From NCBI RefSeq assembly GCF_004959855.1, contig NZ_SPNT01000008.1:124001-188000 (forward strand): a stretch of DNA of 64,000 bases, written 5' to 3'. The translations under genes and the position numbers were made by a program. Below the pieces are notes generated by a model. It made no database searches. It worked only from the letters and a program-made list of their open reading frames with translations, and was not told the origin of the DNA. The DNA comes from Nitratireductor sp. XY-223. GTDB lineage: Bacteria > Pseudomonadota > Alphaproteobacteria > Rhizobiales > Rhizobiaceae. Positions within the stretch are counted from its first letter, which is position 1, and every line of letters starts with the position of its first letter. Shown one piece after another: positions 1 through 64,000 of the stretch.

Positions 1-32
1 GATGTCAGGTCGAGCATGTATCAATTCTCGCT

Positions 33-167
33 TTTTGGTATGACCAAACTTATAAAAAATAAAATCTTAATCAGTCCAAATGTCAATAGAGTTTGTGAAA
101 AAACGTCTGAACATGCACCATATGGAACAATAGTCCATTCAATTTTTCACTTTTAATCGTACCAAAA
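33..167. promoter_or_regulatory. Putative operator pair of the first GntR regulator
   Basis: The leader upstream of the GntR gene is AT-rich compared with the rest of the window. TTTGGT-ATG-ACCAAA at 34-48 is an inverted repeat of the kind bound by FadR-type GntR dimers. The 11-mer TTTTGGTAYGA occurs at 33-43 on the plus strand and again inverted at 157-167. I see no gene in 1-237. Autoregulation is an inference. Confidence 0.45.
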
Positions 168-237
168 TTCCGCTATGGATTGCGCGTCCGGCGATTAAAT
201 TTGTCGGCGCGTGAGCATCAGGGAGGAGCGGACGGAC

Positions 238-978
238 GTGAGTGGAAGCGATCATGGGACACACGGCAGCGTAGCGGTGCAGTCTGGCCGCGCAGCCGAT
301 ACGGTCATCGCCGAACTGGAGCAACAGATTGTGACCGGCGCGCTCGAAAACAACGCACCGCTGCCGGCGGAGCGCAATCTGATGGAGCAGTTCAACGCGA
401 GCCGCACGGTCATTCGCGAGGCGATCGCCACCTTGTCGAGCCGCGGCCTCATCGAGAGCAAGCCGCGCTATCGCCCCATCGTCAGGAAGCCGGACTATGT
501 TACGGCGTTGACGGCCGTCGGTGGCATTGTCCGCCACCTGCTGAGCGAACACGGCGGCGTCAAGAATCTCTATGACAGCCGCGTCTTCATCGAACGCGCG
601 CTCGTGCGCGAAGCGGCGTTGTCGGCCCAAAAGGACGATATCGGACTGCTCAGACAGGCGTTGGCGGAAAACGAAAGCGCCATCAGCGATTCCGATGCGT
701 TCTACGCGACGGACACGGCATTCCACGGCGTGCTCTACCGCATCCCGAAAAATCCGATCTTTCCCGCCATCCATGAGGGCTACAAATCGTGGCTTGCGCC
801 GCACTGGGAGAAGATGCTGCGTTCGCCGGAGCGCAACCTCGTCAACTTCAAGAGCCATGAAGCCATATTCACGGCGATCGTGGAGAGGGACCCCGATGCC
901 GCCGAGGAAGCGCTGGTCAATCACCTTAAGGCGGCGTGGGAATATGTCCGGGTGACCTTTGACACGGACCAGCTATGA
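238..978 (+). CDS. FadR-type (FCD) GntR family transcriptional regulator
   Basis: Transcription factor of about 246 residues. The N-terminal winged helix-turn-helix is visible in PLPAERNLMEQFNASRTV and the following segment ending in IESKPRYRP. The C-terminal half is all-helical and fits an FCD ligand domain. A GTG at 211 is in frame, but the GTG at 238 is preceded by GGGAGGAG (221-228) at 9 nt, so 238 is preferred. The stop overlaps the start of the GMC oxidoreductase by 4 bp (ATGA), so regulator and enzyme are co-transcribed. It probably controls the downstream catabolic genes; its ligand is unknown. Confidence 0.85.
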   Translation: MSGSDHGTHGSVAVQSGRAADTVIAELEQQIVTGALENNAPLPAERNLMEQFNASRTVIREAIATLSSRGLIESKPRYRPIVRKPDYVTALTAVGGIVRHLLSEHGGVKNLYDSRVFIERALVREAALSAQKDDIGLLRQALAENESAISDSDAFYATDTAFHGVLYRIPKNPIFPAIHEGYKSWLAPHWEKMLRSPERNLVNFKSHEAIFTAIVERDPDAAEEALVNHLKAAWEYVRVTFDTDQL

Positions 979-2594
979 CCGAGACATTCGATCATATCGT
1001 GGTGGGGGGCGGCTCCGCCGGCTGTGTCGCGGCGGCGCGCCTGGCGAGCGACGGCGGCGCGCGGGTGCTGCTGCTCGAGGCCGGCTACTCCAACCGGCAC
1101 CCGCTGCTCGACATGCCGCCCGGCATCTTCAAGATGATCAACGGCTCGAAATATATGCGCTACCACAGGACGACGCCGCAGGATCACCTGGACGGGCGGG
1201 TCCACGAGATACCGCAGGGCCATGTCCTGGGCGGCGGCTCCTCGGTCAATGCGCAGGTCTATATGCGTGGGCGACCGGCCGATTATGACGAATGGGATGA
1301 CATCCTTCGCGGCAACAACGACCGTGTGGGCTGGGGCTGGGATGACGTGCTGTCGCATTTCGTGCGCATGGAAAGCAACAACCGCCTGAACGGCGCGTAT
1401 CACGGCACCAAGGGCCCGATGCTCGTGTCGGATCCTGGACATATCGACCAGTTCTCGCGCTGGTTCGTGCAGGCCGTTCAGACCATGGGAGAGCCGTTCA
1501 ATTCCGACTTCAACGGGCCGAGCCAGCGCGGCGTCGGCTTCTACCAGTTCATGAACCGGCACGGAAAGCGCAGCTCGGCCGCCTACGCTTATGTGGCGCC
1601 GCAGGAATCCAACCCGAATTTGACGGTGCGCCTGCGTTGCGAGGTGCAGAAGATACTGGTGGAGAACGGCCAGGCCGTCGGTGTCGTCTACAAGGACAAG
1701 CGCGGAAACATCCGGCAGGTCCGCAGCGATGGCGAGGTGATTGTGTCGAGCGGCGCGCTGGTAACGCCCAAGGTGCTCATGCTGTCCGGCATCGGACCGG
1801 CCGCGCACCTGGCTGAGCACGGCATCGATTGCAAGGTCGACCTTCCCGGCGTCGGGCAAAACCTGATCGATCACCCCGAGGTGCCCATCACCGCGCTCGC
1901 CAACGGCCGCTATGGCTACTACAAGCAGGGCGAGGGCTGGCGCATGCTGAAAAACGGCATTCAGTTCAAACTGTTCGGATCGGGCCCGGTCACGTCGGCG
2001 GGCGTGGAGGCGGGGGCCTTCGTCAACCCGGAACAACCGGACGCGCCGCCGACGATCCAGGCCTTTTGCGTTCCCATCGTCTACCTGGACCGCGATACGC
2101 TCGACCTGGTCGAGGACGGGTACGGGCTGACCGTGACCACCGTCGTCATCAAACCGCGTTCGCGGGGCGAGGTACGCCTTGCGTCGGCCGATCCTTCGGC
2201 GATGCCTGTCGTCTCGCCGAACCTTTTGAAGGACCCCGACGACATGAACGACATGATTGCGGGCCAGCGGTTCTTCCTGCGCGCCTTTGCAACGCATCCG
2301 CTTGCCGAGCGGCTGGAGCGGGTTGCAATACCCGCTCCGGAAGATTTGTCCGAGGCGGCGCTCAGGGCCCATTGCAAGCGCTTTGTCAAAACCAACTACC
2401 ATCCGGCCAGCACGGCCCGCATGGGTGCCGACGGCGATCCCATGGCCGTGCTCGATTCCAGGATGCGGGTACGCGGGGTCGACAAATTGAGGGTGTGTGA
2501 CATGTCGGCCGTGCCGAACATCAATGCCGGCAACACCAACGCTCCGGCGATGATGCTCGGTGATCGCTGTGCCGACCTGGTCATGGACGCCTGA
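975..2594 (+). CDS. GMC family FAD-dependent oxidoreductase (choline/alcohol dehydrogenase type)
   Basis: FAD-dependent alcohol dehydrogenase/oxidase of 539 residues, the usual GMC length. DHIVVGGGSAGCVAAARLA at the N-terminus is the Rossmann FAD motif, followed by LLLEAG. GHVLGGGSSVNAQVYMRG is GMC signature 1 and SSGALVTPKVLMLSGIGP is signature 2. Near the C-terminus NYHPASTARMG carries the catalytic His, and NINAGNTNAPAMM closes the FAD site. No signal peptide is seen. It probably oxidises a primary alcohol to an aldehyde, which fits the aldehyde dehydrogenase encoded at 5354. The substrate is not identifiable. Confidence 0.9.
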   Translation: MTETFDHIVVGGGSAGCVAAARLASDGGARVLLLEAGYSNRHPLLDMPPGIFKMINGSKYMRYHRTTPQDHLDGRVHEIPQGHVLGGGSSVNAQVYMRGRPADYDEWDDILRGNNDRVGWGWDDVLSHFVRMESNNRLNGAYHGTKGPMLVSDPGHIDQFSRWFVQAVQTMGEPFNSDFNGPSQRGVGFYQFMNRHGKRSSAAYAYVAPQESNPNLTVRLRCEVQKILVENGQAVGVVYKDKRGNIRQVRSDGEVIVSSGALVTPKVLMLSGIGPAAHLAEHGIDCKVDLPGVGQNLIDHPEVPITALANGRYGYYKQGEGWRMLKNGIQFKLFGSGPVTSAGVEAGAFVNPEQPDAPPTIQAFCVPIVYLDRDTLDLVEDGYGLTVTTVVIKPRSRGEVRLASADPSAMPVVSPNLLKDPDDMNDMIAGQRFFLRAFATHPLAERLERVAIPAPEDLSEAALRAHCKRFVKTNYHPASTARMGADGDPMAVLDSRMRVRGVDKLRVCDMSAVPNINAGNTNAPAMMLGDRCADLVMDA

Positions 2595-2876
2595 AACACC
2601 TGCAGGATCCATGGCGGCCGAGCCGCATTGCCGATGTTCAAACCGACCCGTGACACCGTCTGATCTCCCGGCCGGCGGACGCGTCGGTTTTGTCGGCCCC
2701 GGCGGGCGGATTGGGGGCCGCCGCGTGCCCGATTCCATCAAAACACGCGAAAATCAGACGGAGAGATACGCCGCAAAACTCTCCGGGATCACCCTATTGA
2801 GCCACGCAAAGCACTCTTGAGCGATCCGTCCTCAGGCTGACCAGGCCCGGGGATGTGTTTGCAAAGGGAGGAGTGT

Positions 2877-4136
2877 ATGAACTCGAAATTATTGACAACG
2901 CTGTCGGTGGCCGCGCTTGTGGCGGCCGGTTCGACGGTGGTTTCGGCCGAGCCGCTCAAGGTGGGCGTGCTGGCGACGCTGGAAGGCACCTACACCGTGC
3001 TCGGCGAAGACGGTGTGCGCGGGCTGAAAACGGCACTTGCGCAATCGGACAACAAGGCCGGCGGCCGCGAGATCGAACTTGTTATCGGCGCCACCGATGC
3101 CAGCCCGGACAGCGCCGTGCGCGCCGCGCGCAAGCTGGTTGAGCAGGACGGTGTCGAGATCGTCATCGGACCGCTCTCCGGTTCCGAGGGTATTGCCATA
3201 CGCGACTACTCGAAGACCCAGCCGCAGGTAACCTTCATCAACGGGATCTCGGGGGCCCAGGAAACCACCTATGTCACCCCGTCGGACAATTTCTTCCGAT
3301 TCAACATGGACGGCGCCCAATGGTCGGCCGGCCTTGGCGACTACATCTTCAACGAAAAGGGCTACAAGACGATCGCCACAGTGGGCGAGGACTATTCCTT
3401 CGTCTACACACAGGTCTTCGGTCTCGTGACCGAGTTTTGCGCCGCAGGCGGGGAAGTGACCGAACGGCTTTGGGTGCCGCTCGGCACGAAGGACTTCGGC
3501 TCGATCATCGCCGCGCTTCCCGACGACGTGGACGCCATTTATCTCGGCCTTGGCGGCGGCGACGCCGTCAACTTCCTCAACCAGTACCAGCAGGCCGGTG
3601 GCGATGCGAACCTGATCGGCGGAACGATCATGGTCGACGGTACGGTTCTTTCGTCCAAGGGTTCGGCCAAGGATGCGCTTATCGGCGTTCCGTCGTCGGG
3701 ACCGCAGGCCGATACCTGGGACGATCCGAAATGGCAGTCCTATGTGAAAGCCTATCAGGACACGTTCCCGCCGGATCAGCGTTTCCCGAGCCCCTCGCTG
3801 CTGGCGACCGGCTACTACAACGCGACCAACGCGGCGCTGTCCTGCCTCAACGAAACCGGCGGCGATCTATCCGACGGCCAGAAGGCTTTCAGGGCGTGCC
3901 TGGCGGGCCTGGAACTCGACGCGCCCAACGGCAAGATTGCGTTGGACGGCAATCGTCAGGCGATCGGCACGAACTTCGTGTCTGAGGTGGTCGAACTGGA
4001 TGACGGCACGCTGGCGACGAAACTCGTCAGCATCAAAGAGAACGTCAACCAGACGCTCGGAATCGAGCCGGCGGCATTCGCCAAGATCGGGTTGCCGAGC
4101 CGCGAAACGCCCGAGTGCAAGACCGCGTACGAATAG
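2877..4136 (+). CDS. LIV-type ABC transporter periplasmic substrate-binding protein
   Basis: Periplasmic receptor of 419 residues (Peripla_BP_6 family). The ATG at 2877 follows GGGAGG and starts a clear signal peptide (MNSKLLTTLSVAALVAAGSTVVSAEP, probable cleavage after SAE or VSA). The mature protein begins LKVGVLATLEGTYTVLGEDG, typical of leucine/amide/urea-type binding proteins. No permease lies beside it. The nearest LIV permeases and ATPases start at 8049, after three other genes, and are its likely partners. An upstream in-frame ATG at 2853 would destroy the signal peptide. The ligand is unknown. Confidence 0.88.
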   Translation: MNSKLLTTLSVAALVAAGSTVVSAEPLKVGVLATLEGTYTVLGEDGVRGLKTALAQSDNKAGGREIELVIGATDASPDSAVRAARKLVEQDGVEIVIGPLSGSEGIAIRDYSKTQPQVTFINGISGAQETTYVTPSDNFFRFNMDGAQWSAGLGDYIFNEKGYKTIATVGEDYSFVYTQVFGLVTEFCAAGGEVTERLWVPLGTKDFGSIIAALPDDVDAIYLGLGGGDAVNFLNQYQQAGGDANLIGGTIMVDGTVLSSKGSAKDALIGVPSSGPQADTWDDPKWQSYVKAYQDTFPPDQRFPSPSLLATGYYNATNAALSCLNETGGDLSDGQKAFRACLAGLELDAPNGKIALDGNRQAIGTNFVSEVVELDDGTLATKLVSIKENVNQTLGIEPAAFAKIGLPSRETPECKTAYE

Positions 4137-4153
4137 TCGCGCGTTGACCACGA

Positions 4154-4180
4154 CATCCGGGCGGGCCGACCGCCCGGATG
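4154..4180 (+). terminator. GC-rich hairpin after the LIV binding-protein gene
   Basis: CATCCGGGCGG, a 5-nt loop (GCCGA), then CCGCCCGGATG: a perfect 11-bp stem. Only a weak T-run (CTTTTG) follows, so it may be a leaky terminator or an mRNA-stabilising hairpin rather than a full stop. Confidence 0.7.
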
Positions 4181-4217
4181 TGAGCAGCCTTTTGTCCGGA
4201 CCGCCGAGAGTTTCCCG

Positions 4218-5339
4218 ATGGCGCTGATCACCTACCTGACGCGGGTACATTTTGCCGACGGGATCCTGGAGGAGGCCCTTCGATCCGAACTCGAACATCA
4301 CGGCCGGAAGCGGCCTGTGGTGATCGCAGACAAAGGTGATTTTTCTTCCGGATTCGCCGACCGGCTGTTCGCGAGCTTTCCGATCCGGACAAAAGCGGTC
4401 CAGTGCGAGATTCCGGATAGCATGTCCTCGAGGGAGGCGCTGAGCCTCATTCAGAAAAAGTATATCGGTCACAGGGCGGATGCGCTTATCGCCTTCGGAA
4501 AGGGGCGCCTGATCGGGCTTGCCCAGTTTGCGCGGTTCCCCCTGGCCGAGCTCGGATCGGCGGATTCCAAATCCGCGGACACGAAGCCAGGGCGCTGCAA
4601 GACAAAACTGCCCAATCTCTTCGCGGTGCCGGGGATCGACGGCCTGACGGCGGCGCCGATCGTCTCGGCGGATCACAGCGCGCTGACCAACACGCGCTAT
4701 TCCATGAGCGAAAGGCTTCCGACCGCAATCATCTGCGATCCGACCCTGACGCTCGGCGCCGATTCCAAGTCAAGCGCCAGCGCCGGCGTCAATGCGATTA
4801 CCCGCTGCATCGAGGCCTATCTTTCCAACGCCTATAATCCGCCGGCGGACGGAATCGCACTGGACGGCCTGCAGCGTTCGGCAAGCAACCTTCACCGGGT
4901 TCTCAACGATGACCGGCTGGAAGTCCGGCGAGAGATGATGGCGGCCAGCCTCAACGGGGCGCTGGCGCAGCAAAAGGGGATCGGCGCAAGCCAGGCCATG
5001 GGCGCGGCCCTTAGCAGCGCCGCCCGTGCCGAACTGGATCAGGGGGCGCTGTTGCGCCTGTTCCTTCCGGGAGTCCTGCGTCTCAATGCCGTCCCGCTCA
5101 AGGACAAGTATCAGCCAATCCGCCGTATCCTCGGCATCAAGCCGCGCCTCAGCCTGGCGGACGGGGTGCGCGTGTTTTTCGATCGGCTGCCGTTGCCGGC
5201 GCGCCTGTCCGAAATGGGGGTCACCAGGAAGCACATCGGCCGGGCGTCATCGATGGTGGTGGAACACGGCGAACCGCCGGCTTCAGCGACGCTGCCCGAC
5301 AGGGCGGACGTCGCGGCGATAATGCATTCTGTTCTCTAG
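4218..5339 (+). CDS. Iron-alcohol-dehydrogenase family protein lacking metal ligands
   Basis: Protein of 373 residues with the fold signature of group III (Fe) alcohol dehydrogenases: IICDPTLTL, then AGVNAITRCIEAYLSNAYNPPADGIALDGLQ, then GIGASQAMGAAL and LFLPGVLRLN. Compared with FucO (GVDALTHAIE, GLGLVHGMAH, PHG), the ligand Asp is Asn, the ligand His is Arg, the next two ligand His are Gln, and the catalytic-region His is Ala. The NAD-binding GGGS is replaced by GKGR. The frame is intact and flanked by redox genes, so it is a divergent or non-catalytic member rather than a decayed gene. Function unknown. Confidence 0.7.
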   Translation: MALITYLTRVHFADGILEEALRSELEHHGRKRPVVIADKGDFSSGFADRLFASFPIRTKAVQCEIPDSMSSREALSLIQKKYIGHRADALIAFGKGRLIGLAQFARFPLAELGSADSKSADTKPGRCKTKLPNLFAVPGIDGLTAAPIVSADHSALTNTRYSMSERLPTAIICDPTLTLGADSKSSASAGVNAITRCIEAYLSNAYNPPADGIALDGLQRSASNLHRVLNDDRLEVRREMMAASLNGALAQQKGIGASQAMGAALSSAARAELDQGALLRLFLPGVLRLNAVPLKDKYQPIRRILGIKPRLSLADGVRVFFDRLPLPARLSEMGVTRKHIGRASSMVVEHGEPPASATLPDRADVAAIMHSVL

Positions 5340-5353
5340 CCGGAGTGGTCGAG

Positions 5354-6784
5354 ATGAAACCGCTGCTGATCGGCGGCGAATGGGTGGACACACCCCAGGC
5401 CGTCAGCAACATCAACCCGTCCGATGTCAGCGACATCGTCGATCGCTACGCACAGGCGGGCATCAGCGAGACCCAGAGCGCGGTCGACGCGGCGGCACAC
5501 GCGTTTCCGCAATGGTCCCGGACAACGCCGCAGGCCCGCCACGACATCCTCAAGGCCACTGGCGACGAGATCCTGGCGCGCAAGGAGGAAATCGGGACTC
5601 TGCTCAGCCGCGAGGAAGGCAAGATACTGCGCGAGGGGATCGCCGAGACGGCAAGGGCCGCTCATATCTTCCTTTTCTTTGCCGGCGAGGCGCTGCGTGT
5701 AACCGGCGACAGCCTTGCATCCGTGCGGCCCGGAATCGGTGTCGAAGTGACGCGTGAGCCGGTCGGCGTGGTCTCGATCATTACGCCGTGGAACTTCCCG
5801 ATTGCCATTCCGGCCTGGAAGATCGCGCCGGCCCTGTGTTTCGGCAACACGGTCGTGTTCAAGCCGGCGGAACTCGTGCCCGGTTGTTCGTGGATCATCG
5901 CAGACATACTGAAACGCAACGGTCTTCCGGCCGGCGTGCTTAACCTGGTCATGGGCCGCGGCTCGGTCGTCGGGCAGGCGATGCTGGATGACGAGCGGGT
6001 GGATGCGGTCACGTTCACGGGCTCGATCGAGACCGGAAACCGTGTCGCGGAGGCGTGCGTCCGGCACATGCGGAAGGTCCAGCTCGAAATGGGCGGGAAA
6101 AACCCGCTGGTGGTCCTGGACGATGCCGATCTCGACGTGGCGGTCGAATGCGCGGTCGACGGATCGTTCTATTCCACCGGCCAGCGCTGCACGGCATCGT
6201 CGCGGCTGATCGTGACGGAGGGGATACACAACCGGTTCATCGAGGCGCTTGCCGAGCGGATGCGGGGCCTCGTCGTCGATCATGCGCTGAAAACGGAAAC
6301 GGAAATCGGCCCGGTCGTCGATGCGGCGCAGCTCGAACAGGATCGCAACTACATAGACGGCGCGCGAAACGACGGCGGCAATATCCGTTGCGGCGGTGGC
6401 GTGCTGACACGGCAGACCGACGGTTTCTTCCTTGAGCCGACGCTGATCACCGAAACCCACCCGCATATGCGCATCAACCGGGAAGAGGTTTTCGGCCCCG
6501 TTGCATCCGTCATCCGGGTGCGCGGCTACGATGAGGCTCTTGCCGTGGCCAATGACACGCCGTTCGGGTTGTCGGCGGGCATCTGCACCACAAGCCTCAA
6601 ACACGCGTCCCACTTCAAGCAGAACGCCGAGGCCGGTCTGGTAATGGTCAATCTGCCGACGGCCGGTGTCGACTACCATGTCCCGATGGGCGGCCGTAAG
6701 CGCTCGAGCTTCGGACCGCGTGAACAGGGCAGTTACGCGCGCGAGTTTTTCACGGAGGTCAAAACGGCATATACGCGTCCATAG
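5354..6784 (+). CDS. NAD(P)-dependent aldehyde dehydrogenase (ketoglutarate-semialdehyde dehydrogenase-like)
   Basis: Soluble aldehyde dehydrogenase of 476 residues. ITPWNFPIAIPAWKIAPAL and FKPAE are the cofactor-binding segment, FTGS the NAD loop, LEMGGKNP carries the general-base Glu, and STGQRCTASSRLIV the nucleophilic Cys. EEVFGPV and the C-terminal PMGGRKRSSFGPREQG complete the family pattern. The C-terminus and LFFAGEALR resemble alpha-ketoglutaric semialdehyde dehydrogenases. GGAG at 5342-5345, 8 nt upstream, supports ATG 5354 over the in-frame GTG at 5345. It would oxidise the aldehyde made by the upstream dehydrogenase. Substrate is inferred only. Confidence 0.88.
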   Translation: MKPLLIGGEWVDTPQAVSNINPSDVSDIVDRYAQAGISETQSAVDAAAHAFPQWSRTTPQARHDILKATGDEILARKEEIGTLLSREEGKILREGIAETARAAHIFLFFAGEALRVTGDSLASVRPGIGVEVTREPVGVVSIITPWNFPIAIPAWKIAPALCFGNTVVFKPAELVPGCSWIIADILKRNGLPAGVLNLVMGRGSVVGQAMLDDERVDAVTFTGSIETGNRVAEACVRHMRKVQLEMGGKNPLVVLDDADLDVAVECAVDGSFYSTGQRCTASSRLIVTEGIHNRFIEALAERMRGLVVDHALKTETEIGPVVDAAQLEQDRNYIDGARNDGGNIRCGGGVLTRQTDGFFLEPTLITETHPHMRINREEVFGPVASVIRVRGYDEALAVANDTPFGLSAGICTTSLKHASHFKQNAEAGLVMVNLPTAGVDYHVPMGGRKRSSFGPREQGSYAREFFTEVKTAYTRP

Positions 6785-6954
6785 TCCCCGGTTTTCGTAC
6801 GTAACGGTGAATTTGCCGACATAACCGAAAGTCTCTTTCTTGATCTGCGGGTCTTGCCACGGACACGAAAAAAGCCGCACCATGACCGATTAACGTATAC
6901 AGTACGTGTGCACGAGGTGCCGAAGAAGCAACCGTGCAGTTTGGAGGAACGACC

Positions 6955-7779
6955 ATGAGCCATGCCTTATCCGTGTGCCACGGAGAGTTCGGGCGTGCTG
7001 CGCTCTACATGCTCGACCGAACGATCATCACCCACGCACACCGGGAAGGTCACCTGATTTTTTATCTCGGCGGGCGTGATGGAAGGGTCATCATCAACGG
7101 CTTCCCGTATGCCTGCGACGGCAGTCACGCCATCGCGGTCAGCCCGTGGGAACCCCACAGTTTTGAAACCAACGGCGACGGGGCCTGCTTCTGCCTTGTC
7201 ATGTACATCAAGCCGATGTGGTTTTTGGAAAACAACGCCTCGGCGGAATATGCGCTGAATTTCGGCGCGCCCGCGGTACGTATCACGCCGAAGATATCGG
7301 ACTGCATTAAGCGCCTGACCGGCCTTTTGATGGACGATGAAAGCCGTGATCTTTTCGACACGATGCTTTTCGAAACCACCCGCATCTGTTTCGAGCACTC
7401 GTGGAAGAACGCGCGGCCGCTCAGCCCTTTGCAAAGGGCGCGGTGCCGGTTCTCGGATTTTCGTGTGAGGCGGTCGCTTCGCTTCATGCAGGAAAACCTG
7501 ACCTATGATGTCGAAATGGAGTGCCTCGCCCGGCAGGTCGGTCTTTCCCGCGCGCATTTCTTCAAGCTTTTCAAGCGCCAGATGGGCGTGACACCCAACA
7601 TCTATCTCAACACGCTGCGGTCGGAACAGGCGATTGACGACCTGCTGACGACGCCGAAAACGGTGACCGATATCGCCTATGATCTCGGGTTCTCGTCGCA
7701 AGCGAGTTTCACACGGTTCTTCTCGTCGAATGTTGGTATCTCGCCGAGCGAATACCGGCGTGTCGCTCACGTGTCCTGA
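6955..7779 (+). CDS. AraC family transcriptional regulator
   Basis: Regulator of 274 residues. The N-terminal half is a cupin-like sensor (HREGHLIFYLGGRDGRVIINGFPY and AVSPWEPHSF). The C-terminal 100 residues hold two helix-turn-helix motifs: CLARQVGLSRAHFFKLFKRQ, and VTDIAYDLGFSSQASFTRFF followed by PSEYRR. GGAGG at 6943-6947 fixes the ATG at 6955. It lies between the oxidoreductase genes and the long transporter/hydroxylase array, so it may activate either side. Confidence 0.88.
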   Translation: MSHALSVCHGEFGRAALYMLDRTIITHAHREGHLIFYLGGRDGRVIINGFPYACDGSHAIAVSPWEPHSFETNGDGACFCLVMYIKPMWFLENNASAEYALNFGAPAVRITPKISDCIKRLTGLLMDDESRDLFDTMLFETTRICFEHSWKNARPLSPLQRARCRFSDFRVRRSLRFMQENLTYDVEMECLARQVGLSRAHFFKLFKRQMGVTPNIYLNTLRSEQAIDDLLTTPKTVTDIAYDLGFSSQASFTRFFSSNVGISPSEYRRVAHVS

Positions 7780-8048
7780 CGCCGATTTTTCTCCCCCAGT
7801 GCCGGTGCTTTCGATTGAATGCGCCGGTTTTTTGTTGCGGCCGGTCGAAGCGTTCACCTCCTCGAAAACCAAGACATAAAGCGGCTCTAGGCCAACCGAG
7901 AAGACTTTCGGGTATGCCGATTCCTCGGGCCAGCATTTAGCCTTTTCCCATTGTTCGCTCGGCCTTCGGGCGTATCGGGAGGAGAACCTTTGGTCACCAG
8001 AAAACTCCGTTGGGCCGCACAACGCGCACCGCGTGGGAAAAGCCGGCC
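7780..8048 (+). other. Intergenic region before the 20-kb array
   Basis: About 269 bases without a gene between the AraC regulator and livH. It must hold the main promoter of the long array. GGGAGGAG at 7977-7984 is a strong ribosome-binding sequence, but no in-frame start for livH stands at proper distance from it. I found no clear palindrome or riboswitch. Confidence 0.35.
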
Positions 8049-9062
8049 ATGAGGGCATTCGCCGCAAGGCATCCGTGGTGGACCGCCGTGATCGCGATCG
8101 CGGCGGCCGTGCTCCTGATGCTGATCTTCCTGGTGTGGCCGCAATGGCTGGTGGCGGGCATCGGCCGCAAGAAGGTGTTCCTCAACGCGCTGTTCAACGG
8201 GATCACGCTCGGCGGGTTGTATTTCCTCGTCGCCAGCGGCTTCACGCTGATTTTCGGCCTCATGCGCAATGTCAACCTGGCGCATGGTTCCCTCTACCTG
8301 CTTGGCGGCTATATCGGCTTTTTCGTTGCCGAATGGACCGGATTCTGGCTGCTCGCCTTTCCGGCGGCCTTTCTCGTTGTTGCACTTCTCGGTGTGGTGC
8401 TCCAGGTCGTTGTCTTCCAGCGCATGGAGGGGCAGGACCTTCGCCAGACCCTGGTGACGATTGGCATCTCTATCGTGGCGGCTGACCTGATGCTTTGGGC
8501 CTTCGGGGGCGACTTCTACAATATCGGCACACCGAGCTGGCTCTCCGGGCCCATGGAGACGTTCTTCGTGACCGGCGTCAAACGCTCTTCCGGCGACCTT
8601 ATCTTCCTGAAATACCCGCTTGTGCGCATTGTCATCTTCGCTGCATCCGTCGGCATCGGCGTCGGCATGTGGTTGCTGCTCAACCGCACGCGCATCGGCA
8701 TGCTCGTGCGGGCCGGCGTCGACGACAGTGCCATGCTTTCGGCGACCGGCGCGCGCATCAATCTGGTCTTTGTGGGCGTCTTCGCGTTCGGCGCCGGTCT
8801 CGCCGGTGTCGCGGGGGTCGTCGGCGGAACCTTCCAGTCCATCGCACCCGGTGAAGATATCCGCTTCCTGCTTGCCTCGCTCATCGTGGTGATCGTCGGC
8901 GGCATGGGGTCGATCCCCGGGGCGGCGCTCGGTGCGCTGATGATCGGCCTCGCCGAGCAGTTCGGATCCGTCTACTTCCCCACCTACGCGGTGGTGCTGA
9001 CCTTCCTGATCATGGTCGCCGTGCTGGCCTTCCGGCCGCAGGGCCTGATGGGGAGGGCCTAG
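8049..9062 (+). CDS. livH: LIV-type ABC transporter permease LivH
   Basis: Integral membrane permease of about 337 residues. NALFNGITLGGLYFLVASGFTLIFGLMRNVNLAHGSLYLLGGYIGF is the LivH signature, and GVDDSAMLSATGARIN is the cytoplasmic EAA-like coupling loop. About eight hydrophobic segments follow. A TTG at 8010 is in frame, but the ATG at 8049 gives the usual start. Four bases separate the stop from livM. The partner binding protein is probably the one at 2877. Confidence 0.9.
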   Translation: MRAFAARHPWWTAVIAIAAAVLLMLIFLVWPQWLVAGIGRKKVFLNALFNGITLGGLYFLVASGFTLIFGLMRNVNLAHGSLYLLGGYIGFFVAEWTGFWLLAFPAAFLVVALLGVVLQVVVFQRMEGQDLRQTLVTIGISIVAADLMLWAFGGDFYNIGTPSWLSGPMETFFVTGVKRSSGDLIFLKYPLVRIVIFAASVGIGVGMWLLLNRTRIGMLVRAGVDDSAMLSATGARINLVFVGVFAFGAGLAGVAGVVGGTFQSIAPGEDIRFLLASLIVVIVGGMGSIPGAALGALMIGLAEQFGSVYFPTYAVVLTFLIMVAVLAFRPQGLMGRA

Positions 9063-9065
9063 GCC

Positions 9066-10133
9066 ATGGCCGTTTTCGAGACCCGGTGGCAGCCGGCGCG
9101 CCCGGCGGGCGGATGGCGCGAATGGGTCGAGAAGATACCGATCGGCTACTGGGCCGTCGGAATAATCCTGCTGATCATGCCCGCCGGGGCCAGCGACTTC
9201 GTGCTTTTTCAGATTTTCGGCTGGACTTTCATCCTCGGGATGATCGCCCTCAGCCTGATGCTTCTCGGCGGCTATGGCGGCATGGTCAGCCTTGCGCAAA
9301 TGTCGGTGGCCGGCGTTGCGGGCTACATGGTCGCCATTTTGGGCGACAGTGCCATTACCGATATCAGCCAGGGCTGGCCCTGGTTCGTGGCGATCCCGCT
9401 GGCGCTCGTCATCGCGGTCCTGTTCGCGACCGTCACCGGCTGGCTGGCGGTGCGCACGGAAGGCATCTACACCATCATGATCACGCTCGCGATCGCGGCG
9501 GCGTTCTTCTATTTCTGCCGGCAGAACTACACGGTCTTCAACGGCTTTTCCGGCTTTAACGGCGTTCTTCCGCCGAAGCTCTTCGGTGTCGACTGGCGCG
9601 GGCCGAAGGCATTCTACTACCTGACGCTGTTCTGGGCCGCGGTATCCTATTTCGCAGTCGTCTACCTTTCCCGCGCCCCGTTCGGGCTGGCGCTCCAGGG
9701 CGTTCGCGACAACCCGCGGCGCATGGCGGCGCTCGGTTACGATGTCACCGCCCACCGCGTGGCGGCCTACGCCTTCGCGGCCATCCCGGCCGGGATCGGC
9801 GGTATCCTGCTGACCTGGCAGTCGGCGCAGATCTCTCCAGGCACTGTCGGGATCGGGCCGGCGATCGATGTCCTGGTGATTGCCGTCATCGGTGGCATGC
9901 GGCGGCCGGTCGGCGCTTTCATCGGCGCCTTCATCTATGTGCTGTTCAAGACTTTCGCGCTCGACGTGCTGGTCGCTCTCGGCCTCAGCGGCGAGCGGTT
10001 CCAGTTGCTCATCGGGCTCGGCTTCCTGCTGATCGTCTTCTTCTCGCCGGATGGATTACTGGGCCTGTGGGACCGCTGGCAGACATCGCTCAGACGCGAT
10101 CCGCTGACCGGCGGCGAACGGGGCGCGCCATGA
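9066..10133 (+). CDS. livM: LIV-type ABC transporter permease LivM
   Basis: Membrane permease of 355 residues. GMIALSLMLLGGYGGMVSLAQMSVAGVAGYM is the LivM signature, RTEGIYTIMITLAIAAAFF follows, and GVRDNPRRMAALGYDVTAHR is the coupling loop. It overlaps livG by 4 bp (ATGA). It forms the heterodimeric inner-membrane channel with LivH. Confidence 0.9.
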   Translation: MAVFETRWQPARPAGGWREWVEKIPIGYWAVGIILLIMPAGASDFVLFQIFGWTFILGMIALSLMLLGGYGGMVSLAQMSVAGVAGYMVAILGDSAITDISQGWPWFVAIPLALVIAVLFATVTGWLAVRTEGIYTIMITLAIAAAFFYFCRQNYTVFNGFSGFNGVLPPKLFGVDWRGPKAFYYLTLFWAAVSYFAVVYLSRAPFGLALQGVRDNPRRMAALGYDVTAHRVAAYAFAAIPAGIGGILLTWQSAQISPGTVGIGPAIDVLVIAVIGGMRRPVGAFIGAFIYVLFKTFALDVLVALGLSGERFQLLIGLGFLLIVFFSPDGLLGLWDRWQTSLRRDPLTGGERGAP

Positions 10134-10913
10134 GCGACGTCGCATCCGTCAGCACGCGGCTCGCCGCCACAGGAACCGCGAACGCGCTGGAATTGCGTGG
10201 CGTCTCCAAGATGTTCGGGGCGCTGGCGGCCCTGAGCGACGTGGCGATCACCGTGCACCCCGGCGAGCGGCGGGCGGTGCTCGGCTCCAACGGCGCCGGC
10301 AAGACGACGCTGTTCAACTGCATCACCGGCGACTTCCCGCCCACATCCGGCTCGATACGCTTTTTCGGTGAGGATATCACCGCGTTTCCGCCGCATGAGC
10401 GGATCCGGCGCGGTCTCAGGCGCACCTACCAGATATCGCTGCTTTTCACCGGCTTGTCCGTTCTCGACAATGTCTACCTTGCCTGCCGGGGCGTTTCGCG
10501 CGGCCGGTTCTCCTTTATCCGCCCGCGCCGCAGCGACGCGCTCATGGCAAGCGCGGAGAACTTGGTGGAGATCGTGCATCTCCACGATGTTCGCGATTCG
10601 ACCGTCTCGGAACTCTCCTACGGGCAGCAGCGGCAGCTCGAGATCGCCATGGCGCTGGCCGGTGCGCCGCGGTTCATCCTGTTCGACGAACCGGCCGCCG
10701 GACTGTCGCCGACGGAGCGCCGGGAACTGGTCGATATCCTGACCGGGCTGCCGTCGCACATGGGCTACATCATCATCGAGCACGACATGGACGTGGCGCT
10801 GCGCGTCGCGGAATCGGTGACGATGATGCACAACGGCCGAATCTTCAAGGAAGGAAAACCGGCGGAAATCGAGGACGATCCGGAAGTGCAGGCGCTGTAT
10901 CTGGGAGTTAACG

Positions 10914-10921
<8 letters not shown>
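10130..10921 (+). CDS. livG: LIV-type ABC transporter ATP-binding protein LivG
   Basis: Cytoplasmic ATPase of 263 residues. Walker A is GSNGAGKTT, the ABC signature is [16 protein letters not shown] (LSYG instead of LSGG, common in LivG), and Walker B is [13 protein letters not shown]. It starts within the livM stop and overlaps livF by 8 bp, so all four transporter genes are translationally coupled. Confidence 0.9.
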
Positions 10922-13076
<2,155 letters not shown>

Positions 13077-13079
13077 AGC

Positions 13080-13910
13080 ATGTTCGAGCGCAAGGAACTG
13101 ATGAAGAAATATCGCGGCATGATCGCTAGCGGCGAACCGATCATCGGCGGCGGCGCCGGCACCGGCCTCAGCGCCAAGTGCGAGGAGGCTGGCGGCATCG
13201 ACCTCATCGTCATCTACAACTCCGGCCGCTACCGGATGGCCGGGCGCGGCAGCCTCGCCGGGCTGATGCCCTATGGCGACGCCAACGGCGTGGTGATGGA
13301 TATGGCGGGCGAGGTCCTGCCGGTGGTCCGGAACACGCCGGTGCTGGCCGGGGTGTGCGCTTCCGACCCGTTCCGCCTGATGGACAGGTTCCTCGATCAG
13401 GTCAAGGCGGCCGGTTTCTCGGGTGTCCAGAATTTTCCGACGGTCGGCCTCATCGACGGGAATTTTCGCGCCAATCTGGAAGAAACCGGTATGTCCTACG
13501 GCCTCGAGGTCGAAATGATCCGTCTGGCGGCCGAGCGGGACATGCTGACGACCCCTTACGTGTTCTCGGCCAAGGATGCCGCAGCGATGGCGCAGGCGGG
13601 TGCGGACATTATCGTGTGCCATCTCGGCCTGACCACCGGCGGCTCCATCGGCGCCGAGACCGCCATGACGCTCGAGCAGTGCCCGGCCGTTGTCGATGAA
13701 TGGGCGGCGGCGGCGCTGGCGGTCAACGCCTCGGCGATCATTCTCGTCCACGGCGGACCGGTGGCGCAGCCCGAGGATGCGGAATTCGTTCTTCGCCACA
13801 CCAAGAACTGCCACGGCTTTTACGGCGCTTCGTCCATGGAACGTCTTCCGACGGAAGTCGCGCTTACGGAACAGACCAGGAAATTCAAGCAGATCGGCCG
13901 CCAAGGCTGA
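13080..13910 (+). CDS. Phosphoenolpyruvate-hydrolase-family TIM-barrel protein (COG5564)
   Basis: Protein of 276 residues. [40 protein letters not shown] is the typical start, and [16 protein letters not shown] and [15 protein letters not shown] are further hallmarks. The family is predicted to be a TIM-barrel enzyme acting on phosphoenolpyruvate-like or related acids; the name is by homology only. Three bases separate it from the UPF0261 fusion gene, so the two probably act together. No signal peptide, so cytoplasmic. Confidence 0.8.
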
Positions 13911-13922
13911 CGGGAGGACCCA

Positions 13923-16900
13923 ATGACCGGACAACTGATCGGACAACTGATCCTTTGGCTGATACTGGCCGTCATTGTCATTTTCATTCTCTATTGGGTG
14001 ATGAACTGGCTCTATCGCCGGTCCACCAAGGAAGTGGCGTTCGTCAGGACCGGCTTCCTCGGCGAGAAGGTGGTGATCGACGGCGGCGCATTCGTCTGGC
14101 CGATCATCCACGACATCACGCCCGTCAACATGAACTCGCTTCAGCTGGCCGTGGTCCGGGAGAAGGACGACGCGCTCAACACCAAGGACCGCATGCGTGT
14201 CGATGTCGACGCCGAATTCTATGTGCGGGTCAAGCAGGACCGGCAATCGGTGAGCCTTGCGGCATCGACACTCGGCAAGCGCACCCTAGAGCCGGAACGC
14301 ATCCACGCCCTGCTGGCCGGCAAGTTCATTTCCGCCTTGCGCACCGTTGCCTCCGAGATGACCATGGAGGAGTTGCACGAAAGCCGGCACGACTACGTGG
14401 CGCGGGTCCTGAGCCTGGCGCAGGAAGGCCTCGACAAGAACGGCCTCGAGCTTGAAAGCGTCGCCATCACCGATATCGACCAGACGGATATCGAGTATTT
14501 CAACCCGTCGAACCGGTTCGACGCGGAGGGCCTGACGCTCGTCATCGAGGCCATCGAGGGCCGGCGCAAGATCCGCAACGACATCGAGCAGGAGACGATG
14601 ACCAAGATCCGCGCTCGCAATCTCGAGGCGGAAAAGCAGTCGCTCGAAATCGAGAAGCAGAGCGAGGAAGCGCGCCTGGTGCAGGAGCGCGAGATCGAGT
14701 TCCGGCGGGCGCAGCAGCGTGCCGACTTAGCGCGCGAGCGCTCCGAACGCGAGAAGGAAGCCGAGCAGGCCACGTTCCTGTCGCGCGAAGCCATAGAAAC
14801 CGCGCGCATCGCCAATGAGCACCAGATCGCGGAAGCCCGGATCGCTTCCGAAAAGGACATCCGTCAGAAGGAAATCGAGCGGCAGAAAATCGTCGACGAG
14901 GCGGAAATCCTGTCGCGGGAGGCTGTCGAGAAGGCCCGCATCAACCAGGAGAAGGTGCTGACCGAGGAACGGATCCGCACCCAGCAGGAAACCGAATCGG
15001 CCGACATTACCGCGAAGGAGGCGATCGAGAGGGCAAGGATCGAGCAGGAGAAGTCGGTGACCGAGGCCCGGATCGCCAAGGACCAGGAAACGCAATCGAA
15101 GGAGATCGAACGGCAGCGGACGGTCGACGAGGCCGACATTGCCGCGAAGGAGATTGTCGAAAAGGCACGCATCGCTCAGGAGCGCAGTGTCACGGAAGCC
15201 CGGATCGCCCTCGAGCAGAGCACCCGTGAAAAGGAGATCGCCCGCAACCTGTCGGTCGAGCAGGCGGAGATCGCGTCCCGCGAAGCGGCGGAAAAACTGC
15301 GCATCGCGCAGGAAAAGACCGTCAATGCCGAGCGCATCACGTCCGATCGCGATACCCGCACGCTCGAAATCGAGCGCCAGAAGGTCCTTGAAGAGGCGGA
15401 GATCGCCAGCCAGCAGGCGACGGAAGCCGCGCGCATAGCCCGGGAAAAGACCCTGTCGGCCGAGCGTATCGCCGCCGAGCAGGATACGCGTTCCCTGGAA
15501 ATCACCCGCCAGCGCGAGCTCGACGCGCAGCAGATCGAAGCTGCCGAGGCGACGTCCAAGTCGCGTATCGAGCAGGAAGAGCGTGTCCGCTCGCTCGAGA
15601 TCGCCCGCAACCGCAATATCGACGAGAGCGAAATCGCGTCCAAGAAAGCGGTCGAGACAGCCCGCATCGAGAGCGAGGAAACAACCAGGCAGCGTGACGT
15701 TGCGCGCGAGCAGGCCGTTGAATCGGCCGCGATTGCCATGACAGAGGCCGTCGAGGCGGCGCGTATCGCCAAGGACAAGAAGGTCGCGGCCGAACGCATC
15801 GCCTTCGAGCAGGACCTGCGCGAGCGGGAGATTGCGCGCAACAGGGCTGTCGACGTCGCCAATGTCGAGGCGCAGAAGACGGTCAACGAGGCCCGCATCG
15901 ACGAAGAGAAGAAGACGAGGGCCGCGGAGATCGCCAAGGAAGGCGAGATCCGGGCCCGGGAGATCGAGAAGAACGAGGCGGTCGAGGCCGCCGAGATCTC
16001 TTCCCGCCGGCTTGTCGAACAGCAGCGCATCGAAAAAGACGCGGAAACCACGGCCGACAAGATCAGCCGCGACGAGAAGATCCGCAATCTCGAAATCGAG
16101 CGCAACAAGGCCCTGGATTCGGCGCAGATCGCCGCCGATCAGGCCATCGAGGCGGCCCGCGTCTCAAAGGAGAAGACGGTGGACGCCGAGCGCATCCTCG
16201 CAGAGCAGGAGCTCGATGCCCGCAAGCTCGAGCGCAAGAAGGTGCTGGAACAGCTCGAAATCGCGCGCGTGCAGGCGCTGCGCGAGGCCGAAATCGCCAG
16301 CCAGGAGGAGGTCGAGCGCGCCCAGATCGCGTCCGAGCGCGGTCTCGACGAGGCGCGCATCGGCCACCAGACGGAGCGGCGGCGGCTGGAGATCGACCGG
16401 GAGAAATCGGTCGAGGAAGCGTCGATGGAGAAAGCCATCGCGCTCTACCAGAAGTCGCTGGACGAAAGCGCCGCTGCCGTCGAGGCGGAGCTCGCCAAGG
16501 CTCGTGCCGCGGAAGCCGCCGAGAAGGTCAAGACAGCCCGCGAGACCGAGGAAGCAAGCCGGCGCAAGTCCGTCGATGTGGTGATCGCCGAAAAGGACGC
16601 CGAGGAAAAGCGGATCGCGGCGGAGGCCGAGCGGATCCGGGCGGCTGTCGAGGCGGAAGCCCAGAAGCTCATCAACGAGGCGGAGAACGTGCTCACCGAC
16701 GGTGCACGCCACTCGCTGTTCAAGCGCAAGATGCTGGAACATGTCGAGGGCATCGTATCGGCCTCGGTCAAGCCGCTCGAGAAGATCAAGGACATCCGCA
16801 TCATGCAACTGGGCGGCGGCGCCAACGGCCTTGGCTGGGCCAATGGCGACGGCGTGGAGGGCGCGCTCGGCAGCGGCTCGGGCGGAAGCCCGACCGACGA

Positions 16901-17102
16901 GGTCATCAACTCGGCGCTTCGTTACCGCGTCCAGGCCCCGATGATCGACAACCTGTTGTCCGATATCGGCATTGACGGCTCGAACCTTGCCAAGCAGGGC
17001 GGGCTGATCCGCGAGGCGTCCGATCTCACGCGGACCGCCAACGAGCTCTCCAAGCGACAGCCGAAGCCGAAGGAAGACGGCAAAAAGAAGGGGGGCGAAT
17101 AG
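13923..17102 (+). CDS. Giant flotillin/SPFH-domain protein with about 50 hendecad repeats
   Basis: Membrane scaffold-type protein of 1059 residues; flotillins and YqiK are usually 450-650. One transmembrane helix (about 9-30) is followed by an SPFH/band-7 domain (about 35-200: KEVAFVRTGFLGEKVVIDGG, MRVDVDAEFYVRV, LEPERIHALL, LESVAITDIDQT). Residues 283-832 form roughly 50 consecutive 11-residue repeats, consensus ARIAxEKxVxE with Ile/Val at position 3, mostly grouped in fours (44 residues). The flotillin C-terminal region follows (LINEAENVLTDGARHSLFKRKMLEHVEGI), then a Gly-rich loop and a Lys-rich tail. GGGAGG precedes the ATG. It sits directly before CoxG-like and hydroxylase genes and may anchor that complex. 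Confidence 0.88.
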   Translation: MTGQLIGQLILWLILAVIVIFILYWVMNWLYRRSTKEVAFVRTGFLGEKVVIDGGAFVWPIIHDITPVNMNSLQLAVVREKDDALNTKDRMRVDVDAEFYVRVKQDRQSVSLAASTLGKRTLEPERIHALLAGKFISALRTVASEMTMEELHESRHDYVARVLSLAQEGLDKNGLELESVAITDIDQTDIEYFNPSNRFDAEGLTLVIEAIEGRRKIRNDIEQETMTKIRARNLEAEKQSLEIEKQSEEARLVQEREIEFRRAQQRADLARERSEREKEAEQATFLSREAIETARIANEHQIAEARIASEKDIRQKEIERQKIVDEAEILSREAVEKARINQEKVLTEERIRTQQETESADITAKEAIERARIEQEKSVTEARIAKDQETQSKEIERQRTVDEADIAAKEIVEKARIAQERSVTEARIALEQSTREKEIARNLSVEQAEIASREAAEKLRIAQEKTVNAERITSDRDTRTLEIERQKVLEEAEIASQQATEAARIAREKTLSAERIAAEQDTRSLEITRQRELDAQQIEAAEATSKSRIEQEERVRSLEIARNRNIDESEIASKKAVETARIESEETTRQRDVAREQAVESAAIAMTEAVEAARIAKDKKVAAERIAFEQDLREREIARNRAVDVANVEAQKTVNEARIDEEKKTRAAEIAKEGEIRAREIEKNEAVEAAEISSRRLVEQQRIEKDAETTADKISRDEKIRNLEIERNKALDSAQIAADQAIEAARVSKEKTVDAERILAEQELDARKLERKKVLEQLEIARVQALREAEIASQEEVERAQIASERGLDEARIGHQTERRRLEIDREKSVEEASMEKAIALYQKSLDESAAAVEAELAKARAAEAAEKVKTARETEEASRRKSVDVVIAEKDAEEKRIAAEAERIRAAVEAEAQKLINEAENVLTDGARHSLFKRKMLEHVEGIVSASVKPLEKIKDIRIMQLGGGANGLGWANGDGVEGALGSGSGGSPTDEVINSALRYRVQAPMIDNLLSDIGIDGSNLAKQGGLIREASDLTRTANELSKRQPKPKEDGKKKGGE
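14769..16418 (+). repeat. Coding repeat: 33-bp units, mostly in 132-bp groups
   Basis: The DNA encoding residues 283-832 of the flotillin is an in-register 33-bp repeat with a mostly 132-bp higher-order period. Units are diverged in sequence, but none inserts or deletes a residue, so the 11-residue phase is held over about 550 residues. This is protein-level conservation, not a non-coding satellite. Confidence 0.8.
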
Positions 17103-17540
17103 ATGGCGCGCGCCTATGTTTCGTCCGTCATAAACGCGCCGGCGTCCAATGTGTGGGAACGGGTGCGCGATTTCAACGGACTGCCCAAGTGGCATCCGCG
17201 CATACGCGACAGCCGCATCGAGGAGGCGATGCCGTCGGACAAGGTGGGCTGCATCCGCAACTTCAACCTGCAGAACGGCGACAATATCCGCGAGCAGCTC
17301 CTTGGCCTGAGCGACTACGACATGTTCTGCACCTACGCGATCCTCGACAGCCCGATGCCGCTTTCTGACTACATCGCGACCCTGCGCTTGACACCGGTGA
17401 CCGACGGCGACCGCTGCTTCATCGAGTGGTCCGCCGAATTCGAGTGCAGCCCGGATAACGAGGCCGATCTGGTCTCAGGAATCAGCACCAATGTGTTCCA
17501 GGGCGGCTTCGACGCCCTCAGGCGGCACTTCGGTGGCTGA
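17103..17540 (+). CDS. SRPBCC (CoxG/polyketide-cyclase-like) protein 1
   Basis: Protein of 145 residues with a START/SRPBCC fold pattern: INAPASNVWERVRDFNGLPKWHP, DKVGCIRNFNLQNGDNIREQLLGLSDYD, TYAILDSPMPLSDYIATLRLTPV and FIEWSAEF. CoxG proteins of CO dehydrogenase clusters belong to this superfamily and link the molybdoenzyme to the membrane. It starts immediately after the flotillin stop and resembles the second copy at 18054, with which it shares the RDFNG and YxxLDxPxPLxxY patterns. Probably cytoplasmic. Confidence 0.78.
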   Translation: MARAYVSSVINAPASNVWERVRDFNGLPKWHPRIRDSRIEEAMPSDKVGCIRNFNLQNGDNIREQLLGLSDYDMFCTYAILDSPMPLSDYIATLRLTPVTDGDRCFIEWSAEFECSPDNEADLVSGISTNVFQGGFDALRRHFGG

Positions 17541-17572
17541 TGAACCCGAAAGGGAAACAAAGGGAGGAGAAA

Positions 17573-18043
17573 ATGAAACGAGTAATTGGTCTGACAGCAG
17601 CCCTGCTGCTTCTGACAGCCGGCGGCAGTGTGGCCCAGGACGCGGCAAAGAAGCTGCCGCCGCTGGTCACCCAGCCGAATGCGGAAATGGTGACGTTCGA
17701 GCATATCGATGCGCTCAACGCCTGTGACTGGGATCGGCTGATGGCGCAATATCCGGAAGAGGTCCTCTTCATACTGCCCAACGGCACCTGGATCGAAGGT
17801 CGCAGCGCGATCGGTGACGTGTTCGCCGGCTTCTGCACCTCGAGGTCCGATGGCGGCTTCAAGGGGGCGACCTTCATCGCCGAGAAGGTGAAGACCGTCG
17901 GCGATACGGTGAATGTGTCCTGGCGTGTCGAGGCCGACTGGCTGGCCGAGCCTTACAAGGGTGCCGACGCCTATGTTACCCATGACGGGCTGATGTATGT
18001 GCAGGTCACCACCTTCGATCCGGCCGACATGAAGTTCAAGTGA
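17573..18043 (+). CDS. Exported SnoaL/NTF2-like protein
   Basis: Small protein of 156 residues. GGGAGGAG just upstream selects ATG 17573 over the in-frame ATG at 17540. A signal peptide is clear (MKRVIGLTAALLLLTAGGSVAQ, cleavage near VAQ-DA). The mature domain has the NTF2-like pattern: HIDALNACDWDRLMAQYPEEVLFILPNGTWIEGRSAI, then FKGATF and VSWRVEADW. Such folds are ligand-binding or enzymatic. It is placed between two cytoplasmic SRPBCC genes, which suggests a periplasmic part of the same pathway. Function unknown. Confidence 0.72.
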   Translation: MKRVIGLTAALLLLTAGGSVAQDAAKKLPPLVTQPNAEMVTFEHIDALNACDWDRLMAQYPEEVLFILPNGTWIEGRSAIGDVFAGFCTSRSDGGFKGATFIAEKVKTVGDTVNVSWRVEADWLAEPYKGADAYVTHDGLMYVQVTTFDPADMKFK

Positions 18044-18053
18044 GGCTAAGGTC

Positions 18054-18497
18054 GTGGTCAGGGTTATCCGCAGTACAGTCCTGCCCGTGCCGAGCGATCG
18101 GCTGTGGGAGGAATTGCGCGATTTCAATGGCCACGACCGCTGGCATCCGGAGGTGGAAAAAAGCCAGATCGAGCGCGGCGAGCCATCCGACCGGGTGGGC
18201 TGCGTCCGCAGCTTCAGGCTGAATGACGGCAGCGAGCTGCGCGAACGGCTGCTGACGCTCTCCGACATGGAGCAGACCTACTCCTACTGCCTGCTGGATA
18301 CGCCCATTCCGCTCTTCAACTACGTCGCGCATGTGCGCCTCTATCCCGTGACCGACACCAACCAGACTTTCTGGGAATGGGAGGGGCGCTTTTCGACGCC
18401 GGAGGGCCGGGAGGGGGAACTGGCCGGGTTGGTCGGTGACGACATCTACCGCGCGGCGTTCGACGCCATTCGCAGCCACATGGGACTCGGGGATTAG
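18054..18497 (+). CDS. SRPBCC (CoxG/polyketide-cyclase-like) protein 2
   Basis: Protein of 147 residues, paralogous to the product of 17103: LPVPSDRLWEELRDFNGHDRWHPEVEKSQIERGEPSDRVGCVRSF, RERLLTLSDMEQTYSYCLLDTPIPLFNYVAHVRLYPV. The start is GTG 18054, with GAGG at 18042-18045 that overlaps the upstream stop. The CoxM-like gene follows after 2 bases. The pair may act as two different adaptors or as a heterodimer. Confidence 0.76.
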   Translation: MVRVIRSTVLPVPSDRLWEELRDFNGHDRWHPEVEKSQIERGEPSDRVGCVRSFRLNDGSELRERLLTLSDMEQTYSYCLLDTPIPLFNYVAHVRLYPVTDTNQTFWEWEGRFSTPEGREGELAGLVGDDIYRAAFDAIRSHMGLGD

Positions 18498-18499
18498 CA

Positions 18500-19300
18500 A
18501 TGCTCTCGGTTGAGACATTTGAGACGATTGAGGAGGCGGCGGGCGCCGTCGGCGAACGCAGCCGCTTCATGGCCGGCGGAACGTTGCTCATGGTCGCCGT
18601 CAATTACGGCAATCAGGGGTTCGACCGGATCGTGCGCACAAGCGACCGGCGGCTCGGTGAGATCAGTAATGCCGGGGACCGTGTCCACATCGGTGCCGGC
18701 GTGACCATGGCCAAGGTGGCCGCTTCGCGCGATCTGGCGTTTCTGGCGCCCGCCGCGCGCTCGGTCGGCGGGCCGGCGATCCGCAACCGGGCGACGGTCG
18801 GCGGCAACCTTTTCGCGCCGCACCCCTATGGCGACTTCGCGACGGCGCTGCTGGCGCTCGACGCGACCGTCCACTGGGCGGACGGCCGGGAGGAGCCGAT
18901 CGAGACGGTGCTGCAGAACCGCGGACAATCGATCGGTCTCGCAGCTGCCGTCAGCGTGCCGCGTCCGCAGGCCGACGAGTTCCGGTTCCTCAAGGTCGCG
19001 CGGGTGAAACCGAAGGGCGCCTCCGTCATGGCTCTGGCCGCATGGCTGCCGAAGTCGGCCGGGCGGCTGGAAAACACGCGTATCGCTTTCGGCGCCATGG
19101 GGGCTACGGCGGCAAGGGTCAAGGCATGCGAGGCGGCGCTCAACGGCACCAATCTCGATGAGCGCGGTATCGAACCGGCCCTGCAGGCTGCCACGGAAGG
19201 GCTTTCGCCGCAGGACGATGCGCTGGCAAGCGGCTGGTACCGGCGCGAGGTGGCGCCCATCCACCTGAAGCGCCTGCTTATTCCCGAAAGGCGGCTGTAA
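18500..19300 (+). CDS. Molybdenum hydroxylase FAD-binding (medium) subunit, CoxM/XdhB type
   Basis: Protein of 266 residues that passes electrons from the iron-sulfur subunit to an acceptor. FMAGGTLL (AGGT at 25-28) and RNRATVGGNLFAPHPYGDFATALLALDA (TVGGN at 99-103) bind FAD. The length is typical. The stop overlaps the start of the iron-sulfur subunit by one base, giving the order FAD, FeS, Mo subunit (M-S-L). Confidence 0.88.
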   Translation: MLSVETFETIEEAAGAVGERSRFMAGGTLLMVAVNYGNQGFDRIVRTSDRRLGEISNAGDRVHIGAGVTMAKVAASRDLAFLAPAARSVGGPAIRNRATVGGNLFAPHPYGDFATALLALDATVHWADGREEPIETVLQNRGQSIGLAAAVSVPRPQADEFRFLKVARVKPKGASVMALAAWLPKSAGRLENTRIAFGAMGATAARVKACEAALNGTNLDERGIEPALQAATEGLSPQDDALASGWYRREVAPIHLKRLLIPERRL

Positions 19301-19782
19301 TGGAAAAGACGGCTTTGAATTTCACGCTGAACGGCGCCGAGACGGGCGTGTTCGTCGACGCGGGGGCGAACCTGCTCGACGTGCTGCGGCGCGGCGTCGG
19401 CGACCAGACGCCGAAATATGGCTGCGGGCAGGGAAGCTGCGGGGCTTGCTCCGTGCTGATCGACGGCGAACTGCACCTATCGTGCCTGACACTCGCCGAA
19501 ACCGTTGCGGGCAAAAGCGTCGAGACCACGGCGGGACTGGCCGGCGGGCCCGAACTGCACGCACTGCAAAAGGCGTTCATCGACGGATTTGCCGCGCAGT
19601 GCGGCTATTGCACACCGGGCATGCTGATGGCCGCCAGGGCGCTGCTCGACAGCAATCCGAATCCGAGCCGCGACGACGTTGCGGAGGCCATCTCCGGCAA
19701 TATCTGCCGCTGCACCGGGTATGAGCCGATCATCGACGCCATTCTTGCGGCAGCCTCCGGTTCCGGGCGGAGGTTCGGCTGA
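19300..19782 (+). CDS. Molybdenum hydroxylase [2Fe-2S] (small) subunit, CoxS/XdhC type
   Basis: Protein of 160 residues with both family clusters: the plant-ferredoxin-type ligands C42, C47, C50 and C62 (GCGQGSCGACSVLIDGE) and the helical-domain ligands C101, C104, C136 and C138 (CGYCTPGM and ICRCTGYEPI). All eight Cys are present, so electron transfer should be intact. The stop overlaps the next gene's start by one base. Confidence 0.93.
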   Translation: MEKTALNFTLNGAETGVFVDAGANLLDVLRRGVGDQTPKYGCGQGSCGACSVLIDGELHLSCLTLAETVAGKSVETTAGLAGGPELHALQKAFIDGFAAQCGYCTPGMLMAARALLDSNPNPSRDDVAEAISGNICRCTGYEPIIDAILAAASGSGRRFG

Positions 19783-21611
19783 TGACGACGATCGAATTCC
19801 GCAAGGATCTCTTCGCCGACGAGCGCGTGGACGATCTGAAGCAGATCGGCAAGCCGACGGTGCGGCAGGACATTCTCGGCCATGTGACGGGGCGCTCGCC
19901 TTACTATGACGACCATCTGTTCGACGGGCTCCTGCACATGCGCTGCGTGCGCTCGCCGCACCACCACGCGCGCATCCGCTCGATCGACACAAGCGCCGCC
20001 GAACGCATGCCGGGCGTGCGGCGCATCGTCATGCCGTCGGACGTGCCGCACAACATCAATACGCTGCTTTCGCTGATCAATTTCGGGCGGGACGACGAGC
20101 CGCTCCTGTCGCATACGAAGGTCAGTTACCGAGGCGAGCCGGTCTGCGCGGTGATCGCCGACACCGAACGGCAGGCGCGCGCGGCTATCGCCGCGGTGCG
20201 GGTCGACTGGGAGGTGCTGCCGCATGTGCTCGATGTCGAGGAGGCGCTGGAGCCGGATGCGCCGGTCGTCAACGAGGAATACCCGAACAACACCTTCGAC
20301 TATCACGAACGCTACGATCACCAGAAGCTGCGGTTCGGCGATATCGGGGCCGGATTTGCGCAAGCCGACCGGGTCATCGAGGGACGCTATCAGATGTCGC
20401 CGATCGAGCAGGCGCCGCTTGAGACCTGCGGCGCCATCGCAGCACCCGAAACCAATGATCGTTTCGTCTGCTACACGTCGACCCAGGCCTTGTTCTTCTC
20501 GCTCGGCACGACGGCGAAACTGCTCGACATCGCCTCGTCGCGGCTGCATTTCGTCGGCGGTACCGTCGGCGGCGGCTTCGGCGGCAAGGTGGACAGCATC
20601 GTCGAGCCGATGGCAACGCTGGGGGCGGTTCTGACCGGCCGTCCCGTCAAGTTCATGTGGGACAGGCCCGAGGAGATGCAGGTGGGCGCGCCGCGCGGCG
20701 GCGAGCGCTGGTATATCAAAGACGGGGTCATGAATGATGGGCGGATCGTCGCCCGCTCGTTCACGGGATTCTTCGACTGCGGCGCCTATACAAGGCTGTC
20801 GTCCTACGCCATCATCAAGGCGACGGGCCATCTGCCGGGGCCGTATACGATCCCCAACGTCGCCTCAAACGTCTACTGCGTCTACACCAACAGGACGCCG
20901 GCGACGGCGATGCGCGGTTTCGGCATCACCGGCGTCGATTTCGCCATCGAAAGCCACATGGACAAGGTCGCCGAAGCGGTCGGGATGGATCCGGTCGAGC
21001 TGCGCATCCTCAATGCCTATCGCGACGGCGACATGAAGGCGCATCGCAGGCTGGCCAAGAACACGGCGCTGATCGAGTGCTGCCAGGTGGCCGCTGACAA
21101 GGCCGGATGGCGGATCGGACCGCAATTCGCCGCGGCCTCGAGCCTTTCCGACGGCGGCGGCGACAGGGCGCTGATCGGCGAGACCGTCACCGACCAGGAG
21201 GGCAGGATCGGCGAGCGGCGCCAGCGCCGAATTCCCTTTGCGCCGAGCGAGCGGGGCACGGGCCGCATCGCGGCCGGAACGGCCGGCGAGGCGGTCTCCG
21301 CCGCGCGGCCGCAACGGGACGACATGCAGCCCGAACCGGAACGCATCGGACACAAGGTGAGCGCGGCGGACCCGGAACGGCCGGCACAGCCGGCCGCTCC
21401 GCCGGCTCCGGCGGCACCGCCGCCCCAGGCGCCGCAACCGGCGCAAGCCACACCGCCGCCGGTGTACGAGCCGCAGGCGCCCGCGGAACCGCCCGCACCG
21501 CAAAGCCCGCCGCCGGCGCAGCCCGAACCCTATCGCCCGAGCGAACCCTTCCAGCGCGGCGTCAAGCGGCCCGGCGCGTCGCGCTTCATTTCCGGAACAC
21601 GGAGGCGCTAG
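19782..21611 (+). CDS. Molybdenum hydroxylase large subunit, N-terminal half with Pro-rich tail
   Basis: N-terminal part (609 residues) of a xanthine-dehydrogenase-type molybdopterin subunit. The ab hammerhead lies at about 25-160. Cofactor motifs are TVGGGFGGKVDS (GGGFGGK at 263-269) and AMRGFGI (376-382). That last motif is the XDH form; the Cys-containing AYRCSFR loop of form I CO dehydrogenase is absent. Homology ends near residue 445. A 160-residue tail follows, Pro/Ala-rich at 530-595 and basic at the end. The stop is a TAG in the same frame as the next gene, which supplies the missing C-terminal half. Confidence 0.88.
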   Translation: MTTIEFRKDLFADERVDDLKQIGKPTVRQDILGHVTGRSPYYDDHLFDGLLHMRCVRSPHHHARIRSIDTSAAERMPGVRRIVMPSDVPHNINTLLSLINFGRDDEPLLSHTKVSYRGEPVCAVIADTERQARAAIAAVRVDWEVLPHVLDVEEALEPDAPVVNEEYPNNTFDYHERYDHQKLRFGDIGAGFAQADRVIEGRYQMSPIEQAPLETCGAIAAPETNDRFVCYTSTQALFFSLGTTAKLLDIASSRLHFVGGTVGGGFGGKVDSIVEPMATLGAVLTGRPVKFMWDRPEEMQVGAPRGGERWYIKDGVMNDGRIVARSFTGFFDCGAYTRLSSYAIIKATGHLPGPYTIPNVASNVYCVYTNRTPATAMRGFGITGVDFAIESHMDKVAEAVGMDPVELRILNAYRDGDMKAHRRLAKNTALIECCQVAADKAGWRIGPQFAAASSLSDGGGDRALIGETVTDQEGRIGERRQRRIPFAPSERGTGRIAAGTAGEAVSAARPQRDDMQPEPERIGHKVSAADPERPAQPAAPPAPAAPPPQAPQPAQATPPPVYEPQAPAEPPAPQSPPPAQPEPYRPSEPFQRGVKRPGASRFISGTRRR

Positions 21612-21614
21612 ACC

Positions 21615-22637
21615 ATGGCAGTTCATCACGGCCGCGGCTTTGCCTGCATTAACTATCCCATCGGCATGAATCTCGGCGGCGACCCCTCGCAGGCGCTGGT
21701 TCATTCGACCCCGGACGGCAAATTCATGGTGACGCTGTCCTCCATCGATCTCGGACAGGGCATGAAATCCGTCACCCGCCAGATCGCCTCGGAGACGCTG
21801 GGTGTGCCGGTGGAGGATGTCTATGTGGACACCGCCGACAGCGATACCGGACCGCACTGCATGGGGTCCTTCGCCTCGCGCGGCACGCACCGTGTCGGCA
21901 ATGCCGTCATCCGCGCCGCCACCGAGGCCCGCCAGCAATTGCTGGAAGCCGCGGCGGAGGAATTGGAGGTCAGCGCCGCGGACCTCGACACCGACGGCGC
22001 CGGAAATATTCATGTGAAAGGTGCCCCCGGACGGTCCATCACCGTCGCCGACACGGCGATCGCCGCCCAGTTCAAGCAGGGGCGCACGCTTTCCGGGCGC
22101 GGCATCTTCCTCATTCCGCCGTCAGAGGCGGATCCCGACACCGGCGAGATGACGCCGGTCTCCTGCTTTGCCCATGCGGCGCTGGTCGTTGACCTGGAGG
22201 TTGACGACGAGACGGGTGTCGTGGAGGTCAAGGAAATCAACTCCGCCTACGAGGTCGGCCGGGCGCTCAATCCGAAGCTTGTCGAACAGCAGCTCATCGG
22301 CGGCGCGTGGATGGGCGTTTCCCACGCGCTCTACGAGACGACCGAACCCTATTATCCGGACCGCGAACACGGGCCGCAGGATTTCAACCACTATCTGATG
22401 CCGGGACCGGCCGAGGTCGTGACCCACAACATCGCCGTGCTGGAACGGCCTGCCGAGGACGCGCCCTACGGCGGCAAGGGGCCCGGCGAAATGTGCGCCA
22501 ATCCCGTTCTGCCGGCGATTGCCAACGCCGTCTACAACGCTGTTGGCGTGCGCTGCGACACGCTGCCGATCACGCCGGAAAAGATCCTGCGCGGCCTGCG
22601 CGAGAACGGCGGCGCCAAGCCGCAAGGGCGGAGGTAG
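21615..22637 (+). CDS. Molybdenum hydroxylase large subunit, C-terminal half
   Basis: 340 residues matching the second molybdopterin domain of the XDH family: GFACINYPIGMNLGGDPSQALVH, SSIDLGQGM, DTADSDTGPHCMGSFASRGTHRVGNA, and GGKGPGEMCANPVLPAIANAV with the catalytic Glu at 292. It has its own ribosome-binding site (GGAGG at 21601-21605, 9 nt before the ATG) inside the end of the upstream coding region. It is in the same frame as that gene, only one TAG and one ACC codon away. The two halves should assemble into one active site. Confidence 0.87.
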   Translation: MAVHHGRGFACINYPIGMNLGGDPSQALVHSTPDGKFMVTLSSIDLGQGMKSVTRQIASETLGVPVEDVYVDTADSDTGPHCMGSFASRGTHRVGNAVIRAATEARQQLLEAAAEELEVSAADLDTDGAGNIHVKGAPGRSITVADTAIAAQFKQGRTLSGRGIFLIPPSEADPDTGEMTPVSCFAHAALVVDLEVDDETGVVEVKEINSAYEVGRALNPKLVEQQLIGGAWMGVSHALYETTEPYYPDREHGPQDFNHYLMPGPAEVVTHNIAVLERPAEDAPYGGKGPGEMCANPVLPAIANAVYNAVGVRCDTLPITPEKILRGLRENGGAKPQGRR

Positions 22638-22640
22638 ACG

Positions 22641-23522
22641 ATGCCCGTGCGGCCGAACATTGAGGGCATCGATTCACCGGACATCCTGCGCCGGGCGCTG
22701 ATCGACGCCCAATACCTGGCCGATTCGGAACTCGCGACCGCCATCTATCTCGCGCTGGCGCTCGGCAAGCCGCTGCTGCTCGAAGGAATGCCCGGTGTCG
22801 GCAAGACGGAAGCCGCCAAGGCGCTCGGCGGCGTGCTTGGGCGGCAGGTTGTCCGGCTGCAATGTTTCGAGGGCATCGACGCGGCCGCGGCGCTTTACGA
22901 GTGGAACTACCCGCGGCAGATGCTGGCCATCCGCCAGGCGGGAGACGACTACATCAACATCTACGAGGATTCGTTCCTGCTCGCCCGGCCGCTGCTGCTG
23001 GCGCTGCAGTCGCCGGCACAGACACTGCTTCTGATCGACGAGATCGACCGGTCGGATCACGAGTTCGAGGCCTTCCTGCTCGAGTTCCTCTCCGACTTTT
23101 CGATATCGATCCCGGAGACCGGCACCGTGCGCGCCAGCCAGCCGCCGGTGGTGGTTCTGACGTCCAACCGGACACGCGATCTGCACGAGGCGTTGCGCCG
23201 GCGCTGTGTCTACCACTGGATCGACTATCCCGACCCGGTCCAGGAGGCGGAAATCGTCATGACGCGCGCAAGCTCCGTCGTGCGGGAAACGGCGGACGCC
23301 GTGGTGGCGGCGGTCGGCCGCTTACGGGCTGAACCCTTGAATAAGCCGCCCGGCATCGCCGAGACCGTTGAATGGGCCGAGGCGGCAACGCTGTTGCAAC
23401 GCCTGGGCGCGCAATGGCCGGACGCGTTCCGCCGCGCCATCGGCGTTGCCGTCAAGGATCACGACGACCTTGTCTATGTGGCGGACCGGCTGGCGAGCGT
23501 GATACCGGGAGAGGCGGCATGA
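22641..23522 (+). CDS. MoxR-type AAA+ ATPase (CoxD-like)
   Basis: ATPase of 293 residues. Walker A GMPGVGKT at 49-56, Walker B LLLIDEID around 130-136, sensor 1 in VVLTSNRTRDL, and the arginine-finger region LRRRC. CoxD of CO dehydrogenase clusters is a MoxR ATPase that works with the VWA protein CoxE in maturing the molybdenum active site. Placed directly before the VWA gene (4-bp overlap), it most likely matures or inserts the cofactor of this hydroxylase. Confidence 0.87.
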   Translation: MPVRPNIEGIDSPDILRRALIDAQYLADSELATAIYLALALGKPLLLEGMPGVGKTEAAKALGGVLGRQVVRLQCFEGIDAAAALYEWNYPRQMLAIRQAGDDYINIYEDSFLLARPLLLALQSPAQTLLLIDEIDRSDHEFEAFLLEFLSDFSISIPETGTVRASQPPVVVLTSNRTRDLHEALRRRCVYHWIDYPDPVQEAEIVMTRASSVVRETADAVVAAVGRLRAEPLNKPPGIAETVEWAEAATLLQRLGAQWPDAFRRAIGVAVKDHDDLVYVADRLASVIPGEAA

Positions 23523-24616
23523 TGCTTCCCAAGGCCGTCCAGCCCCTGCTTGAATTCGCCGTTGTCCTGCGCCGGCACGGATTTGCCGTTTCGCCGGACC
23601 AGGACATTGCGTTTATCGAGGCGGTCGGTGTGCTCGGTCCTCGGGACATCTGGGATATCCGCCGCGCCGCGGTCGCGCTGTTCGCCATCCCAAAAGAGCG
23701 CGAGCCCGAGTTCGACGCGCTGTTCCGCGCGGTCTTTTTCGGTCAGACGATTGCCGCCGAGGCCGTATCGGAATCGGAGGAGGTGGATGCGCTTGAACCG
23801 ACCGGCGAGACGGTGGAGGTGGAGCGCGGCGACGAGCAGTCCGAAGTCGGTCTCGAGGCGACGGCGGCCGAACGGCTCGGCGAACGCCGGCTCTCGCATG
23901 CCGGTGACGAGGCGGCACTCGCCGCCTTTGCCAATGCGGCAAGGGACGGCCTGCCCACACGCCGGTCCTACCGGCGTACGCCGGCGGCCAAGGGCGATGC
24001 GCTCGATTTGCGCCGCACGCTCCGCCGTGCCGTGCGGCAGGACGGCGAGATCTTCCGGCTGAGCGTCAGCCGCCGCAAGCGCAGGCAGCGCAAGGTCCTG
24101 CTTCTCGTTGATGTGTCGGGCTCGATGAAAGACCGCACCGATGACCTGATGCGGTTCGCCCATGCGCTTGCGCACGCCGCCGGCCGTTTCGAGGCCTATA
24201 CGCTCGGCACGCGGCTGACCCGCATCACCAGGGCGCTGGCGACGTCCGACAGGTCAGAGGCGTTGCGGAAGGTGGAGCAGGCCGTCGCCGACATCGACGG
24301 CGGCACGCGGATCGGCGATGCACTGCAGGCATTCCTCGCCGTTCCGCGCTATGCCGGCTTTGCCCGCGGCGCTGTCGTGATCGTCCTTTCCGACGGGCTG
24401 GAACGCGGCAATCCGGATGCCATGGTCGATGCGACGCGACGGCTGTCGCGTATGGCCTGGCGGCTCGACTGGCTGACGCCGCTCGCAGCCGATCCGCAAT
24501 TCGAGCCGAAAACCGCGGCGCTGTCGGCGGCCCGGCCGTATCTGGATTCGCTTTCCGACGGCAGCGACCTCGGCAGCATCTGCCAGCATGTCCTCAACTT
24601 GTCGAGGGCGGCATGA
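23519..24616 (+). CDS. VWA-domain protein (CoxE-like)
   Basis: 365 residues starting at the ATGA overlap with the MoxR gene. An acidic, variable stretch spans about 85-115. The C-terminal von Willebrand A domain begins VLLLVDVSGSMKDRTDD (MIDAS DVSGS at 198-202) and includes GGTRIGDALQAF and VIVLSDGLERG. This is the CoxE architecture. With CoxD-like it forms the usual pair next to molybdenum hydroxylases. Overlaps the next gene by 4 bp. Confidence 0.86.
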   Translation: MMLPKAVQPLLEFAVVLRRHGFAVSPDQDIAFIEAVGVLGPRDIWDIRRAAVALFAIPKEREPEFDALFRAVFFGQTIAAEAVSESEEVDALEPTGETVEVERGDEQSEVGLEATAAERLGERRLSHAGDEAALAAFANAARDGLPTRRSYRRTPAAKGDALDLRRTLRRAVRQDGEIFRLSVSRRKRRQRKVLLLVDVSGSMKDRTDDLMRFAHALAHAAGRFEAYTLGTRLTRITRALATSDRSEALRKVEQAVADIDGGTRIGDALQAFLAVPRYAGFARGAVVIVLSDGLERGNPDAMVDATRRLSRMAWRLDWLTPLAADPQFEPKTAALSAARPYLDSLSDGSDLGSICQHVLNLSRAA

Positions 24617-25500
24617 TCGACGCGCACCACCATATCTGGCGGCAATCGGACCTGCCCTGGCTCCTCGGGCCGGAACAGCCGCGCATATTCGGCGGCTACG
24701 CCGCGATCAAGCGCGACTATCCGATCGACGAATATCTGGACGATGTGAAGGGGACCGGGATCACGAAGTCCGTCTATGTCCAGGCCAACTGGGCGCCCAA
24801 CTGGTTCACCGACGAGGCGGCCTGGGTGCAGTCGGTTGGCGACCGGCACGGGTGGCCGAACGCGATCGTCGGTTACGCCGATTTCACGGTCGAGGATGTT
24901 CGCCCGCAGCTCGACCGCCTGTCGCAATTCCCGTTGATGCGGGGTATCCGCCAGCAGTTCCATTGGCACGAGAACCCGCAATACCGGTTTGCATCCCGCC
25001 CCGACCTCGTTGCCGATGAGGCCGTTCAGCGCAACGTCGCGCGGCTCGCGGATTACGGATGGTGCTTCGACCTGCAGGTGTTCACCGGCCAGATGGCTGA
25101 CGCCGTGAAACTGACCCAAGCCTGCCCGGACGTGACCTTCATCCTGCAACACGCCGGCATGCTGGAGGACACCAGCCGTGGCGGCTGGGCCGCCTGGCGC
25201 AAGGGCATGAAGGGGCTCGCCGGTTGCCCGAACGTCGTCACCAAGCTTTCCGCCTTCGGAACCTTCATTCGCGAAAACGATCCCGAGTTCATCGCCCGCA
25301 TGGTGGCGGAGACCGAGAAGATCTTCGGCGCGGACCGCTGCATGTTCGGATCGAACTTTCCGATCGAGAAGATCTGGACGAACTACGACGCACTTTTCAG
25401 TGCCTTCCGCGCGGCGACCACGTCGATGCCGAAGGCCAAACAGAAGGCAATTTTCAATGACACGGCGGAACGGGTTTACCGGCTGCAAGAGGGGCAATAG
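24613..25500 (+). CDS. Amidohydrolase-2 family metal-dependent hydrolase (COG3618-like)
   Basis: TIM-barrel hydrolase or lactonase of 295 residues. MIDAHHHIW gives the first metal-binding His pair, with FILQHAGM and DRCMFGSNFPIEKIW further on. Members include sugar-acid and 2-pyrone-4,6-dicarboxylate lactonases and decarboxylases. It is coupled to coxE by an ATGA overlap. It probably hydrolyses a product of the hydroxylase; the substrate is unknown. Confidence 0.82.
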   Translation: MIDAHHHIWRQSDLPWLLGPEQPRIFGGYAAIKRDYPIDEYLDDVKGTGITKSVYVQANWAPNWFTDEAAWVQSVGDRHGWPNAIVGYADFTVEDVRPQLDRLSQFPLMRGIRQQFHWHENPQYRFASRPDLVADEAVQRNVARLADYGWCFDLQVFTGQMADAVKLTQACPDVTFILQHAGMLEDTSRGGWAAWRKGMKGLAGCPNVVTKLSAFGTFIRENDPEFIARMVAETEKIFGADRCMFGSNFPIEKIWTNYDALFSAFRAATTSMPKAKQKAIFNDTAERVYRLQEGQ

Positions 25501-25524
25501 CCCGGCGATACAAGGGAGACTGAA

Positions 25525-26373
25525 ATGGCGCTGACCATACATGTACTGGATTACGGCGATATCGAGCTGGAGACGAGTTTCCTCGTCCTCGGCCATGAAT
25601 GCGGACGCGTCAGGCGGGTGCCCGTCTACGGCTTCCTCATTCTCGGCGGGACCTACCCGGTGCTGGTGGACACCGGCTACCGCGACAACGCGATCATGGA
25701 AAGCCTCGGCATGCGCGGCCTGCAGTTCCACGACAACATGATCGAGAACCAGCTCGCCAAGCACGGCCTGAAACTCGGCGATATCCGCTACATCCTGCAT
25801 ACCCACCTGCATATCGACCATGCCGGCAAGGACGACCTGTTCCCGATGAACACGACGGTGGTGCTGAACCGCCGGGAGATGGAGTTCTCGGTTTCCGGCA
25901 TCATGTATCCGCAATATCCGAAGCCCGACATCAAGCACTTGGTGGACCGGATCTACGAGCCCGAGGCGATGCGTTTCCTCGACCTCGAGATCACCGGCGC
26001 CGAGGAGATCATTCCGGGCGTGTGGTGCGAGGCGGCGGGCGCCCACACGGAAGGGTCGATGAACGTCATGGTGGAAACCGCGGAGGGCCTGGCCTGCATC
26101 TGCGGCGACGTCATCTACGATTTCAACGACCAGATCGTGAACCACGTCTACACCAACAACTGGATGGAGCCGCGGGTCACCGGCAACCATGCCGGCTCGA
26201 AGCGGGAGGAAAAGGGCGCGATCAAGAAGCTGCTCAACAACTATACCTTCCTGCTTCCAGTCCATGACAAGGCGGCGAAGATCGAGAACCAGCAGGTGGT
26301 CGGACGTCTCGGCATGACGATACCCGGACCGATGACGGAAACGCTGCCGAGCCGGCAGTGGTTCGCCGCCTGA
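25525..26373 (+). CDS. Metallo-beta-lactamase-fold hydrolase (N-acyl homoserine lactonase family)
   Basis: Zinc hydrolase of 282 residues. The HxHxDH motif is HLHIDH at 94-99, and further metal ligands are in EAAGAHTEGSMNVMVE and CGDVIYD. The family includes AiiA/AttM quorum-quenching lactonases, but many members open other lactones. In this setting, next to amidohydrolase and gluconolactonase-type genes, a catabolic lactonase is as likely as a quorum-quenching one. GGGAGAC precedes the ATG. Confidence 0.83.
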   Translation: MALTIHVLDYGDIELETSFLVLGHECGRVRRVPVYGFLILGGTYPVLVDTGYRDNAIMESLGMRGLQFHDNMIENQLAKHGLKLGDIRYILHTHLHIDHAGKDDLFPMNTTVVLNRREMEFSVSGIMYPQYPKPDIKHLVDRIYEPEAMRFLDLEITGAEEIIPGVWCEAAGAHTEGSMNVMVETAEGLACICGDVIYDFNDQIVNHVYTNNWMEPRVTGNHAGSKREEKGAIKKLLNNYTFLLPVHDKAAKIENQQVVGRLGMTIPGPMTETLPSRQWFAA

Positions 26374-26409
26374 CGGCCAAGTCCGGCCGGCGGGCAGGGG
26401 AGGTAAGAC

Positions 26410-27996
26410 ATGTCGCATGAAGCAGTCGAACAGGGCTTTCACGAGCTGATCGACGAATACGCGCCCGTCAGGCAGCTCGGCACAGGCTTCGCCTTTACCG
26501 AGGGGCCGCTCTGGCACCCGCTGGACAAGCACCTGATCTTCTCCGACATGCCCGGCGATGTGCGCCGCAAATGGCGGCCGGGCGAGGGTGTCAGCGAATT
26601 GCAGCGCCCGTCCAACATGGGCAACGGCATGACCTATGATGCCGACCTCAACTTGCTGGTCTGCGAACATGCCACCAGCGCGGTTGCCCGCATCCGCCGG
26701 GACGGCGTGCGCGAGGTCCTTTGCTCCCATTTCGAGGGCAGGGAACTCAACTCGCCGAACGACATCTGCGTGCGCTCGGACGGGCGCATCTATTTCACCG
26801 ACCCGACCTATGGCCGCATGCCCTATTTCGGGGTCGAGCGGCCGACACAGCAGGGGTTCCAGGGCGTCTACATGCTGCCGGCGGACCATCGCCCGGGCGA
26901 CGAGCCGGTGCTGGCGTCGGACCGCTATACCTTCACCCAGCCGAACGGGCTGTGCTTTTCGCCCTGCGAGCGCTGGATGTGGGTCAACGACACGGAGCAG
27001 GCCAATATCCGCATGTTCGATGTCGCCGATGACGGGCGGCTGACCAACGGGCGCGTCTTCGCATCGGGCATCAAGGATACGCTCAAGCCCGGCGTTCCGG
27101 ACGGCATGAAGGCCGACATCAAGGGCAATGTGTGGGTGACGGCCCCCGGTGGCGTCTGGGTCTATTCCTTCGACGGGCAGCTGATCGGCAAGATCGCGGT
27201 GCCGGAGCTGGTGGCCAATATCCACTGGGGCGACGACGATTGGCAGACGCTGTTCATGTGCGCATCGACATCGCTCTACAGCGTTCGCACGAAAATTCGC
27301 GGGCGCACCGAGCCGTTCATGAACCCGAGGGCGCCGACGGCCCCGCGCGCAGCGGCCCCGACCGCCGGTGCTTCTCAGGCTGGCCCGCCGCTGCGAAAGA
27401 TCGACCCGGCGCGCACCGCGCTGATTATCCAGGATCTGCAGAATGACGTTATCATCGATGGCGGCGCATTCGCAGACAGCGGTTCGCCACAGCATGCGCG
27501 GGCGCAGAACGTTGTCGAAAACACGCGGCGGCTGGCCGAGGCCTGCCGTGCGAAGGGCATGCTTGTCATCCATGTCTGGATGGTCTGTGAGCCGGGACAT
27601 CCGAAGCTCGCGCAGCACGCGGCCCTGTTCCAGGGGCTGAAAGGCGAGAACGCGCTGGTGCGCGGCACCTGGGGCGTGGCGCCAGCCACGGGGTTGGAAC
27701 CGCAGGGCAATGATCTCGTCGTCGAGAAGATGTCGATGAGCGCCTGGGAAACGAGCAGGCTTGAAAGTTACCTGCGCCACGCCGGATGCGACACGATCAT
27801 CAACACCGGCGCCTGGACCAATATGAGCGTCGAACACACGGCGCGCACCGGGGCGGACAAGGGGTTCCGGATTATTGTTCCGGAAAATGCCTGCTCCACC
27901 ATGAATGCCGACTGGCACCGCGCGTCCATCGGATATGCGATGCAGAATGTCGCGGACATCACCCATGTCGATGCGGTGGTCGCGGCGCTAGGATAG
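26410..27996 (+). CDS. SMP-30/gluconolactonase-isochorismatase-like fusion
   Basis: Fusion of 528 residues. Residues 1-300 are an SMP-30/gluconolactonase beta-propeller (TEGPLWHP, LNSPNDICVRSDGRIYFTDPTYG, QPNGLCFSP, PDGMKADIKGNVWVT). A Pro/Ala-rich linker covers 303-327. Residues 330-528 are a cysteine-hydrolase/isochorismatase fold (ALIIQDLQNDV with D342, VVEKMSMSAW with K440). The position of the catalytic Cys is Ser (TNMSVEHT, S473), so thiol catalysis is not expected; isochorismatases proper also lack this Cys. A lactonase followed by a second hydrolytic step in one chain is the simplest reading. Last gene of the array. Confidence 0.85.
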   Translation: MSHEAVEQGFHELIDEYAPVRQLGTGFAFTEGPLWHPLDKHLIFSDMPGDVRRKWRPGEGVSELQRPSNMGNGMTYDADLNLLVCEHATSAVARIRRDGVREVLCSHFEGRELNSPNDICVRSDGRIYFTDPTYGRMPYFGVERPTQQGFQGVYMLPADHRPGDEPVLASDRYTFTQPNGLCFSPCERWMWVNDTEQANIRMFDVADDGRLTNGRVFASGIKDTLKPGVPDGMKADIKGNVWVTAPGGVWVYSFDGQLIGKIAVPELVANIHWGDDDWQTLFMCASTSLYSVRTKIRGRTEPFMNPRAPTAPRAAAPTAGASQAGPPLRKIDPARTALIIQDLQNDVIIDGGAFADSGSPQHARAQNVVENTRRLAEACRAKGMLVIHVWMVCEPGHPKLAQHAALFQGLKGENALVRGTWGVAPATGLEPQGNDLVVEKMSMSAWETSRLESYLRHAGCDTIINTGAWTNMSVEHTARTGADKGFRIIVPENACSTMNADWHRASIGYAMQNVADITHVDAVVAALG

Positions 27997-28222
27997 ACCC
28001 AATGTGGGCGAATGGAAGTTAAGGCGGATATACTTGAAAATTCACCAATTTCAACAGCTTGGCAAATTGACGGCATTGCTGACGGTATGCGCGAATTGAG
28101 GCAGTGAATTTCGTTATGATTTCAGCAAGTTAGCTGTCCAATTGACCATCGAGTGGGAGTGGGGCGCGCATGGATCCGCGTTTGTCGCGGTTGACCTGTG
28201 TACCGACGGGTTCTGAGCGCAT

Positions 28223-29257
28223 TCAAAAGACCTTCGGGCGGCGCGCCGAGCCGCGAAGGATGAGCTCGCCGGGGATCAATGTCCTGGGTTCGGGGGTGTT
28301 TCCGCCAATCCTGTCAAGCAGTATTGCAATGGTTTTCTCGACCATCCTGTTTACCGGTTGTCGTATTGTCGTAAGATCGTAGGTCGGCCATCCAGCAAGA
28401 GGGACATCGTCATAACCGACGACCGAAACGTCGTCGGGTATCGAAAGACCGAGCTCGAAACGCAGCACGTCGAGAACCGCAAAGGCCATGTGGTCATTCC
28501 CGACAAAGACCGAATCCGGCCGGTCCCCGCTTCCGAAAATCCGTCTTGTCTGCTGCTTGGCGACTTCCGGATCGAACATCCCATCCACCACGACCGTCGG
28601 CTCGAGACCGTGCTCGGCGAGGCCATCTACGAGTCCCTTCGCCCGATCTCGGCCGGTTGAGGTTTCTTTCCATCCTGAAATATGCGCAATCTTCCGATGC
28701 CCGCCGGCGACGAGGAAATTTGCCACGTCTGAACCGCCAACATAGTTGTCCGATGTGACGGAATACAGGTCCGGATCGTCCTGTTCGCGGTTGAAGAGTA
28801 CCACGGGGATGCCTTCTTCGGTGCAACGTGCCGAGAGCTCGTTGCTGATCGCGACCGAGGCCATAATGATGCCGTCGACTTTATAGTCGATCAGGTCTTG
28901 CAGTACGCTGGGTGTGCTCTCCGCATCATTCTCGGCCATAAATATCAGCACATGATAGCCTTGAGCCTGGAGTTGGCGACTGAGCAGTTCGAGCGCCGTC
29001 GGATAAAACTGGTTGTCCAGATAGGCAACCAGGAGCCCAATGATCCGGCTTTTGCCGGTGATCATTGTGCGGGCGATGCGATTCGGCCGATACCCAAGTG
29101 CGTGCGCTGCGCGTTCGACCTTTTCCTTGGTGGGTCGAGATACGCTTGCCCCGGGGGTAAAGGTCCGACTGACTGCCGCAATGGAAACGCCGGCTTTCTT
29201 TGCGACGTCGTTGAGAGTGACCTTCTGTTTCGCCATGATCCACCGCCGAGTTGACAT
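28223..29257 (-). CDS. LacI family transcriptional regulator (TRAP locus)
   Basis: Repressor of about 344 residues. The N-terminal HTH is VTLNDVAKKAGVSIAAVSRTF and the hinge is LGYRPNRIARTM. The rest is a periplasmic-binding-protein-like sensor (VVLFNREQDDPDLYSVTSDNYVGG, GYDDVPLAGWPTYDLTTIRQP). A GGAG 9 nt upstream supports the ATG at 29257; the ATG at 29236 is an alternative. It is downstream of and co-oriented with the TRAP genes and probably binds the two AAACGTTT sites at 32508-32655. Confidence 0.88.
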   Translation of the reverse strand: MSTRRWIMAKQKVTLNDVAKKAGVSIAAVSRTFTPGASVSRPTKEKVERAAHALGYRPNRIARTMITGKSRIIGLLVAYLDNQFYPTALELLSRQLQAQGYHVLIFMAENDAESTPSVLQDLIDYKVDGIIMASVAISNELSARCTEEGIPVVLFNREQDDPDLYSVTSDNYVGGSDVANFLVAGGHRKIAHISGWKETSTGRDRAKGLVDGLAEHGLEPTVVVDGMFDPEVAKQQTRRIFGSGDRPDSVFVGNDHMAFAVLDVLRFELGLSIPDDVSVVGYDDVPLAGWPTYDLTTIRQPVNRMVEKTIAILLDRIGGNTPEPRTLIPGELILRGSARRPKVF

Positions 29258-29319
29258 ACTGGGCATCTCCGCACGAACCGTAAAACGAGGCGCGCGCAGT
29301 TGCACGCCCCGTCAGATCA

Positions 29320-30777
29320 CTAGAAAGAAATCGCCTCAGAAAAGGGCATGTCCCTCATGAAATACTTCGGCAGGAACATCGTCAACTGCGGGACATAGGT
29401 CAGGATCATCAAAATCACGATCATCGTGAGAATGAACGGACCGATCGATCGACAAATGTCGGAGAAGCTCGTTCCCGTGACACTGGAGGCGACAAAGAGG
29501 TTCGCTCCAAGAGGCGGCGTGATGTACCCGATGGCCAGGTTGACGCACATGATCAGGCCGAAGTGGACAGGGTCCAGGCCGAGCACCTTGACGAGACCCA
29601 GCAACATTGGAGCAAGGATGATGATTGCCGCGAGCGTCTCCATGAAAGTGCCCACGATCAGCAGCAGGATGTTGATCATCAACAAGATGACGAGTGGATT
29701 GTCCGAGATTGAAGTGATGAGTCCCGCAATTTTTGTCGGGACCTGCTCGATTGTAAGAACCTGGCCGAACGCGTTCGAAGTGCCGATGATGACCAGCAGA
29801 ACTGCCGTGACCGCAGCCGACTCGAGAAGGTCTTTTGGCAGGCTTCTGAAAGAAATCTCCTTGTAAACAAAGACGCCTATGATCCACCCGTAAACGACCG
29901 CGATAACGGCCGCTTCCGTTGGCGTGAAGACGCCTCCGTAAATTCCGCCGAGAATGATGACGGGCACCAGGATCGCCCATTTGGCATCCCAGAAGATCTC
30001 GAATTTCTCACGGCGCGTATAGACGCGGTCGCTACCGACATAGCCTTTCTTCTTCGAGTGGAAATAGGCGTACACCATCATGCCGACCCCGAGCAGGAGC
30101 CCGGGAATAATGCCGCCCATGAACAATTCCGGGATCGACGCATTCGTGGCCACACCGTAGATGATCATCGACAGGCTTGGCGGAATGATTGCACCGAGCG
30201 AACCAGCGGATGCAATCAAAGCGGACGAGAACGGCCGTCCGTAACCCAATTTGACCATGTCGGGCACCATCAGAACACCAATTGCGGCAACCGTCGCGGC
30301 AGCGGACCCGGAGATCGCACCGAAGAACAGGCAGGCCGCGATCGTCACCAGCGCCAGTCCACCAGTCATTCGACCGAAACCGACGGATGCCAGGTTAAGA
30401 AGTCTCTTTGACACGCCACCGCTGCTCATGAATGTCCCGGCAAGAACAAAAAACGGCACAGCCATTAGCGGAAACGAATTGGCGCCCTGGTAAAGCGATC
30501 GAATGATCGTGCTGAAGTTCATGAGATCCGATGAGGCGATTGCGGCGAGCGTCGCAACACCCAGGGCGATGCCAACCGGAATTGTCAGAAGGAAGCAGAG
30601 AAGGAACGTCGAAAACAGAATGACCGTTGGCCAGCTGACGTCCGGATACTGCTCCATGAGACCATCAAGACCACCCAATAGCAGCCATGCCAATGAAACG
30701 AAGACAATCGCCAGCAGACCAAAGGCCTTCCAAGGGCCGCGGCGAGGTGGCATCGGTGTGTTTTCTGCAAGGCTCAT
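29320..30777 (-). CDS. dctM: TRAP transporter large permease DctM
   Basis: Membrane protein of 485 residues with about 13 hydrophobic segments. Typical DctM motifs are LTIPVGIALGVATL, AVPFFVLAGTFMSSGGVSKRLLNLA, ASAGSLGAIIPPSLSMIIYG and NLAIGYITPPLGANLFV. The N-terminus carries roughly 55 extra residues with one more hydrophobic segment compared with the usual 425-residue protein. Its start overlaps the dctQ stop by 4 bp. Confidence 0.9.
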   Translation of the reverse strand: MSLAENTPMPPRRGPWKAFGLLAIVFVSLAWLLLGGLDGLMEQYPDVSWPTVILFSTFLLCFLLTIPVGIALGVATLAAIASSDLMNFSTIIRSLYQGANSFPLMAVPFFVLAGTFMSSGGVSKRLLNLASVGFGRMTGGLALVTIAACLFFGAISGSAAATVAAIGVLMVPDMVKLGYGRPFSSALIASAGSLGAIIPPSLSMIIYGVATNASIPELFMGGIIPGLLLGVGMMVYAYFHSKKKGYVGSDRVYTRREKFEIFWDAKWAILVPVIILGGIYGGVFTPTEAAVIAVVYGWIIGVFVYKEISFRSLPKDLLESAAVTAVLLVIIGTSNAFGQVLTIEQVPTKIAGLITSISDNPLVILLMINILLLIVGTFMETLAAIIILAPMLLGLVKVLGLDPVHFGLIMCVNLAIGYITPPLGANLFVASSVTGTSFSDICRSIGPFILTMIVILMILTYVPQLTMFLPKYFMRDMPFSEAISF

Positions 30778-31322
30778 GGGGTGTTCTCCTTGTCAGAGAT
30801 GAAGAACAGTGTGTCGTCCTTGAACGCACGGATTCTTGAATAGATCAGTTGCGCGAGTCGGAATGCACAAAGGGCGTAACCGATTGGAATTGCGGCGTAG
30901 ATTGTCCAGATCGGCAACCCGAACAGCGACGCCGTTTTCTGCCCCCGCTGGAACAGGGTCTGGGTATATTCGTACCCGAGGTAGACGATCGTGAGGGCAA
31001 AGAGCACAAACACGACATCGGCAAAGATGGTAACGATCTTCTTGTCGTCTCGCGAAAACAGGCCTGGGTACATTCGAGAGAAGAATCCGATCCGCAAGAG
31101 AACATCGACCTTGATATGTCTGTCGTGTTTTGCAGCGTAGCTAATGCCCAGGTAGATCAGCCAAATGAACATGTACCTTGCGGCCTCTTCGGACCAGCTC
31201 AGGCTACTGTCGAAAACGTACCGCATGACGACTTGGGAAAAGACGATAACGGTCGCAAATCCCAAAAGCGCTATCATGAGATAGGCTTCCAGATTTCGAT
31301 CCAGGAAACGAAGTACATTCAT
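30774..31322 (-). CDS. dctQ: TRAP transporter small permease DctQ
   Basis: Four-helix membrane protein of 182 residues (MIALLGFATVIVFSQVVMRYVFDSSLSWSEEAARYMFIWLIYLGISYAAKHDRHIKVDVL is covered by the standard DctQ pattern SWSEEAARYMFIW and RHIKVDVL). It pairs with DctM. The C-terminal part is slightly longer than in many DctQ proteins. Confidence 0.88.
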   Translation of the reverse strand: MNVLRFLDRNLEAYLMIALLGFATVIVFSQVVMRYVFDSSLSWSEEAARYMFIWLIYLGISYAAKHDRHIKVDVLLRIGFFSRMYPGLFSRDDKKIVTIFADVVFVLFALTIVYLGYEYTQTLFQRGQKTASLFGLPIWTIYAAIPIGYALCAFRLAQLIYSRIRAFKDDTLFFISDKENTP

Positions 31323-31430
31323 GAATGCTCACCTCTTGTGTCGGCGCTTCTCCGGCGAAGCATCGATCGCCATGGACGACGTTCCGGAGGGTTCGCACGA
31401 AGAGAACGGTGGATTTAGGTGCAGGATCGC

Positions 31431-31457
31431 GAGCGCCCGGTGAGATTCCGGGCGCCC
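31431..31457 (-). terminator. GC-rich hairpin between dctP and dctQ
   Basis: GAGCGCCCGG, 7-nt loop (TGAGATT), then CCGGGCGCCC: a 10-bp stem with one G-T wobble in the 142-base gap. No T-run follows in the reading direction, so mRNA stabilisation or partial attenuation after the binding-protein gene is more likely than full termination. Confidence 0.65.
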
Positions 31458-31464
31458 GATCCGG

Positions 31465-32460
31465 TCATTGTGAGCGCGCTTCTTCAGCACCGCCGACGAG
31501 CACATCGTAGGCTTCACCGGCGCGTTCCTTAGCCATCTCGTTTGCTTCGCCAAGAAGCGCTTTCATCGCATTCTTGGCTTCGCTGCTAAGTTCGACGACG
31601 CGCAACCCGGACGCCTTGATTGCATCAAGAGCCTCCTGCTCCTTCGCACGGGCGAGTTCGCGCTGATAAGCGATTGCTTCCGGCGCTGCCTTGTCAATTG
31701 CGGCGCGCTGCTCATCAGTCAGGCTTGAATAAAAGCCCAATGAAGAGAGAAAGACGAAAGGCGTATACGTATGTTGAGATATCGTCATGTCGGTTTGCGC
31801 TTCATAGAAACGCTGGGACTCGATCAACTCGATAGAGGTTTCCTGTGCATCCACGGTCTTTTGCTGAAGTCCCGTGAAGAGCTCGCCCCAGGCCATTGGC
31901 GTGGGATTTGCGCCAAGCGCCGACCAGGCGGCAATCTGAACCGGATTCTCCGCAACGCGGATCTTGAGGCCGGCGATGTCATCGACGCCCTCAACCGGTC
32001 CGCGCGAATTCGTCATTGAGCGAAACCCGTTCTCCATGAAGCCGAGCCCGTGGATGCCGATGGGTTCGAGGTACGTGAGGAGTTTTTGCCCGGCCGGTCC
32101 GTCGAATGTGCGGTCGGCATGTGCGTGGTCATCAAACATAAAGAAAACGTCGAACGCAAAAAACTCGGACGCGAACGGTGCCAGATTGGTGCCGCTTACT
32201 GCCGTGATGTCGACGCTTTCAAACTGCAGTCCTTCGATCAACTCGCGATCGCCGCCCAACTGCTGGTTTGGGAAGATTCGAAACTCAAGAGTGTCGTTCG
32301 AATACTCAGTTGCCAGTTCTGCGAACTTCTCCAAACCGAGATGAAGCGTGGCAGTTTCCGGGACGCCGTGCCCGATCTTCACGAGGCGGCTTTCTGCGGC
32401 TGCGCCGCTTGCAGACAGAAGTCCGACGGCGATTGCGGTGAATGTCAGTAGATTTCGCAT
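31465..32460 (-). CDS. dctP: TRAP transporter periplasmic binding protein DctP
   Basis: Periplasmic receptor of 331 residues. ATG 32460 is preceded by GGGAGGAC and begins a signal peptide (MRNLLTFTAIAVGLLSASGAAAES). The mature protein has the DctP pattern: KIGHGVPETATLHLGLEKFAELA, FPNQQLGGDRELIEGLQ, GFRSMTNSRGPVEGVDDIAGLKIRV. The Arg of LKIRV binds the carboxylate of organic-acid ligands. With an HpsN-like gene alongside, a sulfonated C3 alcohol is a plausible ligand but is not proven. Confidence 0.9.
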   Translation of the reverse strand: MRNLLTFTAIAVGLLSASGAAAESRLVKIGHGVPETATLHLGLEKFAELATEYSNDTLEFRIFPNQQLGGDRELIEGLQFESVDITAVSGTNLAPFASEFFAFDVFFMFDDHAHADRTFDGPAGQKLLTYLEPIGIHGLGFMENGFRSMTNSRGPVEGVDDIAGLKIRVAENPVQIAAWSALGANPTPMAWGELFTGLQQKTVDAQETSIELIESQRFYEAQTDMTISQHTYTPFVFLSSLGFYSSLTDEQRAAIDKAAPEAIAYQRELARAKEQEALDAIKASGLRVVELSSEAKNAMKALLGEANEMAKERAGEAYDVLVGGAEEARSQ

Positions 32461-32507
32461 GCTGTCCTCCCAGTTGAGCGAAAGCTGTTTGAAACAAACG
32501 CATGAAC

Positions 32508-32655
32508 GTAAACGTTTGCAAAATTTACATATCATTTTCAAATGTCCGGTGTCAAGCGACGGCAATTAACGGTCAAAATCCCTTTAAAAATGGCAAAAAT
32601 TCGCGATAAAGATACCTTGTATTATTCTTCGTATATATGTAAACGTTTGCAAAAT
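32508..32655. promoter_or_regulatory. Two identical LacI-type operator sites in a divergent promoter region
   Basis: GTAAACGTTTGCAAAAT occurs at 32508-32524 and again, identical over 17 bp, at 32639-32655. Both contain the palindrome AAACGTTT. They lie 131 bp apart between dctP (minus, start 32460) and the HpsN-like gene (plus, start 32685), and only 29 bases before the latter. This is a typical arrangement for LacI-family repression, perhaps by looping. Confidence 0.72.
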
Positions 32656-32684
32656 GATGATTGAAAACCGATTGGGAGAAACTT

Positions 32685-33998
32685 ATGGCCATCAGATATC
32701 TGAAGCGTGGCAAGCCTGACGCAGAACGCTCCGAGGACGACAAAAAGACCAGAGATGCAGTTCAAGCCATCCTGTCTGACATCGAAGATCGTGGAGATGC
32801 GGCGGTGCGAGATCTGAGCGAGAGGTTCGACAGCTACGCGCCCAGCACCTTTCGTCTTGCCGACGGTGAAATCGAAGCCCTGATCAACAAAGTGTCGAGC
32901 CGCGATATGGACGACATCAAATTTGCGCAACAACAAGTACGCCAGTTTGCAAGGGCGCAAAGAAACTCAATGCTCGATATCGAGGTTGAGACGCTGCCCG
33001 GCGTGGTGCTGGGCCATCGTAATATTCCCGTTCAATCAGTTGGCTGTTACATCCCAGGCGGGAAGTTTCCGATGGTTGCTTCCGCACATATGTCTGTCGC
33101 GACGGCCGACGTTGCCAAAGTGCCCCGCATCATCGCGGCAACACCGCCCTTCAAAGGCGAACCGAATCCGGCTGTTATTGCGGCCATGCATCTTGGCGGC
33201 GCCCATGAGATCTATGTCCTGGGAGGTATTCAAGCTGTTGGTGCGATGGCGCTCGGCACGGAATCCATTGAACCCGTTCACATGTTGGTCGGCCCCGGAA
33301 ACGCATTTGTCGCCGAAGCGAAGCGTCAACTCTACGGACGCGTAGGCATCGACTTGTTCGCCGGCCCGACGGAGACCATGGTTATTGCTGATGAAAGCGC
33401 CGCTGACGCCGAACTCTGTGCAACAGATCTCCTTGGTCAAGCCGAACACGGGTATAATTCGCCATGTGTGCTTCTTACGAATTCAGAAAAACTCGCGAAG
33501 GCCACGCTGGACGAAGTTGATCGACTGTTGGCGGTCTTGCCGACAGCCGACACGGCGCGGGTATCCTGGAGCGACTATGGCGAGGTCATTGTCTGCAATA
33601 CGTACGAAGAGATGCTCGATGTCGCAAACGATATCGCGTCAGAACACGTTCAGATCATGACCGATCGCGACGACTGGTTCCTGGATAACATGCATAGCTA
33701 CGGTGCGCTGTTTCTCGGGGCCCGAACAAATGTGGCAAACGGAGACAAGGTCATCGGTACCAACCACACTTTGCCGACAAAGAGGGCAGGTCGCTATACC
33801 GGCGGACTGTGGGTCGGCAAATATCTGAAAACGCACAGTTACCAACGAATAACGACCGATAAGGCGGCCGCGGAAATCGGAGCATATGGCTCTCGGCTCT
33901 GTTTGCTCGAGGGCTTTGTCGGCCATGCCGAACAATGCAACGTTCGTGTGCGACGCTACGGAAGACAGAACGTCGAATACGGAGCAGCCGCCAACTGA
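32685..33998 (+). CDS. Histidinol-dehydrogenase-family protein, HpsN-like (sulfopropanediol 3-dehydrogenase)
   Basis: NAD-dependent dehydrogenase of 437 residues from the histidinol dehydrogenase superfamily: [83 protein letters not shown]. The start [19 protein letters not shown] and the overall pattern resemble HpsN, which oxidises dihydroxypropanesulfonate to sulfolactate, more than HisD. GGGAG is 7 nt before the ATG. A TRAP transporter next door also fits hps loci. No sulfolactate-processing genes are in the window, so the substrate is tentative. Confidence 0.75.
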
Positions 33999-34023
33999 TG
34001 GATCTACTTCATACGCCGCCGCC

Positions 34024-35400
34024 TCACACACGGTGAAGCGTTTCCTGCAGCCATTTATCCGCATAGTGATTCAGCGAACTGTCACCCGGATCGTACCGGG
34101 CAATCCCACCGGTACCGGCTTGCGAACCTGGATCCCGGAGCATCGCCGCGCCAACGCTCGTCCCCGTTCCACTGACCGCAACGACATCACGGCGGGTTGC
34201 GGCGGCCAGCATGGTGCAATAGGCGCGGTTCTTTGAAAACGGACCTTCCACAACTGTCTCGCCGCGGGCGCCAACCATTTCCAGACAAACCGCCGTCATG
34301 CCCGCCAGATAGAAAGAAAGAGCCGCAAATCGCCAGCCATCCGTCAGATCATCCTCGTCCCCGATCCATGCAGATTTCCTTCCCTGGAAAGGGCCGGATC
34401 GGTTCTCGACAGCGGGCAGCAGCATGATGCCGTTGTCCAACACGTGTTGCAAATCGTCATCCGTGCAGGATGCGGCTCGGCCGCCCAGTACCAGCTCATG
34501 CTCGCGCCCACCCATGAAACGGGCTGACGGGACCGGTTCGCCGAACGCGTTGACATTTATCAGCGTGTCACGATCAGGCGCCAATTGCACCTGACGGCCG
34601 CCGACGGACATGACGATGACCCAGGTGCCGCTGGAAACGACCGAGAAGGGAGGCTTCCGGGCATGGAGGTGCGGCACAAGTGACGCGTTGGAATCATGTA
34701 TGCCACAGATGACCGGTACATCCGCGGCTATTCCTGTGGCACGGCAGATCTCCGGCAACAATGGACCGAGTGTCTCGCCGGCGCTGTGAACCGGTGCCAT
34801 CTTGGTCAGCCACCCCTGCGTCTCCACCAGCGAGGAAAAACCGCCCTTTTGCGGACACCACAGATCGGTGTGGCAGCCAAGCGATGTCGGTTCCGTCGCA
34901 GCAATGCCGGTAAGCCGGAACGCCCAATATTGAGGGTAGGTGAGGATCCGGTCCGTGTGCTCGAACAGGCCGTCGACGGTCCGGAACAGCCAGTACAACT
35001 GCGCGCCGACATTGAGGCCGAGCGGCAGCCGGGGAGAACCGGTTTCCGAAAATGGCGGTCGCACCGCGTCGTAGTCCGCTGCAAGCGCATCCGGTCCGCT
35101 GTGCTCATAATCCAGCATTGGAACAGCCAGATCGCCGGATTTGTCTATAAGTACAGCCGACGCGCCATGGGTCGTGACAACGATGGCGTCGATCCCATGG
35201 GATTGCTGCATTTCTTCCAGCCCGTCGAGGATGAACCGCCACAGCGCTGAAAGGTCGAAATGCGGATAGGGCGGACCCGACAAAGTCGCATTCTGGCGTT
35301 TGATCACCGCCAGTTCCTGCCAGCGGTGATTGTCCACCAAGACAATCTTGGCATTCGTCTTGCCGATATCGATGACTGCCGTATTCCTGCGCGCCGTCAT
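34024..35400 (-). CDS. rhaK: FGGY-family L-rhamnulose kinase RhaK
   Basis: Sugar kinase of 458 residues. AVIDIGKTNAKIVLVD is the phosphate-1 loop, GIHDSNASLVPHL carries the catalytic Asp region, and SSGTWVIVMS and VVEGPFSKNRAYCTMLA are later FGGY motifs. It ends the minus-strand rhamnose operon, as rhaK does in Rhizobium leguminosarum. By that context it phosphorylates the ketose made by RhaI. Confidence 0.85.
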   Translation of the reverse strand: MTARRNTAVIDIGKTNAKIVLVDNHRWQELAVIKRQNATLSGPPYPHFDLSALWRFILDGLEEMQQSHGIDAIVVTTHGASAVLIDKSGDLAVPMLDYEHSGPDALAADYDAVRPPFSETGSPRLPLGLNVGAQLYWLFRTVDGLFEHTDRILTYPQYWAFRLTGIAATEPTSLGCHTDLWCPQKGGFSSLVETQGWLTKMAPVHSAGETLGPLLPEICRATGIAADVPVICGIHDSNASLVPHLHARKPPFSVVSSGTWVIVMSVGGRQVQLAPDRDTLINVNAFGEPVPSARFMGGREHELVLGGRAASCTDDDLQHVLDNGIMLLPAVENRSGPFQGRKSAWIGDEDDLTDGWRFAALSFYLAGMTAVCLEMVGARGETVVEGPFSKNRAYCTMLAAATRRDVVAVSGTGTSVGAAMLRDPGSQAGTGGIARYDPGDSSLNHYADKWLQETLHRV

Positions 35401-35403
35401 TGA

Positions 35404-35718
35404 TCATTCCATGTGAAATACGGTTGTCAGCGGCACTGCGATCGGCTGATTGCCGGATCCTGTTTCCATGATGTCGGCCATGTGGGCCCACCAGCGTTGC
35501 ATCACTTCATGGGAGGGCAAGGCGTCCATGGTGTGGTTATCGGTTCGCCAAAGCACGCCAAACAGAATGTTGGTCTCGGGATCCAGATGAATAGAATAGT
35601 CGGATATGCCCGCCTGTCTGAGCAACTCGACCAGGTCCGGCCAGATCTCCTCGTGACGCCGGCGGTATTCGGCTTCCATCCCCGGATTCAGGCGCATCTT
35701 GAATGCATGTTTTTCCAT
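35404..35718 (-). CDS. rhaU: L-rhamnose mutarotase RhaU
   Basis: Small protein of 104 residues, the family length. [33 protein letters not shown], then [14 protein letters not shown] and [22 protein letters not shown] are diagnostic of rhamnose mutarotase (EIWP and [10 protein letters not shown]). It interconverts rhamnose anomers and is needed for full transport/kinase flux in rhizobia. It is 4 bases downstream of rhaQ. The ATG at 35718 is preferred over an in-frame start upstream. Confidence 0.9.
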
Positions 35719-35722
35719 GACG

Positions 35723-36724
35723 TCACGCGCTTCTTTTTTCAGCAAACTGCTGCCACATCCGCGGCAGGGCAATCACGCCGATCAGCAGCATCCCGATGAC
35801 AATTGACATCACAATTCCGGGCACGTTGAGCAAGCCGAGCCCGAAGGTCACAAGACCCATTACGAAAGCCGCAATGACGACGCCGGGAATGGACCCCGAT
35901 CCGCCCAGAATGTTGACGCCACCCAGAACCACCATGGTGACGACCTCCAGTTCCCATCCGACGGCGATGGAGGGACGCGTTGATCCGAGACGTGACGTCA
36001 GGCAGATCGCAGCGACGCTGGCCATCAATCCGGTGCTCAAAAAGAGGATGAATTTCACCCTTGCCACCCGAATACCGGAAAACATGGCGCCGACAGGGTT
36101 GTTGCCGATCGCAAAGACGGCACGGCCGAAATTGGTCTTGTGAAGGACAACCCCATAGATGATCGCCAGCACGAAGAACAATACGAGTTCGAACGAGATC
36201 ACCCACCAGACATAGCCCTGCCCGAAAAAGGAAAAACTGGCCGGATAGCCGGTATAGGCCTTGTCGCCGAGAACAATGTAGGAAATACCCCTGAAAAGGC
36301 TCATCGTACCGATTGTGACCACGATCGACGGCAGACCCAGCCCGGTGACGAGCGCGCCGTTGAAGGCACCGCAGATCAGTCCGACGGAAAGTCCGATTGC
36401 AACAATTTCCGGCGTTCCCGCGCCGAACTGGATTGCCGCGCCCATCGCGGTCGATGCGAGCGCAATGATCGAGGCAACTGAAAGATCGATCTCGCCGGAA
36501 ATGATCAGCAGCGCCATGGCGAATGCGATCATCGCCTTTTCCGTGAAATTGAATGTTGCGTCGCTCAGGTTCCAGGCATCCAGGAAATAGGGGGACGCCA
36601 GCGAATTGAGCAGGAACACGAAAACCGCAACCAGGAGCAACAACGACTCCCAGCTCTTGAGATAGCGTTGTGCCGGCGATCCGAGCCTGTCGGGTATGGA
36701 CCGGTTTGTTGCCGTGATGCTCAT
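35723..36724 (-). CDS. rhaQ: Rhamnose ABC transporter permease RhaQ
   Basis: RbsC-family membrane permease of 333 residues: [52 protein letters not shown], and [21 protein letters not shown]. Its start overlaps the stop of rhaP by 4 bp. Assignment as RhaQ follows the conserved order S-T-P-Q-U-K. Confidence 0.87.
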
Positions 36725-37701
36725 GTCGCGTGTTCCGCTTTCTTGAGAATGACGCGACCTTTCGACCGCTGGGTCTGCGCATTGAAGGCAACCGCGATAA
36801 TGATGGCGGAACCGGAAATCGCAAGTTGCCAGAACGGCGAAATATTGACGACGGGAAGAGCGTTTTTGATGACACCCAGAAAAACGGCGCCTAGAACTGC
36901 ACCGCCAACCGAACCGATGCCTCCGGCAATCGAAATTCCGCCGATCACACAGGCGGCAACCACTTCGAGTTCAAAGCCGGCTGCGATATCGACATAGGCG
37001 ACGGCGTAGCGGGCGACCCACAGGTATCCGGTAAGTCCGGCGAGCATGCCCGAAAGCAAAAAGGCGATGAATTGGGTGCGTCCGACATTGATGCCCGTAT
37101 AGACGGCGGCATCCGGATTGCCTCCGACGGCAAAGAAGGCCCGTCCTACCGGCGTCCTCGTAATCAGCAGATAAAACAGTGCGACGATCGCAATGGCGAT
37201 CCACGACATCACCGGCAGGCCCAGGACAATGGCGCGTGGAAACGCCTTGAAATTTTCGCCCATTTCATGGGCGTTGATCCATTCGCCGCCGGAGATCAGG
37301 AAGATAACGCCACGGAAAATTGTCATCGTGCCAAGCGTGACGACAATCGGGGGAATGCGCATTTTCCAGACGAAGAATCCGTTGATCGAGCCCATGACGG
37401 CGCCGAGGCCGATGGCAATCATGATTATGGCAGGCGCGGGAAGCCACGGCGCAGCAGTGTTGAGCATGGCCACCACCATCCCGGTGAGGGCAAGGTTGGC
37501 GGCAACCGAAAGATCGATGCAGCGCGTGAGGATTACGGCCATCTGGCCCAGCGCAAGAATAATCAACGGCGCCGTGTCATTGAAGGCGTTTGCCAGATTG
37601 GAAGGTGCGACGAATGCGGGAAAGCGTGTCGAGATCACCACGATCAGCGCAATGATCGCACCGAACAACACCGCCTCGCGGCTCTTGAGCAGAAGCGTCA
37701 A
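36721..37701 (-). CDS. rhaP: Rhamnose ABC transporter permease RhaP
   Basis: RbsC-family permease of 326 residues: ILALGQMAVILTRCIDLSVAANLALTG, PPIVVTLGTMTIFRGVIFL and IGGISIAGGIGSVGGAVLGAVFLG. It overlaps rhaT by 4 bp and partners with RhaQ as the second half of the channel. Confidence 0.87.
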   Translation of the reverse strand: MTLLLKSREAVLFGAIIALIVVISTRFPAFVAPSNLANAFNDTAPLIILALGQMAVILTRCIDLSVAANLALTGMVVAMLNTAAPWLPAPAIIMIAIGLGAVMGSINGFFVWKMRIPPIVVTLGTMTIFRGVIFLISGGEWINAHEMGENFKAFPRAIVLGLPVMSWIAIAIVALFYLLITRTPVGRAFFAVGGNPDAAVYTGINVGRTQFIAFLLSGMLAGLTGYLWVARYAVAYVDIAAGFELEVVAACVIGGISIAGGIGSVGGAVLGAVFLGVIKNALPVVNISPFWQLAISGSAIIIAVAFNAQTQRSKGRVILKKAEHAT

Positions 37702-39251
37702 TGCACCGACTCCGCAATGCCGGCGGCGTGTCGAACCAGACTTTCCGGAGTGAGTTGTTCGTTTTCGACCTCCGCCACTATTCTTCCCTCTCGCATTACG
37801 ATGACGCGATCTGACATGCCCAGAATTTCAGGGATTTCCGAAGAGACCATAATCACGGCCAGGCCCTGGGCAGCGAGTTCGGCCATGAATTCATGCACTG
37901 CGGCTTTGGAGCCGATGTCGATCCCCTTGGTCGGCTCGTCCAGGATTATGACGCGCGGCCGGGTGGCCAACCATTTCGCGATAACAACCTTTTGCTGATT
38001 GCCGCCGGAGAGATTGCCCACGTCCTGATCGAGCGAAGCCGCACGCAGATCCAGCCTTTCGGCATAGGTGCGGGCCAGCGAAAATTCCTCGGCGAGCCGG
38101 ATAAAGCCCCGCTTCGAGGTGCGATCGAGCGACGGCAAGGTGATGTTCTCGAAAATCGGCAGGCCGATGATCGTCCCCTGCTTTCCCCGATCCTCGGGCA
38201 CATAGACGATGCCGGCCGCGACTGCCCGTGCCGGGCTGTCGATTGCAGCGATTTCGCCTTCAATTCTGACGACGCCTTTCGAGGGTCTGGTAATTCCAAA
38301 AAGAGACTGCATGAATTCGCTGCGGCCGGCGCCGACCAGTCCGTAAAAGCCCAAGATTTCTCCCTTGCGCAGTGTGAAGGAAATGTCTTCAAACTCGGTC
38401 GGATGACAGTAGTCGGAGACCCGGAGAATTTCTTCTCCCTGATGCGTTTCACGATGCGGAAAGATCTGGTCGACTGACCGGCCAACCATCATTTGGACGA
38501 GGGCGTTCTCGTCCACATCCGCGATGTGGCCCTCGCCGACGAACTGTCCGTCCCGAAACACGGTGTAGCGGTCGGCGATCTGAAATATTTCATCGAATTT
38601 GTGGCTGATGAACAGAATTGCTTTGCCCTGGTCGCGCAATTGACCGACCAGTTCGTACAATTCCTGGATCTCCTTGTGAGAAAGAGCAGCGGTCGGTTCA
38701 TCCATGATGACGATGCGTGCGTCGATCGACAAAGCACGGGCAATCGCCACGAGGTGCTTGTTGGCAATGCCCAGCTCCCGCAGCTTTACGGTGGGATCGA
38801 TCTCGGCGTCGATGCCCGTGAGCAGTTCCTGAGCCCGCCTGTTCATTTCCGCAAGATCGATCAGGCCCGTGCGCGTTTTCGGAGCATGTCCTATGAAGAT
38901 ATTCTCGGCGACGCTGAGTTCGTCGAACAGGACGGTTTCCTGGTGGATAGCGGTAACGCCGGCATCCGACGCATGATGGGCGGTTGGAAATCTGACGATA
39001 GTGCCATTCAGCTTCATATCTCCGGAGTCCGGCTGATAGATTCCCGTCAGGATCTTGACGATCGTTGACTTGCCTGCGCCGTTTTCACCGATGAGCGCCG
39101 TGACCTGTCCGGGATACAAACGAAGGCTCACATCGGACAGAGCCACGACACCGGGAAATTTCTTTGTGATCCCGCCCAGTTCGAGGATAGGCGCTACGCC
39201 GTCTGCAATCTGGCTCTCGTTGGGTTCGCTGTGCACAGCATTGCTCGACAT
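37698..39251 (-). CDS. rhaT: Rhamnose ABC transporter ATP-binding protein RhaT
   Basis: Tandem ATPase of 517 residues, as in RbsA/MglA. The first half has Walker A GENGAGKST and Walker B IVIMDEPTAAL. The second half has the usual degenerate Walker A GLVGAGRSEF, signature LSGGNQQKVVIAKWL and Walker B VIILDEPTKGID. GGAGG stands before the ATG at 39251; a longer in-frame start at 39293 is less likely. Confidence 0.9.
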   Translation of the reverse strand: MSSNAVHSEPNESQIADGVAPILELGGITKKFPGVVALSDVSLRLYPGQVTALIGENGAGKSTIVKILTGIYQPDSGDMKLNGTIVRFPTAHHASDAGVTAIHQETVLFDELSVAENIFIGHAPKTRTGLIDLAEMNRRAQELLTGIDAEIDPTVKLRELGIANKHLVAIARALSIDARIVIMDEPTAALSHKEIQELYELVGQLRDQGKAILFISHKFDEIFQIADRYTVFRDGQFVGEGHIADVDENALVQMMVGRSVDQIFPHRETHQGEEILRVSDYCHPTEFEDISFTLRKGEILGFYGLVGAGRSEFMQSLFGITRPSKGVVRIEGEIAAIDSPARAVAAGIVYVPEDRGKQGTIIGLPIFENITLPSLDRTSKRGFIRLAEEFSLARTYAERLDLRAASLDQDVGNLSGGNQQKVVIAKWLATRPRVIILDEPTKGIDIGSKAAVHEFMAELAAQGLAVIMVSSEIPEILGMSDRVIVMREGRIVAEVENEQLTPESLVRHAAGIAESVH

Positions 39252-39275
39252 TGCCGCCTCCGCGAAAAGGGGCGC

Positions 39276-39291
39276 GGCCGGAAGACCGGCC
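39276..39291 (-). terminator. GC hairpin between rhaS and rhaT
   Basis: GGCCGG-AAGA-CCGGCC, extendable by three pairs beyond one mismatch, in the short gap after rhaS. No T-run follows in the reading direction. It probably sets the ratio of binding protein to transporter. Confidence 0.55.
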
Positions 39292-39302
39292 ACGCTGCTT
39301 GG

Positions 39303-40295
39303 CTAAAAGATGTCCTTAAAATCGTCGATATTTGACGAGTCGTAAACAAAGGGGTCCGCCATCGCGCCGGCGTTTGTCTCGTCGAGCACAACCTCGCCCA
39401 TACGACCCATCGGGATTGAGCCGCCGGGTTTCGCCTCAGCCTGATCGGTCGCAAGATTGTAAGCGATCATTGTCGCTGCGTATCCAAGATCAATGGGATT
39501 CCAGATGGCAAAGGACTTCGACGCGCCGGAGGCCACGTGGCCGGCCATTTCCGATGGCAGCCCCAGTCCGGTCACGTTGACCTCGCCGGCTTTTCCCTCA
39601 TCGGTGACTGCCTGTGCGGCAGCGACAATACCGACGGACGTCGGCGCGATGATTGCCTTGAGGTCCGGATAGGTTTTCATAAGCCCTTGCGCTTCGCGAT
39701 AGGATTTGTCCGCCAGGTCGTCTCCATAGACCGTGGCCACGACATTGATGTTGGGATAGTTGCCTTTGACCTTGTTCATCTCCTCGATCCAGGTGTTCTG
39801 GTTCGTGGCGGTCGCGGATGCCGAAAGGACAGCAACATCGCCGCCGTCCGGCAGGTGATCCGCTGCCAGCTTGATGATCATGTTGCCGATCAGTGGGTTG
39901 GATGACGGATTGAGGTGCATTTGCCGGCCCTCCGGCGCGACGCCGGAATCCCAGGAGATGACCGTGATGCCGCGATCCATCGCTTTCTTCAGCGCCGGCA
40001 CGAGAGCATCCTGGTCGTTGGCGGAAACGGCAATCGCGTCCACCTTTTGCGCGATCAGTGAATTGATGACCTCGATCTGCCCTTCGGCCGTGGTATCGGT
40101 CGGGCCCGTATAGATGATTTCGACATCACCCAATTCGGCCGCGGCTTCTTCGGCACCCTTGGCAGCGGCTTCAAAGAAGCCTATTCCCAGCGCCTTGACC
40201 ACAATGGCTATGCGTTTCTCATCGGCCGCTGCAGGCGATGCGATCAACGCTGCCGCGACGGACGCGGAAACGAGAAGTTTCTTCAGAATGCTCAT
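39303..40295 (-). CDS. rhaS: Rhamnose ABC transporter substrate-binding protein RhaS
   Basis: Periplasmic sugar-binding protein of 330 residues (Peripla_BP_4). Signal peptide MSILKKLLVSASVAAALIASPAAADEKRIA. Mature motifs: GIGFFEAAAKGAEEAAAELGDVEIIYTGPTDTTAEGQIEVINSLIAQKVDAIAVSAND is summarised by GPTDTTAEGQ and VDAIAVSANDQDALVPAL, then VISWDSGV. It is encoded 40 bases downstream of the DeoR regulator gene. Confidence 0.9.
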   Translation of the reverse strand: MSILKKLLVSASVAAALIASPAAADEKRIAIVVKALGIGFFEAAAKGAEEAAAELGDVEIIYTGPTDTTAEGQIEVINSLIAQKVDAIAVSANDQDALVPALKKAMDRGITVISWDSGVAPEGRQMHLNPSSNPLIGNMIIKLAADHLPDGGDVAVLSASATATNQNTWIEEMNKVKGNYPNINVVATVYGDDLADKSYREAQGLMKTYPDLKAIIAPTSVGIVAAAQAVTDEGKAGEVNVTGLGLPSEMAGHVASGASKSFAIWNPIDLGYAATMIAYNLATDQAEAKPGGSIPMGRMGEVVLDETNAGAMADPFVYDSSNIDDFKDIF

Positions 40296-40335
40296 GAATA
40301 TCCTCCGTTGAGCTCTTTTCGGATCTCCACCGGTG

Positions 40336-41145
40336 TCAACCGGAGTTCGAATCCTCGGTTTGCGCCGACGCTGTAACCGCGGCGACGATCAGTCTGACGC
40401 CGGCCGCCTCGATCATTCGGGCTGCCTTATCGTCAATCCCATCATCCGTGATGACGGTCGTGATCCGTTCGAGCTGGCACAACACAAGGCTCGACCGGGA
40501 TGCGAATTTCGAAGAGTCGACCATGACGACCAGTTCGTCGGCCTGGTCGATGAGTTTCGATTCCGCCTGGATCAACAGGGGGTCGCTTTCCATGAGTCCG
40601 ATCGGGCCGAGCCCTTGGGCTCCCATGAACATGCGTTTGGCATAAAAATTCCTTGTCACATCGTTGTCGAACGGTGACAGGATGATGTTCTGCTCGCGGT
40701 AGATCACACCGCCCGACAGCAATATTGTGTTTTTGGAATGCTTGAGCAGATGTTCCGCAATCGGGAAGGAATTGGTGAATATCTGCATGCGCCGATTGGC
40801 CAGCGGATGCACCATCTGGAAGGTCGTTGTCCCGCCGTTGATGATGATGGAATCGCCATCATTGCACAGCGCAACCGCTTCCCGCGCGATCGCCTGTTTC
40901 TCGGCCGTGTGGCGTGTCTCGTTGATGGAAAAGGGGCGGCCGGCCAGTCCGACGAATTGGGGAGGTGTGATTGCTTCGGCGCCGCCGCGTACGCGTCGCA
41001 GCTTGCCCTGCTTGTGTAGTGCCGCCACGTCGCGGCGTATCGTTGCCTCTGACGAGGCGGTCATTTCCACCAGATCGGAGATGGTGACCACCGGCCGATC
41101 CTGAACGGCGGACAGGATAATTCGGTGGCGTTCTTTTTCGTGCAT
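40336..41145 (-). CDS. rhaR: DeoR family regulator RhaR
   Basis: Regulator of 269 residues. The N-terminal HTH is ISDLVEMTASSEATIRRDVAALHKQGKLRRVRGGA, followed by the DeoR sugar-phosphate sensor domain (ALCNDGDSIIINGGTTTFQMVHPLANRRMQIFTNS). First gene of the minus-strand operon, facing rhaD across a promoter region with a large inverted repeat. In Rhizobium leguminosarum RhaR is a DeoR-type repressor of the locus. Confidence 0.9.
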   Translation of the reverse strand: MHEKERHRIILSAVQDRPVVTISDLVEMTASSEATIRRDVAALHKQGKLRRVRGGAEAITPPQFVGLAGRPFSINETRHTAEKQAIAREAVALCNDGDSIIINGGTTTFQMVHPLANRRMQIFTNSFPIAEHLLKHSKNTILLSGGVIYREQNIILSPFDNDVTRNFYAKRMFMGAQGLGPIGLMESDPLLIQAESKLIDQADELVVMVDSSKFASRSSLVLCQLERITTVITDDGIDDKAARMIEAAGVRLIVAAVTASAQTEDSNSG

Positions 41146-41188
41146 AGATTCCTCCCACCGCCACTAATTGACACCAAATTCTGCCATT

Positions 41189-41260
41189 GTCAATCATAAT
41201 CAATCAAAACTGGTGATATTGCGGTGCAATATTGATCGTTTATGATTGAATATGATTGAC
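41189..41260. promoter_or_regulatory. Inverted-repeat operator between rhaR and rhaD
   Basis: Arms GTCAATCATAATCAATCA (41189-41206) and TGATTGAATATGATTGAC (41243-41260) are reverse complements with one mismatch over 18 bp, separated by 36 bp. Each arm itself contains two TGATTGA copies 10-11 bp apart, i.e. one helical turn. This is the expected RhaR binding region controlling both divergent operons. Confidence 0.75.
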
Positions 41261-41317
41261 TTTTGAGATGCTGACCTGTATCAGCGTGTCATTGCCGTAT
41301 GCCTCAGGGAGTCACTC

Positions 41318-43420
41318 ATGCGAAACGAACCGATCTCCAGTCGCCTGGAGAACAGATGGGACGATGACGTTGCAGGGGGCATGAGTGAACCTGAGCGGTT
41401 GCTGTATCGATCAAATCTGCTGGGCTCGGACAAGCGCATCACCAACTATGGCGGCGGCAATACCTCTGCCAAGGTTCTTGAGAAGGACCCCCTGACCGGT
41501 GACGATGTCGAGGTTTTGTGGGTCAAGGGGTCAGGTGGCGATGTCGGAACAATCGGGATCGACGGCTTCGCCACGCTGTACATGGACAGGCTGAATGCTC
41601 TTAAGGGCCTGTACCGCGGTGTGGAATTCGAAGATGAGATGGTCGGCTACCTGGCGCACTGTACCTTCAACCTGAACCCTCGCGCCGCCTCGATCGACAC
41701 GCCGCTGCACGCCTATGTTCCGCGTAAACATGTCGATCACATGCATGCCGACGCAATCATTGCCATCGCCGCGTCGAAAAATTCGGAAGAACTGACCAGG
41801 AAGATCTTTGGCGACCGGATCGGCTGGTTGCCGTGGAAGCGGCCCGGTTACGAATTGGGTCTGTGGCTTGAGAATTTCTGTCGGGAAAATCCCGATGCTG
41901 ACGGCGTCGTCCTGGAAAGTCATGGCCTTTTCACCTGGGGAGACACGGCCGCGGATTGCTATGCGGTCACCATCGATATCATCAATCAGGCCATTGCCTG
42001 GCTCGAGGAGGAGATCGGCGACACGCCCGCATTTGGTGGGCGCGCAACCGAGAGCCTTCCGTCATCTGAACGCCGCGCCGTTGCTGCACGCCTGATGCCG
42101 GCAATACGCGGAATGATCAGCGACCGGCATCACATGATCGGTCATTTCGAAGACTGTGACGCCGTGCTTGAGTTCGTAAACGCACAGAACATGCGGCAAT
42201 TGGCGGCGCTGGGCACATCCTGCCCCGATCATTTCCTGCGCACCAAAATCCGGCCTCTGGTCGTGGAATTCGATCCGGCAAAGCCCGATATCGATGCCAC
42301 GTTGAACGGCCTCGGCGAGGCGATCGCCGCCTATCGGACAGACTACAAATCATACTACGATCGCTGCAAGCATGCCGATTCGCCACCGCTGCGCGATCCC
42401 AATGCCGTGGTCTATCTGGTGCCCGGCGTCGGCATGCTGACTTTTGCCAGAGATAAAGCGACCGCAAGGATTTCTGCCGAGTTCTACGTCAACGCAATCA
42501 ACGTAATGCACGGCTCCTGCGCAGTCAGCGAATATTGCGGCTTGCCCGATCAGGAGGCCTTTGACATCGAATACTGGCCGCTGGAAGAGGCCAAGCTTCA
42601 GCGCATGCCCAAAGCCAAGAGCCTGGCTGGCCGGATAGCCATGATAACCGGAGCGGCCGGCGGCATAGGTTCCGCCACTGCTGAGCGTTATCTCGCCGAA
42701 GGTGCTTGCGTGGTGCTGGCCGATATAGACGAAAATCTGCTGAACGCGACGGCCGAAACCCTCATCAATCGCTATTCCAGTGATGTCGTTCGTACCGTGG
42801 TCATGGATGTTACCGACGAAAACGCGGTCGCTGCGGCCTATGCCGAAACCATGATGGCCTTTGGCGGGCTTGATATTCTCCTGTCCAATGCGGGCATTGC
42901 GTCATCGGCACCGGTTGAGGAAACCACGTTGAAAATGTGGACCAGGAATATGGATATCCTGTCCACGGGCTATTTTCTGGTAAGCCGCGAGGCATTCAGG
43001 CTGATGCGAGACCAGGGCATGGGCGGCGCGATCATCTTCATTGCCTCGAAAAACGGCCTGGCAGCCTCACCCAACGCCTCGGCTTACTGTACGGCCAAGG
43101 CGAGCGAAATCCACCTGGCGCGTTGCCTTGCCCTGGAGGGAGCTGAGATCGGAATAAGGGTCAATGTGGTCAACCCGGACGGTGTGTTGCGGGGTTCAAA
43201 AATCTGGACCGGCGAGTGGCTTGAGCAGCGCGCCAGCACCTACAAGACCGATAAGGAAGGCCTTGAGGAAATGTATCGTCAGCGCACTTTGCTGAAACGA
43301 TCGGTTTATCCGGAAGATATTGCCGAGGCGGCCTATTTCCTTGCCTCCGACAGCGCCTCGAAATCGACCGGCAACATTGTCAATGTTGACGGTGGCAACG
43401 CGCTGGCATTCACACGATAA
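41318..43420 (+). CDS. rhaD: Bifunctional rhamnulose-1-phosphate aldolase/short-chain dehydrogenase RhaD
   Basis: Two-domain enzyme of 700 residues. The N-terminal half is a class II aldolase (NYGGGNTSAK near 43, VKGSGGDVGTI near 69, zinc-binding HVDHMHAD at 138-145, LESHGLFTWG). The C-terminal half from about 430 is a short-chain dehydrogenase (TGAAGGIGSATA at 444-455, SNAG, and the SAYCTAKASE Tyr-Lys pair). It cleaves rhamnulose-1-phosphate and oxidises the resulting lactaldehyde. It is the first gene of the plus-strand operon. Confidence 0.93.
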   Translation: MRNEPISSRLENRWDDDVAGGMSEPERLLYRSNLLGSDKRITNYGGGNTSAKVLEKDPLTGDDVEVLWVKGSGGDVGTIGIDGFATLYMDRLNALKGLYRGVEFEDEMVGYLAHCTFNLNPRAASIDTPLHAYVPRKHVDHMHADAIIAIAASKNSEELTRKIFGDRIGWLPWKRPGYELGLWLENFCRENPDADGVVLESHGLFTWGDTAADCYAVTIDIINQAIAWLEEEIGDTPAFGGRATESLPSSERRAVAARLMPAIRGMISDRHHMIGHFEDCDAVLEFVNAQNMRQLAALGTSCPDHFLRTKIRPLVVEFDPAKPDIDATLNGLGEAIAAYRTDYKSYYDRCKHADSPPLRDPNAVVYLVPGVGMLTFARDKATARISAEFYVNAINVMHGSCAVSEYCGLPDQEAFDIEYWPLEEAKLQRMPKAKSLAGRIAMITGAAGGIGSATAERYLAEGACVVLADIDENLLNATAETLINRYSSDVVRTVVMDVTDENAVAAAYAETMMAFGGLDILLSNAGIASSAPVEETTLKMWTRNMDILSTGYFLVSREAFRLMRDQGMGGAIIFIASKNGLAASPNASAYCTAKASEIHLARCLALEGAEIGIRVNVVNPDGVLRGSKIWTGEWLEQRASTYKTDKEGLEEMYRQRTLLKRSVYPEDIAEAAYFLASDSASKSTGNIVNVDGGNALAFTR

Positions 43421-43455
43421 ACGGTCGCAGGCCGTATGGGCCGCGGGAGGTGCAA

Positions 43456-44730
43456 ATGATCGATTATGATGTAATCGAAAACGCAAATGCAAAGACCGAG
43501 GCCGGCCTGCGCGCAGACTACGACTGGCTGGGCGACCATCTTGCCCGGCGGGGGATCGATATAGAAGCCATCAAGACGAAGGTCTCTGCCTACGGCGTTG
43601 CGGTTCCGTCCTGGGGCGTCGGCACCGGCGGCACGCGCTTCGCCCGCTTTCCCGGTTCGGGCGAACCGCGCAATATTTTTGACAAGCTCGACGATTGCGG
43701 CGTCATTCAACAGCTTGCCGGCGCTACACCCTCCGTTTCGCTGCACATTCCATGGGACAAGGCGCCGGCCGCTGACCTCAAGGCCAAGGCGGATGTTGTC
43801 GGACTGACTTTCGACGCCATGAATTCCAATACGTTCCAGGACCAGCCCGGCCAGCCATTGAGCTACAAATTCGGCTCGCTCAGCCATGTTGATGCCGCCA
43901 CCCGACAACAGGCCATCGAGCACAATCTGGAGTGTATCGAGATTGGCAGGGCCATAGGCTCCAGGGCGTTGACGATCTGGATTGGTGACGGCTCCAATTT
44001 CCCCGGGCAGTCGAATTTCACCCGCCAGCTCGAGCGCTATCTGGATTCGGCCAAGAAAATCTACGGCGAATTGCCGTCCGACTGGCGGTTGTTCACCGAG
44101 CACAAAATGTACGAACCGGCCTTCTATTCGACCGTTGTTCAGGATTGGGGCAGCAACTACCTGATCGCCCGGGAATTGGGTCCGCAGGCCTTCTGCCTGG
44201 TCGATCTCGGCCACCATGCACCCAATGTCAATATCGAGATGATCGTTGCCAGGCTGATCCAGTTCGGCAAGCTTGGGGGCTTCCATTTCAACGACAGCAA
44301 ATATGGCGACGACGATCTCGACACCGCTTCCATCGATCCCTACCGGCTGTTTCTTGTTTTCAATGAACTGGCCGATGCCGAGGGAAAGCCGGGATTTGAA
44401 CCGGCTCATATGCTCGACCAGTCGCATAACGTGACCGATCCCATAGAGAGCCTGCTGGTGAGTGCGATGGAAGTGCAGCGCGCCTACGCGCTGGCCCTGC
44501 TGGTGGACCGGGCAGCGCTCGCCGAATTCCAGGAAAACAACGATGCGGTTATGGCGGCAAGAGAACTCAAGACCGCTTTCCGAACCGATGTGGAACCGAT
44601 CCTGGCCATGGCGAGGCTCGAAAAGCACGCCGCCATCGATCCGGTGGCCACGTTCCGGTCATCCGGATACAGGGCGAAAGTCAGCGCTGAACGGCCAATG
44701 ACATCCGGTGCCGGAGGCGGCATCGTATAG
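43456..44730 (+). CDS. rhaI: L-rhamnose isomerase RhaI
   Basis: TIM-barrel isomerase of 424 residues: VPSWGVGTGGTRFARFPG, SVSLHIPWDK, SRALTIWIGDGSNFPGQSNF, FTEHKMYEPAFYSTVVQDWG, LVDLGHHAPNVNIE and GGFHFNDSKYGDDDLD, with Glu, Asp and His metal ligands in these segments. This is the Pseudomonas/rhizobial RhaI type, not the enteric RhaA. GGGAGG at 43445-43450 supports ATG 43456. It converts rhamnose to rhamnulose for RhaK. Confidence 0.92.
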   Translation: MIDYDVIENANAKTEAGLRADYDWLGDHLARRGIDIEAIKTKVSAYGVAVPSWGVGTGGTRFARFPGSGEPRNIFDKLDDCGVIQQLAGATPSVSLHIPWDKAPAADLKAKADVVGLTFDAMNSNTFQDQPGQPLSYKFGSLSHVDAATRQQAIEHNLECIEIGRAIGSRALTIWIGDGSNFPGQSNFTRQLERYLDSAKKIYGELPSDWRLFTEHKMYEPAFYSTVVQDWGSNYLIARELGPQAFCLVDLGHHAPNVNIEMIVARLIQFGKLGGFHFNDSKYGDDDLDTASIDPYRLFLVFNELADAEGKPGFEPAHMLDQSHNVTDPIESLLVSAMEVQRAYALALLVDRAALAEFQENNDAVMAARELKTAFRTDVEPILAMARLEKHAAIDPVATFRSSGYRAKVSAERPMTSGAGGGIV

Positions 44731-44789
44731 CGGTCAATGCAGCGGAATTGGTACAATTTGAACATCGAACGCCTTGGGAGCTGCGGTCG

Positions 44790-45518
44790 TCACAAAGGAG
44801 AAGCGTGGCCGCCGCGCGCGCCCTCACGCATCACGTCAGTAAATATGCTGAGCGACATGAACTGATGGTTGCGCATCAAAAGGCCGAGCCCGACCGGATC
44901 ATCGTTTCCGATCACCCGAATGAGGTCGTCAATCTCGACGGAAACCGCCTCGATGATCGGCCCCCACTCCATTTCAGGCAGCATGATCAGCCACATGCGT
45001 GTGGTTTGAAAGAACAGGCTGCGCTGAATCTCGCGCATGTAGCTGTTGTCCAGCAAGCCGGTCAGTTCGGTATAGTAGCGCACATTGATATCGGCAAACC
45101 CGTTGATATCGCCAGGAGCGAGTGCCTGGAATTCGTGCTTGCGTTGTACCAGGACTTCGCGAATTGAAGGATCGAAGGGCGTCTTGAAATACGGGCCGGA
45201 GTTCGTGGCAAGGATCATGCGGATCTCGTAGACCTCAGTCAGTTCATCGGGGTCTATGCGGGTGACGCGCGTCCCGACGCCATGCTTGATCTCAACCAGC
45301 CCCTCATGTTCGAGCTTGGACAAAACGCGGCGTATCGGTGACCGGCTGACTGAGAATTCCTTGGCCAGAACCTCCTCGAACAGGATGGTGTCCGGCGGAT
45401 AGCGATTGGTGCAGATCCGGTGGCGCACGGTCTGATAAATGTCTTCCGTGCGCTGCTGCAGCGCCGAAAGGTCGTTGCTCGGTGGCCGATGCGGTACCAT
45501 TGCGTCGCTGAATTTCAT
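44790..45518 (-). CDS. GntR family (FCD) transcriptional regulator
   Basis: Regulator of 242 residues. The HTH segment is RYPPDTILFEEVLAKEFSVSRSPIRRVLSKLEHEGLVEIKHGVGTRV; the C-terminal FCD-like helical domain contains TEVYEIRMILATNSGPYFKTP. It is convergent with rhaI, 59 bases away, and follows the ABC permease genes on the same strand (22-base gap), so it probably controls that transporter. Confidence 0.87.
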   Translation of the reverse strand: MKFSDAMVPHRPPSNDLSALQQRTEDIYQTVRHRICTNRYPPDTILFEEVLAKEFSVSRSPIRRVLSKLEHEGLVEIKHGVGTRVTRIDPDELTEVYEIRMILATNSGPYFKTPFDPSIREVLVQRKHEFQALAPGDINGFADINVRYYTELTGLLDNSYMREIQRSLFFQTTRMWLIMLPEMEWGPIIEAVSVEIDDLIRVIGNDDPVGLGLLMRNHQFMSLSIFTDVMREGARGGHASPL

Positions 45519-45540
45519 GTCATGGCTCCTCGTCGGTCGG

Positions 45541-46206
45541 TCAACGGCCCGGCTGCGGCAGTGCGAAACGCCAGTTGAGGTATCGCATGAACTGCGCGGC
45601 CATCAGGCTCAGGATCAGGAAGAACAAGCCGGCCAACGTGATCGGCTCAGTATAGCGGAACGTATCGTTGCCGATGATACGGGCCGTCGCCACCAGTTCG
45701 ATCACGGTAATCGCCAGAAGAACCGGCGTTTCCTTGAACATGGCGACAAAATAGTTGCCGAGGGGCAGGATAATGGGCGGCACCGCTTGCGGCAGAATGA
45801 TCCGCCTGAAGGTGTCGGCGGTGCTCAGATTAATGGCGCGGGCGGCCTCCCACTGGCCGCGGCTGACCTGCTGGAAACCGGAGCGGTAGACTTCGGCGCA
45901 ATAGGCGGAATAGTGCACGCCCAGCACCAGGACCCCGGTCACCATGGCAGACAGGAAGATGCCCGCCATGGGCAGGAAATAGTAGACCGCAAAGAGCTGA
46001 ATCAGCAGCGGCGTGCTGCGGATGAATTCGATGAAGAGGCGTACCGAGAAGGTCACGACCGGTATCTGCATGAGCGAGATGATCGCCCAGACCAATCCCA
46101 AAGCCGCCGCAACGGCAAAACCAAGAACCGTGACCTGCAGCGTCACGAGCGACGCCTGTGCCATCACCGGCAGGATTTCGATCGCGTAGTTCCAGTCCCA
46201 GATCAT
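45541..46206 (-). CDS. Polar amino-acid/ectoine-type ABC transporter permease (EhuD-like)
   Basis: HisM/GlnP-family permease of 221 residues. The coupling loop is QVSRGQWEAARAINLSTADTFRRIILPQAVPPIILPLGNYFVAMFKETPVL. RLFIEFIRSTPLLIQLFAVYYFLP is the family N-terminal motif. Its ATG at 46206 overlaps the stop of the next permease by 4 bp. Confidence 0.87.
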   Translation of the reverse strand: MIWDWNYAIEILPVMAQASLVTLQVTVLGFAVAAALGLVWAIISLMQIPVVTFSVRLFIEFIRSTPLLIQLFAVYYFLPMAGIFLSAMVTGVLVLGVHYSAYCAEVYRSGFQQVSRGQWEAARAINLSTADTFRRIILPQAVPPIILPLGNYFVAMFKETPVLLAITVIELVATARIIGNDTFRYTEPITLAGLFFLILSLMAAQFMRYLNWRFALPQPGR

Positions 46207-46931
46207 CGAACCGCCACCTTGGCCACGCCACGGGAGAAACGCTGCTCCAGCAGCTTCATGGCGATTGTGATGCAAAGACCGATGGCAAAATACATGAACA
46301 GAATGATCGTGAAGACCGCCACGGTGCGATAGGTGGTCTGATTGAGCTGATAGGCGGTGTAGGTGAGGTCCGAGATCCCGATGAACGAGACAAGCGCCGT
46401 CAGCTTGAAAAGCTGGATCGCCAGATTTCCGAACGGGGGGATCATCATCCGGATGGCCTGCGGCAGGATGATGCGCCGCATCCTGGTCCAGCCCGTCATA
46501 TTGATTGCCGTGGCCGCTTCCAGTTGTGCCTTCGGCACGGCGCGCACCGATGCCTCAACGACAATGGCCGCATAGGCCCCGACATTGAGCGACACGGCCA
46601 GAACACCGGCAACAAACGGATCGAGCCGGGGCCCGAACAGGGGCAGGACATAAAAGAGCCAGAAGAGCTGAACCAGTGCCGAGGTGCCGCGGAAGATTTC
46701 GACATAACCGGCGGACAGCCATCGCACCGGCGCCCAAGGGGCCAGTCGACCGAGACCGGCTGTAAAGGCGATCACCACGGTGATCACGGACGAGACGACC
46801 ACGATCTTCAGCGTCACCAGCGCCCCGTCTACAAAAACCTCTCCGTTGGCGGCAAAGGGCGAACTGAAAAAGTAGACGAGGCCGAGTGCGACCGTCACCA
46901 GAAGAGTGATCACCAGGGCCCGGATCGACAT
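46203..46931 (-). CDS. Polar amino-acid/ectoine-type ABC transporter permease (EhuC-like)
   Basis: HisM/GlnP-family permease of 242 residues: YVEIFRGTSALVQLFWLFYVLPLFG, then AVPKAQLEAATAINMTGWTRMRRIILPQAIRMMIPPFGNLAIQLFKLTALVS. It pairs with the downstream permease as a heterodimer. The binding-protein gene precedes it on the same strand. Confidence 0.87.
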   Translation of the reverse strand: MSIRALVITLLVTVALGLVYFFSSPFAANGEVFVDGALVTLKIVVVSSVITVVIAFTAGLGRLAPWAPVRWLSAGYVEIFRGTSALVQLFWLFYVLPLFGPRLDPFVAGVLAVSLNVGAYAAIVVEASVRAVPKAQLEAATAINMTGWTRMRRIILPQAIRMMIPPFGNLAIQLFKLTALVSFIGISDLTYTAYQLNQTTYRTVAVFTIILFMYFAIGLCITIAMKLLEQRFSRGVAKVAVR

Positions 46932-46954
46932 GTTAGCTCATTTCTCCATGGCAA

Positions 46955-46982
46955 GCGCGCCGCGTGGCTGATTGCGGCGCGC
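46955..46982 (-). terminator. GC hairpin between binding-protein and permease genes
   Basis: GCGCGCCGC, 10-nt loop, GCGGCGCGC: a perfect 9-bp stem in the 62-base gap after the binding-protein gene. No T-run follows, so it is likely a stabiliser or attenuator inside the operon. Confidence 0.65.
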
Positions 46983-46993
46983 CTGGAAACTGA

Positions 46994-47881
46994 TCACAGG
47001 CCAGCTTTACACAGCTCCTTCTGGGCCAGGGCCGGGCCGTCTGCATCGGTGAAGCCCCAGGCGGATGCCATCTTGAGGTAGCCGCCGCTTTCCATATAGT
47101 CGGCCTGGATCGCGTCGAATGCATCCCGGAAGGCCATGTTGGCGGCCAGATCGTCTTCGCTCTGGCCTTTCGGAAAGGCGATCGCGCCGTGGCCCTTGTA
47201 GACCTCTCCGGCAATCTCGGTAATCGAACCGGAGCTTTCCACGCCGATCAGTTCACCCGCGGTGCGCACGATGTCGGCGATCGCAAACGCCGACAATGCG
47301 AAGCCGTCGGCGCGCCCGGCCATGACGGCCGAAATGCCGGCAGCCTTGTCGGATACCTTCAGCAGTTTTTCGTCGGGAACGCCGTCGCGCTTGGCCAGTG
47401 TCTCTTCCGTGCCGCCTGCAAGCACTGCAAGTATGGCGCCATCGGTTTCAGCGATATCCTTGAAATTGTGCAAACCCTTCGGGTTGCCCGCCTTGACGAC
47501 ATAGGCCGCACCCTGACCGAAGGTCGGCTCAGCGAACAGCACCTGCTTGCAACGCTCGGGCCGGATATAAATGCCGGCGGCGGCCAGATCGATGCGGCCG
47601 GCAACCAGGGAGGGGATCAGCGCGCCGAAGTCCATGGCGACATATTCGATGTCGGTGATGCCCATTTCGTCGAGAACATGCTGGACCACCTCGACCTGCT
47701 CTCCGGTAAAGCTGCCATCGGCCTGTTTGTATCCATAGGGCGCATATCCGGCGATGCCGACCGTTACGCCTTCCGATTTGAACTGCTCAATGAGTGAATT
47801 GTCCGCCGCGGAAGCGGCGGCCGCACCCAGAGCAATTGCGCCAGCGCAGAGTGTGCCAACCAAAAACTTTGCAACGTCCAT
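46994..47881 (-). CDS. ABC transporter substrate-binding protein, ectoine/amino-acid type (EhuB-like)
   Basis: SBP_bac_3 periplasmic receptor of 295 residues. The ATG at 47881 has GGAGAG upstream and starts a signal peptide (MDVAKFLVGTLCAGAIALGAAAASAAD). Mature motifs are VTVGIAGYAPYGYKQADGSFTGEQVEV, MDFGALIPSLVAGRIDLAAAGIYIRPERCKQVLFAEP and NPKGLHNF. RPERCKQ and GLHNF resemble EhuB, the ectoine-binding protein. The ligand remains open because no ectoine-degradation genes are near. Confidence 0.85.
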   Translation of the reverse strand: MDVAKFLVGTLCAGAIALGAAAASAADNSLIEQFKSEGVTVGIAGYAPYGYKQADGSFTGEQVEVVQHVLDEMGITDIEYVAMDFGALIPSLVAGRIDLAAAGIYIRPERCKQVLFAEPTFGQGAAYVVKAGNPKGLHNFKDIAETDGAILAVLAGGTEETLAKRDGVPDEKLLKVSDKAAGISAVMAGRADGFALSAFAIADIVRTAGELIGVESSGSITEIAGEVYKGHGAIAFPKGQSEDDLAANMAFRDAFDAIQADYMESGGYLKMASAWGFTDADGPALAQKELCKAGL

Positions 47882-47980
47882 GGAAATCTCTCCTTTGATT
47901 TCGTGTGCAGCGGTCACGCCAAGTGTCACATATGCATCCTTCCGCAACACGTGATCAAAATCCAGAGAAAAATACAAGTT

Positions 47981-48026
47981 CAGACGAATAACACTGAAAT
48001 AAGCCCAATTTCAGATGGTTCGTCTG
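47981..48026. promoter_or_regulatory. Inverted and tandem repeats in a divergent promoter
   Basis: CAGACGAA at 47981-47988 and TTCGTCTG at 48019-48026 form a perfect 8-bp inverted repeat. Just downstream ATACCTGT is repeated in tandem at 38048-style spacing of 8 bp (48038-48045 and 48046-48053). The region lies between the binding-protein gene and the MOSC fusion gene. It is a candidate site for the GntR regulator at 44790. Confidence 0.45.
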
Positions 48027-48067
48027 CAAGAACCCAGATACCTGTATACCTGTGGGAAGTTTTTCAG

Positions 48068-49864
48068 ATGCCGAACGACGGACAATCCAACATGAAAAAT
48101 GAGGTCATCGACCTGTTTCTCGGCAAAACCCGGCAGGAACGCATCGCCGGAGTGCGGGAGCCGACAGCCTATATGCGTCATTCCGTTTCCGGACGCATCG
48201 GCGTGGGTCCTGATGGCCTGCAGGAAAATGAACTCGGCACCGCGCGCCGGCTGGGCCGGCGGAGCCATGCTGTCTATCTTCTGGCACAGGACCACTACCT
48301 GTATTTTTCGCAACTGCTCGAACGTCAGCTTCCCGCCGGCATACTGTCTGAAAACGTCACCTATTCCGGTCCTGATGAAACCCGTTTGCGGATCGGCGAT
48401 ACGATCAGGGTTGGAACGGCTTTGCTGCGGCTCGTGCTGCCGCGCGTGCCATGTTATAAAATGGCGCATTTTGTCGGCACCGGGCCCGGTTTTCCTGCCC
48501 GGTTTTCAGCCAGTGGAAAGACGGGGATTTATGCGGCTGTGGTGGAGGAGGGCGAAGTCTGGCGTCAGGCGCCGTTTGTGGTCGAAAGCACCTGCCCGGA
48601 AAACGCGACCATTGCGGAACTCAACCACGCCATAACGGCTTTTGATCTCGACCCCGATACCGTCGAGCGTGTGCTTGCCTCGCCCGATCTCGACCCGGCG
48701 CTTGGTGCAACGATCAAGGAGCGTGTCCTGGCCTTCAGGCCCGGGATCGCCGTGCCATCCGCCTCCGGCCGCATTGTTTCACGGCATTATGCCGCCCCCG
48801 ATGTGGCTGTGCTCGACATCGAACCGGCCAGCGGGGCAGGGGCCGTCGCGAAGCCCGGCCAGTTCATAACGGTCGGGGTGGAAACCGCCGGCGGTGACAC
48901 GCATTATCGTTGCTATTCGTTGATTGATGGGCCGGGGGCGGCTGCACCGTACGCGCCTTATCGCATTGCCGTACGCCGCGAATGCGACAGCCACAACGAA
49001 CCGTCGGTCTCGGCGCTGTTGAACGGGCCGGATGTGGCCGGCAGGCCGTGCCGCATATATCCGCCTGCCGGCGATTTCGTGTTGCCTGAACGTCCTGACC
49101 GGCCGATCCTGTTTATAGCCGGAGGGATCGGCATCACGCCAATCCTCATGCAGATAAAGGCCCTGCTTGCAGGGGACCGACCAGTGCCCCTGTCGCTCCA
49201 TTATATCTGCCGTGACCGCTCGCATGCGGCCTTTGACGACGAATTGGCGGCTCTTGCCGCTGCGGATGGCCGTTTCAGCTACAGGCTGCATCTGACACGG
49301 CCAAGTCCGGAACACTCCATCGACGGTCACATCTCATCCGGGCGGCCCGATATTGCAAGAATCGTCGCGGCGGCCGGTGTGGACATCGAGCTTTTCGTTT
49401 GCGGTCCGTTGGGGTTGATTGAGGCTGTGCGCGAGACTCATCATGCGATGGGCGGCGATGGAGACCGCCTGCATTTCGAACTCTTCGACGTCAGCGGTGC
49501 GCAGGGCACAACAGCGCAACCGGCACCAAAGGCGCATGTGACCATCGCATCCCATGATGTCGATGGCGATTGGACACCTTCACGTGGACCGCTTCTGGCC
49601 TGGGTCGAGACCGAGACCGGTCTGCGCCCGCCGGCGGCCTGCCGGTCCGGCCTTTGCCGCACCTGTGTCGCCGGGCTTGAGCGGGGGCAGGTGACCTATC
49701 CGTCTTCCGTCAAAGCTCCGCCGCCTGATCAGGTTCTTTTGTGCTGCGCCCAGCCGACGACGTCTGAACTTGTCGTGAATCTGCCTGCCGGCACGCCATC
49801 CGGACCCCGGCTTGAACAACAGGAAAAGGCCCATGAACGCCAGCACGTACCGAGCCTCGATTGA
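48068..49864 (+). CDS. MOSC-flavin reductase-[2Fe-2S] ferredoxin fusion protein
   Basis: Three-domain protein of about 598 residues. The N-terminal MOSC domain has GRRSHAVYLLAQDHY, SENVTYSGPDE, GDTIRVGTALLRLVLPRVPCYKMA with the conserved Cys, and GIYAAVVEEG. The middle is a ferredoxin-NADP reductase-type domain (GQFITVGV, RCYSLIDGPG, RPILFIAGGIGITPILMQIKALL). The C-terminus is a plant-type [2Fe-2S] domain (ACRSGLCRTCVAG and LCCAQP). The latter two resemble phthalate-dioxygenase-type reductases. No oxygenase partner is nearby. Start 48068 is a choice; 48092 is the alternative. It overlaps the ATPase gene by 32 bp. Confidence 0.8.
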   Translation: MPNDGQSNMKNEVIDLFLGKTRQERIAGVREPTAYMRHSVSGRIGVGPDGLQENELGTARRLGRRSHAVYLLAQDHYLYFSQLLERQLPAGILSENVTYSGPDETRLRIGDTIRVGTALLRLVLPRVPCYKMAHFVGTGPGFPARFSASGKTGIYAAVVEEGEVWRQAPFVVESTCPENATIAELNHAITAFDLDPDTVERVLASPDLDPALGATIKERVLAFRPGIAVPSASGRIVSRHYAAPDVAVLDIEPASGAGAVAKPGQFITVGVETAGGDTHYRCYSLIDGPGAAAPYAPYRIAVRRECDSHNEPSVSALLNGPDVAGRPCRIYPPAGDFVLPERPDRPILFIAGGIGITPILMQIKALLAGDRPVPLSLHYICRDRSHAAFDDELAALAAADGRFSYRLHLTRPSPEHSIDGHISSGRPDIARIVAAAGVDIELFVCGPLGLIEAVRETHHAMGGDGDRLHFELFDVSGAQGTTAQPAPKAHVTIASHDVDGDWTPSRGPLLAWVETETGLRPPAACRSGLCRTCVAGLERGQVTYPSSVKAPPPDQVLLCCAQPTTSELVVNLPAGTPSGPRLEQQEKAHERQHVPSLD

Positions 49865-50645
49865 AGGTCCCGAGCGTCCGATGGTCCGCTTTTCCGGGGT
49901 GACCAAACGCTACGGCGAACTCACCGTTCTCGATGGGCTGGACCTTGATGTCTCCGCCGGTGAAATGGTGACGATCATCGGACCTTCCGGTTCGGGCAAG
50001 ACCACCGTTCTGCGGGTGCTGATGACATTGGAAAACATCGATGACGGCATCATCTATGTCGACGGCCAGCCGCTGACGCATATGCAGAAGGCCGGCACTC
50101 TGGTGCCCGCCGATGCCCGCCATCTTCGCGAAATGCGCGCGCAGATCGGCATGTGTTTTCAGCACTTCAACCTGTTTCCCCACATGACCGCACTCGGCAA
50201 TTGCATGGAGGGGCCGGTCTACTCGCTCGGCATGTCAAAAACCGAAGCCAGGGAGCGGGCCGTCGAACTGCTCGACATGGTGGGACTGGCGGACAAGCGC
50301 GATCATTATCCGAGCCAGCTCTCGGGCGGCCAGCAGCAACGGGTGGCGATTGCCCGGGCGCTCGCCATGCGCCCCAAGATCATGCTCTTTGATGAAGTGA
50401 CGTCTGCGCTCGATCCCGAGGTGATCGGCGAGGTGACGAATGTCATCCGCAAGCTTGTCGAAGAGTACAAGCTGACCATGCTTATGGTGACCCATCAGAT
50501 GGGCTTTGCCAAAGACATCTCCGACAGGGTCTGCTTCTTTTACGGCGGCAAGATCGAGGAGCAGGCCCCGCCCGAAGAGCTGTTCGCAGATCCGCAGCGC
50601 GCGCGCACGCAGCAGTTCCTCAGCGCCGTCAAGGCAGCAATCTAA
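49833..50645 (+). CDS. Polar amino-acid/ectoine-type ABC transporter ATP-binding protein (EhuA-like)
   Basis: GlnQ-family ATPase of 270 residues. Walker [10 protein letters not shown], signature [15 protein letters not shown], Walker [15 protein letters not shown]. An insertion ([25 protein letters not shown]) after the Q-loop region is also seen in EhuA-type proteins. It lies on the strand opposite to its probable permeases at 45541-46931. The start is within the end of the MOSC fusion gene. Confidence 0.87.
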
Positions 50646-50719
50646 ATATCGTGTGTCTTGCTTTTGATTGCGCTGGACCGGTTGTCGCAGCGTCAAAATC
50701 ACTGTGTGGCGATCCGCAT

Positions 50720-51763
50720 TCAGCTTGATCGCCGCGCCGCGTTCGTCGTGCTGTCGCGGGCAATGAGCCGCGGTGTCACTTTGCTCTCGGGTGCCAGGGT
50801 TCCCTCGGCGAGCCCCAGTGCCCGCAAGAGCACGGTTGCCGTGCGCACGCCGATTTCCTCGCACGATACGTCGACGGTCGTAATCGCCGGTATCGCGTGC
50901 TCGGAAAGGGCGTCGGCGCCGAAGCCGGCCACCGCGATGTCTTGCGGGACCTTCAAGCCGGCCCGTTGCGCCTCGGTCATGGCGCCGAAGGCGGCCTGGT
51001 CGGAGACGCACATGACCGCCTCGGTGTCCGGCCACCGGTCCAGCATGCGGCGCATCGAAAGCGCCCCCTCGCGCATGGTGATCGGCGGTGGGCCGGTGGC
51101 CACCAGCCGGTCGGCCGCAAGCCCGTTCGCCTCCAGCGCCGCAACGAATCCCCGCCGCCGGTCGAGACCGCGCGTGTCGCGCGAAGTGTCGCCGCCGATG
51201 AAGCCGATCTTGCCGTAACCCTGTTCGATGAAGTGCTCGACCATGAGCCGTCCTGCGGCCGCGTTGGAGAAACCGACCACATCGCCGAGCGGCATTTCAG
51301 GCAGGTCCCAGGTCTCGACCACGGGCACGCCGGAATTGCCGATCAGCCGCCGGCAGCGCTCCGTGTGCGCGCCGCCGGTGACCACGATCGCCTCGGGCCG
51401 GCGGCGCAGGAACTGTTCGATCAGTCGTTCCTCCTCGTCCTTGGAATAGTCGGTGTAGCCGAGCAGGACCTGCAGGTCGGTGCCGCGCAGTGTATCGACA
51501 ATGCCGCGCAGCGTATCGGCGAAGTTGGAGTTGTTGATAGACGGGATGGTCACCGCGACGAAGCCCGTCTTGCGCGACGAAAGGTTCGCGGCCGAACTGT
51601 CCAGCACATAGCCGAGCGCATCGGCGGCTTCCTGGATCTTTGTGCGCGTCTTTTCGCTCACCGACGTGTCGGGCTTGAGCGCCCGCGAGACCGTCATCGT
51701 CGAAACGCCTGCCGCCGCCGCGACATCCGCCATTGTCGGCGCTTTTGGTTTCATCCCAGTCAT
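50720..51763 (-). CDS. LacI family repressor, GntR (gluconate)-like
   Basis: Regulator of about 347 residues. The HTH is TMADVAAAAGVSTMTVSRAL with hinge LGYVLDSSAANLSS. The sensor domain contains FVAVTIPSINNSNFADTLRGI, VVETWDLPEMPLGDVVGFSNAAAGR and VAGFGADALSEHAIPAITTV, similar to enteric GntR. The ATG at 51763 overlaps the upstream LacI stop by 4 bp; ATG 51754 is an alternative with better-spaced GAGGGG. It is the best candidate to bind the ATGTTAT-type palindromes of the sugar-acid genes. Confidence 0.87.
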   Translation of the reverse strand: MTGMKPKAPTMADVAAAAGVSTMTVSRALKPDTSVSEKTRTKIQEAADALGYVLDSSAANLSSRKTGFVAVTIPSINNSNFADTLRGIVDTLRGTDLQVLLGYTDYSKDEEERLIEQFLRRRPEAIVVTGGAHTERCRRLIGNSGVPVVETWDLPEMPLGDVVGFSNAAAGRLMVEHFIEQGYGKIGFIGGDTSRDTRGLDRRRGFVAALEANGLAADRLVATGPPPITMREGALSMRRMLDRWPDTEAVMCVSDQAAFGAMTEAQRAGLKVPQDIAVAGFGADALSEHAIPAITTVDVSCEEIGVRTATVLLRALGLAEGTLAPESKVTPRLIARDSTTNAARRSS

Positions 51764-52842
51764 CCCCTCTTGTTGGCGCCAGCATCTAACACAGGCCGAA
51801 ATCCGGAGGAAGCGCGCAGCGGTCGTGTGGTTTCGCCGGCGAAGAGCTCCACCGGCATGCAGATGGATCGTTCGGTCTTCGCGCCGAGGATCTTTGCGAC
51901 CAGCATGCGCGCGCCGGTCGCGCCCATCAGCGTGCGCGGCGTGATCGAGGTGGTAAGCGGTTTTTTCAGCACGGCATTGATATTGAGCCCGTTGAAGCCG
52001 GCGATGCCGATGTCGCGCGGCACGTCCAGACCGTGTGCCTCGCAGGCCATCAGTCCGCCGAAGGCCATGTGGTCGTTGAGGAAGTAGAGGACATCGGGGT
52101 TGTCCGCCAATTCGCCAAGCGCCCGTTCGGCGGCACACCGGCCGCTTTCGAACGAGGCCCGCCGGTCGGCGCGAAAGTCCGGGACGCGGGTCACGCCCTT
52201 TTCCGAAAATGCTTCGCAAAATCCGTGAAACCGTGCTTCCGCGCGCCGGTCCCAGCCGCACTCGATGCCGACATAGGCCGGCCGCCGGTAGCCGAGTGCG
52301 ACAAGGTGGCGGCCCACGGCCCTGCCGGCGGCAAAATGATCGACGCCGACACAAAGGTCGATCGGGTCGTCCGTATGGTCCCAGATTTCCAGCGTCGGGA
52401 TGCCCGCGTCGACGAGCTGGCGTCGCGCCCGGTTCGTGTGGTCGATCCCCGACAGGATGATGCCTGCCGGATGCCAGGAGACCATGCGGCTCACCCAGCG
52501 CCGCTCGCGGTCCGGCTGGTATTCGGTCGTGTCCATGACGGTCTGGAAGCCGGCCTTGGAAAAGATATCGCGCATGCCGGCAAAGATCTCGGCGAACACC
52601 GCTTCGAACAGCGTCGGCACCGACACGCCGATGAGCGTGGAATTGGCTGCCGCCAATGAGCCCGCGACGCGGTTTGGCGCGTAACCCAGGCGCTTGGCGA
52701 TTGCCAGGATTTCGGTGCGCCGCTTGGCTGAAACGCCCTCCACACCGCGCATGACGCGCGACACCGACATGATCGAGACACCGGCCTCGCGCGCCACATC
52801 CTCGATCTTGGCGGGGCGTCGGTCGGTTCTCCCGTCAGTCAT
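51760..52842 (-). CDS. LacI family transcriptional repressor (second of a tandem pair)
   Basis: Regulator of 360 residues. HTH KIEDVAREAGVSIMSVSRVM, hinge LGYAPNRVAGSLA, sensor with LIGVSVPTLFEAVFAEIFAGM, GVDHFAAGRAVGRHLVALGYRRPAYVG and DIGIAGFNGLNINAVLKKPLTT. It is translationally coupled to the GntR-like LacI gene downstream. It is transcribed divergently from the sugar-acid ABC transporter and may bind the 26-bp palindrome in the shared intergenic region. Confidence 0.88.
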   Translation of the reverse strand: MTDGRTDRRPAKIEDVAREAGVSIMSVSRVMRGVEGVSAKRRTEILAIAKRLGYAPNRVAGSLAAANSTLIGVSVPTLFEAVFAEIFAGMRDIFSKAGFQTVMDTTEYQPDRERRWVSRMVSWHPAGIILSGIDHTNRARRQLVDAGIPTLEIWDHTDDPIDLCVGVDHFAAGRAVGRHLVALGYRRPAYVGIECGWDRRAEARFHGFCEAFSEKGVTRVPDFRADRRASFESGRCAAERALGELADNPDVLYFLNDHMAFGGLMACEAHGLDVPRDIGIAGFNGLNINAVLKKPLTTSITPRTLMGATGARMLVAKILGAKTERSICMPVELFAGETTRPLRASSGFRPVLDAGANKRG

Positions 52843-52910
52843 ACGCTTCTCGCTTTGAATGGGTTTTATTCATGTTTGTCAGAGGCTTAAGTTCTGTTTT
52901 TGCAACCTAG

Positions 52911-52936
52911 AATCAACGTTAGCGCTAACGTTGATT
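52911..52936. promoter_or_regulatory. Perfect 26-bp palindrome, LacI-type operator
   Basis: A perfect palindrome of 13-bp arms centred on AGCGCT, with core CGTTAGCGCTAACG. GTTAGCGCTAAC is a common LacI-family operator type. It lies 69 bases upstream of the LacI gene start at 52842 and 101 bases before the ABC ATPase start. Confidence 0.8.
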
Positions 52937-52973
52937 GCCGAATATTCGTTTGCAATCGGTTCTCCCAGTGATG

Positions 52974-52989
52974 ATGTTATCGGTAACAT
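52974..52989. promoter_or_regulatory. GntR-type operator 1 (ATGTTATCGGTAACAT)
   Basis: Sixteen-base near-perfect palindrome upstream of the sugar-acid ABC operon. It matches the sites at 60377 and 62872 in 15 of 16 positions and resembles the ATGTTA-N4-TAACAT operators of enteric GntR/IdnR. Confidence 0.78.
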
Positions 52990-53036
52990 AAACTGGTCGG
53001 AGGAGCCAGTGCGGACTTTGTCGGGAGGCCATTCGT

Positions 53037-54119
53037 TTGCCAAAGATCCATTTCGACCACATCGAAAAGAGCTTCGGGACGGTGCGTGTATTGCCGCCGC
53101 TCGATCTTCAATTGAACGACGGCGAGTTCACCGTCCTCGTCGGTCCGTCCGGCTGTGGGAAATCGACGACACTGCGCATCCTGGCAGGCCTCGAATCGCT
53201 GTCCGCCGGCGAAATCTATTTCGATGACGCGCCGATCAGCCACCTGGCCCCCAAGGACCGCGATCTCGCGATGGTGTTCCAGGACTACGCGCTCTATCCG
53301 CATATGGACATCGCACGGAATATGTCCTTCGCCCTGCGGCTGCAGCGCGCGCCACGCGCCGAAATAGCCGCCAAGGTGCAACGCGTCGCCGAAATGCTCA
53401 ACATCGCCCACCTGCTGGATCGCAAGCCGGCGGAGCTCTCCGGCGGTCAGCGCCAGCGCGTCGCCATGGGCAGGGCGCTGGTGCGCGATGCGTCAACATT
53501 TCTCTTTGACGAGCCGCTGTCGAACCTCGACGCCAAATTGCGCGCCAAGATGCGCACCGAGCTCGCGGAGATGCGCGACACGCTCGACAAGAACATGATC
53601 TACGTCACCCACGACCAGATCGAGGCGATGACGCTGGGGGACCGCATCGTCGTCATGTCGGAGGGCGTCATCCAGCAGCAGGGCAGCCCGGAAGAACTGT
53701 TCAAGACACCGGCCAACCAGTTCGTCGCCGGCTTCATCGGCAGTCCGACGATGAATTTCCTCGGCGGCAGCCTGGCCCGCGAGGCGGACAGGCTGTGGGT
53801 GCGCGGCGACGGTTTCCTGTTGCCGCTGACGGATGAACAGTCCGGCCGGCTCAACGGAAATACCCCCGGCGATGTTTCCGTCGGCATCCGGCCGTCCTCC
53901 TTCAGTGCCGACCCGAAAGTGGGCGCGCCGATCGAATTGCATCTCGCCGTTTCCGAATATCTCGGCGCTCAGTCCGTGCTCGTGACCCGCTGCGGCGAGG
54001 AGGAAGTGCTCGTCGAATATGACAGTGCCACGCCCATGAAATCGGGCGTCAGCATGACCTTCGGCGTGCGCCCCGAGGACATCATGCTGTTTGACCGCGC
54101 CAGCGGCGCGCGGCTGTGA
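53037..54119 (+). CDS. Sugar-type ABC transporter ATP-binding protein (UgpC/MalK family)
   Basis: ATPase of 360 residues. Walker A GPSGCGKST, signature LSGGQRQRVAMGRALV, Walker B FLFDEPLSNLDAKLR, and a C-terminal TOBE/regulatory domain from about 240. The start is a TTG at 53037, supported by GGGAGG at 53023-53028 with 8-nt spacing; no ATG or GTG fits. It is the first gene of the operon 53037-58140. Confidence 0.9.
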   Translation: MPKIHFDHIEKSFGTVRVLPPLDLQLNDGEFTVLVGPSGCGKSTTLRILAGLESLSAGEIYFDDAPISHLAPKDRDLAMVFQDYALYPHMDIARNMSFALRLQRAPRAEIAAKVQRVAEMLNIAHLLDRKPAELSGGQRQRVAMGRALVRDASTFLFDEPLSNLDAKLRAKMRTELAEMRDTLDKNMIYVTHDQIEAMTLGDRIVVMSEGVIQQQGSPEELFKTPANQFVAGFIGSPTMNFLGGSLAREADRLWVRGDGFLLPLTDEQSGRLNGNTPGDVSVGIRPSSFSADPKVGAPIELHLAVSEYLGAQSVLVTRCGEEEVLVEYDSATPMKSGVSMTFGVRPEDIMLFDRASGARL

Positions 54120-54162
54120 ACCCGTTTGATTTTCCGCTTTCAGCAAAAGGGAGGAACCACAT

Positions 54163-55494
54163 ATGCTGAAACTCTTGAAGACCACATCACTGGCCGCGGT
54201 CGGGCTTGCCCTGTGCGCCGCCGGTGCGCTGGCCGATCCCTACGAGGAGCATCGCGGCAAGACCCTCGTCGTGAATTTCCCCGCCCACCCGCATTTCAAC
54301 GCGGTGATGAAGGTGTTGCCCGAATTCACCAAAGAAACCGGCATCAATGTCGAGGTCGACCAGTTGCAGTATCTTGCGATGCGCGAGAAGCAGACGCTGG
54401 AGTTGACCAAGAACAAGGGCGACTATGATCTGATCGCCTATGTCGTCTTCTCCAAGGCCGACTATGTCTACGCCGACCAGATCGAGCCGCTGGCGCGTTT
54501 CTTCATGGACCCAGAACTTGCCAATCCGAACTACGACCCCGAGGATCTGATCGACGGCTATGTCCAGAATATCGGTGTCGCCGGCGGCAAGAAGGGTTAT
54601 CTGCCCGGGCCCACCGGCGCGCTCTTCGGCATTCCCTTCGGCTCCGAGACCTCGGTGCTCGGCTACCGCAAGGACATTTTCGACAAGCACGGCCTGAAGG
54701 TTCCCGAGACCTATGACGAGCTACTCGAACTCGCCTGCAAGATTCCCGAGCTCGAGCCGGGCATGGGCGGGCTTGCCTCGCGCGGCAAATCCGGCCATCA
54801 GACCAGCCACGCCTTCCTCCTGCATCTCGCGCCGATGGGCGGAAAGGTGCTTGACGACCAGTGGAACCCTGTCATCAACAGCCCCGAGGCCGTCAGGGCC
54901 GGTGAGGCGCTGAAGACGATCCTCGACTGCGGCCCGGACGGGGCGACTTCCTTCGGCTTCGCTGAAGCCAAGAACGCTTTCCTGCAGGGTCAGACGGCCA
55001 TGTTCCTCGATTCGACCGTGGTCGCCGGTGAAGTCGAGAACCCGGAAAAGTCCAAGGTCGTCGGCAAGGTCGGCTGGGCGCCGCATCCGATTGATGTCCG
55101 CGCCGGCTCGCAGACCGGCGGTTTCGGCATCGCCATCCCGAAGAATGCCCAGGAGAAAGAAGCCGCCTTCCTTTTGATGCAGTGGCTGACCGGCAAGGAG
55201 GCCGACAAGAAGATCGCCCTCGAAGGCGGCAACCCGTCGCGCTTTTCGACCCACGCCGATCCGGACGTGAATGCCAAATACCCGCACATGGCGGTCTTCG
55301 GCGAGGCGCTGAAGAACGCCGATCCCGACTGGCGCCCGATCATCCCGGTCTGGGGCAAGATCAACTCGGAACTCGGCACCACCTTGTCCAAGGCGATGAC
55401 CGGCGAAATGAGCGTCCAGGAAGCGCTCGACATCGTTGCCGAGCGGACGCAAGGCATCATGGCCGACGCCGGCTACGACACCTGGAAACAATAA
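54163..55494 (+). CDS. ABC transporter extracellular solute-binding protein (family 1)
   Basis: Periplasmic receptor of 443 residues with signal peptide MLKLLKTTSLAAVGLALCAAGALADP. SBP_bac_1-type features: KTLVVNFPAHPHFNAVMKVLPEFTKETGINV, DYDLIAYVVFSKADYVYADQIEPL, GIPFGSETSVLGYRKDIFDKHGLKVPETYDEL. GGGAGG precedes the ATG. The neighbouring enzymes suggest a hexonate such as gluconate, idonate or a ketogluconate as ligand (inference). Confidence 0.9.
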   Translation: MLKLLKTTSLAAVGLALCAAGALADPYEEHRGKTLVVNFPAHPHFNAVMKVLPEFTKETGINVEVDQLQYLAMREKQTLELTKNKGDYDLIAYVVFSKADYVYADQIEPLARFFMDPELANPNYDPEDLIDGYVQNIGVAGGKKGYLPGPTGALFGIPFGSETSVLGYRKDIFDKHGLKVPETYDELLELACKIPELEPGMGGLASRGKSGHQTSHAFLLHLAPMGGKVLDDQWNPVINSPEAVRAGEALKTILDCGPDGATSFGFAEAKNAFLQGQTAMFLDSTVVAGEVENPEKSKVVGKVGWAPHPIDVRAGSQTGGFGIAIPKNAQEKEAAFLLMQWLTGKEADKKIALEGGNPSRFSTHADPDVNAKYPHMAVFGEALKNADPDWRPIIPVWGKINSELGTTLSKAMTGEMSVQEALDIVAERTQGIMADAGYDTWKQ

Positions 55495-55506
55495 TCTCCT
55501 GAAAAC

Positions 55507-55534
55507 CGGGTGGGCGGATCCTTCCGCCCGCCCG
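55507..55534 (+). terminator. GC-rich hairpin after the solute-binding-protein gene
   Basis: CGGGTGGGCGGA, 4-nt loop (TCCT), TCCGCCCGCCCG: a 12-bp stem with one wobble pair in the 71-base gap before the permease gene. No T-run follows. Likely an mRNA-stabilising hairpin. Confidence 0.7.
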
Positions 55535-55565
55535 AAATGAACGTTAAGCACAAGCGGGCAACGCG

Positions 55566-56543
55566 ATGGTCAGCCACGAACTCACGACACCGGACCTGAA
55601 GAGCGAACGCAGGGTGCGCCATGCGCCGCGGTTCTTCAACATGAACCGCCTGACGCCGTATTTCTTCCTGGCGCCGGCCGGCGCCGTGCTTGCCGTCGCG
55701 CTGCTCTATCCCATCGGCTACATGATCTATGCCAGTTTTCTCAGTTGGAACCCCAGCCAGCGCATCCACGAAGCCGATTGGATCGGACTGCGCAATTACA
55801 CAAACCTCCTCAAGGATCCGAATTTCATCGAATCCTTCTTCGTCACGCTGAAATTCGCGTCGGTCGTCGTCACGCTCGAAATGGTCATCGGCGTCGGCCT
55901 CGCGCTGCTGCTCGACCGCAAGATCCGCGGCATGTCGGTGCTGCGCACCATCTTCATCCTGCCGATGATGATCGCGCCGATCGTCGTCGGCCTGATGTGG
56001 CGCTACATGTATCACCCGAGTGTCGGCATCCTGAACCGCACGCTGAAGGGCTGGGGCCTTGACCCGATCCCGTGGCTCTCCGATCCCGACTGGGCGCTGC
56101 CGTCGGTCATCATCGCGGATGTGTGGCAGTGGACGCCTTTCATCTTCATCCTGTCGCTGGCCGCCCTGCAGTCGCTGCCCCAGTCGGCGCTCGAGGCCTC
56201 GCGCATCGATGGTGCGTCGACCTGGCAGCAGATCATCCACATCAAGCTGCCGCTGATGCTTCCCGTGCTGATCATCGCCGGCCTTTTACGGCTGATCGAT
56301 GCCTTCAAGGTGCTGGAGGTGATCCTGGTGCTGACCAATGGCGGCCCGGGCCTGTCGACCGAGATCCTGTCGCTGCGCATCTCGCGCACCACATCGGAAT
56401 TCAGGGAACTGGGCGAAGCGGCGGCAATGTCGAATTACCTTCTTCTGCTGCTCCTCATCATCACGCTCGGCATGTTCCTCTTCAACAAGGTCATGGACAT
56501 GCGCCAGCAAAGGCTGCGCGCCGCGGCCCAGGAGGCAGGCTGA
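55566..56543 (+). CDS. Sugar-type ABC transporter permease (MalF-like)
   Basis: Permease of 325 residues with six hydrophobic segments. The coupling loop is QSLPQSALEASRIDGASTWQQIIHIKLPLMLPVLIIAGLLRLIDAF (EAA motif). ILVLTNGGPGLSTEILSLRISRT is typical of UgpA/MalF-type proteins. Its stop overlaps the next start (TGATG). Confidence 0.9.
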   Translation: MVSHELTTPDLKSERRVRHAPRFFNMNRLTPYFFLAPAGAVLAVALLYPIGYMIYASFLSWNPSQRIHEADWIGLRNYTNLLKDPNFIESFFVTLKFASVVVTLEMVIGVGLALLLDRKIRGMSVLRTIFILPMMIAPIVVGLMWRYMYHPSVGILNRTLKGWGLDPIPWLSDPDWALPSVIIADVWQWTPFIFILSLAALQSLPQSALEASRIDGASTWQQIIHIKLPLMLPVLIIAGLLRLIDAFKVLEVILVLTNGGPGLSTEILSLRISRTTSEFRELGEAAAMSNYLLLLLLIITLGMFLFNKVMDMRQQRLRAAAQEAG

Positions 56544-57439
56544 TGTCGGCACCCGCCACCAACGAGCAACGCGCCGACATTTTCTTCTACGGCTTCCTGA
56601 TCGCGCTTGTCGTCATCTCGCTCGGACCCATTGTCCTGATGCTGCTGACCTCGCTCCGGCTGAAGGTCGATATCGTCAGCGACACGGCGAGCCTCATATT
56701 CCTGCCGACCATGCGCAACTACGAGACCGTTCTGTGCAATATCCTGTGGTACACGCCCCAGCACGTCGAATACTGCAATCCGACTTTCGGCCGCGCGCTC
56801 GGCAATTCGCTTTTCGTCGCCACGGTCTCCACCGGCATCACCCTGGTGTTCGGCTGCATGGCCGCCTACGGCATCGTGCGTTTCCGCTTCCTCGGCCGCG
56901 GCACGGTTTCGCTGACGACACTTCTGATGCGCATGGTGCCGCCGGCCGTGCTTCTCGTTCCCGTCTTCGGCATCTGGTCGTTCAATTTCTGCTTTGGCGA
57001 GGACGCCTGTCTCGCCGGCACACATGGCGGCATCGTCCTCATCTACGTTGCCATGAACCTGCCCTTCGTCATCTGGATCCTGCAGAGCTTCATCAAGCAG
57101 GTGCCGATCCAGCTCGAGGAGGCGGCGAAGATGGATGGCGCCAACGCCTTCCAGGTTTTCTTCCTCGTGGTGCTGCCGGTTATCAAGCCCGGCCTGGCCG
57201 CGGCGGCCATTTTCACCTTCCGCATCGCCTGGAACGAGTTCCTGCTCGCCAACGCGCTGCTCGACCGCAGCACGCGCACGGTGCCCGTGACGCTGGTGAA
57301 CTCGTTGACCGAGCATGATATCGACTGGGGCGTGATCATGGCGACCGGCATGCTGCTGGCGATCCCGCCGATCATCTTCACCTTCATCGCCTCGCGGCAG
57401 ATCATCACCGGCATGACGGCGGGGGCCGTCAAGGGATGA
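56543..57439 (+). CDS. Sugar-type ABC transporter permease (MalG-like)
   Basis: Permease of 298 residues. Coupling loop KQVPIQLEEAAKMDGANAFQVFFLVVLPVIKPGLAAAAIFTFRIAWNEFLLA. An insertion with several Cys (VLCNILWYTPQHVEYCNP and FNFCFGEDACLAG) in the first and third periplasmic loops is unusual and could form disulfides. It overlaps the b561-like gene by 4 bp. Confidence 0.9.
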   Translation: MSAPATNEQRADIFFYGFLIALVVISLGPIVLMLLTSLRLKVDIVSDTASLIFLPTMRNYETVLCNILWYTPQHVEYCNPTFGRALGNSLFVATVSTGITLVFGCMAAYGIVRFRFLGRGTVSLTTLLMRMVPPAVLLVPVFGIWSFNFCFGEDACLAGTHGGIVLIYVAMNLPFVIWILQSFIKQVPIQLEEAAKMDGANAFQVFFLVVLPVIKPGLAAAAIFTFRIAWNEFLLANALLDRSTRTVPVTLVNSLTEHDIDWGVIMATGMLLAIPPIIFTFIASRQIITGMTAGAVKG

Positions 57440-58140
57440 TCGAATGGCTGCTTGCGCCGATCGATCAGGTCCGCCTGCACGAGGTCGGCGCGCATGTCTC
57501 CTGGCACGGCCGTTTCATGGTGCTGGCCTGGTCGTTCCTGTTTCCGCTCGGCATCATCATCGCCCGCTTCTTCAAGATCATGCCGCGCCAGGACTGGCCG
57601 CGTCATGTCGACAACCAGGCCTGGTGGGTTGCTCACCGCGTGCTGCAATATGGCGGCGGTGTCGTCATCCTGGCAGCGCTCTGGCTGATCTGGCAGGCGC
57701 CGACGACCGGCGAAGCGGGCACGCTGCACCGCGTCTTCGGCTGGGCGGTCGTCATCCTGTGCGCCTTCCAGATCCTCACCGGTGTATTCCGCGGCTCAAA
57801 GGGCGGGCCGACGGATGCATCCGATGACGGATCGCTGGCCGGCGATCACTACGACATGACCGTGCGCCGAAAAATGTTTGAGCATTTCCACAAGAGCGTC
57901 GGCTATCTCGCTCTTTTCGTTGCATGTATTGCGACCGCATCCGGGCTCTGGCTCGCCAATGGTCCAAGGTGGATGTGGATCGCTACCGCCTTGTGGTGGG
58001 CGCTTCTGATTGCAGTCTTTATGCTGCTGCAGCGCCGGGGCCTTGCGGTCGACACCTACCAGGCGATCTGGGGGCCGGACGAAAGCCACCCCGGCAATCG
58101 CATGAAGCCGATCGGCTGGGGCATCGTCCGGCGAAAATAG
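57436..58140 (+). CDS. Cytochrome b561-like membrane protein
   Basis: Membrane protein of 234 residues with about five hydrophobic helices. His residues stand at regular places for two b-type haems: SWHGRFM, WWVAHRVLQY, LHRVFGW and FEHFHKSVGYL. The pattern fits the CYB561 domain of ascorbate/DOMON-type transmembrane electron carriers. Coupling by ATGA to the permease gene is odd for an ABC operon. It may link a periplasmic sugar-acid oxidation to the quinone pool or reduce a transported compound. Confidence 0.75.
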   Translation: MIEWLLAPIDQVRLHEVGAHVSWHGRFMVLAWSFLFPLGIIIARFFKIMPRQDWPRHVDNQAWWVAHRVLQYGGGVVILAALWLIWQAPTTGEAGTLHRVFGWAVVILCAFQILTGVFRGSKGGPTDASDDGSLAGDHYDMTVRRKMFEHFHKSVGYLALFVACIATASGLWLANGPRWMWIATALWWALLIAVFMLLQRRGLAVDTYQAIWGPDESHPGNRMKPIGWGIVRRK

Positions 58141-58168
58141 GTGTCGCCGTGATCGAAAACGCTGTCTG

Positions 58169-59059
58169 TTATGAAGGCAGGTTCTCCTTTGCGGGTCCCC
58201 TGAAATACTCCATCAGCGCCGCTTCATCTTCGCCGCCAAGACCGGCCGCGGTCAGCATGCGATGCACCTCGGCGCAGACCGCCGTTAACGGCATGGACGT
58301 ATTGGTCTGGCGGGCCAGATCCTGGGCACCGTTGAGATCCTTCACCATGTTGTCGATACGGCCGGTGCGCCGGTAATCCTTGGCGACATAGCGTGGCATG
58401 TATTCCTGAAGCAGCGCGCTGTCGGCGCGCCCGCCCTTCAGCGCCTGCGGGATTTTCGCCGCATCGACGCCGGCATCGAGCGCCAGTTGCGTTGCCTCGG
58501 CAACGGCGAGAAAACCCAGCCCGCACAGCACCTGGTTGATCAGTTTCGTGGTCTGGCCGGCCCCGCTCGGCCCCATATGGGTGTAGTTGGTCGCAACGTG
58601 TTTCAGGACATTGTGGGCGTCCGCAACGTCCCGTTCATCGCCGCCGGCCATCAGTGTGAGTTCGCCGGTCAGCGCCTTCGGCGCGCCGCCGGACAGCGGC
58701 GAGTCCACCCAGCGCAAACCCTTCCGCGCCGCCTCGGCTGCCAGGTCCCGGGTGGAATTCGGATCGATCGACGACATGTCGATGATCAGTGTTCCCGGTT
58801 TCGCGCCCTCGGCAACGCCGCCGGCACCGAACACCGCGGCGCGCACGATATTTGCCGAATTGAGGCTGGTGATGACGTAGTCGGCCTTTGAAGCGGCATC
58901 GGCTCCCGAGGACGCCGCAAGGGCGCCTTTCGCGACAAGCGCGGCGACTTTTTCCGCATCGAGGTCGAACACATGCAGCTCATTGCCCGTTTCGGCAAGG
59001 CGGGCGCCGATGGCGCCGCCCATGGCGCCGGCGCCGATCAATGCGATCCTGTTGGTCAT
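58169..59059 (-). CDS. NAD(P)-dependent beta-hydroxyacid dehydrogenase (HIBADH/GarR family)
   Basis: Dehydrogenase of 296 residues. NAD site ALIGAGAMGGAIGARLAE (Gly-rich 9-18), substrate motif WVDSPLSGGAPKALTGELTLMAGG, and GPSGAGQTTKLINQ with the catalytic Lys at about 172. Relatives act on tartronate semialdehyde, hydroxyisobutyrate or related hydroxyacids. Convergent with the b561 gene. Its start overlaps the gluconokinase stop by 4 bp, so it belongs to the sugar-acid operon. Confidence 0.87.
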   Translation of the reverse strand: MTNRIALIGAGAMGGAIGARLAETGNELHVFDLDAEKVAALVAKGALAASSGADAASKADYVITSLNSANIVRAAVFGAGGVAEGAKPGTLIIDMSSIDPNSTRDLAAEAARKGLRWVDSPLSGGAPKALTGELTLMAGGDERDVADAHNVLKHVATNYTHMGPSGAGQTTKLINQVLCGLGFLAVAEATQLALDAGVDAAKIPQALKGGRADSALLQEYMPRYVAKDYRRTGRIDNMVKDLNGAQDLARQTNTSMPLTAVCAEVHRMLTAAGLGGEDEAALMEYFRGPAKENLPS

Positions 59060-59592
59060 GGTCCGTCCTTTCCGATTTGCGCACAGATGTCCTCGACGAC
59101 CTGCGCCTGGTCTTTGGAGATGTCGACGACGATCGCCCGTTCGTCAGGTTCGGGTTTCTCGAGCGCCGCGAACTGACTGTCCAGGAGCGAAAGCGGCATG
59201 AAATGGCCCTCCCGGGCATTCATGCGTTCGGCGATCAGGTCCCGAGTGCCGTCCAGGAAGACAAATGTCACCGGCTCGCCCGCGACTTCTGCGATCGTGT
59301 CCCGGTAAATCCGCCGCAGCGCCGAACAGCCCGCGAAAACCTTTCCCGGCCGGGCCGCCATTTCGCGGGCGACGATCTTCAGCCAGGGCCACCGGTCATC
59401 GTCGGTCAGGGCCTCGCCACGGCTCATCTTGTCGATGTTGCGGGGCGGGTGAAAATCGTCGCCGTCGAGATAGGTCGCGCCGAATTTTCTGGCAACGGCC
59501 GCCCCGACCGAGGATTTTCCGCATCCGGCGACGCCCATTACGACGTAAAGCCGCGCGGTGTCAGAGACAGGCCGTGATTCCGCCGTCGACAT
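59056..59592 (-). CDS. gntK: Gluconokinase
   Basis: ATP-dependent kinase of 178 residues. P-loop VMGVAGCGKSSVG, then YLDGDDFHPPRNIDKMSRGEALTDDDRWPWL, FAGCSALRRIYRD and NAREGHFMPLSLLDSQFAALE are diagnostic of GntK. It converts gluconate to 6-phosphogluconate for the dehydrogenase starting at 63805. The start overlaps the SDR gene by 32 bp. Confidence 0.93.
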   Translation of the reverse strand: MSTAESRPVSDTARLYVVMGVAGCGKSSVGAAVARKFGATYLDGDDFHPPRNIDKMSRGEALTDDDRWPWLKIVAREMAARPGKVFAGCSALRRIYRDTIAEVAGEPVTFVFLDGTRDLIAERMNAREGHFMPLSLLDSQFAALEKPEPDERAIVVDISKDQAQVVEDICAQIGKDGP

Positions 59593-60334
59593 AAAGGATG
59601 TGTCCGTTCACGAAGCTGGAAGCAGGGGCGCTGAGGAACACGCAGGCGCCGACAAGTTCCTCGATTTCACCCCATCGTCCGGCGGGCGTTCTTTTTTCAA
59701 GCCAGGCGCTGAATTCCGCATCGGCCACCAGGGCCGCGTTGAGGGGCGTGTCGAAATAACCCGGCGCGATTGCGTTGACCTGCAGGCCGTATTTCGCCCA
59801 GTCGGTCGCCATGCCTTTCGTCAGGTTGCCGACGGCTCCCTTGGTGGCCGTGTAGGGCGCGATGCCGGGCCGGGCGAGGGCGGTCTGGACCGACGCGATG
59901 TTGATGATCTTGCCGGCGCCGCGGGTGATCATGTGCCGCGCCGCCGCCTGTCCGACATTGAAGACGGACGCGATATTCGTCTGCAGCAGCTTGTCGAACA
60001 TTGCGGGATCGAAATCCTCAAGCGGCGTTCGGTGCTGCATGCCGGCATTGTTGACCAGTATGTCGATGGCGCCGACATCGGCTTCCAGACCGTTGATGCT
60101 GCTCTCGACGGCCCCGTGGTCGGTAACGTCGAAGGCGCAGGAATGGATATTCCAGCCTTCGCCGCGCAACACCTCTGCGGCGCTTTCCAGCTTCTGCGGA
60201 TCGCGGCCATTGAGGATGATGCCGGCGCCCGCCTTGGCCAGGCCGCGGGCAAGCGCAAAGCCGATGCCCTGTGATGAACCGGTGACGAGCGCTGTCTTTC
60301 CGGACAGGTCGAAGAGCGTTTTTCCCTGGGTCAA
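59561..60334 (-). CDS. idnO: Gluconate 5-dehydrogenase (5-keto-gluconate reductase), IdnO type
   Basis: Short-chain dehydrogenase of about 257 residues: FDLSGKTALVTGSSQGIGFALARGLAKAGA, LVNNAGMQHRTPLEDF, IASVQTALARPGIAPYTATKGAVGNLTKGMATDWAKYG with the Tyr-Lys pair, and APGYFDTPLN. This matches the IdnO/Ga5DH type. The start is a TTG at 60334 with AAGGAA 6 nt upstream; a TTG at 60358 is a weaker alternative. It reduces 5-ketogluconate to gluconate. Confidence 0.88.
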   Translation of the reverse strand: MTQGKTLFDLSGKTALVTGSSQGIGFALARGLAKAGAGIILNGRDPQKLESAAEVLRGEGWNIHSCAFDVTDHGAVESSINGLEADVGAIDILVNNAGMQHRTPLEDFDPAMFDKLLQTNIASVFNVGQAAARHMITRGAGKIINIASVQTALARPGIAPYTATKGAVGNLTKGMATDWAKYGLQVNAIAPGYFDTPLNAALVADAEFSAWLEKRTPAGRWGEIEELVGACVFLSAPASSFVNGHILYVDGGITACL

Positions 60335-60376
60335 ATTTAATTCCTTTTGTCTCGACAACGCCTGGAAGGTTTGTAT

Positions 60377-60392
60377 ATGTTATCGATAACAT
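60377..60392. promoter_or_regulatory. GntR-type operator 2 (ATGTTATCGATAACAT)
   Basis: Perfect 16-base palindrome in the divergent promoter between the gluconate 5-dehydrogenase operon (minus) and the 2-hydroxyacid dehydrogenase operon (plus). Identical to the core of the site at 62868-62891. Confidence 0.82.
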
Positions 60393-60425
60393 TTTGCAAG
60401 CGCTTTTATGGAGAATGGCACAAAG

Positions 60426-61373
60426 ATGGGCAAAATTGGCATTTTACAGGTCGGACCCTATCCGGCCTGGGATGAGGAACCGCTCAACGCCGCTTTCGAG
60501 ATGCACCGCTATTTCGAGGCGGACGACAAGCCGGCCTTTCTGACCGGTTGCGCCGGCACCGTTCGCGGCATCGCGACCCGCGGCGAGATGGGCGCCGACC
60601 GGGCGATGATCGAGGCGCTGCCCAATCTGGAGATCATCTCCGTCTACGGGGTCGGCTTCGATGCGGTGGACCTCGAGGCCGCGCGGGAGCGCGGCATCAG
60701 GGTGACCAACACGCCCGATGTGCTGACCATGGACGTTGCCGATCTCGGCGTTGCCATGATGCTTGCGCAGGCGCGCGGCATGATCGCGGCGGAGAGCTGG
60801 GTCCGCAGCGGCAACTGGGCGGGCAGGGGGATTTATGAACTGAAGTCCCGCGTGCATGGAAAGCGTGCCGGGATCCTCGGACTGGGGCGGATCGGCTACG
60901 CCGTCGGCAAGCGTCTGTCCGGTTTCGACATGGACATTGCCTATTGTGACATCGCGCCGCGTGATTTTGCCCCGGACTGGACGTTCGTCGACACGCCCGC
61001 CGCCCTGGCCGAGCGGTCTGATTTTCTGTTCGTGACGCTCGCCGCGTCGGCGGAGACACGGCACATCGTCGGAAGGGACGTGATTTCCGCGCTTGGCCCG
61101 GACGGCATGCTGATCAACATCTCAAGGGCCTCGAATGTCGACGAGGAGGCGTTGCTCGACGCGATGGAAACGGGCGCGCTCGGAAGCGCGGCGCTCGACG
61201 TGTTCGAGGGCGAGCCGGATATCAATCCGCGTTTTCTGAAATTGGACAACGTGCTTTTGCAGCCCCATCATGCATCGGGCACCGTCGAGACCCGCAAGGC
61301 GATGGGCAAGCTGGTGCGCGATAATCTCGCCGCGCATTTTGCCGGCAAAGAACTGCTCACGCCAGTGCTCTAG
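60426..61373 (+). CDS. D-isomer 2-hydroxyacid dehydrogenase (2-ketogluconate/glyoxylate reductase-like)
   Basis: NAD(P)-dependent dehydrogenase of about 315 residues. NAD motif AGILGLGRIGYAVGKRL; catalytic Arg in INISRASNVDEEALLDAME, Glu in DVFEGEPDIN, and His in PHHASGT. ATG 60426 has GGAG 11 nt upstream; the in-frame ATG at 60408 lacks a ribosome-binding site. In a gluconate/idonate locus, reduction of 2-ketogluconate to gluconate is the likely role. Confidence 0.88.
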   Translation: MGKIGILQVGPYPAWDEEPLNAAFEMHRYFEADDKPAFLTGCAGTVRGIATRGEMGADRAMIEALPNLEIISVYGVGFDAVDLEAARERGIRVTNTPDVLTMDVADLGVAMMLAQARGMIAAESWVRSGNWAGRGIYELKSRVHGKRAGILGLGRIGYAVGKRLSGFDMDIAYCDIAPRDFAPDWTFVDTPAALAERSDFLFVTLAASAETRHIVGRDVISALGPDGMLINISRASNVDEEALLDAMETGALGSAALDVFEGEPDINPRFLKLDNVLLQPHHASGTVETRKAMGKLVRDNLAAHFAGKELLTPVL

Positions 61374-61383
61374 GAACCCAGCC

Positions 61384-62415
61384 ATGCAAGCGATTGTCAT
61401 CCACAAGGCCGGGGATCTGCGGATCGAGGAACGACCGTCGGCCAGGCCGGGGCCGGGAGAGGTCCTTGTCCGCCTGGCGGTCGGCGGCGTCTGCGGATCC
61501 GACCTCCACTATTACAACCACGGAGGCTTCGGCCCTGTCCGCCTCAAGGAGCCGATGATCCTTGGCCATGAGGTGTCCGGACATGTCACCGAACTTGGCG
61601 CGGGCGTCGAGGGTCTCTCGGTCGGTGATCTAGTCGCCGTCTCGCCGTCGCGGCCCTGCGGGCACTGTCGGTACTGCACGGAAGGCTTGCGTAACCAGTG
61701 CCTGAATATGCGGTTTTACGGATCGGCCATGCCGTTTCCCCACGTCCAGGGCGCCTTTCGCGAGGAACTCGTGGTGGACGCTTCGCAATGTGTGGTAGCC
61801 AACGGCTTGAGTGCCGCGGAAGCGGCCATGGCGGAGCCGTTGTCGGTGACCCTGCACGCGACCCGCCGGGCGGGCGAGATGCTGGGCAAGAAGGTCCTTG
61901 TGACGGGATGCGGGCCGATCGGAACGCTCGCCATCCTCGCCGCCCGCCGGGCGGGCGCTGCCGAAATCGTCGCGACCGATCTGGCGGCCAATGCGCTTGC
62001 CGTCGCATCCAGTGCGGGAGCGGACCGGCTCATCAATGCCGCCGATGATCCCGAGGCGCTCTCGGCATACGAGGAGGGCAATGGCGCATTCGATGTGTTT
62101 TACGAATGCTCCGGCGCTCAGCCGGCGCTGGCCGCGGGGATCGCGGCGATGCGCCCGCGTGGCGTCATTCTGCAGTTGGGCCTGGGCGGCGACATGTCCG
62201 TGCCGATGATGGCGCTGACGTCCAAGGAGTTGGAGCTTCGCGGCTCTTTCCGTTTCCATGAAGAGTTTGCCGTAGCGGTTTCGCTGATGCGGTCCGGCCT
62301 GATCGACGTCAAGCCGCTGATCACGCATACGGTGCAGTTGCGGGAAGCCGAGACGGCGTTTGAGATCGCCAATGACCGCAGCCGAGCGATGAAAGCCCAG
62401 ATCGATTTTTCCTAA
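61384..62415 (+). CDS. idnD: L-idonate 5-dehydrogenase-like zinc alcohol dehydrogenase
   Basis: Medium-chain dehydrogenase of 343 residues. Catalytic zinc site GVCGSDLHYYNHGGFG and GHEVSGHV. Structural zinc Cys cluster CGHCRYCTEGLRNQC. NAD motif VLVTGCGPIGTLAILAARRAGA. VCGSDLHYYNHGGFG and the Cys spacing match IdnD, which oxidises L-idonate to 5-ketogluconate. It follows the 2-hydroxyacid dehydrogenase by 10 bases. Confidence 0.87.
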   Translation: MQAIVIHKAGDLRIEERPSARPGPGEVLVRLAVGGVCGSDLHYYNHGGFGPVRLKEPMILGHEVSGHVTELGAGVEGLSVGDLVAVSPSRPCGHCRYCTEGLRNQCLNMRFYGSAMPFPHVQGAFREELVVDASQCVVANGLSAAEAAMAEPLSVTLHATRRAGEMLGKKVLVTGCGPIGTLAILAARRAGAAEIVATDLAANALAVASSAGADRLINAADDPEALSAYEEGNGAFDVFYECSGAQPALAAGIAAMRPRGVILQLGLGGDMSVPMMALTSKELELRGSFRFHEEFAVAVSLMRSGLIDVKPLITHTVQLREAETAFEIANDRSRAMKAQIDFS

Positions 62416-62419
62416 ATCG

Positions 62420-62842
62420 TCAGTCGATATCGTCCGCGCCGACCGCTGCAAGAGCCGCCCGTGCGACCGCGATGTCCTGATCGCCGGATCCCGATCCGAC
62501 ACCGATGCCGCCCAGGAGCGCGCCGTCCTTGCGGATCGGCAGCCCGCCGGGAAGGCCGGTCACGCCGCCTTGCGTGGCAAGGCCCGCGGCCGTGCGCACC
62601 GCCTCCGGTATTTTTGCGCTGGGCGCGCCCGTGGAGGCGGCCGTCAGCGCCTTCGCGCTGGCGCTGCGCCGGCTCAGGAACTTGGCCCCGGTCATACGCA
62701 GTTCACCAAGGAGTTCCCCGCCCGCATCGACAATGACGATACATTGCGGCTGGCCGATCTCCTCGGCCTTGGCAACGGCGGCCGCCAGCATTGCCATGAC
62801 GGCGTGATGTGTCAGTTGGGTCTGTGTGATAAACAGGTTCAT
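62420..62842 (-). CDS. GlcG/HbpS family (DUF336) heme-binding-like protein
   Basis: Small protein of 140 residues: AVMAMLAAAVAKAEEIGQPQCIVIVDAGGELLGELRMTGA, then KALTAASTGAPSAKIPE, GGLPIRKDGALLGGIGVGSGSGDQDIAVARAAL. These are GlcG/HbpS hallmarks. Members are encoded beside oxidative catabolic genes and some bind haem or cobalamin; the role here is unknown. It faces the gluconolactonase gene across a palindromic operator and is convergent with idnD, 4 bases away. Confidence 0.85.
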   Translation of the reverse strand: MNLFITQTQLTHHAVMAMLAAAVAKAEEIGQPQCIVIVDAGGELLGELRMTGAKFLSRRSASAKALTAASTGAPSAKIPEAVRTAAGLATQGGVTGLPGGLPIRKDGALLGGIGVGSGSGDQDIAVARAALAAVGADDID

Positions 62843-62867
62843 GAAATTGGCCCTTGCCAGAGTGTCG

Positions 62868-62891
62868 AGATATGTTATCGATAACATATCT
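62868..62891. promoter_or_regulatory. GntR-type operator 3, perfect 24-bp palindrome
   Basis: Perfect palindrome with 12-bp arms that extends the core ATGTTATCGATAACAT (62872-62887). It lies between the GlcG-like gene (start 62842, minus) and the gluconolactonase (start 62909, plus). It is close enough to both starts to block transcription. Confidence 0.84.
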
Positions 62892-62908
62892 ATAGTCAGG
62901 GTGGAAAC

Positions 62909-63808
62909 ATGACATTTTTCGAGGCGACCGATCCGGTCTTCAACACCTATGTGCTTGGCAATGCGCCGGTCAGGCAGCTCGAGACCGGATTCTCCTGGGT
63001 CGAGGGGCCGGTCTGGTTCGGCGATGCCGGCCAACTGCTGTTTTCCGATATTCCCAACAACCGCATTATGCGCTGGATCCCCGATGTCGGCGTGTCGGTT
63101 TTCCGGGCGCCGTCGAATTTCGCCAACGGCCACACGCGCGACCGGGAGGGGCGCCTGGTATCCTGCGAGCACGGCACGCGGCGCGTCACGCGAACCGAGC
63201 ATGACGGCGCGATCACGGTCATCGCCGACGGCTTTGACGGCAAACGGCTCAATTCGCCGAACGACGTCGTGGTCAAGTCGGACGGAACGATCTGGTTCAC
63301 CGACCCGCATTACGGCATCATGACGGACTATGAGGGCTACAAGTCCGATCAGGAGCTGCCCTGCCATGTCTATCGTGTCGATCCCGATCGCGGATCGATC
63401 GACGCGGTGCTCACCGATTTCCAGTGCCCCAACGGGCTTGCATTCTCGCCCGACGAGAGCGTCCTTTATGTTGCCGATACGGGCACCATGTTCGACCCCG
63501 AGGGGCACGGTCACATCCGCGCTTTCGGTGTCTCGGACGGCGGCCTTTCCGGCGGCGATGTCTTCCACGTTGTCGATCCCGGAAAATCCGACGGGTTCCG
63601 CGTCGACAGCGACGGCAATATCTGGACCTCCGCTGCCGATGGCGTTCATTGCATCAACCCGTCCGGAACGCTTCTTGGCAAAATCCTCGTGCCGGAACTC
63701 GTGTCCAATGTCTGTTTCGGCGGACGTGCCAAGCATCAGTTGTTCATCACGGCAACGACCAGTGTCTATTCGGTCATATTGAACCGTACGGGCGTACAGC
63801 GGCCATGA
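62909..63808 (+). CDS. SMP-30/gluconolactonase family protein
   Basis: Lactonase of 299 residues: GFSWVEGPVWFGDAGQLLFSDIPNNRIMRW (metal-ligand Glu in EGP), LNSPNDVVVKSDGTIWFTDPHYG, CPNGLAFSPDESVLYVADTG, and DGFRVDSDGNIWTSAADGVH with the catalytic Asp. It hydrolyses aldonolactones to aldonates such as gluconate. It resembles the N-terminal part of the fusion at 26410. Coupled to the next gene by ATGA. Confidence 0.88.
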   Translation: MTFFEATDPVFNTYVLGNAPVRQLETGFSWVEGPVWFGDAGQLLFSDIPNNRIMRWIPDVGVSVFRAPSNFANGHTRDREGRLVSCEHGTRRVTRTEHDGAITVIADGFDGKRLNSPNDVVVKSDGTIWFTDPHYGIMTDYEGYKSDQELPCHVYRVDPDRGSIDAVLTDFQCPNGLAFSPDESVLYVADTGTMFDPEGHGHIRAFGVSDGGLSGGDVFHVVDPGKSDGFRVDSDGNIWTSAADGVHCINPSGTLLGKILVPELVSNVCFGGRAKHQLFITATTSVYSVILNRTGVQRP

Positions 63809-64000
63809 GTGATCGAGCACCGCATTTCGGCCTCGTCGGCCTCGGCACCATGGGAAGCAACCTGGCGCTGAACATTGCCGAGAAGGGTTACGACATCGCC
63901 GTCTACAACCGCACCGTCGAGCGGACGCGGGCTTTCCATGCGGAGGCCGGTGAACTGGCGTCCCGGCTGGTGCCCTGCGAGACCCTGGAGGCCTTCGTTG
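63805..64000 (+). CDS. gnd: 6-phosphogluconate dehydrogenase (partial, cut by window end)
   Basis: The first 65 codons encode MSDRAPHFGLVGLGTMGSNL and continue ALNIAEKGYDIAVYNRTVERTRAF, which is the NADP-binding N-terminus of 6-phosphogluconate dehydrogenase (GLGTMGSNLALN and YNRT). It starts within the gluconolactonase stop (ATGA). It would turn the product of gluconokinase into ribulose-5-phosphate. The rest lies outside the window. Confidence 0.9.
   Translation, partial: MSDRAPHFGLVGLGTMGSNLALNIAEKGYDIAVYNRTVERTRAFHAEAGELASRLVPCETLEAFV

What the first reader, a model, noticed from the sequence alone, without database searches (positions are those of the whole stretch)
8049..27996. Candidate new system: transporter, Tm-1-like pair, giant flotillin and split molybdenum hydroxylase in one 20-kb array
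Seventeen co-directional genes, most touching or overlapping, join modules not usually listed together: a LIV transporter whose ATPase carries UPF0261, its COG5564 partner, a hendecad flotillin, two CoxG-like proteins, a molybdenum hydroxylase with CoxD/CoxE-like maturation proteins, and three lactonase/hydrolase proteins. Seen: gene order, overlaps and motifs. Known: CoxG tethers CO dehydrogenase to the membrane and CoxD/E mature it. Inferred: an imported substrate is hydroxylated by a membrane-organised complex on a flotillin scaffold, then opened by hydrolases.
Basis: partly seen in the sequence, partly recalled or inferred. Interest (0 to 1): 0.85.

Follow-up and report, generated by a model that had tools for sequence, protein, structure and literature searches.

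The report
Giant-flotillin molybdenum hydroxylase operon
A long bacterial operon joins a nutrient importer, an oversized membrane-scaffold protein (flotillin) and a molybdenum enzyme whose end carries a short conserved peptide, suggesting, though not yet proving, that the enzyme is plugged into the scaffold.

Summary
The array recurs across Alphaproteobacteria and, by record titles, a few Gammaproteobacteria: with enough flank to judge, flotillin lies beside the hydroxylase in 66 of 67 loci, and the exact order COG5564 to isochorismatase in 51 of 59.

The array is two modules that also exist apart: importer/UPF0261/flotillin/SRPBCC without hydroxylase, and SRPBCC/hydroxylase/MoxR/CoxE/amidohydrolase without flotillin; two genomes carry both separately. 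Where joined, one core protein is changed: the N-terminal molybdenum half gains a 71-187 residue Pro/Ala-rich tail ending in a conserved RFxSxxGxRRR-like peptide (94 of 94 tailed proteins end R-[RK]-R; none of 11 rows without flotillin in the stretch has it).

Best reading: the tail docks a nicotinate-dehydrogenase-type split hydroxylase to a giant flotillin cage fed by the importer. Docking is inferred; tail and flotillin arose together once; the substrate is unknown. 'CoxG-like' is loose (PF10604, no COXG hit); the split has precedent.

The parts
277..978 (+). GntR/FCD-type regulator (neighbour, not shown to be conserved)
   Evidence: PF07729/PF00392; in the 10 long-form upstream stretches one weak homologue only (28%, L159, about 10 kb from the binding protein)
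975..2594 (+). GMC-family oxidoreductase (neighbour, not shown to be conserved)
   Evidence: PF00732/PF05199
2877..4136 (+). Peripla_BP_6 substrate-binding protein: probably the binding protein of the LIV-type importer
   Evidence: PF13458 E 1.1e-51; homologue upstream in 10 of 10 long-form loci fetched that far, and between permM and livG in L132, L134, L146, L148, L149 and L225, L226
4218..5339 (+). Fe-ADH family dehydrogenase
   Evidence: PF25137/PF00465; homologue in 8 of 10 long-form upstream stretches by tblastn, a ninth (L169) at 26% by blastp
5345..6784 (+). aldehyde dehydrogenase, accessory
   Evidence: PF00171; at 67% identity or more only in L116/L156, L117/L157, L128 and L187
6934..7779 (+). 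AraC-family regulator
   Evidence: PF12833; homologue before the permeases in 14 of 14 long-form loci and before SRPBCC in 5 of 5 short-form loci L215-L219
8049..9062 (+). LIV-type permease 1
   Evidence: PF02653; start chosen by codon statistics
9066..10133 (+). LIV-type permease 2
   Evidence: PF02653
10130..10921 (+). LivG-type ATPase
   Evidence: PF00005
10914..13076 (+). LivF-type ATPase fused to UPF0261 (Tm-1 N-terminal half)
   Evidence: PF00005, PF06792, PF23189; best solved match of the UPF0261 part Tm-1 3WRY E 2.2e-100
13080..13910 (+). COG5564 / PEP-hydrolase-like TIM barrel
   Evidence: PF09370 E 8.1e-130; 2P10 E 3.7e-116
13923..17102 (+). giant flotillin: N-terminal helix, SPFH, about 750-residue hendecad helix, Flot domain
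   Evidence: PF01145, PF15975; periodicity; low-confidence AlphaFold model
17103..17540 (+). SRPBCC protein A
   Evidence: PF10604
17540..18043 (+). SnoaL-like small protein with signal-peptide-like N terminus (by eye), accessory
   Evidence: PF12680; seen in 9 of the 80 loci
18054..18497 (+). SRPBCC protein B
   Evidence: PF10604
18500..19300 (+). FAD subunit of the Mo hydroxylase
   Evidence: PF00941, PF03450
19300..19782 (+). 2x[2Fe-2S] subunit
   Evidence: PF01799, PF00111
19782..21611 (+). Mo-N half (MoCoBD_1) with C-terminal tail
   Evidence: PF01315, PF02738; 3HRD_A matches residues 18-442 only
21108..21608 (+). stretch of Mo-N beyond the 3HRD_A match: Pro/Ala-rich linker ending RPGASRFISGTRRR
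   Evidence: no counterpart in 3HRD_A or in the tailless rows; terminal R-[RK]-R in 94 of 94 tailed rows
21615..22637 (+). Mo-C half (MoCoBD_2) with KGPGE active-site motif
   Evidence: PF20256; 3HRD_B E 3.4e-40; KGPGEM/KGVGEM in 113 of 117
22641..23522 (+). MoxR/CoxD-like AAA+ ATPase
   Evidence: PF00004, PF07726; MadB model below cut-off
23519..24616 (+). CoxE-like VWA protein
   Evidence: PF05762 E 9.2e-47 (scanned as 23372-24616)
24613..25500 (+). amidohydrolase-2 family protein
   Evidence: PF04909; also in the short form and Nonomuraea
25525..26373 (+). metallo-beta-lactamase-fold lactonase-like protein
   Evidence: PF00753; HxHxDH in 86 of 90
26410..27996 (+). SMP-30/gluconolactonase domain fused to an isochorismatase-type domain
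   Evidence: PF08450, PF00857

Best explanation
The array encodes a membrane-organised catabolic machine made by joining two older modules. Module 1: a LIV-type importer (binding protein 2877-4136, two permeases, LivG, LivF) whose second ATPase carries the Tm-1/UPF0261 domain, usually the COG5564 TIM barrel, a flotillin and SRPBCC protein(s). Module 2: an SRPBCC protein, a nicotinate-dehydrogenase-type molybdenum hydroxylase (FAD, 2Fe-2S, split Mo subunit), its MoxR/CoxE maturation pair and an amidohydrolase. Shown: the gene order, its conservation, the separate existence of both modules, and that among the core proteins compared only the Mo-N subunit gains a new part in the joined form, a long Pro/Ala-rich tail with a conserved basic-aromatic terminal peptide. 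Inferred: the tail is a flexible tether whose terminal peptide docks the hydroxylase on (or in) the flotillin cage at the membrane, next to the importer; SRPBCC proteins carry a hydrophobic partner (quinone or substrate) between membrane and enzyme; the imported small, probably ring-shaped compound is hydroxylated next to a ring O or N and then handed to the lactonase/amidase-type proteins. The reaction of UPF0261/COG5564 and the substrate are not known.
For: Conserved unit: flotillin 66 of 67, SRPBCC-A 67 of 68, MoxR 75 of 75, CoxE 74 of 74, amidohydrolase 73 of 73, exact order 51 of 59. Modules apart: flotillin module without hydroxylase in the stretch L132, L134, L149, L225, L226 (COG5564 not in these two stretches); hydroxylase module without flotillin in the stretch L185, L186, L215-L219. 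G105 and G209 hold both as separate loci, with a tailless Mo-N. Tail: Mo-N 530-645 aa in 91 long-form loci versus 457-461 in 9 short ones, while median lengths of srpA, FAD, FeS, Mo-C, MoxR, CoxE and amidohydrolase differ by at most 7 aa. Terminal 7 residues 72% mean pairwise identity versus 15-26% in the linker, 92 proteins. R-[RK]-R at the end in 94 of 94 tailed distinct proteins; among 2471 gene calls (some loci overlap) only 3 genes other than Mo-N end in RRR/RKR. Tail unstructured in the model. Split-NDH kinship of both halves. Precedents, seen as abstract and passages: flotillins form a truncated-cone cage on membranes (PMC11260169); CoxG-like proteins anchor an oxidoreductase to the membrane (PMC11962113).
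Against: The tail and the flotillin linkage appear once on the Mo-C tree (one branch, quick tree), so their association is a single event, however many descendants keep it; the tree's careful search was not finished. No interaction was measured or modelled. The basic-aromatic peptide could bind lipid directly. G105 and G209 have a flotillin of the type-B kind and a tailless Mo-N, so a flotillin in the cell does not by itself go with a tail. Flotillin modules without hydroxylase show no proven tagged client (their amidohydrolase ends in RRRL[TI]A in 4 of 4 seen, which may be only kinship). The flotillin model is poor (pTM 0.25). Flotillin and Mo-N lengths correlate weakly (Spearman 0.34, n=86, not corrected for kinship). 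L075 is tailed yet has no hit for SRPBCC-B, the metallo-beta-lactamase-fold or the SMP-30/isochorismatase gene, and its contig is too short to show flotillin. Expected catalytic residues of two hydrolase domains are altered.
Confidence: 0.45

Rival explanations
1. The Mo-N tail is a direct membrane anchor: a flexible linker ending in a basic-aromatic peptide that binds anionic lipid, replacing or helping a CoxG-type anchor. The flotillin organises the importer, not the hydroxylase.
For: The last 20 residues of the window's Mo-N carry net charge +7, with two Phe, one Ile and one Val; CoxG-type proteins are known membrane anchors of an oxidoreductase (passages of PMC11962113); the flotillin module occurs without hydroxylase.
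Confidence: 0.27
2. An ordinary co-regulated catabolic operon: flotillin keeps the membrane in order while the cell handles a lipophilic or membrane-active substrate and does not touch the hydroxylase; the tail has another use (oligomer assembly, maturation by MoxR/CoxE, stability).
For: No interaction evidence exists; MoxR/CoxE are in both forms; flotillins are described as general scaffolds (abstract start of PMC11775717 in the listing).
Against: MoxR/CoxE go with tailless Mo-N in the short form with nearly unchanged lengths, so maturation should not need the tail; flotillin is not missing from any of the 67 loci with room to see it, except behind the gap of L045.
Confidence: 0.2
3. A form of aerobic CO dehydrogenase (the Cox reading of the names CoxG/D/E).
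For: CoxE-like and MoxR/CoxD-like genes; FAD-FeS-Mo subunit order. A CoxL chain, 8UEM, is the second-best solved match of Mo-N.
Against: Both Mo halves match nicotinate dehydrogenase best among solved chains; the CODH model TIGR02416 ranks below xanthine-dehydrogenase and 4-hydroxybenzoyl-CoA-reductase models for each half (Mo-N 174 against 276 bits, Mo-C 109 against 194 bits; each half alone cannot be expected to reach a full-length cut-off); the active-site loop reads PATAMRGFG, not the CoxL form I motif AYXCSFR (motif recalled).
Confidence: 0.02
4. Random adjacency or a local rearrangement in one genome.
For: None found.
Against:: conserved in nearly all loci with room, chosen by one subunit only.
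Confidence: 0.01

Closest known systems
Nicotinate dehydrogenase (PDB 3HRD; Eubacterium barkeri, species recalled)
   Same: Split Mo subunit; best solved match of both halves, with the same break point (Mo-C residue 5 to 3HRD_B residue 4; Mo-N 18-442 to 3HRD_A 4-416 of 425)
   Different: No Pro-rich tail; the array adds MoxR/CoxE, SRPBCC, flotillin and importer; substrate not shown to be nicotinate
Aerobic CO dehydrogenase cluster of Oligotropha carboxidovorans (coxBCMSLDEFGHIK)
   Same: MoxR-like CoxD and VWA CoxE partners, an SRPBCC partner CoxG (passages of PMC4240915)
   Different: No CoxF-type gene seen in the array, no COXG-family hit, different Mo subunit type, no CoxL form I motif (recalled)
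Flotillin/SPFH cages (human flotillin 1/2: abstract and passages of PMC11260169)
   Same: N-terminal membrane-type helix, SPFH domain, coiled coil, Flot C-terminal domain
   Different: 801-1190 aa in 86 array loci against open frames of 549 and 577 aa for the same genome's two other flotillins; hendecad helix of about 750 residues; linked to one enzyme
Plant Tm-1 (UPF0261 + TIM barrel in one chain)
   Same: Both domains are here as neighbours; UPF0261 best match 3WRY; bacterial origin of the plant gene is published (PMC5028733: start of abstract, and passages)
   Different: UPF0261 is fused to an ABC ATPase instead; no antiviral role implied
Encapsulin or microcompartment cargo with C-terminal targeting peptides (recalled)
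   Same: Flexible linker plus conserved terminal peptide on an enzyme encoded beside a cage-type protein
   Different: No shell protein of those families among the array's Pfam hits; the cage would be a membrane-bound flotillin; docking untested
[quoted passage not shown] the original paper recalled, not seen)
   Same: An N-heterocycle dehydrogenase for which a CoxG-type membrane anchor was proposed

Membership tests
Xanthine-oxidase-family Mo hydroxylase, split nicotinate-dehydrogenase type | FAD, 2x2Fe-2S, MoCoBD_1 and MoCoBD_2 domains | tested here: met
Xanthine-oxidase-family Mo hydroxylase, split nicotinate-dehydrogenase type | active-site Glu motif GxGE (motif recalled) | tested here: met
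   KGPGEM or KGVGEM in 113 of 117 Mo-C
Xanthine-oxidase-family Mo hydroxylase, split nicotinate-dehydrogenase type | large subunit split between the two Mo domains at the same place | tested here: met
   77 of 77 loci; same break point as 3HRD
Xanthine-oxidase-family Mo hydroxylase, split nicotinate-dehydrogenase type | nicotinate as substrate, selenium ligand (recalled) | not testable with these tools
   needs enzyme assay and metal analysis
Aerobic CO dehydrogenase | CoxL-type Mo subunit and CoxL form I active-site motif (recalled) | tested here: not met
   CODH model ranks below XDH/HBCR models for both halves; loop reads PATAMRGFG
CoxG family (COXG, PF06240 recalled) | hit to the COXG Pfam model | tested here: not met
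   SRPBCC-A hits PF10604 and PF03364, SRPBCC-B PF10604 only, at E<=0.001
Flotillin | SPFH domain plus Flot C-terminal domain | tested here: met
   PF01145 E 3.8e-16, PF15975 E 6.6e-33
Flotillin | FloT equivalog (lipid-raft scaffold) score | tested here: not met
   33.9 bits against cut-off 700
Flotillin | oligomeric cage on a membrane | not testable with these tools
   monomer model only, pTM 0.25
LIV/HAAT ABC importer | binding protein, two permeases, two ATPases | tested here: met
   binding protein upstream in 10 of 10 long-form relatives fetched that far
Tm-1-like pair | UPF0261 and COG5564/TIM-barrel domains together | tested here: met
   PF06792+PF23189 and PF09370 in adjacent genes
Cargo-loading peptide system | terminal peptide conserved apart from its linker and confined to the cargo | tested here: met
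   tested within the fetched loci only, not genome-wide
Cargo-loading peptide system | peptide binds the cage and is needed for loading | not testable with these tools
   needs binding and localisation tests

The most novel reading that the evidence does not exclude
A bacterial flotillin works as a membrane-seated, vault-like enzyme compartment with its own cargo tag: the giant hendecad flotillin forms an outsized cage over the importer, and a C-terminal RFxSxxGxRRR-like peptide on a long tether loads a molybdenum hydroxylase into it, so that the imported compound is oxidised in a closed space at the membrane.
Probability: 0.22. Interest if true: 0.92.

Novelty: new variant of a known kind. 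Interest (0 to 1): 0.72.

Why it matters
Bacterial flotillins are usually described as scaffolds with many loose clients (recalled). Here one flotillin is tied by gene order, over many families, to one enzyme that gained a candidate docking peptide when the two were joined. That would give a clean, genetically simple client-and-tag pair with which to test how flotillin cages recruit proteins, and it offers a context (import plus molybdenum oxidation) for the UPF0261/COG5564 proteins to which the plant virus-resistance gene Tm-1 traces and whose bacterial reaction I found nowhere stated. I found no description of the array in the searches (open-access papers only).

Tried and rejected
CO dehydrogenase reading: rejected on subunit kinship and motif. 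Frameshift or pseudogene explanation of the split large subunit (the two frames are in phase in the window): rejected, split in 77 of 77 loci, mostly in other frames. Horizontal transfer by base composition: not supported, array GC 0.650 against 0.626-0.643 at two other places of the same genome (four overlapping stretches); the position of the window's Mo-C near Stappiaceae and the short form in other members of its family still fit transfer, but I do not claim it. Flotillin as a length ruler for the tail: weak, uncorrected correlation, dropped. A figure for the Mo-N core (0.274) is an artefact of ungapped comparison and is not used. Substrate: neighbours of the short form L215 include a Peripla_BP_4 binding protein, an epimerase-type protein and a 6-phosphogluconate/3-hydroxyisobutyrate-dehydrogenase-type protein, Nonomuraea has a YCII protein and the haloarchaeon a cyclase-family protein; no consistent answer. 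Terminator and promoter scan of 27900-28400: nothing. Paper searches for the UPF0261/flotillin/CoxG combination and for flotillin with molybdopterin gave nothing on this array; the original 3-hydroxypyridine dehydrogenase paper did not come up.

The careful tree was not finished; the quick tree is reported. Rows: of 108 distinct Mo-N, 94 count as tailed (over 480 aa; L045 and L109 among them start late), 11 are tailless, and L079, L087 and L100 are fragments left out. L186 and L100 have Mo-N in two frames and were not read as whole. In one search the short set was 9 of the 11 tailless rows (L186 broken and L189 on a 4.6-kb contig left out). Ten tailed loci showed no flotillin N part: in nine the contig starts within 4.5 kb upstream of Mo-N, and L045 has a gap; L077, L085 and L092 still show the flotillin C part. 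For L188 and L190 the upstream stretch is short (about 1.6 and 4.6 kb before Mo-N); a whole-genome search found no such flotillin in G442, G534, G229, G852 and G902 at E<=1e-30, with G035, G115 and G378 ringing as controls, though in 8 of the 10 genomes only 79 of 128-278 candidates were scored. The plasmids of L184 and L186 gave no match, which the tool says shows nothing by itself, and L185's record was too long to be searched, so for Nonomuraea flotillin absence is shown only for 29 kb. In some searches at most 5 candidates per genome were scored.

Full report
1. Observation. Pfam and NCBIfam scans confirm LIV-type permeases, LivG, LivF fused to both UPF0261 domains, COG5564 (PF09370), a 1059-aa flotillin, FAD and 2Fe-2S subunits, both halves of a Mo subunit, MoxR, CoxE-type VWA, amidohydrolase-2, a metallo-beta-lactamase-fold protein and an SMP-30+isochorismatase fusion. 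The two 'CoxG-like' proteins are SRPBCC proteins of PF10604; COXG itself was not hit.

2. Wider borders. Upstream lie a GntR regulator, a GMC oxidoreductase, a Peripla_BP_6 binding protein (2877-4136), an Fe-ADH protein, an aldehyde dehydrogenase and an AraC regulator. The binding protein has a homologue (54-81% identity) upstream in 10 of the 10 long-form loci for which I fetched that stretch (L156-L162, L164, L169, L170), Fe-ADH in 8 of 10, the aldehyde dehydrogenase (over 70%) in 2 of 10. In the related modules L132, L134, L146, L148, L149, L225 and L226 the homologous binding protein sits between permM and livG. So the importer is most likely complete, with its binding protein at another place in the long form.

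3. Not chance. Counting only loci with enough flank: flotillin N part 66 of 67, SRPBCC-A 67 of 68, SRPBCC-B 67 of 69, FAD 70 of 71, FeS 71 of 72, Mo-N 73 of 73, MoxR 75 of 75, CoxE 74 of 74, amidohydrolase 73 of 73, metallo-beta-lactamase-fold 63 of 67, SMP-30 61 of 64, isochorismatase 61 of 63. The exact order from COG5564 to isochorismatase holds in 51 of 59; the eight others are L045 (gap), L054 and L065 (no SMP-30/isochorismatase seen), L072, L086 and L114 (no metallo-beta-lactamase-fold hit), L108 (no COG5564 hit) and L098 (order intact but a further 2Fe-2S gene follows). Hosts, by record title, are mostly Rhodobacterales and Hyphomicrobiales, with a few Granulosicoccaceae and Arenicellales. 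The best 80 are the most similar ones, so these shares describe the close kin. In even draws Mo-C relatives are uncommon: E<=1e-60 in 8 of 385 genomes of the class, two of which (G442, G534) are tailless forms; with the Nonomuraea Mo-C as query, E<=1e-70 in 16 of 398 of the phylum.

4. Two modules that also live apart. COG5564 was found in 81 of 249 genomes of the order. I mapped 40 of those places as chosen loci of up to 20 kb, so the following is a sample, not a census: 14 are long forms (L116, L117, L119, L120, L123-L126, L128-L131, L133, L144). L132 and L134 have importer, LivF-UPF0261, COG5564, a 744/733-aa flotillin, SRPBCC and a second SRPBCC (L132: fused to a zinc-ADH-type domain; L134 similar by sequence), but no Mo hydroxylase in the stretch; L149 has importer, UPF0261, COG5564, SRPBCC and a 528-aa flotillin. 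L146 and L148 lack flotillin and have a double SRPBCC protein; L136 and L150 have UPF0261, COG5564 and SRPBCC; L127 has AraC, importer, UPF0261 and COG5564; of the remaining 18, 15 have UPF0261 beside COG5564, and L118, L121 and L135 show COG5564 without UPF0261. The other module, AraC-SRPBCC-FAD-FeS-MoN-MoC-MoxR-CoxE-amidohydrolase without flotillin in the stretch, is in other members of the window's family (L215-L219) and in Sinorhizobium BG8 (L186, Mo-N broken); Nonomuraea (L185) has FAD to amidohydrolase, the haloarchaeon Salinigranum (L184) FAD to Mo-C and an SRPBCC, G442 and G534 FAD to Mo-C. In G105 and G209 a whole-genome search found a flotillin elsewhere; those loci (L225, L226) are the importer-UPF0261-flotillin-SRPBCC module, without COG5564 in the stretch, so both modules exist there unjoined, and the Mo-N is tailless.

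5. The tail. In the long form Mo-N runs on past the part matched by 3HRD_A (residues 18-442) into a linker rich in Pro (24%) and Ala (19%) and ends in a conserved peptide. Of 108 distinct Mo-N read, 94 are tailed; all 94 end R-[RK]-R (RRR in 93), with G at -5 in 90 of 94. The last 7 residues share 72% mean pairwise identity, the linker before them 15-26% (92 proteins). Ten of the eleven tailless rows (L184, L185, L188-L190, L215-L219) end 4-9 residues after the conserved MSS/TS motif; L186 has a broken frame. The control is the other core proteins: between 91 long and 9 short loci, medians are srpA 145/147, FAD 266/263, FeS 160/160, Mo-C 340/337, MoxR 293/293, CoxE 367/374, amidohydrolase 291/292, but Mo-N 593/458 (n is 6 or 7 among the short loci for srpA, MoxR, CoxE and amidohydrolase, and some ranges include truncated copies). 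Of 2471 gene calls in the loci (some overlap), apart from Mo-N only three end in RRR or RKR. AlphaFold gives most of the tail from residue 503 on a pLDDT below 50.

6. What the tail does not prove. On the Mo-C tree the 95 tailed rows are one side of one branch (support 97, quick tree). So tail and flotillin linkage were gained together once; many rows are not many events. What is independent evidence is the later constraint: over a large spread of families the linker changed freely, the terminal peptide did not, and none of the 67 loci with enough flank lacks flotillin except L045 behind a gap. Against a simple rule, G105 and G209 hold a flotillin of the other module and a tailless Mo-N.

7. 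Flotillin. Array flotillins are 801-1190 aa (median 1026.5 over 86 loci), against open frames of 549 and 577 aa for the window genome's two other flotillins. Hydrophobics repeat every 11 residues. The model has an N-terminal helix 4-34, an SPFH-type region and nearly continuous helix 201-952, at low confidence (mean pLDDT 59.6, pTM 0.25); 750 residues of straight helix would be about 112 nm (my arithmetic, 1.5 A per residue). Human flotillins form a truncated-cone cage 32 nm wide whose wall is described as without holes (PMC11260169, abstract and passages).

8. The enzyme. Both Mo halves have nicotinate dehydrogenase 3HRD as best solved match, split at the same place. AMRGFG is in 110 of 112 Mo-N and the GxGE motif in 113 of 117 Mo-C. 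CoxD is described as a MoxR-like AAA+ ATPase needed for sulfuration of Mo, and CoxE as a von Willebrand protein that holds CoxF at the membrane (PMC4240915, passages). [quoted passage not shown] From memory only: CoxG was later reported to carry quinone to CO dehydrogenase. This fits a hydroxylase of a ring compound with a membrane-linked electron path, but the substrate is open. The isochorismatase domain has Ser where the family's catalytic Cys is expected in 78 of 80 copies, and the amidohydrolase has Asn at the expected metal-site Asp in all 75 copies in which the motif was found of 107 searched (both expectations recalled), so their reactions may not be the textbook ones.

9. Verdict. Real, widely conserved and, as far as searches show, undescribed; parts known, combination and tail new. 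Mechanism inferred at 0.45.

Noticed in passing
L184 (Salinigranum rubrum plasmid NZ_CP026310.1, 141031-143410): A haloarchaeal plasmid carries the split, tailless Mo hydroxylase with 59% identity in the Mo-C half, beside an SRPBCC and a cyclase-family gene and a different ABC transporter: suggests transfer between domains of life.
   Followed up: partly
window 27390-27996 and relatives: The isochorismatase-type domain reads G[ASC]WTNMS[VI]EHT, with Ser at the usual Cys position (recalled), in 78 of 80 copies; the other two were short.
   Followed up: partly
window 24613-25500 and relatives: The amidohydrolase-2 protein reads FG[ST]N[FY]P, Asn for the expected Asp (recalled), in 75 of 107 copies; in the other 32 the motif was not found or the sequence was short.
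   Followed up: partly
L132, L134, L225, L226: In flotillin modules without Mo hydroxylase, SRPBCC-B runs on into a zinc-ADH-type domain (Pfam hit for L132; the others by length and sequence), and the amidohydrolase upstream of the permeases ends in RRRL[TI]A in 4 of 4, 13 residues beyond the end of its family model in L132 and L134: perhaps another tagged client.
   Followed up: partly
L186 (Sinorhizobium sp. BG8 plasmid) 13631-14997: The Mo-N gene of this short form is broken into two frames.
   Followed up: no
L075: A tailed Mo-N in a locus with no hit for SRPBCC-B, the metallo-beta-lactamase-fold gene or SMP-30/isochorismatase; the contig is too short upstream to show flotillin.
   Followed up: no
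window 5336-6883 and 24349-27966, - strand: Long antisense open frames (515 and 1205 aa) that are shadows of the + strand genes by codon statistics.
   Followed up: yes
window 28223-31322, - strand: LacI-type regulator and TRAP-type transporter genes (named from sequence by recall, no family search) directly after the array, on the other strand.
   Followed up: no
window 34024-44730: Looks like a sugar catabolic cluster with kinase, mutarotase-type protein, ABC transporter, DeoR regulator and isomerase-type genes, rhamnose-like by recall only.
   Followed up: no
L127: A locus with AraC, importer, LivF-UPF0261 and COG5564 but no flotillin or hydroxylase in the stretch; a dienelactone-hydrolase-like protein (by recall) follows.
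   Followed up: no
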